Part shown: one piece after another, positions 1 to 64,000 of the stretch
Position numbering within the stretch: position 1 is the first letter of the stretch
Layout of the letters: each line of letters begins with the position of its first letter
Assembly (NCBI GenBank): GCA_949152475.1
Contig: OX424562.1
Coordinates: 19,282,209-19,346,208, forward strand
Source of the DNA: Terebella lapidaria
Lineage: Eukaryota; Annelida; Polychaeta; Terebellida; Terebellidae
DNA: 64,000 nt
Reading direction: 5' to 3'
Made by a program: the position numbers and the translations under genes
Notes under the pieces: generated by a model
Seen by the model: the letters and a program-made list of their open reading frames with translations, nothing else
Told to the model about the DNA's origin: nothing
Database searches by the model: none

Positions 1-790
1 CATTACGCCTTTTTCAAGGAGCCTAAGGCCGTGGAGATCCCATGGGCGGCCTTGGCGGAGCTGCAGCACACGTTTCGAGTGGGGCTGGCCACGGATTCGG
101 CCATGGACTGGCTGTCGATGGCTACGAGACGGGCCATTCTTCAGTGCCGTGACCAGGTCCTGGACAACCCTGACGTCGACCGGGATGATTTGGCAGAAGC
201 CTTATTGAGCTGCGCTTCATTGGTCACCTCCATTGGCAAAGGTGTGGGTGACAAGGTGGCCCTGGACTCCCACTCACTCTGGGTGTCCGAGTTGTGGCGG
301 CGTGACGCCTTCCTCTCATCCCTCAAGTTCGAGGTTCCGGACCAGCTCATGACAGACATGAGAGTTCTCCACCCCGTTATCCCCTCTTCCGGAGCCCCTA
401 CTTCACTTCTACTCCCTGACCGTTCTGCGGAGTTGCGGGAGGTGAAGAAGGAGGCCGACGAGAAGGCCGCGAAGTCCTCTACTTCCAATGCCCTCCTGAG
501 CCAGTCGAAGTCTCTGGAACGCCTCACGCAACAGATGGTTTCGGCCTTTAAGAAGCCCCAGTCTGCAGTTCAGCAGTCTCAGCCCCAGCAACAGCCGACT
601 CGTGGCCGTGGTAGAGCTAGAGGCAGGGCCTCAGGGTTGCCCTTTCGCGGCGCCCCTGCCGGCAGCACCCGAGGAGACCGTGGTCGTGGCCGAGGCCGAG
701 GACGCGGAGAGGCTCCCAAGCCCGCAGGGGAAAAGAAACCGGGTACGTATAGCTTCGGATTCCGGGCCGGATCCTTTGCTCGAGTGTCGA
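1..790 (+). CDS. DIRS ORF1 (gag-like), C-terminal part
   Basis: Frame 1 is open from the first base, so the start codon is upstream of the window; the first internal ATG is at 31. The product has a helical N-terminal segment (about residues 1-130 of the visible part), a Lys/Glu-rich stretch, and then a Gln-rich and Arg/Gly-rich basic tail at 580-710 with RGRGR-type repeats. Such a tail is expected to bind nucleic acid, as in DIRS ORF1 proteins. The frame stays open to 2013, but after about 790 it reads as a shadow of the RT frame, so the true C-terminus is uncertain. It overlaps the RT frame, which is open from 602. Assignment rests on position upstream of RT and on similarity to the second DIRS (same PAGEKK motif before the RT). 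Confidence 0.7.
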
Positions 791-1741
791 GAAGAGCTGC
801 ATGGTCAGCTCGTTTCGGTCGATATTCCTTCCTCAGACGAGCCCGTAGGAGCTCGTTTAATTCTGTTTTGGAAAGAGTGGGAGCGGCTCGGGGCTTGCCC
901 CTGGGTCGTCTCGACGCTCCGTCGAGGATTCGGCCTGAAATTCGAGAAATTGCCACCGTTATCGCCCGTCCCAAGGGGTTTCACTCTTCCAAACGATCCA
1001 GAACGCCGCCGTGTTCTCCACGAGGAGATAACGGCGATGATCGAGAAACAAGCGATAGAACCTGCTCCCGGGGACACTCCCGGGTTCTACAGCGTGTTGT
1101 TTGTGGTTCCCAAAGCGTCGGGGGGTTGGAGACCAGTGATAGATCTTTCTCCGTTGAACAAGTTCTTAATCGTGCCGACGTTTTCCATGGAAACGCCGGA
1201 GCAAGTTCGTTCAGTCATGCCTCGCGATTCGTGGGTGGTAACGATCGATCTCAAAGATGCCTATTTTCATATTCCAATGAAACCTGCAGTTCGCAAATAC
1301 CTGAGATTTCTCTATCTCGGCCGCGTATGGCAGTTTCGGGCGCTCCCGTTCGGATTATCGACAGCGCCGTGGATTTTCACCATGGTGGCTCGGGAAGTCC
1401 AGATTCTCGCCCACAAGCGGGGGATTTTTATCCACCAATATCTCGACGATTGGCTAATCCGGCACCATTGTCGCGAAACGCTGATCGTCCAAGCACAGTT
1501 TGTGGTAAATCTATGCTCACGGATGGGGTTCAAAATCAACCAAAAAAAGTCCGACTTGTCACCGCGTCGAGACTTCGTCTTCTTGGGGTATCGTTATCAG
1601 ACTACCTCAGAGACTGTTTTGCCGACGCTGGATCGTCAGTCAAAATTATCCGTGCTGTCAGAAGGCTTCCTTCGTCGCATTCCACAGACGGCCAGACGCT
1701 GGCAGTCCCTTCTCGGGATGCTAGCGTCCACGGAAAGTTAG
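602..1741 (+). CDS. DIRS reverse transcriptase domain
   Basis: Frame 2 encodes a DIRS-class reverse transcriptase. Visible motifs are SGGWRPVIDLSPLN, then SWVVTIDLKDAYFHIP (first catalytic Asp), FRALPFGLSTAPWIFT, and the catalytic box QYLDDW around 1435-1452, followed by the LGYRY thumb-side motif. It overlaps ORF1 by about 190 bases in another frame, a usual arrangement in DIRS. The frame stops at a TAG (1739-1741) immediately after LLGMLAST. Homology continues without a gap in frame 1, so a one-base length change near 1735 has separated RT from RNase H. The start at 602 is simply the first ATG; translation could begin elsewhere or by frameshifting. Confidence 0.9.
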   Translation: MAVVELEAGPQGCPFAAPLPAAPEETVVVAEAEDAERLPSPQGKRNRVRIASDSGPDPLLECREELHGQLVSVDIPSSDEPVGARLILFWKEWERLGACPWVVSTLRRGFGLKFEKLPPLSPVPRGFTLPNDPERRRVLHEEITAMIEKQAIEPAPGDTPGFYSVLFVVPKASGGWRPVIDLSPLNKFLIVPTFSMETPEQVRSVMPRDSWVVTIDLKDAYFHIPMKPAVRKYLRFLYLGRVWQFRALPFGLSTAPWIFTMVAREVQILAHKRGIFIHQYLDDWLIRHHCRETLIVQAQFVVNLCSRMGFKINQKKSDLSPRRDFVFLGYRYQTTSETVLPTLDRQSKLSVLSEGFLRRIPQTARRWQSLLGMLASTES

Positions 1742-2877
1742 TTCCGTTGGGCCGCCTGCACATGCGGCCTGTTCAGCGGCATCTACACTCTCAATGGTCC
1801 CAGGTCACGGGAGACAGATCCCAGCTCGTGCAGGTCTCTCCGGAAGTCGTTTCCCATCTGCAATGGTGGCTGGATCCCGTCAATCTGCTCCGAGGGTCGT
1901 CATTCCGCCGGCCGCTTCCATCCAGGCACGTATTTACGGATGCCAGTATGGACGGCTGGGGCGCTCACTGGGACGACAGCGAGGTCTCGGGCACCTGGTC
2001 TTCGTCTCAGTAGGAATGGCACATAAACCTGTTGGAACTGGAGGCCGTGTTCTTGGCTCTCAGGCATTGGGAAACACATTTCCTCAATCAGGCTGTGTTG
2101 GTGGCCACCGACAACTCCACCGTTGTCGCTTACATCAACAAGCAGGGCGGTACGAAGTCCCAGTCGCTGTGCCAAGCCGCTATCGACCTCCTGCTCTGGT
2201 GTCACGACCGGGGTATTTCGCTTTTCGCGAGGCATATCCCTGGTCATATGAATGTTTGGGCGGACCGCCTCTCCCGGAGGGGCCAGGTCCAGGCCATGGA
2301 GTGGAGTCTTGCCCCCAGGGTATTCCAATCTCTCTGCGGCCTATGGGGCACGCCGATGGTCGATTTGTTTGCGACCCGTTGGAACCACAAACTTCCTTCG
2401 TTTGTGTCTCCCATTCCCGATCCCACGGCCATGTCAGTGGATGCGATGTCGACGTCCTGGGAGGGCATGTACGCGTATGCTTACCCCCCAGCGGTGTTGT
2501 TGGACAAGGTGATCGCCAAGTTTCGGACTCACCAGTGTCGCCTCCTGCTGATTGCTCCGTGTCTACCGCAGAGGTCGTGGTTCCCGGACCTTCTGGAGTT
2601 GATAGTAGACTTCCCTCGTCAGCTTCCGGATCAGTGGGACCTCCTCAAACAACCTCGCTCCAGCATGTTTCATCAGGCTCCCGCAAGTCTGAAGCTTCAT
2701 GCCTGGATATTGTCGAGCGATGTTTCCGAAAGAAGGGATTTTCAAGGGAGGTGTCCGCTAGGATCGCCCGATCAAATCGAAAATCTTCTTTGGCAGTCTA
2801 CCAATCGAAGTGGACTTCCTTCTGTGCTTGGTGTCGTCGCCGGAAGGTTAGTCCTTTCAGAGTCGATGCTCCCCTAA
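1742..2877 (+). pseudogene. DIRS RNase H and methyltransferase-like domains, interrupted
   Basis: Frame 1 continues the RT polyprotein. RNase H motifs are FTDASMDGWGAHW (about 1930-1970) and TDNSTVVAYINKQGG (about 2110-2155), with the ARHIPG..N.WAD..SR segment near 2225-2275. A TAG at 2011-2013 interrupts the frame just before HINLLELEAV, inside the RNase H fold. The next block, VDLFATRWN...FVSPIPDP and AYPPAVLL (about 2355-2500), corresponds to the methyltransferase-like (DAM) domain found between RNase H and recombinase in DIRS elements. The frame ends at 2877 and overlaps the recombinase frame. With the upstream frameshift and the stop, this part cannot be made as one protein without recoding. 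Confidence 0.85.
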
Positions 2878-3767
2878 TTTCCGAATTTCTTCTCGAAAAG
2901 TTCAATGAAGGGCGAGCTCCATCCACGATCGCGGGTTACCGTACGGCTATCGCGAAGACTCTAAAACCCAAACTTGGGATCGATTTTGGTCATGATCAAG
3001 GTTTGACTGCGTTGATTAATAGTTTCGAGATCGAAAGACCGAAAGCTAGGAACCCGGTTCCTGAGTGGGATCTATCGCTTGTTCTCAACGTCTTAAGAAA
3101 AGATCCGTTCGAACCCCTTGAGCGGGCCTCACTAAAGTTTCTGACGTTTAAGACGGTCTTCCTTTTGGCTCTGGCTTCCGGGAAGCGACGGAGTGAGCTC
3201 CACGCTCTGTCCTTTTCCAAAGTTAAGTGGAAGTCGGATGGCTCCTCGGTTCTCCTCGGAGTCATTCCCTCCTTTCTGGCCAAAACTCAATTAGCAGGTA
3301 CGCCATTATTGAGCTTTTCCATTCCCGCCCTGACTCCTTCTCTGGGGCCGGGCCTGGAGGAAGACGCGAAGCTTTGTCCCGTGCGAGCCCTCCGCATCTA
3401 CGTTAATCGTACGCGTGAGCTGCATCTCGGCAAGCGTTTGCTTTTCGTGTCCTATCTTAAGGATTTTCCGAATGATATCCGTCCTGCTACGATCTCATCT
3501 TGGATCAAGAAGTGTGTTAGATTTTGCTATGAAAAGTCACAGGCGAAAAAATCCACAGGTTTCAGAGTCAAAGCGCATGATGTGAGGGCTCTCGCGGCTT
3601 CACTTGCCTTTACAAATAAAGTGTCTCTGAATGATGTCATGTCTGCCTGTACCTGGAAATCTCATAACACATTCACTTCTTTCTATCTCAGGGAGTTAGC
3701 TTGGGAGGATGACTCCGGCCTCCAGCTTGGACGACTGGTGGCGGCGGAGCGTGTAGTCCAGCTGTAG
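2679..3767 (+). CDS. DIRS tyrosine recombinase
   Basis: Frame 3 is open from 1794 to the TAG ending at 3767; the recombinase-like part begins around 2679. An N-terminal core-binding region (SREVSARIARSN..., then SEFLLEKF and AGYRTAIAKTL) precedes the catalytic domain. Catalytic residues visible are the first Arg in SGKRRSELHALSF (about 3178-3216), the HxxR box in KAHDVRALAASL (about 3570-3605), and the nucleophile Tyr in FTSFYLREL (about 3673-3699). No stop or frameshift interrupts this region, unlike the RT/RNase H part. Its role is integration of a circular cDNA by site-specific recombination. The start codon is uncertain because the open frame extends upstream over RNase H. Confidence 0.9.
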   Translation, partial: SRKSEASCLDIVERCFRKKGFSREVSARIARSNRKSSLAVYQSKWTSFCAWCRRRKVSPFRVDAPLISEFLLEKFNEGRAPSTIAGYRTAIAKTLKPKLGIDFGHDQGLTALINSFEIERPKARNPVPEWDLSLVLNVLRKDPFEPLERASLKFLTFKTVFLLALASGKRRSELHALSFSKVKWKSDGSSVLLGVIPSFLAKTQLAGTPLLSFSIPALTPSLGPGLEEDAKLCPVRALRIYVNRTRELHLGKRLLFVSYLKDFPNDIRPATISSWIKKCVRFCYEKSQAKKSTGFRVKAHDVRALAASLAFTNKVSLNDVMSACTWKSHNTFTSFYLRELAWEDDSGLQLGRLVAAERVVQL

Positions 3768-4104
3768 ATACCTGTAAATAGATCAACACGCCTCTGTACA
3801 GATGCACCTGAGGTCGACTCCCAGGGGAGTTGCTCCTCTTCTTTGGCGAGGGAAATTTTTGTTCTTTTGCAAGAGGAAAGTCACCTCTGCAGAGCCCCTG
3901 CTCGTCTCCATGCATCTGAAGGTAATTCAGGCGTGTATTATGGTTTAGTTGTAAATATCCTGTAAATATGTATTTTCGACTTAAAATTATAATTTAAAAG
4001 TAAAACACAATATTTACTACTTTCAATGGATATTTCCTACTCTCACACATCGGTGATGAAATTCCCGGGAGAGGGTTAAACCCACTTCCTTTGGTTATTC
4101 TGAT

Positions 4105-4207
4105 ATAACCCAAAGAGTTTATTATAGAGGTAGTGGTATGGCAATAAATAGGAAGTTTTAACTTGTTTAAAACCAGTATTTATTACATACCTACCTCTAT
4201 AATAAAC
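4105..4207. repeat. DIRS internal complementary region (ICR)
   Basis: Bases 4151-4207 are a perfect inverted copy of the last 57 bases of the element (4444-4500). Bases 4105-4150 are expected to be the inverted copy of the element's 5' terminus, which lies outside the window. In DIRS elements the ICR carries the complements of both outer ends side by side and is thought to template joining of the ends into a circle. The sequence AGAGTTTATTATAGAGGTAG (4114-4133) is also a direct repeat of 4441-4460, as this model requires. Confidence 0.8.
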
Positions 4208-4500
4208 ACGATTATTCTCCCTCCCGCCTCCCCTGCCTTAACCAGGTGGGCAAATTAATGGCGGCTAAGGTCAATCATATGACCGGTGTGACGTCACATC
4301 TACACCGCGGGGAATCTGAGATGTGTGAGAGTAATTTCCTTCAATTTCGAGTTCGAGATGGATGTCAGGAATTTTAAGAAAATTCTTGTGACATTCATTT
4401 CTCTCTCCTCTTCTTTGAATGCCAAGGTAAGATTACCCAAAGAGTTTATTATAGAGGTAGGTATGTAATAAATACTGGTTTTAAACAAGTTAAAACTTCC
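4208..4500. repeat. DIRS 3' inverted terminal repeat
   Basis: This is the 3' end of the element, bounded internally by the ICR and externally by the end of the 57-bp inverted repeat at 4500. By analogy with the second DIRS, the outer 40 bases (4461-4500) are an extension not shared with the 5' repeat. These 40 bases align loosely with the 40-base extension of the second DIRS, including GTTTTA near one end and AT-rich ACATAC/CTATAC next to the TACCTC box. Confidence 0.7.
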
Positions 4501-5065
4501 TTTTGTTTTCAGGTGTTGTTATCTTTTGCTTTTCAGTGTAAATTGAAGCATTACTGTTCACTTTTGATATGTTAACTGTCCTACATGCGGATTGTACAGA
4601 TTTGCAAAATATATTTTTGACTCCATCTGCCACAGAATTATATGATGTTGAATCTGATTAGATATATTTTCTGTACGAAGGTAACATGCGATTCCTGGCC
4701 AGTATCTGTAATAAACAACTTCATGCTAGTTGGTTTAAATCAGAATTCATAAAGAAAAAAAGAATTTTCAAATAGAGTCCCATGTTTCTGTTCCTTCGCT
4801 GTGTGATTAAATTGTAACTTCCGAATTTATAAGTATACTTGTGAGATATGTTTCATGTTTTGCAGGCATGTCTCGCATGCCTGGTGGTTGTATATTCATA
4901 CCTTTTTTGTACTTTGTATATTTGTACGACCAATCACTATGTATGTGTTGTGTAGTAATTTAGTTCCCATATATAGCTGAAACTTACTTTTTTTATGAAG
5001 GGTTTCTTATCTTTTTGCGATGAAAAAGTTCTAAGCTCTTGTTTCTATCTTTTTCCAATATTTTT
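4501..5065. other. AT-rich spacer, no feature recognised
   Basis: About 560 bases of AT-rich sequence between the DIRS element and the family 1 element. I see no coding frame with recognisable content and no structural RNA. Confidence 0.5.
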
Positions 5066-7476
5066 AGGTTACCGGACCTTTGGTCCGATAACCTATTGGC
5101 ATGGCGTTGCGTCCGTCGTCCGTCCGTCCGTCCGGCCGGCGTTAACATTTTTATCTTTAAAGTTAACGATCGAATCTTTCTGAAATTTTGCAGAAAAATG
5201 CCTAAAAATATTTTGAGAAGGAGGTATTTTTTTGTTTTTTGATTTTCGCATTTTTTTCAAAATGGTGGCCGTTTTTGTCGAAAAACGCTCAATTTTGGAC
5301 TTTGACAGCCATTTTCTCAAAAACTGTCTGATCAGTTTTGAGTTTTTGGTTTCAAAAGATTCCCCTCATATACCTCTGTGATATGTATAAGTTTGGACGC
5401 CCTAAATTCGCCGGTTTCCGTGTGGCGGCCATTTTGAATTTTTGGCGGGTCGGCGAAAAAAATTTTTTTCGCCCCAAACCGCATTACTATCCATTTTGGG
5501 CCATTTCTAGGCAAAAAAATTTTTTCAACATTTGGAAAAAATTTTGGACTTCGAAAATTTTCGGCACTTTTTTCCTTCATAATGGGAGCTGTCCGGACTG
5601 TACTCATAGAACGCTTGAGGATAGAGCTTAGAAATTGGCACTTTCAAATGGGAAGTCATATATGGCGACTTGTGTGGTGACCTTGAATTTGACCTTGGAT
5701 GACCTTGAAAAGTCAGAACAGCCATTTTTGGGTCGAAAAATGCCCAAATTTACACCTGGTCTGTATTTTCTCGGAAACTGTCTGATCAATTTTGAGATTT
5801 TTGTTTAAAAAGATTCCTCTTATATACCTCTGTGACGTGTATAAGTTTTGTTGCCCTTGTATCGCCGATCTCCGTGTGGCGGCCATTTTGAATTTTTGAC
5901 GAGTAGGCGAAAAAAAAAAATTTCGCCCCTAATCGCATTACTATCCATTTTGGGCCATTTCTAGAGAAAAGAAAATTTTCACCCTTTGAAAAAAATTTTG
6001 GACTTCGAAAATTTTCGGCACTTTTTTCCTTCATAATGGGAGCTGTCCGGACTGTACTCATAGAACGCTTGAGGATAGAGCTTAGAAATTGGCACTTTCA
6101 AATGGGAAGTCATATATGGCGACTTGTGTGGTGACCTTGAATTTGACCTTGGATGACCTTGAAAAGTCAGAACAGCCATTTTTGGGTCGAAAAATGCCCA
6201 AATTTACACCTGGTCTGTATTTTCTCGGAAACTGTCTGATCAGTTTTGAGATTTTTGTTTAAAAAGATTCCTCTTATATACCTCTGTGACGTGTATAAGT
6301 TTTGTTGCCCTTGTATCGCCGATCTCCGTGTGGCGGCCATTTTGAATTTTTGACGAGTAGGCGAAAAAAAAAAATTTCGCCCCTAATCGCATTACTATCC
6401 ATTTTGGGCCATTTCTAGAGAAAAGAAAATTTTCACCCTTTGAAAAAAATTTTGGACTTGAAAAATTTTCGGCACTTTTTTCCTTCATAATGGGAGCTGT
6501 CCGGACTGTACTCATAGAACGCTTGAGGATAGAGCTTAGAAATTGGCACTTTCAAATGGGAAGTCATATATGGCGACTTGTGTGGTGACCTTGAATTTGA
6601 CCTCGGATGACCTTGAAAGGTCAGAACAGCCATTTTTGGGTCGAAAAATGCCCAAATTTACACCTGGTCTGTATTTTCTCGGAAACTGTCTGATCAGTTT
6701 TGAGATTTTTGTTTAAAAAGATTCCTCTTATATACCTCTGTGACGTGTATAAGTTTTGTTGCCCTTGTATCGCCGATCTCCGTGTGGCGGCCATTTTGAA
6801 TTTTTGACGAGTAGGCGAAAAAAAAAATTTTCGCCCCAAATCGCATTACTATCCATTTTGGGCCATTTCTAGACAAAAAAAAATTTTCACCCTTTGAAAA
6901 AAATTTTGGACTCGAAAAATTTTCGGCACTTTTTTCCTTCATAATGGGAGCTGTCCGGACTGTACTCATAGAACGCTTGAAGATAGAGCTTAGAAATTGG
7001 CACTTTCAAATGGAAAGTCATATATGGCGACTTGTGAGGTGACCTTGAATTTGACCTTTGATGACCTTGAAAGGTCAAAACAGCCATTTTGGGGTCAAAA
7101 AATGCCCAGATTTGCTTCTATAGATTAAATGCTTGCAGATAGAGTTCATGTTTGCAGTGTGAACATATAGGAAGACATATATGGCACAACTAATGATGAC
7201 CTTGAACTTGACATCAGATGACCTTGAGTGCCAAATGTCTGACTCGGAATGTGTAAATTGACCTGAGCGGCCTAAACGATTCCACCCAGATATATCTTTG
7301 TATTATGAACATATAGAATATCAAATACCGCACACATACATGTATAATATAATGTAATGGTAACATCGAAGTTCACACGGATGACCTTGATTGGTAAATC
7401 TCAAGGTCTGTTACCTGCCTATGCTGCCATGGCCAAACCAAAATTGTCCGGTAACCTATCTTAGCCTTTGGGCTAA
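5066..7476 (+). mobile_element. Family 1 terminal-hairpin element with 454-bp tandem core
   Basis: The left end is a near-perfect palindrome (5067-5093; arms GGTTACCGGACC and GGTCCGATAACC around TTT), followed by a GTCC-rich simple tract (5108-5140). The core is four tandem units of 454 bp. The right end carries the complement CCGGTAACC (about 7449-7457) and then a hairpin, TTAGCC/GGGCTAA, at 7461-7476. It is flanked by T on both sides. No coding frame of its own is visible, so it is probably non-autonomous. A one-unit inverted relative is at 22994-23830. Hairpins at both ends, T flanks and tandem cores resemble Helentron/pearl-type elements; the class assignment is inference. Confidence 0.75.
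5290..7108. repeat. 454-bp tandem repeat, four copies
   Basis: Identical landmarks recur every 454 bases. For example, the complement of one ATG falls at 5605-5607, 6059-6061, 6513-6515 and 6967-6969. The units are nearly identical (a few substitutions and A-run length changes), so amplification is recent. Each contains the string GGTGACCTTGAATTTGACCT followed by GATGACCTTGAAA, giving two TGACCTTGA words per unit. Short minus-strand frames of 91 and 66 codons recur in each unit but look like passive open frames. Confidence 0.95.
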
Positions 7477-9506
7477 TTTTTCAAGAAAATAAGAAGCTGA
7501 TACATAATGTTATGACTTGCTTCAGTTTTCAGGAGTAATTTTCCCTTATAAAGGCACGTTAAGCCTCTAATACCTTCCAGTTGATTTAATTCAGATCTCT
7601 CCCATATTTTGACCAAGTTTTTCAGTTTTCTGGGAAGGACTTTCGAAGAATATTACCGGTATTTGAAGTTGATCGTAGTTTGCCTCTTGGACAATGTATT
7701 TTTTTTTGCCGCTAAAGTAAATTGATAACGAAAACCTGGACGGTGCATATCTTTTTTGTGTTTAGATGAGCGCATGTGTCAGACGGATATGGGAGCCAAA
7801 ATTTTTGTTTTGAGTTTTCATGATTTCAAGCGACACATTGGGAATATTGTATGTAAATATCATGCAGTATTAACGAGTGCTATGATTCCTAAACCATCTT
7901 AGCATAGTGTTCACCATATTTTGTTTATGTTCATCTGTATGCTTGCATGTAACTAAATAATATCTTGCATGCCAAAGTTTTAATACCTACGTATATTTTG
8001 TTTATCATTTTTTCATCTATGGTAGTCAACAAGTGTGTAACACTTATGTATAACTTACCGTTATTTTCTATTGAAATGTAAGTTTGCCATGTACGTGTAT
8101 ACAACATTTATTTTCAATCAAACTGAAGCATCTCGTAACAATAACTTGCTGAGAATCTGTGACATTTTCATTATTTTTTTTATGTATCAAGCTATAGCCA
8201 TATAGTGCCATCTTATAAAAACTAAAAAATATTTATGAGTTTGCAGAAAAGAGACAATAAGGACTGCTGAGAACATCTATATATATATATATATATATAT
8301 ATCCCTACAACATTTAATTTGTGTGTTTGATTCATACAATAATCTCAATTGTATTAACACATTGATCATAAATTATATAGATTATTTTATCCTGTCAGCA
8401 AACTTTCCCACCTCCTTTTCTAAGCATTTACTTTGTATCATTATAAACATTGATCTGGTTTTAAAATGACATGGTTTCTATTCACGTGTAACATATACCG
8501 TATAGCGACTATAGCGTATACATATAGTTAGATTCCTGGATTCTATAGCAAGATTTCTGTCAATTTTGTGTGATAAATGGAATGTGCAAATCAGGCAGGA
8601 ACAGGTCTGTAATATTCTCCCCTAAAAATGAAGAATGATTCGCACTGCGCCCCCCGACTGGTTGAATAAGGAACTTGTATTTTATGATTTCCTGATTGTC
8701 TTGATTGTGTACATGTTCAATAATTACCGTCTATTGTTCCGATGAGGAAACTTTTTTGCTCCTTCACTTGCCCCTTTAATATATATTCCTAACATCTAGG
8801 ACCGGAAAAGTTGAACACCCTGTACTTTGAAAGAAATATCACTGTGTTGACCAATATATTGTCCTTCATTATGCCACTTGATGCTATTCGATGTTTAAGA
8901 CGGAAACACTGTCAACTTGTAAGTTATCTTTATTATAGAATTTCCTGGATTCATTGTTCGTCCTGCCTTTTTATAGGCTAGCCCAGTGCTTCAAGTTGTG
9001 CCTTGTATTAAGTGTGATGTCAGTTTAGGGATTCAACTGTTGTCAGAAGTAATTTTTGTAATAGATCTATATACACTGTATATTTATCTGTGTGCGTGTG
9101 AGTACCATGGATTATTTTTGCACGTTTTGTTTTTCTCTCGCATCGTAAAAACAGAAAATTCAAGCTTGCACGAGAAATATAGCAAAAGAATTTTCTCGAA
9201 TTATCACTAAATCAGACATCAAGAATTTCTTATTTTCTTTCAATTGAAGGGAAATGTTGGAAGTTATTGTCATATAATTGTGTCCAGTTTGTTAGGACCA
9301 TGTATGTTACTTTGGTGGATTTCGTGTCACTGTGCTGTGCAGTCACATTAGCCTAAAGCAGCCAAGACGGAAAACTGTCCAGAAAATGAAATAAACTTTG
9401 TTGCGGTAAAGGTTCAATTGTGTTTTATTCTGTCAACTTTCTCGCCAATTTAAGTAGTCAGCCCAATCTATGAATAGAACCTTGAACAATATGGTAGATC
9501 TAAATT
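7477..9506. other. Intergenic AT-rich sequence
   Basis: No recognisable gene. It contains a dinucleotide AT run at about 8277-8302 and scattered short open frames without conserved content. The first 30 bases directly flank the family 1 element. Confidence 0.5.
8277..8302. repeat. (AT)n microsatellite
   Basis: About thirteen AT dinucleotides in a row within otherwise unremarkable AT-rich sequence. Confidence 0.9.
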
Positions 9507-9695
9507 GGCTGTTTTATGTAAATAAAACTAGTGTTATATACTATACTTACCTCCAAAACACATTACGGGTTATGGCTTATTAGCCTTACTGACATAGGAG
9601 TTCTCCATAGAGAGAACCCCATTTGGAAAATGGGCTAGACAATGAATTGTCCAAGCCACTAACCCACGTGACCGGAACGTGACGTCATTCTCGTC
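9507..9695. repeat. DIRS 3' inverted terminal repeat with 40-bp extension
   Basis: Bases 9547-9695 are an inverted copy of 16005-16154, including the segment with GTGACGTCATTCTCGTC. The outermost 40 bases (9507-9546) are not shared with the 5' repeat and form the one-sided extension typical of the DIRS 3' repeat. Bases 9507-9564 pair with 9751-9808 in the ICR with a single mismatch. Confidence 0.9.
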
Positions 9696-9750
9696 AATTT
9701 AAGGAAACCAACAAGAAGGAGTACGTGGGGTTGGTCGGGTGGGCACTCTG

Positions 9751-9850
9751 AATGTGTTTTGGAGGTAAGTATAGTATATAACACTAGTTTTATTAACATA
9801 AAACAGCCAGTTATATGCCTATATCTTACCTCAAAACACATTACGGGTAA
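9751..9850. repeat. DIRS internal complementary region (ICR)
   Basis: Bases 9751-9808 are the inverted copy of the element's 3' end (9507-9564; one mismatch). Bases 9810-9848 are the inverted copy of its 5' end (16130-16169; one single-base gap). The junction between the two halves therefore reproduces the head-to-tail junction of a circular form of the element, as in the Dictyostelium DIRS-1 model. Confidence 0.9.
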
Positions 9851-10262
9851 AAATCAGAATAAAATTTGGAGGAGGGGTACTCCAAAAATAAACTCTGACA
9901 TAACCAAAAGCTCGGCCCTAGAGTCCCAGTAAGGGACGAGGTAGGCTTTCCCCCGAATAATTGGAGAAATCCACAGGAAGGTGCCCTCAGGGAACCCAAA
10001 ACATTTATGGTTTTAACAATAACATAAGTAGTAAGAAATACCACTTACCTCTGGGTGTCGAGTGACTGGCTTCCGGTCATAGGTAACGTATGTACATGGA
10101 TATGCCTTGCCGACACAACTGAGTCACAATGCATACCAAACTAAGAAGTACAACCGAACTGACATAGCAGACCAATTTAACGGTAACCGGAACCGGAACT
10201 CGCAACACGGAACATCAACGTATATACAGGAGAACGTATGTACAGGATGGGCCACGTCATCC

Positions 10263-11350
10263 TCAAGGGGTGACAACGCTACGAGCAGCTACCAAGGGCC
10301 CGAGGTGGTAGCCCTCACTCCCCGTCCACGTCAAGTCCCTAAGGTAGAAAGATGTAAAGGTGTTATGGGATTGCCATGAACATGCTTGCATGACCTGATC
10401 GAGGGGAACCCGTCCCATATAGGCAAGGAAGGCCGCCATGGCCCTAACATCATGGGCGCGTACCTTGAACGAACAGGCGGAGATCTGCTCAGCCAAATCA
10501 AAGCAGGTGCGGATACATTTTTGGATCCAGGATGAAATGGTAGTTGGAATTTCAACTGATGTGATATGAACAACAGCCGTTTGCCAGCCCGGAGACCTTT
10601 TGTCCGCTTAAGGTACAAGTACAATGCCCGCAATGGGCATAGGAGACAGTCTTCCTCTAGATTCGGGCCTACAGACGACGACAAGGCCGGTAACGTGAAA
10701 GCCAGTGGGGGAGATGATGCAAGCTGGGTTTTTGCCAGGAAAGACGGGATGACCTGCAAGGAGACCTTGAGGCCATCCTCTCGCCATCGAACTTTTGAGA
10801 AATCCAATGCATGGATTTCGATCTTGCGCTGTCCGGAAGCCAGAGCCAGCAAGAAGACTGTTTTCCAAGTAAGGAACTTCAGAGGGGCAGAGGACATAGG
10901 TTCGAAGGGAGCAGACGCCAAACGGTTCAGTACCAGGGATAGATCCCACTCCAGAACGGAATTACGAGAAAGCGGACGTTCGACTTTAAAGTTATTGAGC
11001 AAGGCACTCAGATCTTGATCCTCGCCGAGATTAACGCCAGTATGGGGCAAGATAGTCTTGGCCAGAGCGGTCCTATAGCCCGCTAAAGTCGAGGGGGCCG
11101 CGCCCGTCTGAAATTTCTCCAAGAGGAAATCAGCTACGGTCTGATCTGTGGCGTGGAAAGGATCAACCTGCCTGCCATCACACCGAGCAGTGAAGACTCG
11201 CCATTTGGACTCGTAGACTCCCAAGGACAAGTTTCTATTAGGGCGGGCGATCCTACTGGACACTTCTGAAGAAAATCCCTTTGCTCGAAGGGATCGCTGG
11301 ACAGAAGCCACGCGTGGAGGCTCAGGCTCCCGGGTCGGCTGTGAAACAGC
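10263..11350 (-). pseudogene. DIRS tyrosine recombinase, frameshifted
   Basis: The recombinase follows the methyltransferase-like domain in the same frame (open 12394 to 10331), starting near RAKGFSSEVSSRIARPN. The first catalytic Arg region reads SGQRKIEIHALDF. After GKRLLFISH the frame shifts (about 10500-10560). The last part lies in the frame of 10496-10263 and has the HxxR box (RAHDVRAMAAFLA) and the Tyr motif FTSFYLRDL. The domain is therefore complete in motifs but split by at least one indel. It is clearly diverged from the recombinase at 2679-3767, so the two DIRS are separate lineages. Confidence 0.88.
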
Positions 11351-12394
11351 CCGGGGTTGCTTGAGAAGATCCTCCCAAGGGGGTAGGGCCACTGGTTGAT
11401 CTATCAGCAGACTCAGAAGTTCTGGGAACCACGGACGCTGCGGCTGATATGGGGCAACCAGGAGAATTCGGCACGTGTGAGACCTGACTTTGGCCAAGAC
11501 TTTGGGCAACAGAATTGCTGGAGGGTATGCATACCCGAACATGCCGTCCCAGTCCATGGACAATGCGTCGATTGACATCGCGAGAGGGTCTGGAAGTGGA
11601 GAAACGAACACCGGAAGCTTGTTGTTCCACCTGGTCGCAAAGAGATCCACCGTAGGACGGTCCCACCAGAGGCACAGGGAGTTGAACACCCGAGGATGGA
11701 GAGACCACTCCGTTGGCTGGATCTGCCCCCTGCGGGACAGCTGATCGGCCAACACATTTAACCGACCCGGGATCTGACGTGCTCGCAAGTGAATGCTTCG
11801 AGCCCGGCACCAGAGAAGAAGCGTCGTGGCTTGCCGACATAGGGTAACCGACTTCGTACCTCCCTGTTTGTTGATGTAGGCCACGACAGTGGAGTTGTCA
11901 GTGGACACCAAGCAGCACGACCAGCACACTCCTCCTCTCAGTGGCCCAGGGCCAGCGAAACCGTCTCCAACTCCAAGCGGTTGATGTGCCACGAACTCTC
12001 GGGCTCCGCCCACATCCCGGAAACTTCCTTGAAATCCAGGTGCCCTCCTCAGCCCTCCGTAGATGGCGGAAGGGTGAGCCCTGAGTAAGATTGGTGGTGG
12101 ACATCCACCACATGATGGATGCCTTCCCTGCTGGGGAAAGGACGACCAGTTGCTTCGGAGAACCAGTGGCTGCTGTCCACTGAGAACGAAGGTCGATCTG
12201 CAATTCCCGCATGTGGAGTCGACTGTAAGGGACCAACTTCTCGGTCGCCGCCAGCAACGCGAGCATCGACTGCCAGGTCTGGGCTGACTGACTGGGCTCG
12301 TCCAAGAACCTGCGGAGCAGGGGCCGTATCTTTGACAGACGCTCCTCCGTCGGGAAAACCATACCCAGCTGGGTTTTGTACCGATACCCCACAA
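11351..12394 (-). pseudogene. DIRS RNase H and methyltransferase-like domains
   Basis: STDNSTVVAYINKQGG and ARQIPGRLNVLADQLSR mark RNase H. VDLFATRWNNKLPVFVSP and YAYPPAILLPKVLAKV mark the methyltransferase-like (DAM) domain. The first part of RNase H (LRRFLDEPSQSAQTW...) is read in the frame of 12392-11898, and the rest in the frame of 12394-10331, so a frame change lies near 12050. Here the domain block and the recombinase share one frame with no stop between them, unlike the overlapping frames of the plus-strand DIRS. Confidence 0.85.
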
Positions 12395-13340
12395 ACGAAA
12401 TCCCGGGCCGGCGTTAGCTCAGATTTTTGGAGGTTGACAAACAGGCCCATGCGTTTGCACAAGTTCAGGACCCACTGTAAGTGCCGTGTTAGGACCTCGG
12501 GGGACTGGTGATAGATAATCCAGTCGTCCAGATACTGGTAGAGGAGGATGCCCTCCTTGTGGGCTAGTATCTGTAGCTCTTTCACAACCATTGTGAAGAT
12601 CCATGGAGCCGGGGACAGGCCGAATGGCAGGGCACGGGACTGATACACGGTGCCCTGGTGCACGAAGCGCAGGTATCTGCGGGAGCCTGGGTGAATTGGG
12701 ATGTGAAAGAATGCATCCTTCAGATCCAGTGAGACCACCCAAGAGTTTTTTGGAAGAGACAAGTGGATCGATTCCGCCGTCTCCATGGCGAGCTTGGGGG
12801 TCTTGACGTGGCGGTTTAGAGATGACAGGTCGATCATGGGACGCCACCCGCCTGAGTTTTTGGGGGTCAAGAACAGGATACTGTAGTAACCGGGAGAGGA
12901 TATTCCGACTTTTTCGAGCGCGTTTTTGGCCATCATATCGGCGATCGTGAGCGAAAGCGCTAACCGTTTGGCGTGAGCTCCGGGAAGCGAAAAGGGAATG
13001 GGCTCTAGAGACGCTGACTGAACTGTATACGAAACCCCCTGCGAAGGACCGACACGATCCACGGGCTGGCTCTGAGTGTCTGCCACTCTTGCCAATAATT
13101 TACCAGACGCCCGCCCACGGGCTCGCTTGAATTTTGAAACGAAAGTGTGACAGCCCGAGGTATCGCGGGGTCCGCCACAGGGAGCGGTATCTGTGAAACA
13201 CTCACCTGCCGCGGGGGCGGAGGACTTTTTCTCCCCTGCTGGCTTGGGCTTGCCCTTGAGCCCGGACTTCTTCTTCGGCTTACTGCCAGCAGGGGTCCCC
13301 CGAAAGGGCTTCTTGTCCTTCTTCTCCTTGGGCTTGGCCA
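12395..13340 (-). pseudogene. DIRS reverse transcriptase, split over three frames
   Basis: The N-terminal RT part (SSEPVGGRLVNYWQEW, WIVSVLRRGF) lies in the frame of 13550-13005. The central part (NSGGWRPMIDLSSLN, SWVVSLDLKDAFFHIP, RALPFGLSPAPWIFT and the catalytic YQYLDDW near 12520-12540) lies in the frame of 14571-12049. The following GYRYKTQ segment is in a third frame from 12392. Indels near 13010 and 12395 explain the changes. Catalytic residues are preserved, so the decay is recent or these are assembly errors in GC-rich sequence. Confidence 0.88.
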
Positions 13341-14571
13341 ACTGCTGAGGCTTGGAGGAAGGTGGGGCGTAAGCCTGGAGAGGAGAGGCCAGGCGCTTGG
13401 CGATGGTCTCGGTAAGCAGCTTGCTAGCGGAGACGGACTCCTCCTGACGGGCCAGCTCACGAGCTGCCGGCAGCCTGGACTCCAGACCGGCAAGGAAGGG
13501 CGGAGGAGATGAAAGGGCAGCAGCAGCCTCTGGTTCCACCAGTGGAGCACAGTGTAGCTCCGTGACTAAGGCCGGGGGAAGCTTAAACTTGGCCTGGCTC
13601 AGAAAGTCATCCCGCCTCAGCAAGTGGAGGACCCACTCCACGTACGTGGTCTGTTCCATGCGGTGAGCTGACGCCAGGTCGCAGGACTCCAAGAGTTGGG
13701 AAGCCAAACGGAGGTGGTCCCCGAGGGACGCTAACTCAGTCGGAGGAGACTCCAGGGCATCCAGCGCTGTCTGAGCACACTGTAACTGGCAGTAGGCCGC
13801 GGTCCGGAACCAGTCCCCCAGGGAGGACACACAGGTAGCTGCTCGGGCGGCATGATTCAAGGAAAGCAACGTCTCAGGTTGCACCGTAACTGGGCGAGCC
13901 TTGTCTCCCAAGTAAGGGGCTGCCGCCTCAGGGAAGACCGCCGGCTTGTCTAAGTAATCCGGGTTAGACGGGAGATAGTCTCTCTTGCGGAAAGGGGGCC
14001 GACGGGGAAACTTCCCCAACTCCGTCTTTCCCTGGTCCAAGGTCTCGGTACGGCGCCGTGAAAACTCCTCTCGGAGCCCGTCCGGGATGGGGAGGCCACG
14101 TCGTGGCTGTCGCTCCGGGGAACGCTGGGATGCCAGAAGAGACGTGGGATGCTGGGACACTGCGGGCTTCGGCTCGGCCGGGAAGAGGGTGGGTTCCAGT
14201 GTGGAACGCACTAAGTCCAACTTGTGGTCGAAGGAAAGATCCTCCTCCCCATCCTCACTGTCCACCGGCTCAGCGTCAAGTCGAGGGCACTTGTCACTGG
14301 GAGCCATCACGGAAGCCGCCACGGAAGAGGGTCGCTTCCTCGGAACTGAAACCAGTGGTGTGGGCCCAGCAGACGTAGAAGGGGTAGCCTCGTCCTGCCC
14401 GCACGCAATCGAGTCCTCCCCCGAGTCCTCGTCAGACTCCTGACCAAAGATCTCCGCAGGTAACTGCTGTGGAGGCTCCAAGGCCAAAGTATGCCGCAAG
14501 GCCTCAGACGCGGGGGGAAGGGAAACACCCGCGCGAGCGTCCAAACACAGCCGTGAAGATGCTGGACACAT
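13130..14571 (-). pseudogene. DIRS gag-like region
   Basis: The open frame from 14571 encodes an acidic N-terminal region (ESDEDSGEDS), a structured middle (SLNHAARAATCVSSLGDWFR..., THYVEW-like and LLRRDDFLSQAKFKLPP segments) and a Lys-rich tail (KEKKDKKPF, KKKSGLKGKPKPAGEKK) just before RT. It aligns in position and general character with ORF1 of the plus-strand DIRS, which shares RRDAFLSSLKFEVP and PAGEKK. No enzyme motif is seen; a nucleocapsid-like role is inferred. Confidence 0.75.
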
Positions 14572-14599
14572 CTACCGCTGGAACAGCTGGAGAAACCCC

Positions 14600-15795
14600 A
14601 GACGAAGGGGGGGGGGGGGGGGGCGAAGATACCACCTGAGAGGGACCTGGCAGGGTAGGCACAGCCGCCGAGCTTTTCATTACGGTGGGGGAGGCCAACG
14701 AGGCTGTCAGCGCCGAAGAACTCTGCAAAGAGAAAGAACCGGTAGAATTCTCCATAGTAGCAGGTGAGAGGGTGGCTTGAACAGGCGGAAGGCAATCCTG
14801 CTTCCCGGGGTCTGACACCCCTGGCCCAACAAGAGGTCTCTCCGTCGAGAGAGCCTGCCAACCTAGGGACCAAATCCCCTTAAAGCGGATGGACCACCTG
14901 TCAACAGCGCACACCCAAGGTCCGGATCCCGTAGGACGGGGGCCGGACCCCGAACGGGCCGAGGCAAGGCAGGAACAGCACGAAGAGTCGATTGTTGGAC
15001 CCGCACCCCGGGACCCGGCCCCCGAAGCACGGGGGCCGGCCTCTGCGACTGAGGCTGTGCCAAACGCAGAATACCCGAAGGGTCGGGGTCCGCACCCCGT
15101 ACGGGGCCCGGACTCTGCGACTGAGGCTGTGCCAAACGCAGAATACCCGAAGGGTCGGGGTCCGCACCCCGTATGGGGCCCGGACTCCGCGCCAACACAC
15201 TAACCAGACCACTGCCATGCCGGTCCACTCGAAGCCCCTGGACCGGGGGGCCGGACCCCGAGGGCCGGAAACCGAAAAACGGTGGGAAACTGGCCAGATA
15301 AGGCACGGACGCAGCACAGGGAACCTGCTCGCCGATAACTACTGAGGTGACACGCGCAAACAGGCTCCCAGCTGACGGAACATGAAATACACAGTGAAAA
15401 GACTCCCGGGGCGCGCCACCGTGGGTCGAGTGTGACTCTCCCACCAGCAGGTCACCCGCGGAACAAAACAAAGGGGAAGAAAACTTAGCTCCTATGCAAA
15501 CCAGGGTGCGATCCAGCTTGCCCAGCAGAGCAGAAGCTTTCCTCTCCTGACGGCGGCGACGCTTGGCCGACGACGCTGAAGACGAAGAGGACGGGGCCGG
15601 AGACACCTGGCGCGACTGAAGCTTGTCCCTCCTAGCGAGAACGGCCCCAAGGACCGGAGCCCACTCCTCCCGCGTACGGTCCTCGCATAAACCGCAAGTT
15701 AACTGGTCTGTGTGTACCGGATCCTGGAAAAACACGCATTCCGTGTGAACTTCCCAGGCCGGCAACTGTTGCCCACACTGGGCGCAGCGGCGCAT
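14600..15795 (-). pseudogene. DIRS ORF1 N-terminal region with Cys/His cluster
   Basis: An ATG at 15795 begins MRRCAQCGQQLPAWEVHTEC, followed by TCGLCEDRTREEWAP. The CxxC...HxxxC...CxxC spacing suggests a small zinc-binding module, and the next segment is Ser-rich then Arg/Lys-rich (SSSASSAKRRRRQERK). The open frame extends 39 codons upstream to 15912, but that part is hydrophobic and overlaps the leader. Downstream the coding signal changes frame; ATMENSTGSFSL and DVSSIFTAVFGRS are read in the frame of 14914-14504. A run of 17 G (14607-14623) separates this from the gag block and may be the site of the frame change. Confidence 0.7.
15041..15184. repeat. 72-bp tandem duplication inside DIRS ORF1
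   Basis: Two copies of a 72-base unit (15041-15112 and 15113-15184) differ by one base. The length is a multiple of three, so in sense orientation it duplicates 24 residues (motif DPSGILRLAQPQSQ) without changing frame. Confidence 0.95.
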
Positions 15796-16004
15796 CACAA
15801 CAAAGTGGGAAAGGGAGTCCGTGCTCCAACACACAAAACGCCGCCAAGGGTGTGAAATAATCCAAGTGATCCACGCCAAATGAACAAAGAAAAGTAAAGT
15901 CCAAAATAGCATGTAAAAGTAGCGTTCGTATGACGATAAACTAAGAAAAATTCGCGAAAGTTATGTCAGCAAGGCAAAATCCAAGTTGAAGAACAGCCAT
16001 AGGA

Positions 16005-16169
16005 GACGAGAATGACGTCACGTTCCGGTCACGTGGGTTAGTGGCTTGGACAATTCATTGTCTAGCCCATTTTCCAAATGGGGTTCTCTCTATGGAGAAC
16101 TCCTATGTCAGTAAGGCTAATAAGCCATAACCCGTAATGTGTTTTGGAGGTAAGATATAGGCATATAAC
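16005..16169. repeat. DIRS 5' inverted terminal repeat
   Basis: Inverted copy of 9547-9695 over about 150 bases. Its outer 40 bases (16130-16169) are represented again in inverted form in the ICR (9810-9848). The boundary at 16169 is where ICR similarity stops. Confidence 0.9.
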
Positions 16170-16988
16170 ATGAAGCTCAGTAAACCTAGGAGAGCTCATG
16201 GGCAGAAATATCATAACGTCTGCATGAAAATATTTACCAGACAAAAATTATGCCCATTATGATGAAATAAACATAAACTTGTCAAAATATTTCCTGTGGT
16301 ACTCAAAATGTATAACAAAATTTCCCGAACAAACAAAAATGTACACAATTTATTTTTTTTGGTCAACAGAGCTTTGAGCCATGAACAAAAACGACATCTA
16401 GCATACAATGTATGTGTTTATATATAGTATGTGTAATGCTGAAATTATCTTAAACAAATTATTGAAACAGAAGAATCCTAAAAAGACAAACAACAGTGTA
16501 GTTAACCATAATAACTTCATAGCTTCAAATAAATAGGGTTCACGCTGGCTCAATAGTTACGCAAGCCCAATGCTGTTAAAATATCCACATATTTATATCT
16601 ACAATATGTATAATATACAATCCATATACATCATGTACAACTGCTCTAAATATACATTCTGTACACCTATAATATACATAGATGATTGGTCAATGGTGAT
16701 CTACAATGTATGAAATGAAATGAACTCAATCTGAATTTCGCAAAATGCATTCATGGCAGACTGGTATGCATTATGATATTTCACATTACAGGTATATATG
16801 GAGAATTGGAGATGAAAAATTCTGAAATATATCACCAAGGAATAACATGACAAAACAACTATAATAGACACTGAGACTAAACTCATGGAAACCATTTAGA
16901 ATTTCTCTCAACACGACAATGTACATTTACCGGTACATGTGTTTTAATGTATGGAGGGAGGAAACGTGATCAGCATGCGAGGCACCGG
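16170..16988. other. HAX1 3' flank / probable 3' UTR
   Basis: AT-rich sequence between the DIRS element and the HAX1 stop codon. It should contain the HAX1 3' UTR on the minus strand; TTTATT at about 16337 on the plus strand would read as AATAAA on the transcript. No other coding content is seen. Confidence 0.4.
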
Positions 16989-19900
16989 TTACGAAAGGTC
17001 GCTTGGGAATCCCGGGAAGGATTGTCCGAAGAGGTTCTTGAAGATGGACCGTGTCTCCGCGTCGATCACGCCAGGGTCGCGGTGCATGATGTCACCTCGC
17101 GGGTTGTTTTGTGACGAACGCCACATTGAGTTGAACATTTCCTTGTCCTCTGCCAATAGAAAATTGTGCGCTGTTTAGTTTTTTTCGAGGATATATTAGA
17201 AATTTTTGTGAGGGTTTTATCTTCATATACTGTAATTATGAGTATACATGTAAGCTATATTCAAAGTCTTTTTGAACCATATACATTTTGTGATATTAAC
17301 GATTTGGTATTTTTGGAATATACCTTAGGTATGGTTATACAAAATACCATAACTATTGAAACTTATACAGGGTAATATTCTATCCATATATCTTCAGCAA
17401 CATACTTTCGTCCATGTTTTTGAAGTCCTCCTTCACCGTCTGTGCTCCTGTGTAATCTCGCTTAGTAGTTTTGGAGTACTCCTGCTCCCCGATACTCCTC
17501 GTTATTGTCGTCTCGTCGTTCCCTCGGCCATCTTGGATTGACTTCCGCTCCTCAACACGCTAGAAAACACACACATGAATATTCATGATGTACCTGTAAC
17601 ACTTATTGCTAAAACATACAAAATACACTCAGATCCCTGCTTGGAAAATGTATTAAAATAGAGCACTGAAAGGAGCCACTGAGCCATGTTTTAGTACAAT
17701 GATATCCATGGTACGAAACCGAACATACGGAGTATCAAAAGTGGTCTTAAACCTTTGGGTGGTGAACCATAACACAGGTTTTACTGTAGTGAATTCTAAT
17801 CAAATGATTAAATTGTACATTAAAATTTGCCCAGCTTACCCCATCAGCGCTGCGGTACGTCCTGACCGAGACACTTTTGAACGATCGCCCGGGGTCCGCC
17901 CTCGGACTGTCCTTGTACTCGTACGGTCGCAGGAACTCCTTCGTGCTCATGTCGGCTCTGTTCCCGAACACGATGTCCAGGTTACCCTTGCGTATCTCCT
18001 CATCCAGATCTGTGAGGGGTGGGGGGGGGGGGGGGTGGGGGGCAGCATGAATATTCATTAACACAGAAATCATGCATTTACACAGATCAAAGTAGATCTA
18101 CCGGTATTACTGGTACTCCACCATTTAAAGGGGCTTTATTTTCTTTGATTTACTGGGTACAAAAAAAAATCAAATAAATCTCAAAGATAACTACCTGTGT
18201 CACATCGTTCATGATCTGAGTAGCTTTCATATGGAGAACTTCGGCCATACTGGAACAGGACACCATAAACATGGTAAAGTTATTTTACAAAGATACTTAT
18301 ATACTTCTGTGTGCAGTATGCACGTGTACTACAAAGTTATCATAATTTAAACTAGAGAATTACATTTAAACTAGAGAAAATCTCCAATTTCTTATCATCA
18401 TGATAATGACTATATACATGTGACTATGTATAGTCAAGCCAAATCCTAAGTATGATACACCCAATGAATCACAATTTGACGACGCTAACACTCACAAAGT
18501 TAGGCGGGGGTGGGCGTGGTGGTGCCTGACCCCCAAAGTCTGGGGGCGGGGGTCTAGGAGGGGCCTCGCTGTCGGGTTCCTTGAGCATCCTGTCCCTCAG
18601 ACTGCCAGACTCGGGCCGGTGTGGGCCGCCAAACGCGAAACCTGCCACAAGGGATAAATATACATTGTACATGTAGACATTCAGCTTATTTACATATAAC
18701 TACACGTATGCATCACCAAATACATGAATGACTGGTACGATGAAATAATTTTCAAACAAAATGGAGCGAAAACCTTTTTGTGAGTATTCTTGAGAAAATT
18801 TATACGAAGCATGTCAAAGTACTACTGAAATTGTTGTGTTTTTAAAACAATCAGTGTTCAAACTTTGGATGGAAAGTCTGATACATGTATTTGTAACAAT
18901 GACCAGCTTAGTACCGGTATGTACTGGCTACAGTCTAGATAAAGTACGCATAAGTCATAAATTCGCAGTAGACCAGTCTAGATGAGTAACAAAGACCATA
19001 CCAATAGTTTGAATCCTATCAACAACTGTGTTTCCGAAACACTGTTTCGTCTATCACCCTGAAGCAACCAAATTCAGTTTGAGGTGATTGATGCGGTGTG
19101 ACTCACGATTAACCATGATACACCTTTTGCTCTCGGCTAGTAACTGGATAAACCTCGCCTGAAAATCCCAGAAAAATTCACGACCTGGCATCCAAAATGC
19201 CAATGTACTTAATGTCCTACCTACCCACACACCAACAGAAATATTGCCGCGGAAAATTTATCCGAGAAAAACTGGCTACCTTGTCAGAATATGAGCCATG
19301 TTATCAGTCACGGTACGCAATAACACCTGAAGGTTTCATGATGCGAACAGCTGTTTTGATCTAGATAAATGTACAGTATGAGCAACTAGATCCCAACTTG
19401 GATCATGACTGGAACGTCTTCTGGATATTGCTAGTATTTCATATTGATACGCGCATGTACAATACATTCAAGTACCGATACTTTTCTCTGGGTGGATATT
19501 CAAACCAGCACATCAAACCTATCAGAAATATCGTGCAGCATAAAAACCTTCTATAAGAATGAGAAGTTCTGTTTGATAACAGCTGGTGTTTTTGGGTTGT
19601 AGTACCTTCACAAGTGTTGATCAAAATACTCCAGCAAATTCCTCGGTATTCAACATGCACCTAGAAATTCTAGACCACTTGCACATGCCCTTTAAGCAAG
19701 CACCCTTTTGGTCTGGTTCGCCGTCAAATATCCGCAATATTCCCTTCTCACAACGGCTGAATATCCATTGGAAGTGGCAATTACATAGCAGACTCTAGTA
19801 TTACAGAACATCTGCGTGTTATAATGTTTGAAGGTGCCTGAAAGGCAAGCTGCAGGCGCAAGATGGTTCCAGATGTTGCAGGTTATGGTAAATCATCTAT

Positions 19901-22900
19901 CGTTATTGGTTGCGTGTGCCTCAAAGTGTAAAAAATTTGTGCTACATGCTGACCTGCACATAGGTATCTTTACGGCAAGTGAATTTTGCAGGTTTTTTCA
20001 ACGAATTATCTCTCTGTCTGATATGTGTCAGAATCTGTGTAAATATGCTCCGAAAAAATCTTGATACTGCAAGCTGCAACAACTTCCCGGCAGTTTTGCC
20101 AAAAAAACGCTTCCCGGCAATCCTGCCACAATTTTTTTTTCACGAACAGCAGCCCTAGGCGCACGTAAAAACTTTGGTGTTCCCCCAAAATATTATTTTT
20201 GGATCAATCATACATGTTCCACCTACTAGTACCCCACAAGCCGAAAAAAATCATCCGAAGAAAAAACCCTTTCAAAAAAATGTTGAGAAATCTAGGCTTT
20301 CTTGAACGTCTTACAAGGTTTAACCATGGTTTCAACAAGTACTTCCAAGGCATGTTTAGTTTTTAACCAGTAGATGCTTACTGTTGTACGAAAGTGTAGC
20401 CATCTCTATTTGTACATGTAGGTTTTAGTCCACTTTTGTCTGTTTATCCTTGAACATGTACTTGGTTTGTAGCTTGGCTTGACCACCAGTTCACAACATC
20501 CGATGATATTCCATTTGTTCCATTAAGTCAAGTGGCCAGCAGCCACTGATAACCAACTGCTGATAAGAAGAAAATCCCCCCTCTCACTTCTCCAACGATG
20601 TCCGACAGAATGCTTCCATCTGATTTCTCCGTTCCCCCTTCCCCTCTTTGTAAACAAGAGCAGATCAGCTGGATCGTACCACCGTATTGTTATCCGGAGT
20701 TCTTGTACATCCTTCCGTGAATATCCAGACTACAGTTTGGAATCTCTATGCTGCACAGCACTGTGGAACCACGCAAAAAATTCCACGGGCCTTGGCGGAA
20801 AGGATGGCAGGAAGCAATGCTATTGTAGTTTGCCCTACCCCCACTGCTGTTTAAACCCCTCTAAAACTTTTCATCAGTGCCACACTGCTACATGGCCTGT
20901 AAACAATAAAACCCCAACAAGGCGAAATTTGCACGATTGGTCCGTTTTTCTTCTGCGCGGTACTATACTTTCCCCCCACTGCTGCAGCAAGATTCTCCCA
21001 TTTCTGGATGCAAGATGCTCGGAGCCGTCTAAAACTGCGGAGGTTAATCCATGCTGAAGGCTTGGCTCTATGGGCTCGCTTCGGAAGTTATCTCCCGCCA
21101 AACTCCCATGGACGCATCAAGGTCGTCCGCATGGTTTTCTAGTAGTGCCCTGGCTTTAGAACCGGTCGAGTAGTTCACCTACAGTTATACACGATAAACT
21201 CCGGAACTTATTTAATGGGATTTGCTTCTTGCATTCCAACAGCAGGGGTTTCCCCTCAGCAATGTCGAACAGTCGCGAGAATGCAGTTAGAAAGTCTAGA
21301 TTGTTTCTTCAGCAAATCCCATCCGACAGCTCAATTATGACCACCATGGTGCTCATGCCGTGCGGGCGACATGCTTTACTGGGATTCTACCATGTGGAAC
21401 AGATGTTCATTCCACGGGAAAAAAATCACGGAAACATGCAGCCTTTTCGTACCCAAAGTGTATGTGGTCATTTTTTCCTGGCTAAAGAAACATGCAAACC
21501 CATTATGCCCCATTTCATTATGCACCAAGTTTTGATGTTTTTAAGTCCAGTGTTGGTAACTTTCATGTTGAACAGTTTTCAGGTAGTTTTTCAGGTGTTT
21601 ACAAATATTATGTGCTGTTTGAAAAACACTTTGGCTTTTTTTTTTCTAGCGTTATTATTTACAAACAACTTTCAGCAAAGATGTTCACAGTTCATTAAAA
21701 TTTCCATTTTTCCTGCAATTTCATTCAATGTTCCAATTTGCTTGCACACTTATGTTTTAAATCTAACAAATCATGATAACACATCACTTTAAATTATATT
21801 ATAATTTGTACTGTTCATGATATAACAGTTATTATATGTTATAGTTATATCCACAGTAGCGGCAACACTAATAATGCGAATACTTTTTCTGCCAATATGA
21901 TGATGACCGATAACAGCAAACATTTTCACACAATGATGTAGGTCCCGATATCTTTAGCTACAATTGCGGCCTAATTTGTACTTCATATACAATATCACGA
22001 AAATGTACGTATGACTTATGGACATCCATAAATACAATGGCAATGGTTATGACAGCTAGATGGGATACATCCATTATCCTGACGGTGTGGTATATCCTAT
22101 GTACACAATAAACGCAATAACGTGGGCGTGTTTGTGTTGGGGAAGACATCCATCATGTTTATTGGGGCAAGAAAGGCAGTTACTGGGTGAAAATGGCAGT
22201 ACTGGGACTTACAGTAGAGTGAATGAGTGATTGGGTCTGCCAGATGAATTTACTTAGTGATCAGTTATGTAAGGTTACTGAATGGTTTTGATCAGAGTAT
22301 AACATTCATGGGTGTTGACCGTTGAGGGGGGGGGGGGGGGATTATTATTAATACATGTACTAGTATTCTGGGATCTGGACAGGGCAGATGGCAATTTGAG
22401 AAAGCAGAAAGTGATTATGATGGGGGCAGGGAAGGGAAGGGGGGGGGGGGGTAGGGGCTGAGTCACACCCCTTACTGGTAATACATATATGCCGTATTGG
22501 TCTTAATAGTGGGACGTACCTTAATAGTAGAGGGCCCTCCTCTTTCCCCCAAAAATGTTTGATTTTTGTAACCTTGTACCGGGTAATTCACTTCATATCT
22601 TTCTAATAACATGAATAAACTCTTGGAGTGTTTCAATCCACATATTTTGTTATTTGATTATTTGAATCATAATCAAGGGAATTGGAGGCTATATAGGTAT
22701 ATTATTCAGTGATTTTCTTAAATTTGATCTCATTTTTGCGCACGCTGCTGCACGAGGTCTTGCTTTGGCTCGCCGGGCTACTATTAAGACCAATACGGTA
22801 CATGGATTCCCAGACTTTCAACGAATGGTGTCAAACTTAGTGAAGATCACTTCTCAAGATGATATCCACTACCCTTAGACAGGTACATGAAATTGCATTA

Positions 22901-24211
22901 AAAGTACTGGTTCAGTTGATGTCAAATATATCATACCGGTACATACTTTTTATTCGCATGTATGGCTCATGCATACACAGTATTTTTCGAAAATTAGCCC
23001 AAGGGCTAAGATAGGTTTAAGGATTTCAGGTGACATATGACCTTGAGATTTACCAATCAAGGTCATCTTTGTGAACTTTAATGTCACCATTAGGTATGCT
23101 GCATATGACTTTATATATGTTCATAATACACACATATAAGCTCTATCAACAAGTGTTTTGTCTGTAGAGGCCAATTAACACATGTCAGGTCAGGTTCAAG
23201 GTCACCAACAGATGTGCCATATATACATGACTTCTTTGAAGCTTATACACATTCCTAACCTGTATGTGCAAGTGTTTAAGCCTGAGAGGCCAATGTCAGA
23301 TATTTAACGTCAGATATTTAGCACTCAAGGTCATCCGAGGTCAAGCTCGAGGTCAACATTAGTTGTTCCATATATGACCTCCTATGTGCTTATAATGCAA
23401 ACATAAGCCTTACATACAAGCGTTCCATCTGTAAAAGCAGATTTGGGCAAGTTTTGACCCCAAAAAGGCTGTTTTGACCTTTCAAGGTCATCAAAGGTCA
23501 AATTCAAGGTCACCAGACAAATCGCCATAAATGACTTCTCATTTGAAACTGCCAATATCTAAGCTCTATCTTCGAGCGTTCTATGAGTACAGTCCTGGCA
23601 TTTTTCGAGAAAATGGCTGCCAAAGTTCAAAATTGTCCATTTTTCGACAAAAATGGCCGCCATTTTGGAAATACCCCCTTCTCAAATTATTTTAAGGTAT
23701 CTTTTCCCAAGTTTTCAGAAAGATTGGACTGTAAACTTTAGGGATAAAAATGTGAACGGCCGCCGCCAACGGACGGACGACAAACGCAATGCCACGGCAA
23801 TAGGTTATCGGACCATAGGTCCAGTAACCTAAAAATACTCCCTTCTCGAATTATTTTAAGGTATCTTTTCCCAAATCTCGATTGAGGATAGAACTGCTTG
23901 GTTTCATTTGCATTACAATATCTGAAAACCCTGTTGGCTCGTATATCCATATACTGGTACACATACATAATACATACCTCCGCCTTCTATAGCCTCTCCC
24001 ATTGTCATTTTCTCGAAATCTTTGAACATGTCATCGAAGTGTCTAAAGACGTCGAACATGTTCCCGCCGAATAATCCCATCCCCGGTAGCCGCTCGTCGA
24101 AGCCTGGAGCGTCACCATGGCGATGGCTGGGGTCGACTTCACTGAAGTTCGGGGCTCCAAAGAATTCAAAATCAAATGGTTGTTGGCTGTTGTTGTCTTC
24201 GTCACTGCGCC
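16989..24211 (-). CDS. HAX1: HAX1 (HCLS1-associated protein X-1), first exon missing
   Basis: Six exons join in phase with GT..AG introns: 24211-23978, 18641-18496, 18249-18195, 18009-17840, 17559-17406, 17149-16989 (TAA at 16991-16989). They give 305 residues plus a missing N-terminus, since exon 24211-23978 starts inside a codon. HAX1 is an anti-apoptotic regulator mainly associated with mitochondria. Recognition rests on LRDRMLKEPDS (vertebrate HAX1 has LRDSMLKYPDS), FKSVSVRTYRSADG, VEERKSIQDGRG and ETTITR, plus a Phe/Asp-rich segment (FDVFRHFDDMFKDFEKM) like the acidic part of HAX1. Two PPRPPPP blocks in exon 18641-18496 are Pro-rich. The C-terminus (SIFKNLFGQSFPGFPSDLS) differs from vertebrates. 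The short exon 1 expected to encode the conserved MSxFDLFRGFFG-like start was not found upstream. Intron 18642-23977 contains a family 1 element. Confidence 0.88.
18650..22990. other. Large HAX1 intron, unannotated part
   Basis: Intronic AT-rich sequence. It has G runs at 22324-22340 and 22441-22452 and open frames without recognisable content (for example 20737-21057 and 21229-21792 plus). I see no convincing gene here. Confidence 0.5.
22994..23830 (-). mobile_element. Family 1 terminal-hairpin element, single-unit copy in HAX1 intron
   Basis: Inverted relative of 5066-7476. The palindromic end is at the right (about 23803-23830; GGTTACTGGACC-type on the minus strand) next to a GGAC-rich tract (23770-23783). 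The TTAGCCC/GGGCTAA hairpin is at the left (22994-23009). It has only one core unit and is more diverged than the other copy. It carries at least six TGACCTTGA words in either orientation. Outside both ends are T/A runs consistent with T-rich insertion sites. Confidence 0.75.
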
Positions 24212-24549
24212 TGTGAAAATAGAACATTGCACATCTTGCTGTAAACTAGACGCTTCCGGTCGCCTACGACCGCTTGGGTGTATCCCCCGTAGCCCTATCA
24301 TCTCTGTTGCCCCAAATATATCGCTGTCAATTGTGAAAAACTAGAGTAAGGGCTAAAAAAGATTACCAGAGAAATGTTAAATCTCAAGTCACAACTGTTT
24401 TCTTTTCCCCACCAAAATTGCTGCACTGATTTTCCGAGGTTATTGAAGGTCGAATTCAAAATCACCACTGAAATCTCTTTATATGAATTTCCATTCGACA
24501 TGTTTGATAAAATAACGAAAATACAGATAGATCAATCTTTTCACCTATT

Positions 24550-25480
24550 TATATTTCAACTCAGAATATTTTACAAACTTGGTTCCAAGTTGAAATTCAA
24601 AGTAAAATTTGACCAAAAATGCATTTCAAGATGACAAAATTGGAGCTAGATTGAACTTCTCACCATAAGTTATATTTCGATCCATAATACATGTATGTGG
24701 CAAACATGGTTTCAAGTTGAAATTCAAAGTAAAAGGTAATCAAAACTGCATTTCAAGATGACAAAATTGGAGCCAGATCAAACTTTTCGTCATGAGCTAT
24801 ATTTTAACTCATAATACCTGCCCAACTTGATTTCAAGTTGAAATTCAAACTAAAAGTTTACCAAAACTGCATTTTAAGATGACGAAATTGGACCCAGATC
24901 AAACTTTTCGCCATGAGTTATATTTCAACTCATAATATGTGCCAAACTTGGTATTAAGTTGAAATTCAATGTAAAAGTTGACCAAAACTGCATTTCAAGA
25001 TGACGAAATTGGAGCCAGATAGAACTTTTCGTCATAAGTTATATTTTAACTCATAATATGTGCCAAACTTGGTTTCAAGTTGAAATTCAAGCTAAAAGTT
25101 TACCAAAACTGCATTTCAAGATGAAGAAATTGGAGCCAGATCGAACTTTCCATCATAAGTTATATTTTAACTCATAATATGTGCCAAACTTGGTTTCAAG
25201 TTGAAATTCAAACTAAAAATTGACCAAAACTGCATTTCAAGATGACGAAAATGGAGCCAAATCGAACTTTTCACCATAAGTTATATTTCGACTCATAATA
25301 TGTGCCAAACATGCTTTCAAGTTGAAATTCAAAGTAAAAGTTGACCAAAACTGTATTTCAAGATGACAAAATTGGAGCCAGATCGAATTTTTCACCATAA
25401 GTTATATTTTAACTCATAATTTGAGCCAAACATGGTCTCAAGTTGAAATTCAAAGTAAAAGTTGATCAATGTTTTCATAA
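24550..25480. repeat. 121-bp satellite, about 7.5 copies
   Basis: The landmark CAAGTTGAAATTCAAA recurs at 24713, 24834, 24955 and 25076, spacing 121. Units share AACTTTTCGCCATGAGTTAT and CTGCATTTCAAGATGACAAA with roughly ten per cent divergence by eye. It ends abruptly where the 132-bp array begins. Confidence 0.93.
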
Positions 25481-26350
25481 AAAGCTATTGTGATCAATAA
25501 TAGACTTAACTAGCAAAAAAATAATGTTGACTTATTTGGTCACAGCCATAAAATCTCTACTGGACAAAGCCTTCACCTTGTTGAGCCCAATAATAAATAT
25601 TTCTTGTCTTAACTATTTTCATTGTCGTCACTTATAGACTTAACATGTAAAAATAAAGTAAAACTTATTCGGTTACACCCAGAAATTTCTACCGGACAAA
25701 ACCTTAACCTTGTTGAGCTCAATAATAATTGTTTCTCATCTTAACTATTTTTATTGAGGTCAATAATAGACTTAACTAGCAAAAAAAATGTTAACTTATT
25801 TGGTTACAGACATAAAATGTCTACTGGACAGAATCTTTACCTTGTTGAGCCCAATGATAAATATTTCTTGTCTTAACTATTTTTATTGTAGTCAATAATA
25901 GACTAAACTAGTAAAAATAATGTTAACTTATTCAGTACACCCATGAAATCTGTACTGGACATACTTTCACCTTGTTGAGCTTAATAATAAATATTTCTCA
26001 TCTTAACTATTTTTATTGTGGTCAATAATAGACTTAACTATTTTTATTGTGGTCAATAATAGACTTAACTAGTGAAAATAATGTTAACTTATTCAGTTAC
26101 ACCAATGAAATTTGTACTGGACAAAACATTTACCTTGTTGAGGTTAATAATAAATATTTCTTGTCTTAACTATTTTTATTGTGGTCAATAATAGACTTAA
26201 CTATTAAAAATAATGTTAACTTATTCAGTTACACCCATGAAATTTGTACTGGACAAAACCTTTACCTTGTTGAGCTTAATAATAAACGTTTCTCGTCTTA
26301 ACTATTTTTATTGTGGACAATAATAGACTTAACTAATAGAACTAATGTTA
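25480..26350. repeat. 132-bp satellite, about 6.5 copies
   Basis: GACTTAACTA-type landmarks fall at 25503, 25637, 25769, 25901, 26031, 26194 and 26326, giving units of 130-134 bases, with one partial 31-base duplication at 26031-26062. Units share ACCTTGTTGAGC and AATAAATATTTCT. The sequence is unrelated by eye to the adjoining 121-bp satellite. Confidence 0.92.
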
Positions 26351-26589
26351 ACTTATTCAGTAATATTGTCCTGTTTTCACTGGAAACTTCAGTTCTCCAT
26401 TCTGAACAAGAAACCAGTGTCATTACCTTCCACTGTACAGGCTATTGGAATGATCGTACATGTCAAAATGGATATTTCAAAATTCTGTAATAAGTTAGGC
26501 TGTTAACATATTAATATGTATATGATCATTCTAAAAAACGATTGGTTTCGTGTGACAGCCCTTCCCAACAACACTTCCAAATATTATCG

Positions 26590-27080
26590 AGATTCGTCAA
26601 AAATTGCCATCTGTAGAGCGTTCACAAGCCATGTGTCTCAAACAGGCTGTTTTCAATGCAAAATGTGTCCCCAAACGACCAATTCAGTTGCCACGGCAAC
26701 CAAAATCGATTGGTGTCGGGATCTTACCATAATATATGTGCCTGCGAAAAATAATGGTGATCGGGTGAGAATTGCGGCCTATAGCGCGTTCACAAGCCAT
26801 GTGTCTCAAACAGGCTGTTTTCAATGCAAAATGTGTCCCCAAACGACCAATTCAGTTGCCACGGCAACCAAAATCGATTGGTGTCGGGATCTTACCATTA
26901 TATATGTGCCTGCAAAAAATAATGGTGATCGGATGAGAATTGCGGCCTGTAGCGCGTTCACAAGAAAATCTCTGCGGACGCGGACACGGACGCGGACACG
27001 GACGCGGACGCGGGCGCGGACGCGGACGCGGACGACGAAGCCAAATCCATAGTATCCGCCGAACTTTGTTCGGGGGATAC
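26590..27080 (-). mobile_element. Family 3 terminal-palindrome element with 168-bp core
   Basis: Read on the minus strand, it begins with a palindrome (27080-27052; GTATCCCCCGAAC and GTTCGGCGGATAC around AAA, one mismatch), then a (GTCCGC)n tract (27037-26970), then about two core repeats of 168 bp (landmark TTCACAAGCC at 26621, 26789 and, partially, 26957). The layout of palindrome, GTCC-type simple repeat and tandem core is the same as in family 1, though the sequences are unrelated. I could not identify the other end. Because 168 is a multiple of three, the core produces a repetitive 178-codon open frame on the plus strand that I do not regard as a gene. Confidence 0.65.
26970..27037. repeat. 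(ACGCGG)n microsatellite
   Basis: About eleven copies of a CGGACG hexanucleotide with occasional A/G variants, part of the family 3 element. Confidence 0.95.
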
Positions 27081-27891
27081 AATTATCGATGAGTGATCTT
27101 GGGACTGGTCGACATAAAGGAACAATTTCGAAGCAAAATTGTAAAGATTTTAGCTACAGGTGGGCCCACCTAGTAGCGGGCGCCAAACGTTACACCAATT
27201 TTCTGGTTTCGAATGCACAGTGTCATATTGGTTTTTGTTTGAACATCGAAAGCCTGAAAACCACCAAATGGATTCCACATTTTAGCCCCTCTAAGTCGGT
27301 ACACCTGTGGCAAACATCCTTAAGTTATATCTGTGACACAAAATATGTAAAGTGACGATGTTCAGTTTGTAACATTTTTAAATATCAGCGATATGTCAAG
27401 AATAGTTGTGTGCATGTTTGGAATGGAAATTACTCTTACAGAACCAGAGAGAGCTCAGAATCGGTCGCTCAGCCTCCCCAATAATAAATCTACTAGTCCT
27501 TGGAGGTGGGGCACACAAAATCATACACATACAAAGTAAGAGGGCCCTAGGTCTGTATCACGTCACGATAAGACAATGTCGGGTCTGGTATACTATTTTC
27601 CGGCTCCCTGACCTGCTGACCAGCGGAGCAAGTATGTGGAACAGAAATGTCAGAATTCACACAAAAATTGGGTTGCATGAACAACATTATTGTGGCCAAT
27701 GTGAGACATAGGCTGTGATTGGTTCAAAACTGGTAACCGTCATGGTGCAGATAGCATTACGTTCATTGGCACGCTCACATTCGCCCAGGGTGGTAGGGCC
27801 ACTTCATCCTACGATGTGTGCTCCCAAAAATCAATGCCACGGGTATGGCAAAAATGACATTGATCAGCAGTTGTGTTGTGTTGGTAGGGGG
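27081..27891. other. Unassigned sequence right of family 3 element
   Basis: No conserved coding frame is recognised; open frames of 60-100 codons on the plus strand show no family motif. Confidence 0.4.
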
Positions 27892-28028
27892 TACAGGTGA
27901 TAAGGCCGCCAAAGTGATAAGGCCGCCATTGAAATCTATCAAACTACAGGTAAAAGGGATGGATGACGAGTGTTATGACACTCGTGCATACGGGTATGAT
28001 AATATAACAATAATGTCTTTTGTGGGCG

Positions 28029-28159
28029 TTATGGTTATTTGAGGCCCGCCTTGGATGATTTGAAGCTAGACAGAGATTATTTGAATTAAAGCGCTAACGA
28101 GGGATTCAAATGGCCATGGAGGGCTTCAAATCATCCAACAGGGCCTCAAATAACCATAA
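28029..28159. mobile_element. 130-bp MITE-like palindromic element
   Basis: Arms 28029-28066 and 28123-28159 are inverted copies (TTATGGTTATTTGAGGC at the outer ends). Each arm contains two related motifs, TATTTGAGGC and GATTTGAAGC. The loop is 56 bases. It lies inside the GATAAGGCCGCC element. Confidence 0.75.
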
Positions 28160-28354
28160 TGTACATAAAAAAAAACCATATTATTACTATTATTATCGAT
28201 CAACCAAGTTTTAAGCAGTGTGGGAGTATATTTTTATTCTGTTTATTGAATAAAACAAGACCAAACCAGCTTTATATGGTGAACAGCTTACAACGCGACG
28301 TTCTTTTTGGCTTGGCTCCACCGTATGGAACGCAAATACACGCTTGAACACAGA

Positions 28355-28475
28355 ACGCGGGCGTCAAATGACATTTGAAACGAAAAATCTGGCTTCAAAT
28401 GAGAATAACAACTTTCAGGCGTCAAATGACGTTTGAAACAAAAAATCGGACTTCAAATGAAAATAACGGCTCATA
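28355..28475. repeat. Two direct copies of a roughly 63-bp unit
   Basis: GCGTCAAATGACATTTGAAA and GCGTCAAATGACGTTTGAAA start two adjacent similar units, each ending near CTTCAAATGA.AATAAC. Each start contains a near-palindrome, TCAAATGACATTTGA. Confidence 0.8.
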
Positions 28476-28825
28476 TCGATCTTTACGTTTGAAATTGGGT
28501 CAACACTCATTCAGCGTCCTTGTAATCGGTAATAATATGCGGCCTGATCGTTTTGGTGTCCTTATCACATGATAACCATTGGTAGGCCCCCAAATGGACC
28601 TAAACATCATTGAGTGGTAGCCCCACAGGGTAGCCCCACCTGGCCCCACCCCCTCCCATGCCACCCCCAGGAAGGTGAAGGATCTTACAATAGCATACAG
28701 AAGCAAAAGCGGATACAGTAGCAGCAATCAGGTAATAGCCTCCCCCCCCCCCCCCCCTAGCATTCGGCTCGTACGTGTACGGTGACAGTGTACCAGGTCC
28801 AGGGACAGTACTGTACTGTAGACTG

Positions 28826-29417
28826 TACGAGCCATCCGTCCTAAATTCGCAGCATTCCCAAATTCGCCAACAGGGCTTCAGACCTTGTACTGCAGATGAA
28901 ACGAATCAGTTCTATCATCAATTGAGACTCTGATATTCAATCTTTGTATCAGCAGCTAGTTTTCCCTAGAACGAGTTTCTGAGCACTGATAATATTGGGT
29001 TGGCGAATTTTGGGATGCGGCGAATTTAGGGTTACCAAGCGATAAGGCCGCCAAAGCGATCAGGCCGCATATTATCATACCCGTATGCACGAGTGTCATA
29101 ACACTCATCATCCATCACTTAACCTGTAGTTTGATGGCGGCCTGATCACTTTGGCGGCCTTATCACCTGTAGCGTCACAGTACCTAATCATCGACCCTCT
29201 CCCTAATCGTCGACCCCTGCAAACGGCTGGGCAAAACTTGGATAAACTAAAATGTGAAATGTGCTGAAATGTGTATTAGATGTACTTTCAATGTGGTTTT
29301 TGTCAGATGTCTGTTTTGCACAGCTGTTGGGCAGTGTTTGCAGGGGTCGATGATTAAGGACAGGGTCGATGATTAGGTACCCTGACGATACCCCGAATTT
29401 AGGACGGATGGCTCGTA
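28826..29417. mobile_element. Inverted-repeat element with CCTAAATTCGC ends
   Basis: Outer arms 28826-28849 and 29394-29417 are inverted copies over 24 bases. An inner pair, 28840-28871 with 28999-29031, shares the CTAAATTCGC...CCCAAATTCGCC double motif. The outer pair encloses the right arm of the GATAAGGCCGCC element, so the two elements interleave. Confidence 0.65.
29180..29380. mobile_element. 201-bp MITE-like element with CTAATCATCGACCC ends
   Basis: Arms 29180-29237 and 29313-29380 are inverted copies. Each carries CTAATCATCGACCC-type motifs twice (the second copy as CTAATCGTCGACCC on the left). No coding content. Confidence 0.8.
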
Positions 29418-29435
29418 GTAGGGATAGTGGTCAAA

Positions 29436-29972
29436 TTTTCAAAGTGATCATATAGCTTTGTAAGTAGACTCACTGGAAAGCTCTCATTGAATAGATCAAG
29501 AAAATATATAGTTTCATGGGTCTATTACAAATACTTTTTGAGATATGGCAATTTTTTTACCTCGAAAATCGGCACTTTTTTGACGGGCCAATTAGATAGA
29601 GAAATCAGATTATCAATTGGAATAATCAGGCAATTTCAGAGACCTACAAAAATAGGAAATACAATATAAATATAAGTTTTCATTGATGTAATTGACTATT
29701 TGCATATGAGGTTATGACATAAAACAATAAAAAACCTCAAATTCATATTTACAATCAAATTATCAGCATCTGAATTATGGAAAAAAAACCAAAATGTTAG
29801 ATTTGGACATAGTAATTTTCGCAGCGGGACGCGACACGCTGACCGAAATCTTAAATGTCTCCTAACTTTGGAACTATTCACCACAGATCCATAAAACTAT
29901 ATATATTCTTGCTCAGCTCATTGAGAGCTTTACAATGAGCCCATTTACAAAGGTCTATGATCACTTTGAAAA
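29436..29972. mobile_element. Fold-back element with roughly 105-bp arms
   Basis: Left arm 29436-29540 and right arm 29870-29972 are imperfect inverted copies starting TTTTCAAAGTGATCATA. Shared blocks include AAAGCTCTCA and ATATATAGTTT. The spacer has no recognisable gene. Confidence 0.75.
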
Positions 29973-30529
29973 AAAAAGTTTATTATAGATATTATATTAA
30001 CAGCATCTCGACTAGTCTATAAATTGTATCATTCTAAGTTTGAAAAATCAAAAGCATAAATCATCCTTGTAGTGTCAGCATGGCTTCCCATAATCTCAGT
30101 GGGAGCACGGTACATCACATGATGGAGTCTTCATCTGAAGACTGAGCATTTCGTCTTTGGTATTTGCATGTTGTAGGTGAGAAGGGAGATATACATACAG
30201 ATCCATCCTCACATCATATTCAACTGTGGACTTAAACACTCATCATGCTCACACACTCATACAACATGAAGTGTCATTCACTTGTTGAATAGTAATGTCT
30301 GTAGTCTGTACCATGCCACCATACTCGTCTGTACTGATTGTATGTGTATTTACTCTGCACATTGATGTGAACCAATCAATTTCCAACTGAATTAATAAAG
30401 TTATTCTTGTCTTGTTTTGTCTTGTTTGAATCGACTCCATCATCTGCCTTGGGGTTGAAGTACGGACCAGCATACCACCTCTATCTGGAATTAAACAAGA
30501 ACATAAAGCATAATCCTGTTTTTCAACCA
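29973..30529. other. Unassigned AT-rich sequence
   Basis: Between the fold-back element and the 130-bp satellite. A 93-codon minus-strand frame (30530-30249) shows no recognisable domain. Confidence 0.4.
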
Positions 30530-31234
30530 TTTAATTCAGTAATAAAGTTAACCAGTTAACCGTATCAATAATAATCATACTAGTATAGAACTTGATTCAC
30601 ATGAAAAGGACATCAATGAGTTTATTTTGTTGAAGAAAACATGTTAATTCAAATTAAAAGTTGCTAGCTAATTATCGCTCTTCAGTAATGAAGTTAACCA
30701 GTTAACCATATTATTATTAATCATACTTGTGCAGAACTTGATTCACATGAAGAGGAGACCAATGTCGTTATTTTGATGAATAAAGCACATGCTGACTAAT
30801 TTTTCCCTCTTCAGTAATAAAGTTAACCAGTTAAGCTTATTAATAATAAATCATACTTGTATAGAACTTGAATTAAGTGAAAAGGACACCAATGTGGTTA
30901 ATTTGATTCAGAAAGCATATGCTAACTAATTTTTCCCTCTTCAGTAATAAAGTTAACCAAATAAGCTTATTATTATTAATCATACTTGTATAGAACTTGA
31001 ATCACATGAAAAAGATACCAATGTGATTATTTTGATGGAGAAAGCATACAGTAACTAATATTTCCTGTTTCAGTAATAAAGTTAACCAGTTAACCGTATT
31101 AATAATAATCATAGTTGTATAGAACTCGAATCACATGAAAAGGACACCAATGTGGTTATTTTGATGAAGAAAGCATACACTAACTAATTTTTCCCTCTTC
31201 AGTAAAAAATTTAACCAATTAAACTTATTAATAA
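30530..31234. repeat. 130-bp satellite, left segment
   Basis: CAGTAATAAAGTTAACCAG-type landmarks at 30538, 30683, 30812, 30942, 31071 and 31200 give units of about 130 bases. The array is interrupted at 31235 by a family 2 element and resumes at 34685. Confidence 0.92.
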
Positions 31235-34200
31235 CTAGACGTCAAGGCCTGAAGATGCCTTGGGGCATTTCGTGTGAGTTCTATTCCTACCTAACATTTA
31301 CCTAAGAGACCGCGTAGAACCATAATGACTCTGAATCTGTCCGTGGTCAAAGTTTAAGTGACATACCCCGTCCTTAGGCATTTTTGCGTTTCGCTCTACG
31401 ACGGACCGTTTCTGAGATATGGCAAACAGGAAGTGCCGAGTCGGCAAAAAAAAATTTGACACCAGAAGTCGTCTCGACGCAAAATACCCTCTAGACTAGT
31501 TAGTCTAGTGCCAGGAGGCCGGAATTGAGCTCCGTTTCGCTCTACGTCGCACCATTTCCGAGATACGGCCAAACAGGAAGTGCCGAGTCGGCGAAAAAAA
31601 AAATCGACACCAGGGGTCGTCTCGACCCAAGATACACACTAGACTAGTTTGTCTAGTGCCAAAAGGCCGAAATTGAGCTCCGTTTCGCTCTACGACGCAC
31701 CGTTTCCGAGATACGGCCAAACAGGAAGTGCCGAGTCGGCGGAAAAAAAATTCGACACCAGGGGTCGTCTCGACCGAAGATACACACTAGACTAGTTTGT
31801 CTAGTGCCAGGAGGCCGAAATTGTGCTCCGTTTCGCTCTACGACGCACCGTTTCCGAGATACGGCCAAACAGGAAGTGCCGAGTCGGCGAAAAAAAAATC
31901 GACACCAGGGGTGTTTTCGACCCAAGATACCCCCTAGACTAGTTTGTCTAGTGCCAGGAGGCCGAAATTGAGCTCCGTTTCTCTCTACGACGCACCGTTT
32001 CCGAGATACGGCCAAACAGGAAGTGCCGAGTCGGCGAAAAAAAAATTCGACACCAGGGGTCGTCTCGACCCCAGATACACACTAGACTAGTTTGTCTAGT
32101 GCCAAAAGGCCGAAATTGAGCTCCGTTTCACTCTACGACGCACCGTTTCCGAGATACGGCCAAACAGGAAGTGCCGAGTCGGCGAAAAAAAAAATCGACA
32201 CCAGGGGTCGTCTTGACCGAAGATACACACTAGACTAGTTTGTCTAGTGCCCAGAGCCCGAAATTGAGCTCCGTTTCTCTCTACAACGCACTGTTTCCGA
32301 GATACGGCCAAACGGCGAAAAAAAAATTTGACACCAGGGGTCGTCTCGACCCCAGATACACACTAGACTAGTTTGTCTAGTGCCAAAAGGCCGAAATTGA
32401 GCTCCGTTTCACTCTACGACACACCGTTTCCGAGATACGGCCAAACACGAAGTGCCGAGTCGACGAAAAAAAAATTCGACACCAGGGGTCGTCTTGACCG
32501 AAGATACACACTAGACTAGTTTGTCTAGTGCCAGGAGGCCGAAATTGAGCTCCGTTTCGCCCTACGACGCACCGTTTCCGAGATACGGCCAAACAAGAAG
32601 TGCCGAGTCAGCGAAAAAAAAAATCGACACCAGGGGTCGTTTCGACCCAAGATACCCCCTGGAGTAGTTTGTCTAGTGCCAGAAGGCTGAAATTGAGCTC
32701 CGTTTCGCTCTACGACGCACCGTTTCCGAGATACGACCAAACAGGAAGTGCCGAGTCGGCGAAAAAAAAATTTGACACCAGGGGACGTCTCGACCGAAGA
32801 TACACACTAGACTAGTTTGTCTAGTGCCAGGAGGCCGAAATTGAGCTCCGTTTTGCTCTACGACATACCGTTTCCGAGATACGGCCAAACAGGAAGTGCC
32901 GAGTCGGCGAAAAAAAAAATCGACACCAGGGGTCGTTTCGACCCAAGATACACACTAGACTAGTTTGTCTAGTGACAAGAGGCCGAAATTGAGCTCCGTT
33001 TCGCTCTACGACATACCGTTTCCGAGATACGGCCAAACAGGAAGTGCCGAGTCGGCGAAAAAAAAATTCGACACCAGGGGTCGTCTCGACCGAAGATACA
33101 CACTAGACTAGTTTGTCTAGTGCCCGGAGACCGAAATTGAGCTCCGTTTCGCTCTACGACGCACCGTTTCCGAGATACGGCCAAACAGGAAGTGCCGAGT
33201 CGGCGAAAAAAAAATTTGACACCAGGGGACGTCTCGACCCAAGATACACACTAGACTAGTTTGTCTAGTGCCACGAGGCCGAAATTGAGCTCCGTTTCGC
33301 TCTACGACATACCATTTCCGAGATACGGCCAAACAGGAAGTGCCGAGTCGGCGAAAAAAAAAATCGACACCAGGGGTCGTTTCGACCCAAGATACACACT
33401 AGACTAGTTTGTCTAGTGCCAAGTTTGTCTAGACTAGTTTGTCTAGACTAGTTTGTCTAGACTAGTTTGTCTAGTGCCAAGAGGCCGAAATTGAGCTCCG
33501 TTTCGCTCTACGACATACCGTTTCCGAAATACGGCCAAACAGGAAGTACTGAGTCGGCGAAAAAAAAATTCGACACCAGGGGTCGTCTCGACCGAAGATA
33601 CCCACTAGACTAGTTTGTCTAGTGCCCGGAGACCGAAATTGAGCTCCGTTTCGCTCTACGAAGCACCGTTTCCGAGATACGGCCAAACAGGAAGTGCCGA
33701 GTCGGCGAAAAAAAAAATCGACACCATGGGTCGTTTCGACCCAAGACACCCCCTAGACTAGTTTGTCTAGTGCCAGAAGGCCGAAATTGAGCTCCGTTTC
33801 GCTCTACGATGTACCGTTTCTGAGATATGGCAAACAGGAAGTGCCGAGTCGGCGAAAAAAAAATTTGACACCAGGGGTCGTCTCGACCCCAGATACACAC
33901 TAGACTAGTTTGTCTAGTGCCAAAAGGCCGAAATTGAGCTCCGTTTCACTCTACGACACACCGTTTCCGAGATACGGCCAAACAGGAAGTGCCGAGTCGG
34001 CGAAAAAAAAAATCGACACCAGGGGTCGTTTCGACCCAAGATACACACTAGACTAGTTTGTCTAGTGCCAGGAGGCCGAAATTGAGCTCCGTTTCGCTCT
34101 ACGACATACCGTTTCCGAGATACGGCCAAACAGGAAGTGCCGAGTCGGCGAAAAAAAAAATCGACACCAGGGGTCGTTTCGACCCAAAATACCCCCTAGA

Positions 34201-34684
34201 CTAGTTTGTCTAGTGCCAGGAGGCCGAAATTGAGCTCCGTTTCGCTCTACGACTCACCGTTTCCGAGATATGCAAGAAAGCCTCAAGGATGAATCAGCAA
34301 AAATTCTTCCGAGCTCTAGGTCAAAGGTCGTTCGACGGAGTGATCCCAAAATCAATAGGGTTCTTCCTTGGTGGTATATGAACTCCCATGCAGAGAATAC
34401 TTGCCATTGCATGAATACTTTTTGAGTTATCGATCGGAAACCAAGTCTCAAAATCAACCTTGATTTCATCCTCACGGACCCGGGAGCCGCTTCCAAAACA
34501 ATAGGGGTCTTCCATGTAATATTTCTGACCAGTGGTGTAAATTTGGACAAGATCCGTTCAGGCGTTCCCGAGTTATTGATCGGAAACCAAAACGACGGAA
34601 AGTAAAAAAAAAAAGAAGAAAAAAAAAAAAAACAAAAAAAAAAACAGACAAAACCATAAGGGCATTTCGGGCCGAAATGCCCTA
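31235..34684 (-). mobile_element. Family 2 terminal-hairpin element with 148-bp satellite core
   Basis: On the minus strand it starts with a palindrome (34683-34659; AGGGCATTTCGG and CCGAAATGCCCT arms), then a T-rich tract, a unique region with two related GGTTTCCGATC..ATAACTC blocks, then about 19 tandem units of 148 bp. It ends with a GCCTT/AAGGC hairpin and ...GACGTCTAG at 31235. It is inserted in the 130-bp satellite, whose broken unit can be rejoined across it. There is no enzyme frame. CTAG with an upstream hairpin and T flanks resemble Helitron/Helentron 3' ends; tandem cores recall bivalve pearl elements. Confidence 0.8.
31390..34270. repeat. 148-bp satellite array (type B), about 19 units
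   Basis: The spacing is exactly 148 over long stretches (landmarks at 32377, 32525, 32673, 32821, 32969 and 33117). Each unit has the quasi-palindromes ACTAGAC/GTCTAGT, GGGTCG/CGACCC and GCCGA/TCGGC. A local 14-19-base amplification of TAGACTAGTTTGTC is at 33420-33478, and a shortened unit is near 32310. Confidence 0.95.
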
Positions 34685-35010
34685 ATAATCATACTTGTAT
34701 AGAACTTGATTCACATGAAAAGGACACCAATGTCGTTATTTTGATGAAGAAAGCATACACTAACTAATTTTCCCCGTTTCAGTAATAAAGTAAACCAGTT
34801 AACCGTGTCAATAATAATCATACTTGTATAAAACTCAAATCACATGAGGACACCAATGTGGTTATTTTGATGGAGAAAGCATAGATCTATGCTAACTAAT
34901 TTTTCCCTCTTCAATAATAAAGTTGACCAGTTAACCATATAGTCAAAATGGTCTTGATCCTAAACTGACTATTTTTCCCTCTTTAGTAATAACATTAATC
35001 AGCTAACCAT
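34685..35010. repeat. 130-bp satellite, right segment
   Basis: Continues the array of 30530-31234 with the same landmarks (ATCATACTTGTATAGAAC, CAGTAATAAAGT), decaying after about 34950. Confidence 0.85.
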
Positions 35011-37408
35011 ATCAATAATACTCAAATTAACTGGTCTGGAACTACTGTAGATGCACAGAATTTATTCTATGAAGGAGTAGATATAAAGCAATTAACTTCT
35101 TCTTCTTCATTAAGTTCATCTCCTGCAGTGATCATCAACAGATTAACTTATTAAACAATAGGGGCTAAGCTGCTGAGGGTGTGGGGGGAGTGGTTGAGTA
35201 GCTATTTATAGAAGAAAATTAAATAATTAAATCATCGCATTATTTAGAATTAGATCCATAGATCTATATTTTTTTAACTTTACTGCCATACAATAGAAGT
35301 CACATCGTGGGAAATTCAGACATACACGGCTGTCCACTTTGGCTCAAGAAGGCTTACACAATATGTGTTGTTTTATCGGATTGTATCATTCCAACTTGGG
35401 GAACCCTCATCGATCATCTTACATCAATGAGACAATGAAATATATTTATGTCTATGGATTCTCTGACATCCATTCTTCGTATTGCTTTCCTGAACAATCA
35501 CAGTACAATATATATACAACAGATTAAACACGATGTCACCAAACTTACAGTGTCTTGTCCACTTGCGAGTAACGCGCCCCGTGCGGAAGCCCCATGTCGA
35601 GTCAAAGTTGCACTCAACCGCCGGGCGCCGGTGACAGATCCAGGCACGTGTGTGACCTCATTCAACTCTCGTGCGCTGACTGGGTTTTGTATGAATAGTT
35701 TCGATTTTTTTTGCATGTAATTAAAAAGTAATCAATTCTTTCAAAACTGCTTGAGTTTAATGTTTCGTAAAACTCCTAATAATATTTATTTCACAACGAA
35801 GATTACAAATTGTAATAAAATAACTTTCCCTTGTCACAAAATCCTAAACTCAACCATTTTTCGAAACTACGGGAAATTTCCTTTCCCTTTGTTTACTTTT
35901 TGTAGCTCTGCATTAAGAACCCACTTAGCGCAAAGGCGATAAAAAACACATGTGCCGCGGACCATTTGTCAACGAAGCGAAAATTCCTGACCTCCCGCAG
36001 CGATGTTCAACGCATCGTTACTCTGTCAATTGCTGGTCGATTTTCTTCATTCAAAAACCATTTTATTCATATTCATCCTCTCTTCAGTGAGCTAAAATAT
36101 TTAAGGAAAAATCGTACAAGTTCCCACACAGCGAAGTTTTTAAATCACATGTTCGCCCTGTGCGGAGGTCTGACGCGCTCCCTACTCGTAGGCTACAGGT
36201 CGGCGACCTATTACCGCCGATTTTTCTCATGTTTCAATAAATAGAACAAATTGTTCTATGAAAAACTCGGTTTAAACTGCGCAGTATTCACGAATAAGTA
36301 AAAAGCAGTATTTTTGGTTACTTTAGTGATCAATAGAAAACATTTTTTTGTACATGATATCGATTGCAGCACATCATGTTCTGAGCGTGAAAAACGAACA
36401 ATACAGTACAAATGCCGCCGATAGCAACAAGACGATAGGTCATTGGTAAAACGCGGACTGCGATTTTTGTAAACTTGGCAGGATATATACCAAACGATAA
36501 TGAACAGTCTTGAATGATATAATTGAATAACAATATCATCTCGTGGTGCCTATCTACGCCACATGAGGGAATTCCAATATTCAACGATTTTTTGTGATAA
36601 AGGTCTATGATATAGGCCTAACAAAGTTAGGCTTTACGAGTATACTACGACGTCATAATAATTATATACATGCCTATTATCGGTCCTATCGATATGCATA
36701 CATATTTTGGACCTGCATGCGGCATCCACTGATGTGATATGTAGGGCAGTACCGCTGACCCCTGTGACAGACGCTGGCGGTTCATCATTCATCATGATGT
36801 AGGCCTACTGGGGCCGCTAACTGGTTTAACCACGACTATCTGTATCTCGTATGTCATAGTGAATGTACTGAACTGACCAGTGAATATCCCACAATCCAAT
36901 GATATTTTTTTGCTGATTAATATATTCACGGAAACACAAGAATACCTAATCATAACAATTAATCAGTTATTATTAGCATCATTAATCATGCATGTGCACA
37001 TTGTTCATGTAAACTGGGAATGGTTGAAGAATAAAATATTTATTCAACACAAATCGCTCTTCACTGTATATATTTCACTGAATAATATGTATTGATAAAA
37101 TTTTCGATTGAATAGTATTACCCGTAAATATGCCTACAAAGTGGCTTTGACATGTTTCCCAATAGGTATAATATGTATGTGTAAGTTGAGAAATTTCAAA
37201 ACAGTGAAAACTCATCCCATTGAGACGATGTAAAGACATCCCGTTTGGATGTGCAACAACAGATGCTGATTGATATTTCCATCTGATCCAAGTGTATATA
37301 TATTGCCAATACTAATCTATGAACAAATCTAGAAAAATAAAATATCGATCAGGATCTCTTCATGAACATACAGACAAGACAAATGGAGCCAATTCTGGCA
37401 TCCGTCAC
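35011..37408. other. Unassigned sequence between satellites
   Basis: No recognised gene. A GC-richer stretch at about 35560-35680 contains a minus-strand open frame followed by a good splice-donor-like sequence (GTAAGTTTGG on the minus strand, about 35547). It could be a non-coding first exon, but nothing identifies it. The rest is AT-rich. Confidence 0.35.
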
Positions 37409-37996
37409 GTAGGGTCAGCACAAGTACAGATTTCATAACTCGAGTACTCGGGTGTTGTGACTCGACTCGTAACCGAGTACTCGTAAAAAATTACCAAATG
37501 TAGATTGCCTAGTCAAATTTTCAAATAGATCGTCAATTCACCATGTAATGCACTGGGACTGCCAGTACTGCTGAATTAATGAGTGGGGCATTCAGATTAA
37601 GGTAAAATTGTACGTTGCCAAGCAGTTTAGAATCAAATATTGGGAAATATATTCATTAAATTACTGAACAGCTAAGTTGTAATCCTTCTCGGATGGACGC
37701 AGACATCTTGTTTGCATCACGTGACTTAGTTCACAGTGCACTCGCTAGAGCCCAGAGGCAGCACAGGTGATTCGCCAGGTGGCGCAGCTAGTTCTTGATC
37801 GAAACAATGTCAACAAGAACTCAAATTTCGATCTTTTTTCAACATTTTGTCATGGTTTTGAGCGCTCATTTCATGATATTTACTGGAAAAAAAGTCTTAG
37901 TTTCGTTCAACGAGTACTCGGTTATCAATTTAAAACTCGGTTCTTGCTGTGACTCGACTCGTTGACGAGTACTCGAGTACTTGTGCTGTCCCTACC
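37409..37996. mobile_element. Inverted-repeat element rich in GAGTACTCG
   Basis: Left arm 37409-37494 and right arm 37908-37996 are imperfect inverted copies beginning TAGGG.CAGCACAAGTAC. Both arms contain several GAGTACTCG palindromes and GACTCGACTCGT. The interior shows no coding content. Confidence 0.65.
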
Positions 37997-39045
37997 GTCA
38001 CGCTTCACACAGTTGACCGTGTCTGATGGACGTTGGGTTTTAGAGTTGTCACCGCACATGCTACATTGCTTGATACTGCTTCATCGTCACGAAACCGGTC
38101 TATCTGGCAAATCGTCATGCTTCAACACTCATTTTGCGGTCACTTTCATTCATGACATCATGATGTTATTTTACGTAATTGCGGTTTTTGTTGAAATCGG
38201 CGGCATTTGACCTCGGCGGTAATGTCTCCAACCCGTAGCAATAGCAGTAGATCTAGATCCAATGTACAATTTGCCAGCAATATGTATATTGCTCATACCT
38301 TGGTCTAGGAGGGAAGTTGTCCCTTCTAGGAAAACCGATCACAGATCGAAATATCTCCCCGAAATTCATGCTGTCATCTGACAAGTTCTACGACCAATTT
38401 CGTCATGAAAACATTGTCGTGAAACTGCACGACCTTGACCTTCGAGCAATTTCGTAATTTGTTTACGTTAGTTTCGATCAAATGCTCAGATGTCTCGTTT
38501 AACGAAACAAAGACTCTATTACTGGCAAACAATATAAACTATTTCACACATACGAATAGCACCAGTTTCTCGAAAGAATGATGGGGAAACAAGTGAGCAA
38601 AACTAAAGAGGGCATCCCCGAGCTATAAATAGATGTGGGCTACCTAAAATCTAGTATACATGCAAACTCGGAGTGTTCTGCGTTGCATCCATGAGTGAAC
38701 TTGTATAAAAAAGTCGAATAAAATGTTATCGAATAAAATGCACCCCCCCCCCCGCGTTTTAGGAATATACACCCTCTTAAATTTTTAACGACGCAAATGC
38801 GTTCGAACTTCAAACTATGCATGAATTCAAAGTAATAGTAAAGTGAAAATATGATGTAGCCGTGTGGTGAAATGAAGACGACGCCAAACACACGCATGTA
38901 AAATCAGTGTGGTTTAATGCTGTGCAATATGTACAAATATGACGAACACACATCCATGACGTGAACTGACGAGTGGCAATTAGTCCTAAATCACAGCCAA
39001 ATTTATGAGGAAATATGTTTGCGTTAATATGACGTCAGAAGAAAT
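37997..39045. other. Unassigned sequence
   Basis: No recognised gene or mobile element; one C run at about 38741-38752. Confidence 0.4.
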
Positions 39046-39335
39046 ACAGCAACAGATTACCATTCACAATGTGGGTATTAATAATACAAAAGTATAACTC
39101 AAAGACATGAAATTTGAGACAAACAAGGGCTTAATGCCTTAATCCATTGAGAAACAGGCGGAGAAATACTAGAATTCACTGAAACGTAATACAGCAACAG
39201 ATTACCATTCACAATGTGGGTATCAATAATACAAGAGTATAACTCAAAGACATGAAATTTGAGACAAACAAGGGCTTAATGCCTTAATCCATTGAGAAAC
39301 AGGCGGAGAAATACTAGAATTCACTGAAACGTAAT
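39046..39335. repeat. 145-bp tandem duplication
   Basis: ACAGCAACAGATTACCATTC occurs at 39046 and 39191, and the two 145-base copies are nearly identical. This is a recent local duplication. Confidence 0.93.
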
Positions 39336-40539
39336 CCCAGGTCATAAACACCCTGCTACAATGATGATGTCATTAAATATTGAATTCACCACTCTTTAGT
39401 TTTCGCCCACTTCGGTGGATTGTGGGTTCGCAAGGTGCGATCACTGTTGACACAGCTCTATGAAATGGCAGAAGTGGAAGGCTGTATGGCTACTTTCGAT
39501 GCTAGATGTGATGGTGTGTCACAGGTGTTTGTGAAAGCTCGATCTCTTTCTGTCAACACGCGATCACCTTAAGACAGGTTTGGTGTGGAAGTATCAGGTT
39601 TCAAGTGCACCCAATTCCTTGCTGGTCAAAGTACAATACTGGTGATGTGCATTTCTCAACCACAGTTGCTGGTTCATTCCAGTTTCGTTCTTGTGATCTC
39701 ATCTCGAAAGTATCACCTGGCGACTGTAGAGAAAATAGTTTTATACCTCTGTTATAGCATTTCACTTTTTTGTCTTTGGTTTTCTTATCTACATTTCGTT
39801 TGGAGTTGCGATGGAATATATACCAGATGTACGATAGGCATAATTGCACAATATGTGTAAAGTTATTGACTATCGTCCGCTCTTCGGGATCCTCGAGGAT
39901 AGTCCTCTCACCGCGAGTCCTTGCGGACGCGCATCCGCTATTCCGGATCCTTGTGGCGGCGCCGCTCACCGGAGGTCACTGCGGACACGGTAACCACTCT
40001 AGCATTAACGGTAACCAGGTAACAGCCCCATCCGACACTCCCAGGCCTACGGACACCGTTCAGAAACTGGTTCATCACCACGGTGTTAGCTGGAGGGGCC
40101 TGGCGAGCCGCGGTCTGCCTCGGGGACGGAACCCCGTACAGTCCGACATGCTGGCCAGAGCCTATGTCACACCGTCCCGGGAAGGGAGAGAACTGGCGAT
40201 CCACAGGGCTTGCGCCCCCGAGTCAGCAACTTGTCTCTCCCAGCCCGGGCCTCCCCATGGAAATCGTCCCCAGGGCTCTAGGAGCCCACTACTCCCGAAC
40301 AGGGAACTCAAAGCTCATGGCGAGCTCCGAGTGCATCCTGTCACTTGATCTTGGACAATCTCCTCGACCGAGCAGCCTCCGATGTATATATAATACACCA
40401 GAAACTAAAGGCTGCACGCGAAGTATAATCAAGCCATTGTTATAGTTTACTGGAGCGTAAATTACAATGCGTTGCCGTGGCAACGCCCGCTCGAACGGAG
40501 CGTGTCAAAACAAGGCCAAGAACGAAAAGGCCACATAAA

Positions 40540-41150
40540 TGGCATGTATGTTTACAATCACCTGCCGCGTGCTTAGGGCAAAATCGCCACATATGTCATT
40601 AGGGCAAGCCATGGTTCTGGTTTGTCAAGGATTTTCTTTGAGGTCTGTACACCACGCTCGGCTTCTCTATTTGAACGAGGGTAATGTGGACTGCTGGCAT
40701 AAGTCTTGGCAAAGTCCTGTAACTCAGCTGACGTGAACTGGGTTCTGTTACCAAATATCACCTCACTTGAGTAATCCTAATCTGCAGACAGTGTTTAAAC
40801 TTGGCTATGATTGTCACGAATATGATATTAGGTGCATAGACAACTTCAAGGTATCGACAATAGTATTCAAATGCAAATGGGTAGAACTTCTTTTCATCCT
40901 CACATAGATCCATTCAGATCTTCTCCGATGGGTGATCTGGAAGAACTGAGCGTATCAATGATTCGACGCTAGAGAATTTTTACAGGGTGAGCATTTGCTT
41001 ACGATATCTTTTATCCTATTAACCCTGGGCCACCACACTGATAGAACTACCCTAGCTCGGAACTTCACGATGCCCCAATGGCCATGATGGATCTTCTCAA
41101 GTATATCTTTCTGTAGAATTTCAGGTTTAACTTTGCTCAATATAAAAAAA
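40540..41150 (-). pseudogene. Ty3/gypsy integrase fragments
   Basis: The frame 41140-40955 has the HHCC zinc-binding module (HHGHWGIVKFRARV..., WWPRV, CSPCKN). The frame 40761-40573 has the core-domain end (FGNRTQFTSAELQDFAK, SSPHYPRSNREAERGVQ, PWLALMTY), including the SNxxxER segment that holds the last catalytic Glu. The first catalytic Asp region between them is degraded by stops. Confidence 0.85.
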
Positions 41151-41759
41151 ACTCATGAATGCTTGGTTCCACGTGTCGAGGCCATCTAACTTTTCATATA
41201 AGACTGGGTTGTACTGGATTACTCCCATATAAATTGTTACCTCCATATCCACATGCTGTTAATTGACTGGTGTTCTGGCTAACGTGTCAGAGATGATTTT
41301 CCCAGAACAAACCCTGCGATGACGTCTCATCAGAAGTCTTTGACCTCGTAGTGGAGTACTGATGATGTCAGCAGATTTGATTAGTTGCACTATCGGCTTG
41401 TGGTCTGTTTGGGGAGTGAACCCCCGAAAGGTCTAATAGGTACATTGAAACTTATCACAGGCTCATGTTCCTGCCAACAGCTCCTTTTCTATTTTTCTTT
41501 TTCTCCTAATTCATGCTTAGCATACGTGAGCAGAAAGCCACAGGATGCCACTGCCCTAGGTATTGCTGGAGTAATATATCTCCAAGACCATAGCTTGGTG
41601 TATCATTGTTGATAATTGTTAGTTGTTAGGGTCGTAATGGGCTAAAGATGGAGCATTAGCAACTTACATGTTCATGTCAATACATGTTTTCTCTTGCTGT
41701 GCTTCCCAACTCCACACATTGTCATTTTTCAACAGCATGTTAGGTAGATGCGATGCTTC

Positions 41760-42090
41760 TGAGCGTTTCTCCTAGTATCTGTATAAGTAGTTGACCCTGC
41801 CCAGAAATCTGCGGAGTTTTGTGACATAGCATGGTGGACCCATCTCTTGTATGGCTTCCATATTCTCCACGTCTGGTAAAATTTCATCCTGGGATGTCTC
41901 ATTCCCGAAGATACCCACTACTGCGTAGCGACCTTTCAAGTGGCATTTCATTGCATCTTGCAGACTTCGCAGTACATTTACTGCATTTATGGATGGAATA
42001 GTTGAATCTGCCACAATGTTCCTTGAGCTTTCTATCTGGTTTCTGATTTCTCTGCTTAGTAATGTCACTTGTGTACATGTACTTGGCAAC
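41760..42090 (-). pseudogene. Ty3/gypsy reverse transcriptase C-terminal fragment
   Basis: LPDVENMEAIQEMGPP..VTKLRRFLGRVNYL matches the conserved block that links RT palm and thumb to RNase H in gypsy elements. The catalytic YxDD part is missing. Confidence 0.8.
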
Positions 42091-42119
42091 TACATCAACT
42101 CAACCCTGTGATGCAGAGC

Positions 42120-42345
42120 CGTTCTGGTGTTGGTGCTCTGACAGTCTTGACAACATTGGTGAGAGTGAGATCTTTCTTTAGTTATTAATCCTGAGAGACA
42201 TTCTTGTCTCGGATGCTGACCACCAGCCTGTCTCGCACCAATTCATCATGATGGTTGCGGAAATGACACTTGTTACCAGATCATACAGCACACAAATGTA
42301 TTCTTCAGCCTTTTCTGTTGCCAGCTGGTTGTGTTTGTGAAAATT
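42120..42345 (-). pseudogene. Ty3/gypsy gag fragment
   Basis: Across two frames the minus strand reads KAEEYICVLYDL and MMNWCETGWWSASETRMSLRI. This resembles the end of a gypsy capsid (EYxxxLxxLAxxC...RDRxVxGIRDxxLxxRL). It directly adjoins the RT fragment, so protease and most of RT were deleted. Confidence 0.55.
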
Positions 42346-44190
42346 TTAATTAATTAATTTTTTTTTTATATATAATCTTTATTCAAGTTTCGTGCTTACG
42401 TACAACGATCACTGGGTTACATAAATAAAGTAGAACTGAAAAGTCAATGTCACCTACAACACTACTGAGTCGATCTCAAAATATATTTTTCCTCATATTT
42501 CCATGAAGTGTACTTTCTATGTTCTGCTGGAAGCATTGACATAGTTATTATTCTAAATTCAGTAGCTTCTCAGTGCGCGTTTGAGTGTGACAAGCAAGGT
42601 CCTGTTGTTTTAATAGGATTTCAGTGTACATGATACTTCACGAATAAGAGAATATAATTGAAGGTTGAGGTGCTGGCGTTGCTATCATCTGGTAGGCCAA
42701 AAAATACAACTGTTTGGTTAGTATGAAGGTGGTTGAGTGTATAGAATTGAACCAATTGAACTAAAAATCTTAGAAATTGGTTCAATTGGTTTGTGGAAAG
42801 TTGCCCTCTCATATATTGTGCTCTTGTTCATGTCAAAGTAGTAAATATTTATTCGTTCAATATCGTCGGCATAGGTCTAAGTGAGGATCTAGGCAGTACT
42901 CTCAGATCTAGCACACAGTGTGTAGATAAGGACATTAACTAATATGCACCTCATCTTGCCCAGGTGGTCTTTAAGGTGAAAGGCGCTCTGACGTAAAGAA
43001 CAAAACAGTTCTCATCTTGCTAATGAGAAAATTACATCGAGTTATAACAGTGCTGATGTGGAGGTATCCACCAGATCATATCTCTATCTTTAGTCTCCAC
43101 TGCAAAAGAACAAATTCATCCTGAATAGAAGGTGAGTGGGCCTCGACCATGACATGCCGAACACAAATGAGGACAGATTCCATCAGCCCCCCCCCCCCTC
43201 CAGTTTGTGTTCACCAAGAAAGATGTCGCCAACCAATATCAGCGCTTGCAGTTACAGAAACTACTGCAAATTCCCTTGACAGTCGATCCCAGCTATAGCC
43301 AGCTGCTCTAGACATCATGAAATACTACAACGTGGTTGACCACAGCATGCTGGCTCATACGGTGTATGTCACCGATCCCGCATTGTGGATGGTAGCACAG
43401 ACCACAACAAAAGTCAGACCACAACCAAAGTCAGGCTCCAAGGGAATTTTGGAGAACCATATACAGTTGGGCAGGACCTTGGACAAGGCAGGTTAACCTC
43501 AAACCCATAACTACTACTTCTAGTAAGGCTGTCCAACTCAGATCAAGGATCCCTCATCGGCCCCCACTATCTCCATCGCCTGACGTGCAAATGGTGTGAT
43601 CCTAGCAGCCAAGGACCCAATCTAACCCCAGACATGATGGCAGACCATCATCTCGGATCACAAACTCGAATCCTGATGGATGAAAAAACATGACCAAATC
43701 CTCGAGTATGCCCAGATTCTCATGATTCCGTTTTTGGGCTGAAATTTAACATTGGGGGTAGTTTGCAAACTGCTTTGATTCTTGCGATAGAAGTTCGAAA
43801 TTCGTTAGAAAATTGCCGTTTGAATCCCAGGTGAAGTATGCCAAGTTTTAATAGGATACCATTTAGCATGACAAAAATATCAGCAAAAAACAAAACAAAA
43901 ACAGTGTAACGAGTCAGAAAATTCAGAGTATAAAATCCTCCTAGACTGTAGACTCACACCAATACTCATCCATGACTTGCGACCATGCTTATTTGGAGGA
44001 AGCCTTCCCGGGGAAGCCTCTCCCAATATAGCCTTCACTGCTAGAGGATTCGGATAGTTGCGCCTCCTGAACAAACAGGAGGGAGGACTCAAACAACAAC
44101 AGTGATTATAATATGCTATACTCGCCAATAAAATCAGATGCAGGGTTGTTCCACGGGTATATATTTCACTGATAACTTTCGCATCCACCT
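42346..44190. other. Unassigned sequence upstream of the RING gene
   Basis: AT-rich, with a T run at 42358-42367 and a C run at about 43187-43198. No conserved coding frame is recognised. Confidence 0.4.
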
Positions 44191-44191
44191 T

Positions 44192-44239
44192 GCGAAATAA
44201 TGTTCCCCTGAACACTTTTAAGGGGAAACGTTATTTCGC
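44192..44239. repeat. Hairpin-forming inverted repeat near the RING gene start
   Basis: GCGAAATAATGTTCCCCT (44192-44209) and AGGGGAAACGTTATTTCGC (44221-44239) form a nearly perfect stem with an 11-base loop, about 200 bases before the start codon. It may be a small mobile-element end or a promoter-proximal structure. Confidence 0.7.
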
Positions 44240-44441
44240 GCTACAGCGGCGATTGCGCAATTGACCGAGTTGCAATTTCGACTATATTTTATATCTTGCA
44301 ATGACGTCCGATGGGGAAATCTCTTGTCATCGTTCAGAAAAGAAATGACACACGCACTTTTCTCTTTGATGTTTTGTCAAATTTACGCGGGATTAATCAG
44401 TTAGATCCAACTGGAGTTAGATCTGTCAGCACGTTATAAAC

Positions 44442-47400
44442 ATGTCAGATGATTTGCCGTTATCTGTCAAGGTATGATACAGACTCTACGTACTTTCATG
44501 TGACAAACTGCAGCCTCCGCGTCGTTTGGGCTGGACCCACTGTTACACTAGGGGGCCCAGTTAGGGAAAGGGGCAAATTTGACAACTCTTGGGGAGTTGT
44601 CAAATTTGACAAAAGTAGCCAAATTTGACAACTGTGGGGTTGGTAAATTTGGGTACTCAAATAAACTTATCTTTTTTTCTCGAGTAATCGGTGTTTGGTG
44701 CATTACTTTTCCCCTTTCAACTAAAGTACTGGTACTAATAATGACAGTAACATCCCAGGTTTTTGGTGCAGCGTTGGACGCGCCTGTAGCTCAGAAATTT
44801 ATTTGCTACTTCAAATGAGATTATCTTGCAGACAATATACACTTGCAGAAGACTTCATTTTATCAACTTCATTAGATGTCCATTGATAATTTAGTTATAA
44901 CATTTTTTTTTGGATATTGGTCCAATACCACGTACCCAAATTTACCAACCCCTGGTCCCCAAATTTGGGTACTGTTGGTAAATTTGACAACAGTCCCCAA
45001 ATTAGCTCCTTTCCCCAACTGAGTGGGCCTACAAAACGAGTAATAGTATATCAACAGTGATCAGTTCAATACACACAGACACTTACTAAACAGCTAAAAT
45101 CAAGTTAATGTGTCAGTGACAGTGAACATGCTTTCTTTGGCCATAGTTTTGTTTTGGATCATCAGATCAACTTGAAAGTTTGTGTGTCTCAATTGTTTGT
45201 CAGACTCAATATAGCCTAATTCTTTGTGAAAATTATCAGGGCGTGTATTGAGCTATTCGAATGTCATGACTCAAATGAATTGTTCACCAAATTTCAGAAA
45301 TCTATCTTAAAAAATAAAAAATTGTGAGAAGTGTATTCGTGAACGTACATGATGTATATCGATGTAAATTAGACTGTGGTACGTACTACCCGTACTCGTG
45401 ATCGTCAATTTATTAGTTGCATTGTTAGTATTTGTTACTCAAGCTTACTTTTAGATGGTTATATCAATCAGTCTATTTTATAGGTATTTCAGGATATTCT
45501 AGATCATATTACAATTTATCATAAATTTATATTATCTTGTGTATTTACATTGATTATTATAATCAAATAAAATATATTTACAATATATGTATAGTTCAGA
45601 TGTATAGTTTATGTTGTTTCATGTTCACTTTCAGTGGAAGTCGGTGGTGGATTTCCTAAACTGTCCAGTATGTATGTGTCAGATGACCTCCACATACATG
45701 ACGCCATGTGGTCATCGGTATTGTGAGAAGTGTATTCGTGAGTGTATCGATCGCCACCGAAAATGTCCATGCTGCAACAAACCAATCAAACAGGAGCAAC
45801 TGATCAAAGACCACCAGTTCGATGACCTTGTTTGTAAGTTTTTAATTGTTGTAAGGGGGAAAAAACTGTTTTCTATTTCCTGAATTAACAAGTTTTGCTG
45901 TTCACCACATGCATTTTTGTAAATCTACCCTTTGCAGCAATATGCTTCAACGAGAGGGAAATGTCTGAGAAAGAATATTTTGATAATCTTGTCAACTCAG
46001 GTAAGTAAAAAATCACATGTAGAATATAATATTTCAAGAGTATCGCTGATTTTGATCGTATATGTTCACATGTTGTGTCATGTTTGTAAATGGTATAATC
46101 ATACTACATTATATGATTGACATGTTTTAGTGATATTTTTGCCTTCCTTCAAATAAATGTTCATTAATGTTATATTTTGATATACATGTATTTCTAGCGA
46201 GTAATCAAGCAGAGAACGGTCAACAGAATCCTCTACATAAAGTATTATCTCCAGTCGAAACAGTACTCAAACGTAGGTAATGTTTTGAATAATGTAAGAA
46301 TCCTTTATGGTACGGATCTAATTAATACTTGGTTGGTAATTAAGGCATTTCGGCAGAAATGCAAGGCATTTCGGCAGAAATGCCTTTATGGTTTTAGCAG
46401 AATTTTTTTTTTTTTTTTTTTTTTTCCTTCTTCCGCCACTTTTGGTTTCCGGACGATAACTTTAGATTGCATTGACGGATCCTTGTCAAATTTTCACCGC
46501 AAGTCAGAAATGATATGAGGAAGAACCCTATTCTTTTTGAGCCGGATCGGAGGTCCGTGAGGTCCGTGAGGATGAAATCAAGGCTAATTTTAAGACTTGG
46601 TTTCCGGACGATAACTGGAAAAATATTTATGCAATAGTTGCAGAACTCTGCATGGAGGTTCATATGCCACCAGGGAAGAACCCTATTGATTTTGGGATCG
46701 ATCCGTCAAACGACCTTTGACCTAGAGGTCAAAATAATTTTTTGCTGATTCATCCTTGAGGCTTCCTGCATATCTCGGAAACCGTGCGTCGTAGAGCGAA
46801 ACGGACGTTATTTTCGGACTCGTCGCCCTAGACAAACATCTCTAGGGTGTACTTTTTTTTTTGATCCGGCTCCGAGGTCCGTGAGGTCCGTGAGGATGAA
46901 ATCGAGGAACTTGGTTTCCGGACGATAACTCAAAAAATATTCAGGCAATAGTTGCAGAATTTTGCACGGAGGTTTATATATCACCAGGGAAGAACCCTAT
47001 TGATTTTGGGATCGATACCTCAAACGACCTTTGACCTAGAGGTCGAAATAATTTTTTGCTGAGTCATCCTTGATTCATCCTGCATATCTCGGAAACGGTG
47101 CGTCGTAGAGCGAAACGGACGTTATTTTCGGACTCGTCGCCCTAGACAAACATGTCTAAGGGGTATTATGGATGAACTTTGACCTTGACCCGAAATTTTT
47201 TTGCCGAGTCGGCATTTTTCGTTTTCGTCGATATCTCGGAAACGGTGCGTCGTAGAGCGAAACGGACGTTATTTTCGGACTCGTCGCACTAGACAAACAT
47301 GTCTAAGGGGTATTATGGATGAACTTTGACCTTGACCCAAAATTTTTTTGCCGAGTCGGCATTTTTCGTTTTCGTCGATATCTCGGAAACGGTGCGTCGT

Positions 47401-50400
47401 AGAGCGAAACGGACGTTATTTTCGGACTCGTCGCACTAGACAAACATGTCTACGGGGAATTATTGATGAACTTTGACCTTGACCCGAAATTTTTTTGCCG
47501 AGTCGGCATTTTTCGTTTTCATCGATATCTCGGAAACGGTGCGTCGTAGAGCGAAACGGACGTTATTTTCGGACTCGTCGCACTAGACAAACATGTCTAA
47601 GGGGTATTATGGATGAACTTTGACCTTGACCCGAAATTTTTTTGCCGAGTCGGCATTTTTCGTTTTCGTCGATATCTCGGAAACGGTGCGTCGTAGAGCG
47701 AAACGGACGTTATTTTCGGACTCGTCGCACTAGACAAGCATGTCTAAGGGGTATTATGGATGAACTTTGACCTTGACTCGAAATTTTTTTGCCGAGTCGG
47801 CATTTTTCGTTTTCGTCGATATCTCGGAAACGGTGCGTCGTAGAGCGAAACGGACGTTATTTTCGGACTCGTCGCACTAGACAAACATGTCTAAGGGGAA
47901 TTAAGTCTGGTTTTTTTTTTTTTTTTTTTTTTTCTTCTTTTTTTTTTACTTTCCGCCGTTTTGGTTTCCGATCAATAACTCGGGAACGCCTGAATGGATC
48001 TTGTCCAAATTTACACCACTGGTCAGAAATATTACATGGAAGACCCCTATTGTTTTGGAGGCGGCTCCGGGGTCCGTGAGGTCCGTGAGGATGAAATCAA
48101 GGTTTATTTTGAGACTTGGTTTCCGATCGATAACTCAAAAAGTATTCATGCAATGGCAAATATTCTATGCATGGGAGTTCATATACCACCAGGGAAGAAC
48201 CCTATTGATTTTGGGATCAATCCGTCGAACGACCTCTGACCTAGAGCTCGGAAGAATTTTTGCTGATTCATCCTTGAGGCTTTCATGCATATCTCGGAAA
48301 CGGTGCGTCGTAGAGCAAAACGGAGCTCAATTTCGGCCTACTGGCACTAGACAAACTAGTCTAGGGGGTATCTTGGGTCGAAACGACCCCTGGTGTCGAA
48401 TTTTTTTTTGCCGAGTCGGCACTTCCTGTTCGGCCGTATCTCGGAAACGGTGCGTCGTAAAGCGAAACGGAGCTCAATTTCGGCCTCCTGGCACTAGACA
48501 ACTAGTCTAGGGGGTATTTTGGGTCGAGACGACCCCTGGTGTCGAATTTATTTTTTCGCCGACTCGGCACTTCCTGTTCGACCGTATCTTGGAAACGGTG
48601 CGTCGTAGAGCGAAACGGAGCTCAATTTCGGCCTCCTGGCACTAGACAACTAGTCTAGGGGGTATTTTGGGTCGAGACGACCCCCGGTGTCGAATTTATT
48701 TTTTCGCCGACTCGGCACTTCCTGTTCGACCGTATCTCGGAAACGGTGCCTCGTAGAGCGAAACGGAGCTCAATTCCGGACTTCTGGCACTAGACAAACT
48801 AGTCTAGTGGGTATTATGGGTCGAGACGACCCCTGGTGTCGAATTTATTTTCGCCGACTCGGCACTTCCTGTTCGACCGTATCTCGGAGACGGTGCGTCG
48901 TAGAGCGAAACGGAGCTCAATTCCGGCCTTCTGGCACTAGACAAACTAGTCTAGTGGGTATTTTGGGTCGAGACGACACCTGGTGTCAATTTTTTTTTCG
49001 CCGATTCGGAACTTCCTGTTTGGCCGTATCTCGGAAACGGTGCGTCGTAGAGCGAAACGGAGCTCAATTCCGGCCTTCTGGTACTAGACAAACAAGTCTA
49101 GGGGGTATTTTGGGTCGAGACGACCCCTGGTGTCGAATTTATTTTCGCCGACTCGGCACTTCCTGTTGGGCCGTATCTCGGAAAGGGTGCGTCGTAGAGC
49201 GAAACGGAGCTCAATTCCGGCCTTCTGGCACTAGACAAACTAGTCTAGTGGGTATTTTGGGTCGAGACGACCCCTGGTGTCGAATTTATTTTCGCCGACT
49301 CGGCACTTCCTGTTCGACCGTATCTCGGAAACGGTGCGTCGTAGAGCGAAACGGAGCTCAATTCCGGCCTTCTGGCACTAGACAAACTAGTCTAGTGGGT
49401 ATTTTGGGTCGAGACGACCCCTGGTGTCGAATTTATTTTCGCCGACTCGTCACTTCCTGTTCGACCGTATCTCGGAAACGGTGCGTCCTAGAGCGAAACG
49501 GAACTCAATTACGGCCTCCTGGCACTAGACAACTAGTCTAGGGGGTATTTCGGGTCGAGACGACCCCTGGTGTCGAATTTATTTTCGCCGACTCGGCACT
49601 TCCTGTTCGACCGTATCTCGGAAACGGTGCGTCGTAGAGCGAAACGGAGCTCAATTCCGGACTTCTGGCACTAGACAAACTAGTCTAGTGGGTATTATGG
49701 GTCGAGACGACCCCTGGTGTCGAATTTATTTTCGCCGACTTGGCACTTCCTGTTCGACCGTATCTCGGAAACGGTGCGTCGTAGAGCGAAACGGAGCTCA
49801 ATTCCGGACTTCTGGCACTAGACAAACTAGTCTAGTGGGTATTATGGGTCAAGACGACACCTGGTGTCGAATTTATTTTCGCCGACTCGGCACTTCCTGT
49901 TCGACCGTATCTCGGAGACGGTGCGTCGTAGAGCGAAACGGAGCTCAATTCCGGCCTTCTGGCACTAGACAAACTAGTCTAGTGGGTATTTTGGGCCGAG
50001 ACGACACCTGGTGTCAATTTTTTTTTCGCCGACTCGGAACTTCCTGTTTGGCAGTATCTCGGAAACGGTGCGTCGTAGAGCGAAACGGAGCTCAATTCCG
50101 GCCTTCTGGCACTAGACAAACAAGTCTAAGGGGTATTTTGGGTCGAGACGACCCCTGGTTTCGAATTTATTTCCGCCGACTCACCACTTCCTGTTGGGCT
50201 GTATCTCGGAAACGGTGCGTCGTAGAGCGAAACGGAGCTCAATTCCGGCCTTCTGGCACTAGACAAACTAGTCTAGTGGGTATTTTGGGTCGAGACGACA
50301 CCTGGTGTCAATTTTTTTTCGCCGACTCATAACTTCCTGTTCGGCCGTATCTCGGAAACGGTGCGTCGTAGAGCGAAACGGAGCTCAATTTCGGGCTGCT

Positions 50401-53400
50401 GGCACTAGACAAACTAGTCTAGAGGGTATCTTGGGTCAAGACGACTTCTGGTGTCGAATTTTTTTTCACCGACTCAGCACTTCCTGTTTGCCGTATCTCG
50501 GAAACGGTGCGTCGTAGAGCGAAACGCAAAGATGCCTTAGGGTGGGGTATGTCACTTAAACTTTGACCACGGACAGTTTCAGAGTCATCATGGTTCTAGA
50601 CACGGTCTCTTAGGTATATGTTAGCTAGGAATAGAACTCACACGAAATGCCCCAAGGCATCTTCAGGCCTTGACGTCTAGTTATTGATGAACTTTGACCT
50701 TGACCCGAAATTTTTTTGCCGAGTCGGCATTTTTCGTTTTCGTCGATATCTCGGAAACGGTGCGTCGTAGAGCGAAACGGATGTTATTTTCGGACTCGTC
50801 GCACTAGACAAACATGTCTAAGGGGAATTATTGATGAACTTTGACCTTGACCCGAAATTTTTTTGCCGAGTCGGCAGTTTTTGTTTTCGTCGATATCTCG
50901 GAAACGGTGCATCGTAGAGCGAAACGGATGGTATTTTCGGACTCGTCGCCCTAGACAAACATGTCTAGCGGGTATTATGGATGAACTTTGACCTTGACCC
51001 GAAATTTGTCGACATTTTTCATTTTCGTCGATATCTAGTATTATAAATTATTCATCACACCGAAATGCCTCCAAGGCATCTTTAGGCCTTGACGTCTAGT
51101 TTTTCCATCGGTCATCGCCATTTTACCAAAAATGCAGATAGTATGTCTAATATTGATGCATTTGCATTTTTCATTTCAATATTCTCACTGATTATCACTT
51201 TTATTCGGCAGAGCATCTCCGAAACAGCTTGTCAGCACATGAACGATATTATCAGGTTAGTCTGCCTTCACTATGAAAAGCATAGTTTTCGTCCAAAAAA
51301 CATAACAATTATGTGCCATGTATTCAAATTTGTTAAAAGTCAGTCAAACAAAACATGTAAAATAGAACTTTTTTCTTCCAATCTTCACTGTTTACAGGAA
51401 CTGAAGGTTGAAGTGGACAAAAAGAAAAAGCAGTTACAGATTGAGTACATTTCTCTCAAAGATGACTTGTATAACAAGAGCCTGAGTGCACATGGTGAGG
51501 GAATTAAATACCTCTCGCTCCATTATCAAACATTGATCAAATCTTAGATTTGTATTTATAATATGATGTATACTGGTACATGTATCAATAATTCTTACTT
51601 TTTGTATTCTTTTGATTGTTGATTGTTGAAAAAGGTTTTGTGGAGTGGAAATAATCAGATGTATATCTGAAAAATATGATGCCTGTGTAATTTAGTATTC
51701 ACGTATTATATGTGAATATTCACAGTTCTTAAATAATTTTGTCCACATTTAGATATATCATTGAGAATGGAACAACTGCAGGCTGAACTCAACGAACGCG
51801 AACAAAAACTTGAGGAGGATTTCGTCAAGTGCGGTCACATGGTGGCCGAAGCTTTTGACAAGTATGCTGCGAGTTTGCACTGTTGGGACACATTTATACT
51901 ATGCTTTCCAAATCTTTATGTGGTGGAAAATCACAGAATAATTTCAGAAAAACTTTTGGCAGAATCAGTGTGAGTTTCAAGGAAAAATTCTGTTTCTTTA
52001 CACATGCAGATACCTGACGGAACACATTCCAAATCTCTCTATTTTGCCGGTGACAATCACTGTCAGTTTGCTGAACAAAGGCGTGCAGATTCCAGATATT
52101 CATGTCAATCCCCATGACAGGTAAACTTAATTTCCACAATTACCTACCGGGTACTTGTATAAAGTATTCTGATGGCTGAATGTTACAACTTCTGTTGCGA
52201 AAATATACACTACTAGTAGTACATTTTTGCAACAATGTAATTTTCCATATTTCATGGGTTGGCTTATATCCGCGAACATGCTAAAATCATTTAGTGAAAT
52301 TTAGATATATCGGTAGCTAATACCAAGTAATTTGATGATTTTATGACATATTCCCAGCCTGGACGATATCAAGACCGTGATTCGCCGACACATGGAGGTC
52401 ACTGGTGACCGGGTCATTGAGTTCAAACCAGATGTCCAGTTCCTGTGCTTCGGGTGAGTGAAATATCGAGTCAAATTTTGAAATGTTTGTTGAATGAATC
52501 TACGTGTATATTTCATTTTATTTATCAGGTGATTTATAGTGTGTTCTGTATTGGAGAAAATAGTTTGTTCAATAAATGTTGTTGAAATTTTTTTTGCGTT
52601 CATAACTTATTCAACTGACTCTAATATATTGTCATGGTTTTACTGTATATTTCTAGCCCACTGGCCAAACGTAGTCTGTATGAGATGCACAGAATGGCCC
52701 ACGATGTGATAGAACTGGGAGCTACACATCATGATATCGCAGTCCTTCCAGCCCACTGCCGGCCAATATTACAGTTCCAGATGGTACGTCATCAATGAAA
52801 GTCCTAGCACAATCAAAGAAGAAAATTGATGAGAAAAAAAATAACAGAATAATATATTTTTGCAGAAACCCGGCAGTGATATTGCGGTGTTCGGGCAAGT
52901 CACATGCAGCAGTGACCTACCAAAAACTTGCTTCGCGACGACTTTTGAAGCCAACAAGGGACTGACCGTCGATTACTTTGCCTGTCGAGACTGCAAAATG
53001 AATTGTTAGTTTTTAGAGTGTTGCTCGCTGTAATACAAAATTTTGTCAGATTTACTGGTAGTTGTATTTGTTAAAAGGTTGAAGATTTTTAAAAATGCCA
53101 GAATATTAGCAATAAAATTTTTATATTTTTGCACATATTAGACACTGAATAAAATTAAAATTTTAATTGAATTGAATATAACGAATCTTGACACTTTTAA
53201 TGAATATTTTTCTCCAGGGGTGTGCCGTTCCTGTATGGATGTGTGTCATAAAGGTGCGTAGATGTATACAGGTACCATACATGGTGAAGCAAGTGTGAGA
53301 TGTTGTTATTATTAAAAGATAATTTTTTTTTATGTCTGGTTAACTTGTGGTAATGCTTGACACTCTTGCTTTTTTTCGCAGATCACCAAGTTGTTCCATA

Positions 53401-53773
53401 TATCATGAATCATCAACCCACATGGTAAGTTTAATACTGTACTCTAGTATATGCCGGAATTTGTATGTTGGTCAACTCGGTTGGATGTTTGTTTGCATTG
53501 GACTTGTTAAGGTCCAGGTCATAGGAATAGCAAAGTCAACTTAATTGATCACATCTTTTATTCTTTTTAATGTAGACTTCTGATTAGGTTACGACATTGT
53601 TTGTGTTTGTCTGAATTGAAGAAATCTACTGCAAAAAGTAGATTACTTGTGAATTTTATGATTGATGTGTACCTATTCGTTATATCTTGTGCATTCAAAG
53701 GCTTATATTTTCATTTTGCAGGGCCTGTTGCTACTGTCCCAAGAAAAAACGCTGCACGATTCAAGGCAACTGA
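44442..53773 (+). CDS. RING-finger protein with C-terminal Cys/His (UBR-like) module
   Basis: Fourteen coding exons join in phase: 44442-44471, 45635-45833, 45938-46000, 46198-46272, 51212-51255, 51398-51494, 51753-51861, 52010-52120, 52358-52453, 52657-52783, 52866-53004, 53218-53253, 53382-53424, 53722-53773. The product has 406 residues. A C3HC4 RING (C20, C23, C35, H37, C40, C43, C54, C57) implies E3 ubiquitin-ligase activity. Residues about 125-190 form a coiled coil (KVEVDKKKKQLQIEY, MEQLQAELNEREQKLEED). A middle domain of about 150 residues is not recognised. Residues 352-406 hold a second zinc-type module (CRDCKMNWVCRSC, CHKDH, CCYCPKKKRC) resembling a UBR box. I do not recognise a named orthologue. 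The 4.9-kb intron 46273-51211 is almost entirely nested mobile elements. Exon 4 could end at 46276 instead, but only 46272 keeps the frame. Confidence 0.85.
44553..45030. mobile_element. MITE-like element with CAAATTTGACAAC ends, in intron 1 of the RING gene
   Basis: Arms 44553-44656 and 44932-45030 are imperfect inverted copies starting GCCCAGTTAGGGAAAG / GCCCACTCAGTTGGGGAAAG. Each arm has several palindromic CAAATTTG words followed by ACAAC or GGGTAC. The interior is about 275 bases with no coding content. Confidence 0.75.
46341..51099 (+). mobile_element. Family 2 element (type A core) with a second family 2 element nested inside
   Basis: It starts TAAGGCATTTCGGC with the terminal palindrome duplicated in tandem (46342-46385), followed by a T run. 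A unique region repeats the GGTTTCCGGACGATAACT block, and type A units of about 147 bp follow (46790-47900). After the nested insertion, type A units resume (50682-51040). The end is the GCC/GGC hairpin plus GACGTCTAG at 51099. Type A units differ from type B by GGACGTTATTTTCGGACTCG and GAACTTTGACCTTGACC. It occupies nearly all of intron 4 of the RING gene. Confidence 0.8.
47902..50680 (+). mobile_element. Nested family 2 element (type B core)
   Basis: The body is homologous, in opposite orientation, to 31235-34684: the same T-rich tract, the same unique region (48000-48290) and type B units (48290-50520), ending GACGTCTAG at 50680. Its 5' palindrome is missing: it starts TAAG then TCTGG directly. 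It sits inside a type A array; the flanks ...GGGGAAT and TATTGATGAAC rejoin to the sequence seen uninterrupted at about 47454-47468. Units are often 147 bp (a multiple of three), which creates long passive open frames such as 48687-49541. Confidence 0.85.
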
Positions 53774-55270
53774 CTTTGCTGGTGTGAATGAAGTGCGTGT
53801 GTGTGTGAAAGAAGCAGATTTTACAACAAATATAGCATTACTATTATTCTGTTACCATTCATATAGAAGTACTGCTTTGAATATGTCTTGTCACTTTATT
53901 TGTAACTCTGCGCTTGCTTTTAAAGGCTTTCATGCTGTATGATATCACTGCATTGGGTGAAATGGACTAAGAATTTGCATCCATAACCATCTGAAATGAA
54001 CAAATATATCTGAAATTGTTGGTTGTTGCCTTCAGTTGTTACAAAATGTTATGCATTTTACTCCCCCGACACTGAAAATATTGATGCCTGCATACTTGTA
54101 GTTGTTTTATTATCAAAAGCTTGGAGCTTGTTATTTCTCGTTGTGTTTAGTTAAATTTTACTTTTTGCTCCATTTTGTTAAAGCCTGTGATATATAATGT
54201 TGATGTTTGGGTCTTCTGCAGGAAAAGCAGTATTCTTGAAATCACATTGACTTACTGTAAATCTGTATGTTTATTGTCCGCCAAAGAGCCAGATCGTTGC
54301 TCATTCGCAAATCATATTATAGAAGAATATAGCCTTCCAGTTTGGGAGTCATTCAATTCTTTCAACCCCTGATTAATGCACCATCTCAAGACATTATTAT
54401 TGGTACATGTCTGCAAAAGTTCCTATATAAAACAAAACTGTACAGTATTGTGGATATATTTCTAATGGGTATATCTATTTCTTATCTTCATATTATGATG
54501 ACTTGCAGAGAGCAAGCGAAAAAAAACAGAAATCTTATACAAGTTCTGTTCCTTATTTCGAAGTTCAAAGATGATCAGATCAGTGGAAAAATACAACTGG
54601 TGATAGAATTTTGTATTGGAATGTCAATTTATTAAAGGTGCATTGAAAAAATTGTGAAAATAAATTTCTTTACATTATCTTCTGCAGGGTGATATATTGA
54701 CATCAATTTGTTGCAATCCATGATTTCAATCCAACACACACTGGATCACTGGTGATATAAATTACGTACATATGTATAATGTTATACAACATGCAATTAA
54801 GCATACTGGTATATAATACTCTAGTAAATGCATCATACTGGTAATATTAACCATATGTTAACTGGAAACAAACTTCGTTCTCAATCATATATAAATTGTA
54901 CACCAATGCATATACATGAACATTACATAATTCATACTAACATTTGATACAAAAAAGGGTGTGTCAAAAATTACGGACATGCTAACAACACAAAGTACAA
55001 TTTCAGCACCAGTGTGTAAATTTTCTTCAACTCTCATAGCACTAGTGAACCAGCTACCTAGCCAAAAGTTTGATGTCAATGGTCCATTCAAGCGGGTGTG
55101 AATGCTTCATAAACTGTTACAGGACCAGTTTGGAGGTGAGCCACTCAACCCAGTTGAAGTTCACCCGGTCAATGGACCATTGATCTCTTCAATGCAAATC
55201 GCTTTGGCTGCCAGCTATCGTAAAATAAACTCCAGCGCTACTGTGAGTATTAATCATCTGTCCACTGCGA
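53774..55270. other. Convergent intergenic region between the RING gene and NUDT12
   Basis: AT-rich sequence holding the 3' UTRs of both genes. AATAAA words occur (for example near 54659). No other coding frame has recognisable content. Confidence 0.45.
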
Positions 55271-57517
<2,247 letters not shown>

Positions 57518-58777
57518 GATTCCGCTGAATTTAGAAATTATATTTCAACTTGGGCCCACTTGGGCGTACATGTAGGATAAATGGTTAATTTCTGTTGACG
57601 TAGATATATGCTTTAATGATTTAACCATGTATGCTATATGCCAGTTTAACAGGTTATAAAATAGCCACGTAATCCAACACAGCAGGTGCTCCATTTGTTG
57701 ATTTTATAACCAAAGTTTTGATTGTATTATATATTAGCAATGTCACTGTGAGGGCCCTATGGCAATTATTATATAAACTTGCGATGTGAGGATTCTTGCT
57801 GGTGAATCGCAGTGTAAATAGATACCAAAGGACCCAATATGTTTTATTAAACTTGTTTTATCCGATGACAAATTCCAGTATTATTATTTTCCACAGAAAA
57901 TCTACTCAAAGTACAAAGTGTCAAAAAGCAGACCACAGACGAGCGTCCTTGAAAAACATCATATTTAGCGGACTGCGGTTCTTGTACATGTAGTCATGTA
58001 CAGTTTACTACGGTACCCTTGAACCCTGTTTCAGCGTGCACACTGCATGATTCTGAAAATTCTCGTGGACGTGAATTCACTGGGGATACCAGGGTATTGT
58101 GTTTATATTTTGTCCACGCAATTCATCGGCTCAATATTAGAATTGATATGTTTCCCATGGGCATCAAATCTATAAATAAACTGAACTTATATATATCAAA
58201 TGCCGTCACTGGTCTTTGGGTATATCTTGAAAACTGGAGAGTTTGATCTTCTGTTTTCATGTCAAACACCAGCTAAAAATTTGATATCACAGGAATTAAT
58301 CAAATTTCCAATTCTATCATGATCCTGTAATAAAGAATTCGTACCCATTGCATTGAGTCTGAGAAAGGACTGTCACACAAATTAATTTTTTTTGCACGAC
58401 AACTATACTTACGATGTTCAAAGCAGATTTTCTTTCCATTCAATTTATTTCATCTCACATAATATATATTCGTTCTACAAGCATATGACCTATGCATGCA
58501 TATATCTTGATATATTTTAAAAAAATTTTGGTCGTCATGTTTAGTGGTATGCAGTTTATATGATGTTAAAGTTAAAATTAAAGTAAAGGGGGCAGGGGTT
58601 GTTGATACATGATACATAAGTTCTGCTTCAGACATTCCTTTCAACAGTTGACCGGCTGATGTCAGAATAAAAAGTTGTGTCAGACTGGAAAGGTGTGACC
58701 TTCCTCATTTGCCACTATACATTCAAATGTAATTAACCTATTGGCCACCACAAAGACCACACAACTACGGTAATTAT
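57518..58777. other. Shared upstream region of NUDT12 and KRTCAP2, left part
   Basis: Region between the two divergent genes, before the family 2 insertion. No coding content is recognised. The NUDT12 promoter should lie in the first few hundred bases. Confidence 0.45.
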
Positions 58778-59479
58778 TAAGGCATTTCTGCAGAAATGCC
58801 TTTATGGTTTTGTTTCTTTTTTCACTTTTTGGTTTCCGCACAATAACTTCAGTTTGCCTCAATGTATCTTCGCCAAATTTTCACCACTGGTCAGAAATGT
58901 TATGTAGAAGAAGCCTATCGTTTTTGAGCCGGCTCCGGGGTCCGGGAGGTCCGTGAGGATGAAATCAACGTTTTTGGTTTCCGCACGATAACTCAAAAAG
59001 TATTAAGGCAATGACTGTGAAACTTTGTATGGAGGTTCATCTCCAGGGAAGAAGCCTATTGATTTTGAGGCCGATCCGTCAAACGACCTTTGAGTCGGAA
59101 TTTTTCGTTTTCGTCGATATCTCGGAAACGGTGCGTCGTAGAGCGAAAAGGACGTTATTTTCGGACTCGTGGCCCTAGACAAACATGTGTGAGGGGTATT
59201 AGGGAGGAAATTTGACCTTGATCTGAAATATTTTCGCCGAGTCGGCATTTTTCATTTTCATCGATACCTCGGAAACGGTGCGACTTTGAGCAAAACAGAC
59301 ATTAGACAGATAGTCTTAGGGGTATCAAGTTTGTCCTTCACATATATGTAATTGCACAAATGTCATATAAGTTATAGGTCTCATTTTGAGCTTCATCATG
59401 TTTTTGCTGAGTCAGCATTTTGTTTTTTTTCATGCTTCACCCTGAAATGCCTCCAAGGCCTTTAGGCCTTGACGTCTAG
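58778..59479 (+). mobile_element. Family 2 element, short copy between NUDT12 and KRTCAP2
   Basis: It starts TAAGGCATTTCTGCAGAAAT (terminal palindrome), runs through the unique region with two GGTTTCCGCACGATAACT blocks, has only about one and a half type A core units (TCGGAAACGGTGCGTCGTAG), and ends in a GGCCTTTAGGCC hairpin and GACGTCTAG at 59479. T lies on both sides. It is about 700 bases against 2.8-4.8 kb for the others, showing that length variation is in the core. Confidence 0.85.
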
Positions 59480-59835
59480 TTATTTCATCAGGGACATACA
59501 TTTCCATACTAGGCGGTTCTACCTTAGTTCCACGATGTTATATATAATTCAATATGAACAATTGCACAGCCAGGTAAGATTTAATGTACATTACTAGGCC
59601 TTGTTTTTTGGCTTTTGTTTCAATGCTTTGAAGCCAATGATGGGTCTAAAATTTGAGCATGAGTGTGTTAGCAGAAAACATATCTCACTCCATCTCTTCG
59701 GATATATCTATGGGTAGGCCCACATACTGTATAGTGTATAACATTCAAACGTTATGATTTTAAGTAACTTCAAAAAGGCGCAGTTCGCAAATAAGAAAAT
59801 CGCGTGTTAACGGGTTGGATTACAAGTCGTGTTCA

Positions 59836-59883
59836 CCAATAGCGTGGATTTCTTTTTGTGACACTTTGGCGATTTCTGATTGG
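59836..59883 (+). promoter_or_regulatory. Two CCAAT-type boxes upstream of KRTCAP2
   Basis: CCAAT at 59836-59840 and its complement ATTGG at 59879-59883 lie 38-85 bases before the KRTCAP2 start codon. A role as promoter elements is inferred from position only. Confidence 0.4.
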
Positions 59884-59920
59884 TCGAAAGCCATTTCCTG
59901 TCCATTTCCACATCAACAAC

Positions 59921-61735
59921 ATGGGTATGTTCAATCGCCGGCTTTTTATCGTGTATTTTACTCTATTTGCTAGTGTTCAACAGTTTTGCATGTGTGCATT
60001 ACTTTAAGCGATTGTTATTGCGTACACCTCTATGTCGTGAATTTTATTCTACGAGGGAAATGTTATCAGAACATAGTGACTTAGAAGTTAGACATAGCCA
60101 AATCATAATGTACCCACCTTATATTCTACATGCTGTAACATACATCAACAAAAAAAACCCCCAGCTTATTATGCTTGTATTGTAAGCCATTGCAGGCCAC
60201 TCACTCACTGCCTATGTTTTTCACACCGTCCCCGGCTTACATGTGGAATAAAGTGATACAATTTGCTTGAAATAACATTGATCTTTCAATATTGAGCACA
60301 TTATGATTTGGCTTCACTTTACCTCAACAGCTCAACATGGTGATAGAAAGTTGGCCACTGTATTCTACATGTGCTCTGCTTCATCTACCATTTCAACTTC
60401 ATAAAAGAAAGTCTATATGGCTGAGTCATAAACGATTAAACGATGCGCATATATTGCACAGACAGCACAACCTATTTTACAAATGCTTCAATGCTTCTGA
60501 TTTTATGATCACACCAAAGTTATTCCTGTCCTTATCAAACTTGATCAGTGCACTGCATTGATTTTCAATTTGATATAATTCTTGGGAGCATATGTTAACC
60601 ATGTCCAAATCAAAATGTATACCCAATAAGACGCACCATGCTATAACATATGTCAAGTTTTAACCAGTTTTCCTGTTTGTTGATACAGCTTTGTCCAGCG
60701 GTGTGTCGTTCGTCCTCTCTGCCACTCTGGCGACGCTGCTGTTTGCCGGAATGCAGATGTACCGACAGCAGCTAGCGTCCTCGGAAGTCATGACGATCAT
60801 CGGCGGCGGTCTCGGCTCAATACTATTCACGCTCATCCTCATTGTATCCTTGGCAACAGTTGGCACACTGCTTGCATATGTTTATTGCATGTTGAGCATG
60901 AAAGTTTTTACTAGTATTTCATCCAAGTGATGTATTGTTATGAGAATGTAGGAATTTTGTGAAACCATTTGAAGTTCAGCATTCACCAATCACCTTGGTT
61001 TTATTCCTCACCGAATAATAGTAAATACAGAGGGCTGATGTTGATAAATGATCTACTAACTAATAAAAAATGACACATGAACACTCCTTGACCAAGACAA
61101 CAGGCTGTGGGAAACTTTGAAAGTGCAATGTTCGGCAGAGGCTTCCAGACAAAACTCATTCCAGAAGGTTAGATAAACATCGAGAAAAGTTACAATACAA
61201 AACTCTTCCATGTACAATCAAGAATATTTTCAATTGACTGCGTTACCATGATGCTGATTCAATGTTGTTTGATGCTTTTAAATGATACAGCACCTAAATA
61301 ATAAATATTCATATCTGTTGCAGTGGTGATCTGCCTGGCTGCTGCCATGTTTGCCTCAGGTCTGATTCACAGAGTTTGCATAACCACATGGTAAGGACAC
61401 GATTATATACAATCCATGTATTTACCTGTTTTGTAGAATATATATTTATTGATGATTAATAATTTAGTTATGAATGATCTAAAAATTGTTACATTGTAGA
61501 TCGTTCAAACATTCATATACTTTATGTTATATGTATCTGAGGGACTTTTTTCCCTGAGAGTTAATTGATATACTGATACATGTAGCCTGGTTTTCTCGTG
61601 TTGATTCCTGTCCTCGTTTGATTTTCCAGTTTGATCTTCTCAATGGTTGATTTATACTACATAAACAAAGTATCGCAGTCAACATACGCTCCACCCGTGT
61701 CAGCCGCGACCCCCAACAAAGCCAAGAGGAAGTGA
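59921..61735 (+). CDS. KRTCAP2: KRTCAP2 (KCP2), oligosaccharyltransferase complex subunit
   Basis: Five exons join in phase: 59921-59924, 60689-60843, 61104-61167, 61324-61390, 61630-61735 (131 residues; vertebrate proteins are about 136). The protein is a multi-pass ER membrane subunit of the oligosaccharyltransferase complex that N-glycosylates proteins. Matches to vertebrate KRTCAP2 include [54 protein letters not shown]. Hydrophobic segments cover about residues 4-24, 38-56 and 72-108. The tail KAKRK fits a KxKxx ER-retention signal. The first exon contributes only ATGG before a GTATGT donor; this start gives MALSSG, close to the expected N-terminus. The donor after exon 60689-60843 (GTATCC) is weak, but the next exon continues the family sequence exactly. 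Confidence 0.93.
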
Positions 61736-62119
61736 TGTCATCATTACTATAGCAACACGAATATTGAATCTAGTGATATTTTAGGAATGTGTAAACTTTG
61801 TTATAACTGTGAAGAATTGATCACCATATGGAGCGATCGATTTATTCATCTTCAATATTTGTTTGAGTTCTGTCAGATATTGAATATCACATCAAAATTA
61901 CGTTGCACATTATGCATCATTGAAAATGACCCAATATTTCGAGAACATTATCTATGTATTAATTAATCAAAATTCGTCTTGTATACATATATGTTTACAC
62001 AGTGTAATGTAATAGTACTCGTGAAATTGTGTTTCCACAATATTACCTGTATTGTTTGTTTAAGATTGTGTGTATGAATATATATCATGTCTGAAGAAAG
62101 TATGTGGAAGTGAAATAAA
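61736..62119 (+). promoter_or_regulatory. KRTCAP2 3' UTR with polyadenylation signal
   Basis: AT-rich sequence follows the KRTCAP2 stop. AATAAA at 62114-62119 is the first good polyadenylation signal after the stop codon. Confidence 0.6.
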
Positions 62120-64000
62120 ATCTATTACATAACATAATGGAAGATGGAAACACAGTGTCGTTGCTTTGATAAAAGTCGTCGATATTGATCAAACACTGTA
62201 GCGTCAGGTTTTCATGAGAAGACATTTACAATACGTCATTACGTGTCCCGGTACATATATTCGCCATCATAACGTCATCACTGCGACACCAGTCTACGTC
62301 GGGTTCCCTATTTTCAAGTACCGCCACTGGCAGGCCTAGATCCTCTAATACCTATGTTATAAACCTAAACCTTGAAAGTCTAACTAGAGTCGAAATGACT
62401 TATATTATCGTGTTTTGTATGATATAAGACGCAAACGTCAATGTGCTGGCTTTAACAGAATCCGCATATATCTTTATGCATGCTGGTCTTGAGCTATCAC
62501 CAATTTTGTGTTAATACCAGTATTTTTTTGTTGCAGTGAAAATTTGGACTTTGTTAGCCATTACAATGATACTAATAATTCATGACACCATACATGGAAG
62601 TTGCTTCAGTTAGAAACATCAAAGCCTTTCCCGGTTTACCTGTGCAGTGTGCGAAGTATCACAAGAAAATCTACAGTGAAGCCTTGAAATTGGAAATATG
62701 CCATATTTATAAGATTATCTGGTCACCATGGCAACTATATTCTACATAGGCCCACAGCAATGCGGTTCCTAGTGGTTCCATCTCACGGCTGGCATGCAAA
62801 ATTCAGGTTTAAATTAATTTTATGCATAATAATTAGAAAACGACTCACATTTTGATAATTCTCGCGGCATTTCATGAATATTCGGGCGTTTGGGTCCCTA
62901 GCTCAAGAACGCATGGTTACTTTGGCAACCAATTCTGGTAACGGACCGTGATACTGGTACACATTTGGTTGTAAATTTTATTCAGGCTCATCAGCTTTGT
63001 GACATCCCGAATACACATTAAAATAGTTAATTAGGTGAAAAAAATAGCACGGAATGTTTTGATTAAAAATGTCATATCCTTGGGATATTGACACGCTTTA
63101 CAGATTAGATATGTGTAATAAACGATAAGACTAACTCTATCCTCTTTCGAAAGTAGTATCCTTACTTACTTGAGATTCACCACGCGAGATCATTCGAAGC
63201 AAAATTCAAGGTCACCGAAAATTCCCCCCAGATCTGACTCCCTATGTACTCATACAAAACTGTGTGCTCATACAATACGCACCTTCAATCTGTTTGGCTC
63301 AAACGGTAATTACTGTTATGAAATCCAGGCGCATTTCTGTTCCTTGGGCGTACAATTCTGAGGTCGATCGATTCAGGCCAGAAAATTTGATACCCATTTG
63401 CAGACGGTATAATTTCTCACCCTCACATACAAGATTAAGAGAATCCGATTTTTTTCGTAAGACATATCTCAGACAGATTTTGCTGAGAATGGTTTCTTGG
63501 AAATTGAAACCCACGCAAAAGTCGTTTCGATGTATTGACTGGCAAATTTATGGGAAAGTTCATCAGGCTATAAAAAAAGTAAATTAACAGACGCCAACAC
63601 CGAAGACGAAAACCCACGAAAATACAGTAGGTTTTAAATTGATCTTTAATAGTGACGGTAAGCTTAAATATCTGTCATATATGTCACATCATACAGTCAA
63701 GTAACGTTATCCAAGGGTCTCATAGGTTACCGGACAAAATGTACGGGTAACGTTGCATATGGGCCCATTACATAAAACTGTCATATATTTATTTGCTCGT
63801 TGTGGTGTCTTGCCTCAAAGATTCATAATTTTGTCACGGGGCCCACCGTACTACATAATATTTGCTCGAGCTTCCCGCACTGGACTAGCAATTTGTTAAA
63901 TTATAGTTAGTTTTGATTTAATGATATATTTGTGTTACATATATGCAAATAAAACGATCAAATGATTCACGATGGCTTATTGGCCGAATATAGGAGTCAG
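62120..64000. other. Right-hand intergenic sequence
   Basis: No gene recognised. A fragment related to family 1 occurs at about 63720-63765 (GGTTACCGGAC), and a TCAAGGTCA word lies near 63205. Short open frames at 63264-63617 have no recognisable content. Confidence 0.4.

Follow-up and report, generated by a model that had tools for sequence, protein, structure and literature searches.

Three repeat families in a window of 64,000 nucleotides from the annelid Terebella lapidaria (the whole stretch analysed, to which all coordinates refer) are very probably HINEs, non-autonomous rolling-circle transposons that belong to the Helitron2/Helentron group. We observed their ends, the pairing of these ends, the target, the lack of duplication beyond T residues and Helentron genes with one HINE-type end of another family; we infer the enzymology and the movement of families 1-3 by Helentron enzymes. 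The shared layout is real and is not new: elements of this kind are known from oysters, mites, flies and fungi, and they occur here at very high copy number. Families 1-3 are therefore new families within the already known HINE class. The analysis assigns thousands of the genome's high-copy repeats to a known class and fixes the exact ends of three families.

Anatomy of the three families

In all three families, the element opens with a few T and a subterminal inverted repeat (subTIR) of 10-13 bp that lies in a hairpin; a tract of GTCC type or of poly-T comes next, together with the tandem arrays. At the 3' end, the subTIR recurs as a second copy ahead of a short hairpin, and the last bases are CTAA or CTAG. 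This subTIR copy at each 3' end was absent from the sequence-only reading on which we built. The features are as follows.

Family 1
5061..7476, plus strand: complete element; TTTTTA start, CTAA end, then TTTTT
5067-5093, plus strand: 5' palindrome; 12-bp arms, one C.A mismatch, 3-nt loop; GTCC tract follows
5311-7113, plus strand: array of 4.0 copies of 454 bp
7445-7456, plus strand: 3' subTIR
7461-7476, plus strand: 3' hairpin TTAGCC-TTT-GGGCTAA; element end at 7476
22994..23835, minus strand (minus-strand coordinates 40172-41007): second element; 3' subTIR worn, 3' hairpin retained

Family 2
31235..34685, minus strand: element inserted into a tandem array of 129-bp units; 3' end 31235, palindrome 34659-34683, 147/148-bp array
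46340..51099, plus strand: outer element; poly-T, 314- and 147-bp arrays, CTAG 3' end
46342-46383, plus strand: doubled palindrome of the outer element (21-bp duplication)
47901..50680, plus strand: inner element, lying inside the outer one; it has lost its 5' palindrome
58777..59479, plus strand: short element; TT start, palindrome 58779-58802, 3' subTIR 59444-59451, hairpin; ends GACGTCTAG

Family 3
24246..27082, minus strand: complete element; TT start; ends GAAGCGTCTAG
27052-27080, minus strand: 5' palindrome
26974-27034, minus strand: GTCCGC tract (GCGGAC on the plus strand)
26614-26964, minus strand: array of 2.1 x 168 bp
24529-26361, minus strand: further arrays
24280-24289, minus strand: 3' subTIR
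24257-24272, minus strand: 3' hairpin
24337..24373, minus strand: worn family-1-like 3' end inside the element
24403-24498: 96-bp stretch inside the element, 74% like the family 1 core

The three families with one architecture recognised by the sequence-only reading are upheld, with corrections: ends, subTIRs and arrays are now located, and palindromes were counted genome-wide against reversed patterns. Its tandem units of 454, 147/148 and 168 bp were all recovered in the respective families. The 3-base loop that it gave to every palindrome holds for families 1 and 3, but the loop of family 2 has 4 or 5 nt. It had reported a terminal hairpin in families 1 and 2 only; both are present, but family 3 also has one (24257-24272), and with the 3' end of family 3 now placed at 24246, all three families end alike. 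The family 3 element consequently takes in the 121-, 132/163- and 168-bp arrays. Finally, terminal sequences do differ among the families, yet the claim that no sequence is shared was too broad: the CGTCTAG terminus is identical in families 2 and 3, and family-1-like pieces lie within family 3.

The region 46340-51099 is made of two nested family 2 copies, and the joined flanks of the inner one are identical to the array unit at 50808 (40/40). Among the three family 2 elements 46340-51099, 31235-34685 and 58777-59479, the 147/148-bp arrays are confined to the first two, which are the long ones. Upon folding, 0, 1, 0 and 2 out of 200 shuffles were as good as four of the six hairpins, respectively; in families 1 and 3 the 3' hairpin taken alone did not stand out in this way, 18 and 15 of 200 shuffles being as good. 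A de novo layout scan returned 51 rows, with family 1 accounting for many and artefacts of the core repeat for some; Rfam at gathering scores gave no match in the window. Judged by look from the ORF list of the window, the open frames inside the elements resemble readings of the repeats.

Paired ends and insertion sites

The exact 5' palindrome of family 1 occurs 11461 times genome-wide and that of family 3 2377 times, versus 0 for either reversed pattern. For family 1, 30 pairs of 5' and 3' ends were found within 300 kb, after four of the 34 listed pairs (49-51 bp) were discounted as junction artefacts. In the first 23.6 Mb of C1, 64 out of 100 family 3 palindromes have a 3' end on the same strand at no more than 5 kb, and none has one on the wrong strand; for 24, the nearest 25 kb contain no 3' end, which counts against the HINE reading. 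Long tandem arrays do exist, and the elements could be satellite arrays merely lying beside chance palindromes. This explanation is almost certainly wrong: thousands of exact palindromes against 0 in the reversed control speak against it, and it is refuted by the pairing of palindromes with right-strand 3' ends only, in the part examined, and by the empty sites.

These paralogous empty sites place the insertion in front of T and show no duplication other than, at most, of T residues. They were found for family 3 (locus L017, which aligns without a gap over 118 bp with L011 and L014), for family 2 (locus L020, the copy within the 129-bp array and the nested inner copy described above) and for family 1, inserted into a T7 site. 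TT follows the 3' end in 11 of 12 cases for family 2 and 6 of 6 for family 3. ATT precedes 2176 of the 2377 family 3 palindromes (A preceding T in 91.5%), while the base preceding the T run of family 1 is mixed (A in 26/44). Insertion between T and T without duplication, which the sequence-only reading had put up as a test, holds in so far as the elements insert beside a T and an ordinary target-site duplication is lacking, but families 2 and 3 mostly use A|T. The T at the ends, 2 in families 2 and 3 and about 5 in family 1, can be read as duplication or as element sequence.

It is on this ambiguity that a cut-and-paste origin would rest, the elements being MITEs with terminal inverted repeats and the poly-T flanks their target-site duplications. 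We regard this as very unlikely. Inverted repeats are indeed present at both ends, and the T flanking most copies on both sides is readable as a TT or TTTTT duplication. However, the repeats are asymmetric, the 5' copy being terminal in a hairpin and the 3' copy lying 20-34 bp inside, before another hairpin. Furthermore, the joined flanks correspond to the empty site without a gap, provided that the T are counted as element sequence, and the number of 5' T of family 1 is nearly fixed (22 of 30 copies have exactly 5) whereas that on the right side varies from 2 to 11. The symmetric TIRs of DDE-type MITEs were not found, nor was their fixed-length duplication, unless it consists of T alone.

For a HINE, the enzyme would be the Rep-helicase-endonuclease of Helentrons of the same genome, which might nick the element end; at the 5' end, T(n) precedes the subTIR, which forms a hairpin together with the bases after it. 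One strand would then be displaced by rolling-circle replication and halt at the 3' hairpin, which follows the subTIR complementary to the 5' copy and is itself followed by CTAA or CTAG. The displaced strand would be joined in front of T; for families 2 and 3 the site would mostly be A|T, and for family 1 the 5' edge of the T run. Copies have T after them; their own 3' end is therefore a fresh target, which would explain the precise head-to-tail chains. Seven such junctions were identified, three of them joining different families, and these cross-family chains suggest that every copy creates a new target.

The three families might also be independent systems that converged on the same layout. 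Their terminal sequences differ, as noted above, and an autonomous partner was found for none of them. This is nevertheless highly improbable, as the part order, the last bases (CTAR) and the T target are identical, the chains cross family lines and a family-1-like 3' end lies inside family 3. The earlier suggestion of one transposition machinery agrees with the layout, which fits the rolling-circle Helentron/pearl kind.

Known systems and Helentron genes

In HINEs, each end bears a subTIR and a palindrome (Thomas et al. 2014, PMC4067079). Families 1-3 likewise have a 5' subTIR with a complementary inverted repeat or self-palindrome (10-13 bp arms), and a 3' subTIR copy followed by a palindrome. 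They share with HINE/DINE-1 elements palindromic subTIRs, palindromes at both ends, a microsatellite, tandem repeats, a terminal T, a T-rich target without duplication (the terminal T being ambiguous, as also in that paper) and an ORF sometimes in minus orientation. HINEs also share their ends with a RepHel-endonuclease Helentron; the one such end seen here belongs to a fifth family. They differ in the A before T of family 3 and the CTAG end of families 2 and 3. Known HINE subTIRs measure 12-15 bp (11-12 bp in oyster), and the distance from the 3' subTIR to the 3' end is 38-60 bp in mite HINEs, versus 20-34 bp here and about 20-30 bp in Helitron2; this departure from mite HINEs counts against the HINE reading. 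In PMC4067079, the end and insertion point of HINEs were left open owing to T-rich targets; the empty sites and the nearly fixed number of 5' T sharpen their location.

Helitron2 is defined by two hairpins and asymmetric terminal inverted repeats (Bao and Jurka 2013, PMC3627910). Families 1-3 show this combination with a 5' T, and resemble Helitron2 in asymmetric inverted repeats (8-15 bp there), a 5' hairpin formed from the first repeat and a 3' repeat directly before the 3' hairpin. In Chlamydomonas, the insertion site of Helitron-1N1_CRe lies between TTTT and T or C, whereas the elements here enter before T, and in families 2 and 3 the preceding base is mostly A. The full order of parts is seen in oyster HINEs: subTIR and IR, then a GTCC-type microsatellite and tandem repeats, and finally subTIR and palindrome (PMC7492417). 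Cg_HINE of the Pacific oyster has this order and the TT target, the likeness being one of layout. The sequence-only reading had taken paired hairpins at both ends as a distinguishing mark of an under-described system; Helitron2, HINEs and oyster HINEs already show this layout in the published descriptions cited above, so neither claim can be retained.

The A|T target and CTAG end of families 2 and 3 depart from the TT of textbook Helentrons, which counts against the HINE reading. This mixture with Helentron ends is already known in oyster and Phytophthora: proto-Helentron-Pi has A|T, 5' TT and CTAG (PMC4067079), and oyster Helitron-like elements of mixed features have an A|T target and a CTAG end (PMC7992393). 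The latter carry subTIRs in 257 of 751 cases, with an IR in one third of those; they start with 5' TC versus TT here, and a microsatellite is present in only one, versus a tract in each family here. The CTRR end and A|T target of canonical Helitrons (Helitron1) are also found in families 2 and 3 (CTAG, mostly A|T), while family 1 has a CTAA end yet mixed bases before the T run. In contrast, the 5' TC without 5' hairpin of canonical Helitrons is replaced here by TT or TTTTTA with a 5' hairpin.

Helitron Rep domains (Helitron_like_N) occur at at least 150 places in the genome. One Helentron ORF of 2310 aa combines Rep, PIF1 and Exo_endo_phos domains and contains RGSPHAH, a type of signature that marks Helentrons (PMC4067079). 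Two Helentron lineages carry one HINE-type end of the fifth family, the endonuclease domain being seen in the one lineage read. For the class A Helentron, similarity stops 2-6 nt beyond the HINE-type palindrome in three of five other copies; the two others stop short of it (query 4764 and 4475), which counts against the HINE reading. In the second lineage, the fifth-family end lies 10324-10361 nt from Rep in five copies (distances worked out by hand), and a sixth such end has no listed Rep nearby. The fifth family is thus tied to RepHel through one located end only.

In the genome DNA examined and the window, no RepHel element bearing family 1, 2 or 3 ends was found, which counts against the HINE reading; such autonomous relatives were what the sequence-only reading had asked to look for. 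In the same DNA, tblastn with the class A Helentron protein gave no match outside L033, L034, L035 and L038, the loci of the class A element and of its second copy. Two 10.6-kb family 3 copies of near-equal length were considered as autonomous candidates; in one of them, a central piece of 2.2 kb contains a reverse-transcriptase-like frame and no RepHel. This frame has a look that we take to be that of DIRS.

Mismatch in the 5' hairpin

The 5' hairpin of families 1 and 3 has a single mismatch six bp from the 3-nt loop, and their 5' and 3' repeats pair without mismatch over 10-11 bp. Pairing between the 5' and 3' repeats was proposed as a stop signal by Bao and Jurka (PMC3627910). Families 2 and 3 could be mosaics combining the canonical-Helitron A|T and CTAG with Helitron2/Helentron ends, and the mismatch in families 1 and 3 could favour a swap from the hairpin to 5'-3' pairing as stop signal; we consider this reading unlikely. 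Perfect family 1 palindromes were found at 24 sites (48 strand matches) versus 11461 mismatched ones, and an A to G change at one control position was about as rare (33); there is thus no sign of selection against repair of the mismatch, which may simply be inherited. In the palindrome alignment (55 rows, 5 dropped, 50 kept, 19 distinct), covariation is weak: both sides differ in 6 cells, a number reached in 14 of 500 shuffles, and 75.9% of the cells are paired (3 of 500 shuffles as high).

Ends, arrays and hairpins of the three families

On sequence evidence, families 1, 2 and 3 would work like non-autonomous Helitron2/Helentron elements, and, the A|T preference of families 2 and 3 aside, the terminal features tested for are present in them. 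Complete elements of family 1 read TTTTTA-GGTTACCGGACC-loop-GGTCCGATAACC ... GTCCGGTAACC-TWTC-TTAGCC-loop-GGGCTAA, those of family 2 TT-AAGGCATTTC-loop-GAAATGCCTT ... GAAATGCC...AAGGCATCTTTAGGCCTTGACGTCTAG, and those of family 3 TT-GTATCCCCCGAAC-loop-GTTCGGCGGATAC ... CGGGGGATAC-ACCCAAG-CGGTCG-loop-CGACCG-GAAGCGTCTAG, the next base being T each time. The sequence-only reading had placed its tandem arrays of 454, 147/148 and 168 bp correctly, as an array check of the window confirmed, but it gave a terminal hairpin to families 1 and 2 alone, overlooking the 3' end of family 3 at 24246. A related fourth family, with GCTTACCGGCCC, is present in one fetched stretch (L024).

Palindromes of the three families in the window
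5067-5093, family 1
34659-34683, family 2
46342-46386, family 2, doubled via a 21-bp tandem duplication
58779-58802, family 2
27052-27080, family 3

In DNA folding against 200 shuffles, 0, 1 and 0 shuffles did as well as the 5' hairpins of families 1, 2 and 3, and 18, 2 and 15 did as well as the 3' hairpins. The 3' hairpin of families 1 and 3 is therefore supported by its recurrence and not by its energy. In these two families, the 5' hairpin has a single mismatch, six base pairs from the 3-nt loop, while the 5' and 3' subterminal inverted repeats (subTIRs) pair over 10-11 bp without mismatch. A selection signal on the hairpin mismatch was absent in a single control. Both the mixture of end types and the mismatch carried by two of the 5' hairpins are of mild interest.

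Abundance, pairing and insertion of the elements

The genome searched (761.6 Mb, 438 contigs) includes the window at C8:19282209-19346208. It contains 15770 matches to GGTTACCGGACC (80 for the reversed control), 11461 full family 1 palindromes, 2377 family 3 palindromes and 2160 family 3 3' ends with the following T, the last three against 0 for their controls. Tolerating up to 5 substitutions in the palindrome, we found 30 family 1 end pairs (34 rows minus four junction artefacts) in 300 kb, a non-random sample made of the window and 24 fetched stretches picked around family 1 palindromes. For family 3, we paired 100 palindromes and 94 3' ends listed below 23.62 Mb on contig C1. A same-strand 3' end lies within 5 kb of 64 palindromes and at 5-25 kb from a further 12; a wrong-strand 3' end within 5 kb was found for none of the 100, and 24 had no 3' end inside 25 kb. 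Element length is 1.26-3.13 kb in 57 of 76 cases.

Among about 65 distinct 5' ends (126 matches, most palindromes hitting both strands), seven adjoin a 3' end, separated by T alone (plus A in family 1): family 1 to 1 four times, 1 to 2 twice and 1 to 3 once, against 0.1 junctions expected by chance in a rough estimate. In addition, the family 3 element of the window carries a worn family-1-like 3' end close to its own, as does that of L025, as would be expected of a read-through chimera.

For families 2 and 3, the flanks joined without the element's own TT correspond to paralogous empty sites. The site of a family 3 copy in L017 is found empty in L011 (97% over 118 bp, no gap) and in L014 (96%, no gap). 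For a family 2 copy in L020, compared with array units, the joint itself is identical in L032 (92% over 101 bp). The empty sites of the family 2 copy at 31235-34685 are units of a host 129-bp array, some gapless (31163-31046, 88% over 118 bp) and another gapped, and the joined flanks of the inner copy at 47901-50680 match the unit at 50808 at 40/40 positions. Four family 1 copies, with flanks joined through a five-T linker, share one T-run site within family 1 sequence; this site recurs many times without an element, then usually carrying seven T. Insertion had been proposed to occur without duplication: these empty sites require none beyond T, although they may also be compatible with a duplication of TT or T5.

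ATT directly precedes 2176 of the 2377 family 3 palindromes genome-wide, and 6/6 family 3 and 7/8 family 2 ends locally. Family 1 has exactly five T on the left in 22 of 30 full copies and 29 of 44 ends, its right-hand T run ranging from 2 to 11. Textbook Helentrons target TT, whereas families 2 and 3 prefer A|T.

Rep-helicase elements and published relatives

A genome profile search gave 234 candidates for Helitron_like_N, of which at least 150 places were scored; roughly two thirds of these 150 lie over frames of 2000-2866 aa. The class A Helentron (C14:32.62 Mb) encodes a protein of 2310 aa, with DUF6570 and OTU in its first part and Helitron_like_N (3.6e-34), PIF1 (3.8e-20) and Exo_endo_phos (1.4e-7) in its second; the endonuclease evidence for these Rep-helicase elements comes from one copy read. 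Its Rep motif reads RGSPHAH, the version that PMC4067079 gives for Helentrons.

Downstream of the ORF, similarity with a second copy ends 2 nt beyond the palindrome TACTTGGCGAAA/TTTCGCCAAGTA, itself preceded by a microsatellite and a 327-bp array. Using this downstream side as query (palindrome end at position 4834; best 40 of 4547 candidates scored), three of five other class A copies end at 4836-4840, the remaining two already at 4764 and 4475; many more places among these 40 match only from 3540 or 3570 onward, i.e. array and palindrome. Five copies of a second Helentron lineage (2302 aa in 4/5) have a TACTTGGCGAAA/TTTCGCCAAGTA-type end, at a distance of 10324-10361 nt from Rep (hand-computed offsets); a sixth similar end, at C14:31944966, has no Rep nearby among the listed Helitron_like_N places. 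Since copies of both lineages have such ends, Rep-helicase elements bear an end of the type of HINEs (non-autonomous Helentrons) here. Their ORF runs antisense to it, an orientation also reported for Helentron-Da-40 and Helitron-1_DR.

On the upstream side, the tandem repeats in which the second class A copy breaks off belong to nested family-1-like elements, and the second end was thus not located. The upstream stretches L037 and L038 hold family 1-like 3' ends close to the Helentron. These ends are common to two class A copies, 98-99.6% identical there, and the nested elements seem to travel along with the Helentron. Among the Helentron loci examined, no Rep-helicase element was linked to family 1, 2 or 3 ends.

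Paired end hairpins had been put forward as a distinguishing mark of the three families, a mark that is already in print. Helitron2 is defined by such a pair of ends, with a proposal that the 5' hairpin gives way to 5'-3' pairing (PMC3627910), and has hairpins at both termini (PMC5148889). HINEs carry a palindrome at either end, terminate in T and have T-rich targets; a proto-Helentron is described with a 5' TT, CTAG and an A|T target (PMC4067079). In oyster, the entire order of parts including the GTCC microsatellite is described (PMC7492417), as are elements with A|T, CTAG, subTIR and inverted repeat, regarded as possible intermediates (PMC7992393).

Neighbouring retroelements and a probable host gene

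Domain matches in the window
500-3767, + strand, GC-rich retroelement with RVT_1
10331-14571, - strand, GC-rich retroelement with RVT_1
56412-57215, - strand, frame with NADH pyrophosphatase zinc ribbon and NUDIX-like domains

The frame at 56412-57215 is presumably a NUDT12-like host gene. By eye, the appearance of both retroelements suggests DIRS-type elements with a tyrosine recombinase; their second frames gave no Pfam match. A 72-bp GC-rich tandem repeat (2.3 copies, 15029-15191) adjoins the second one. A reverse-transcriptase-like frame in L039 (C1:20361000-20363200), presumably also DIRS by eye, lies within a 10.6-kb family 3 copy. This copy is nearly matched in length by a further one of family 3 at C1:19.06-19.08 Mb (10624 vs 10626), as if the cargo-loaded element had itself been copied.
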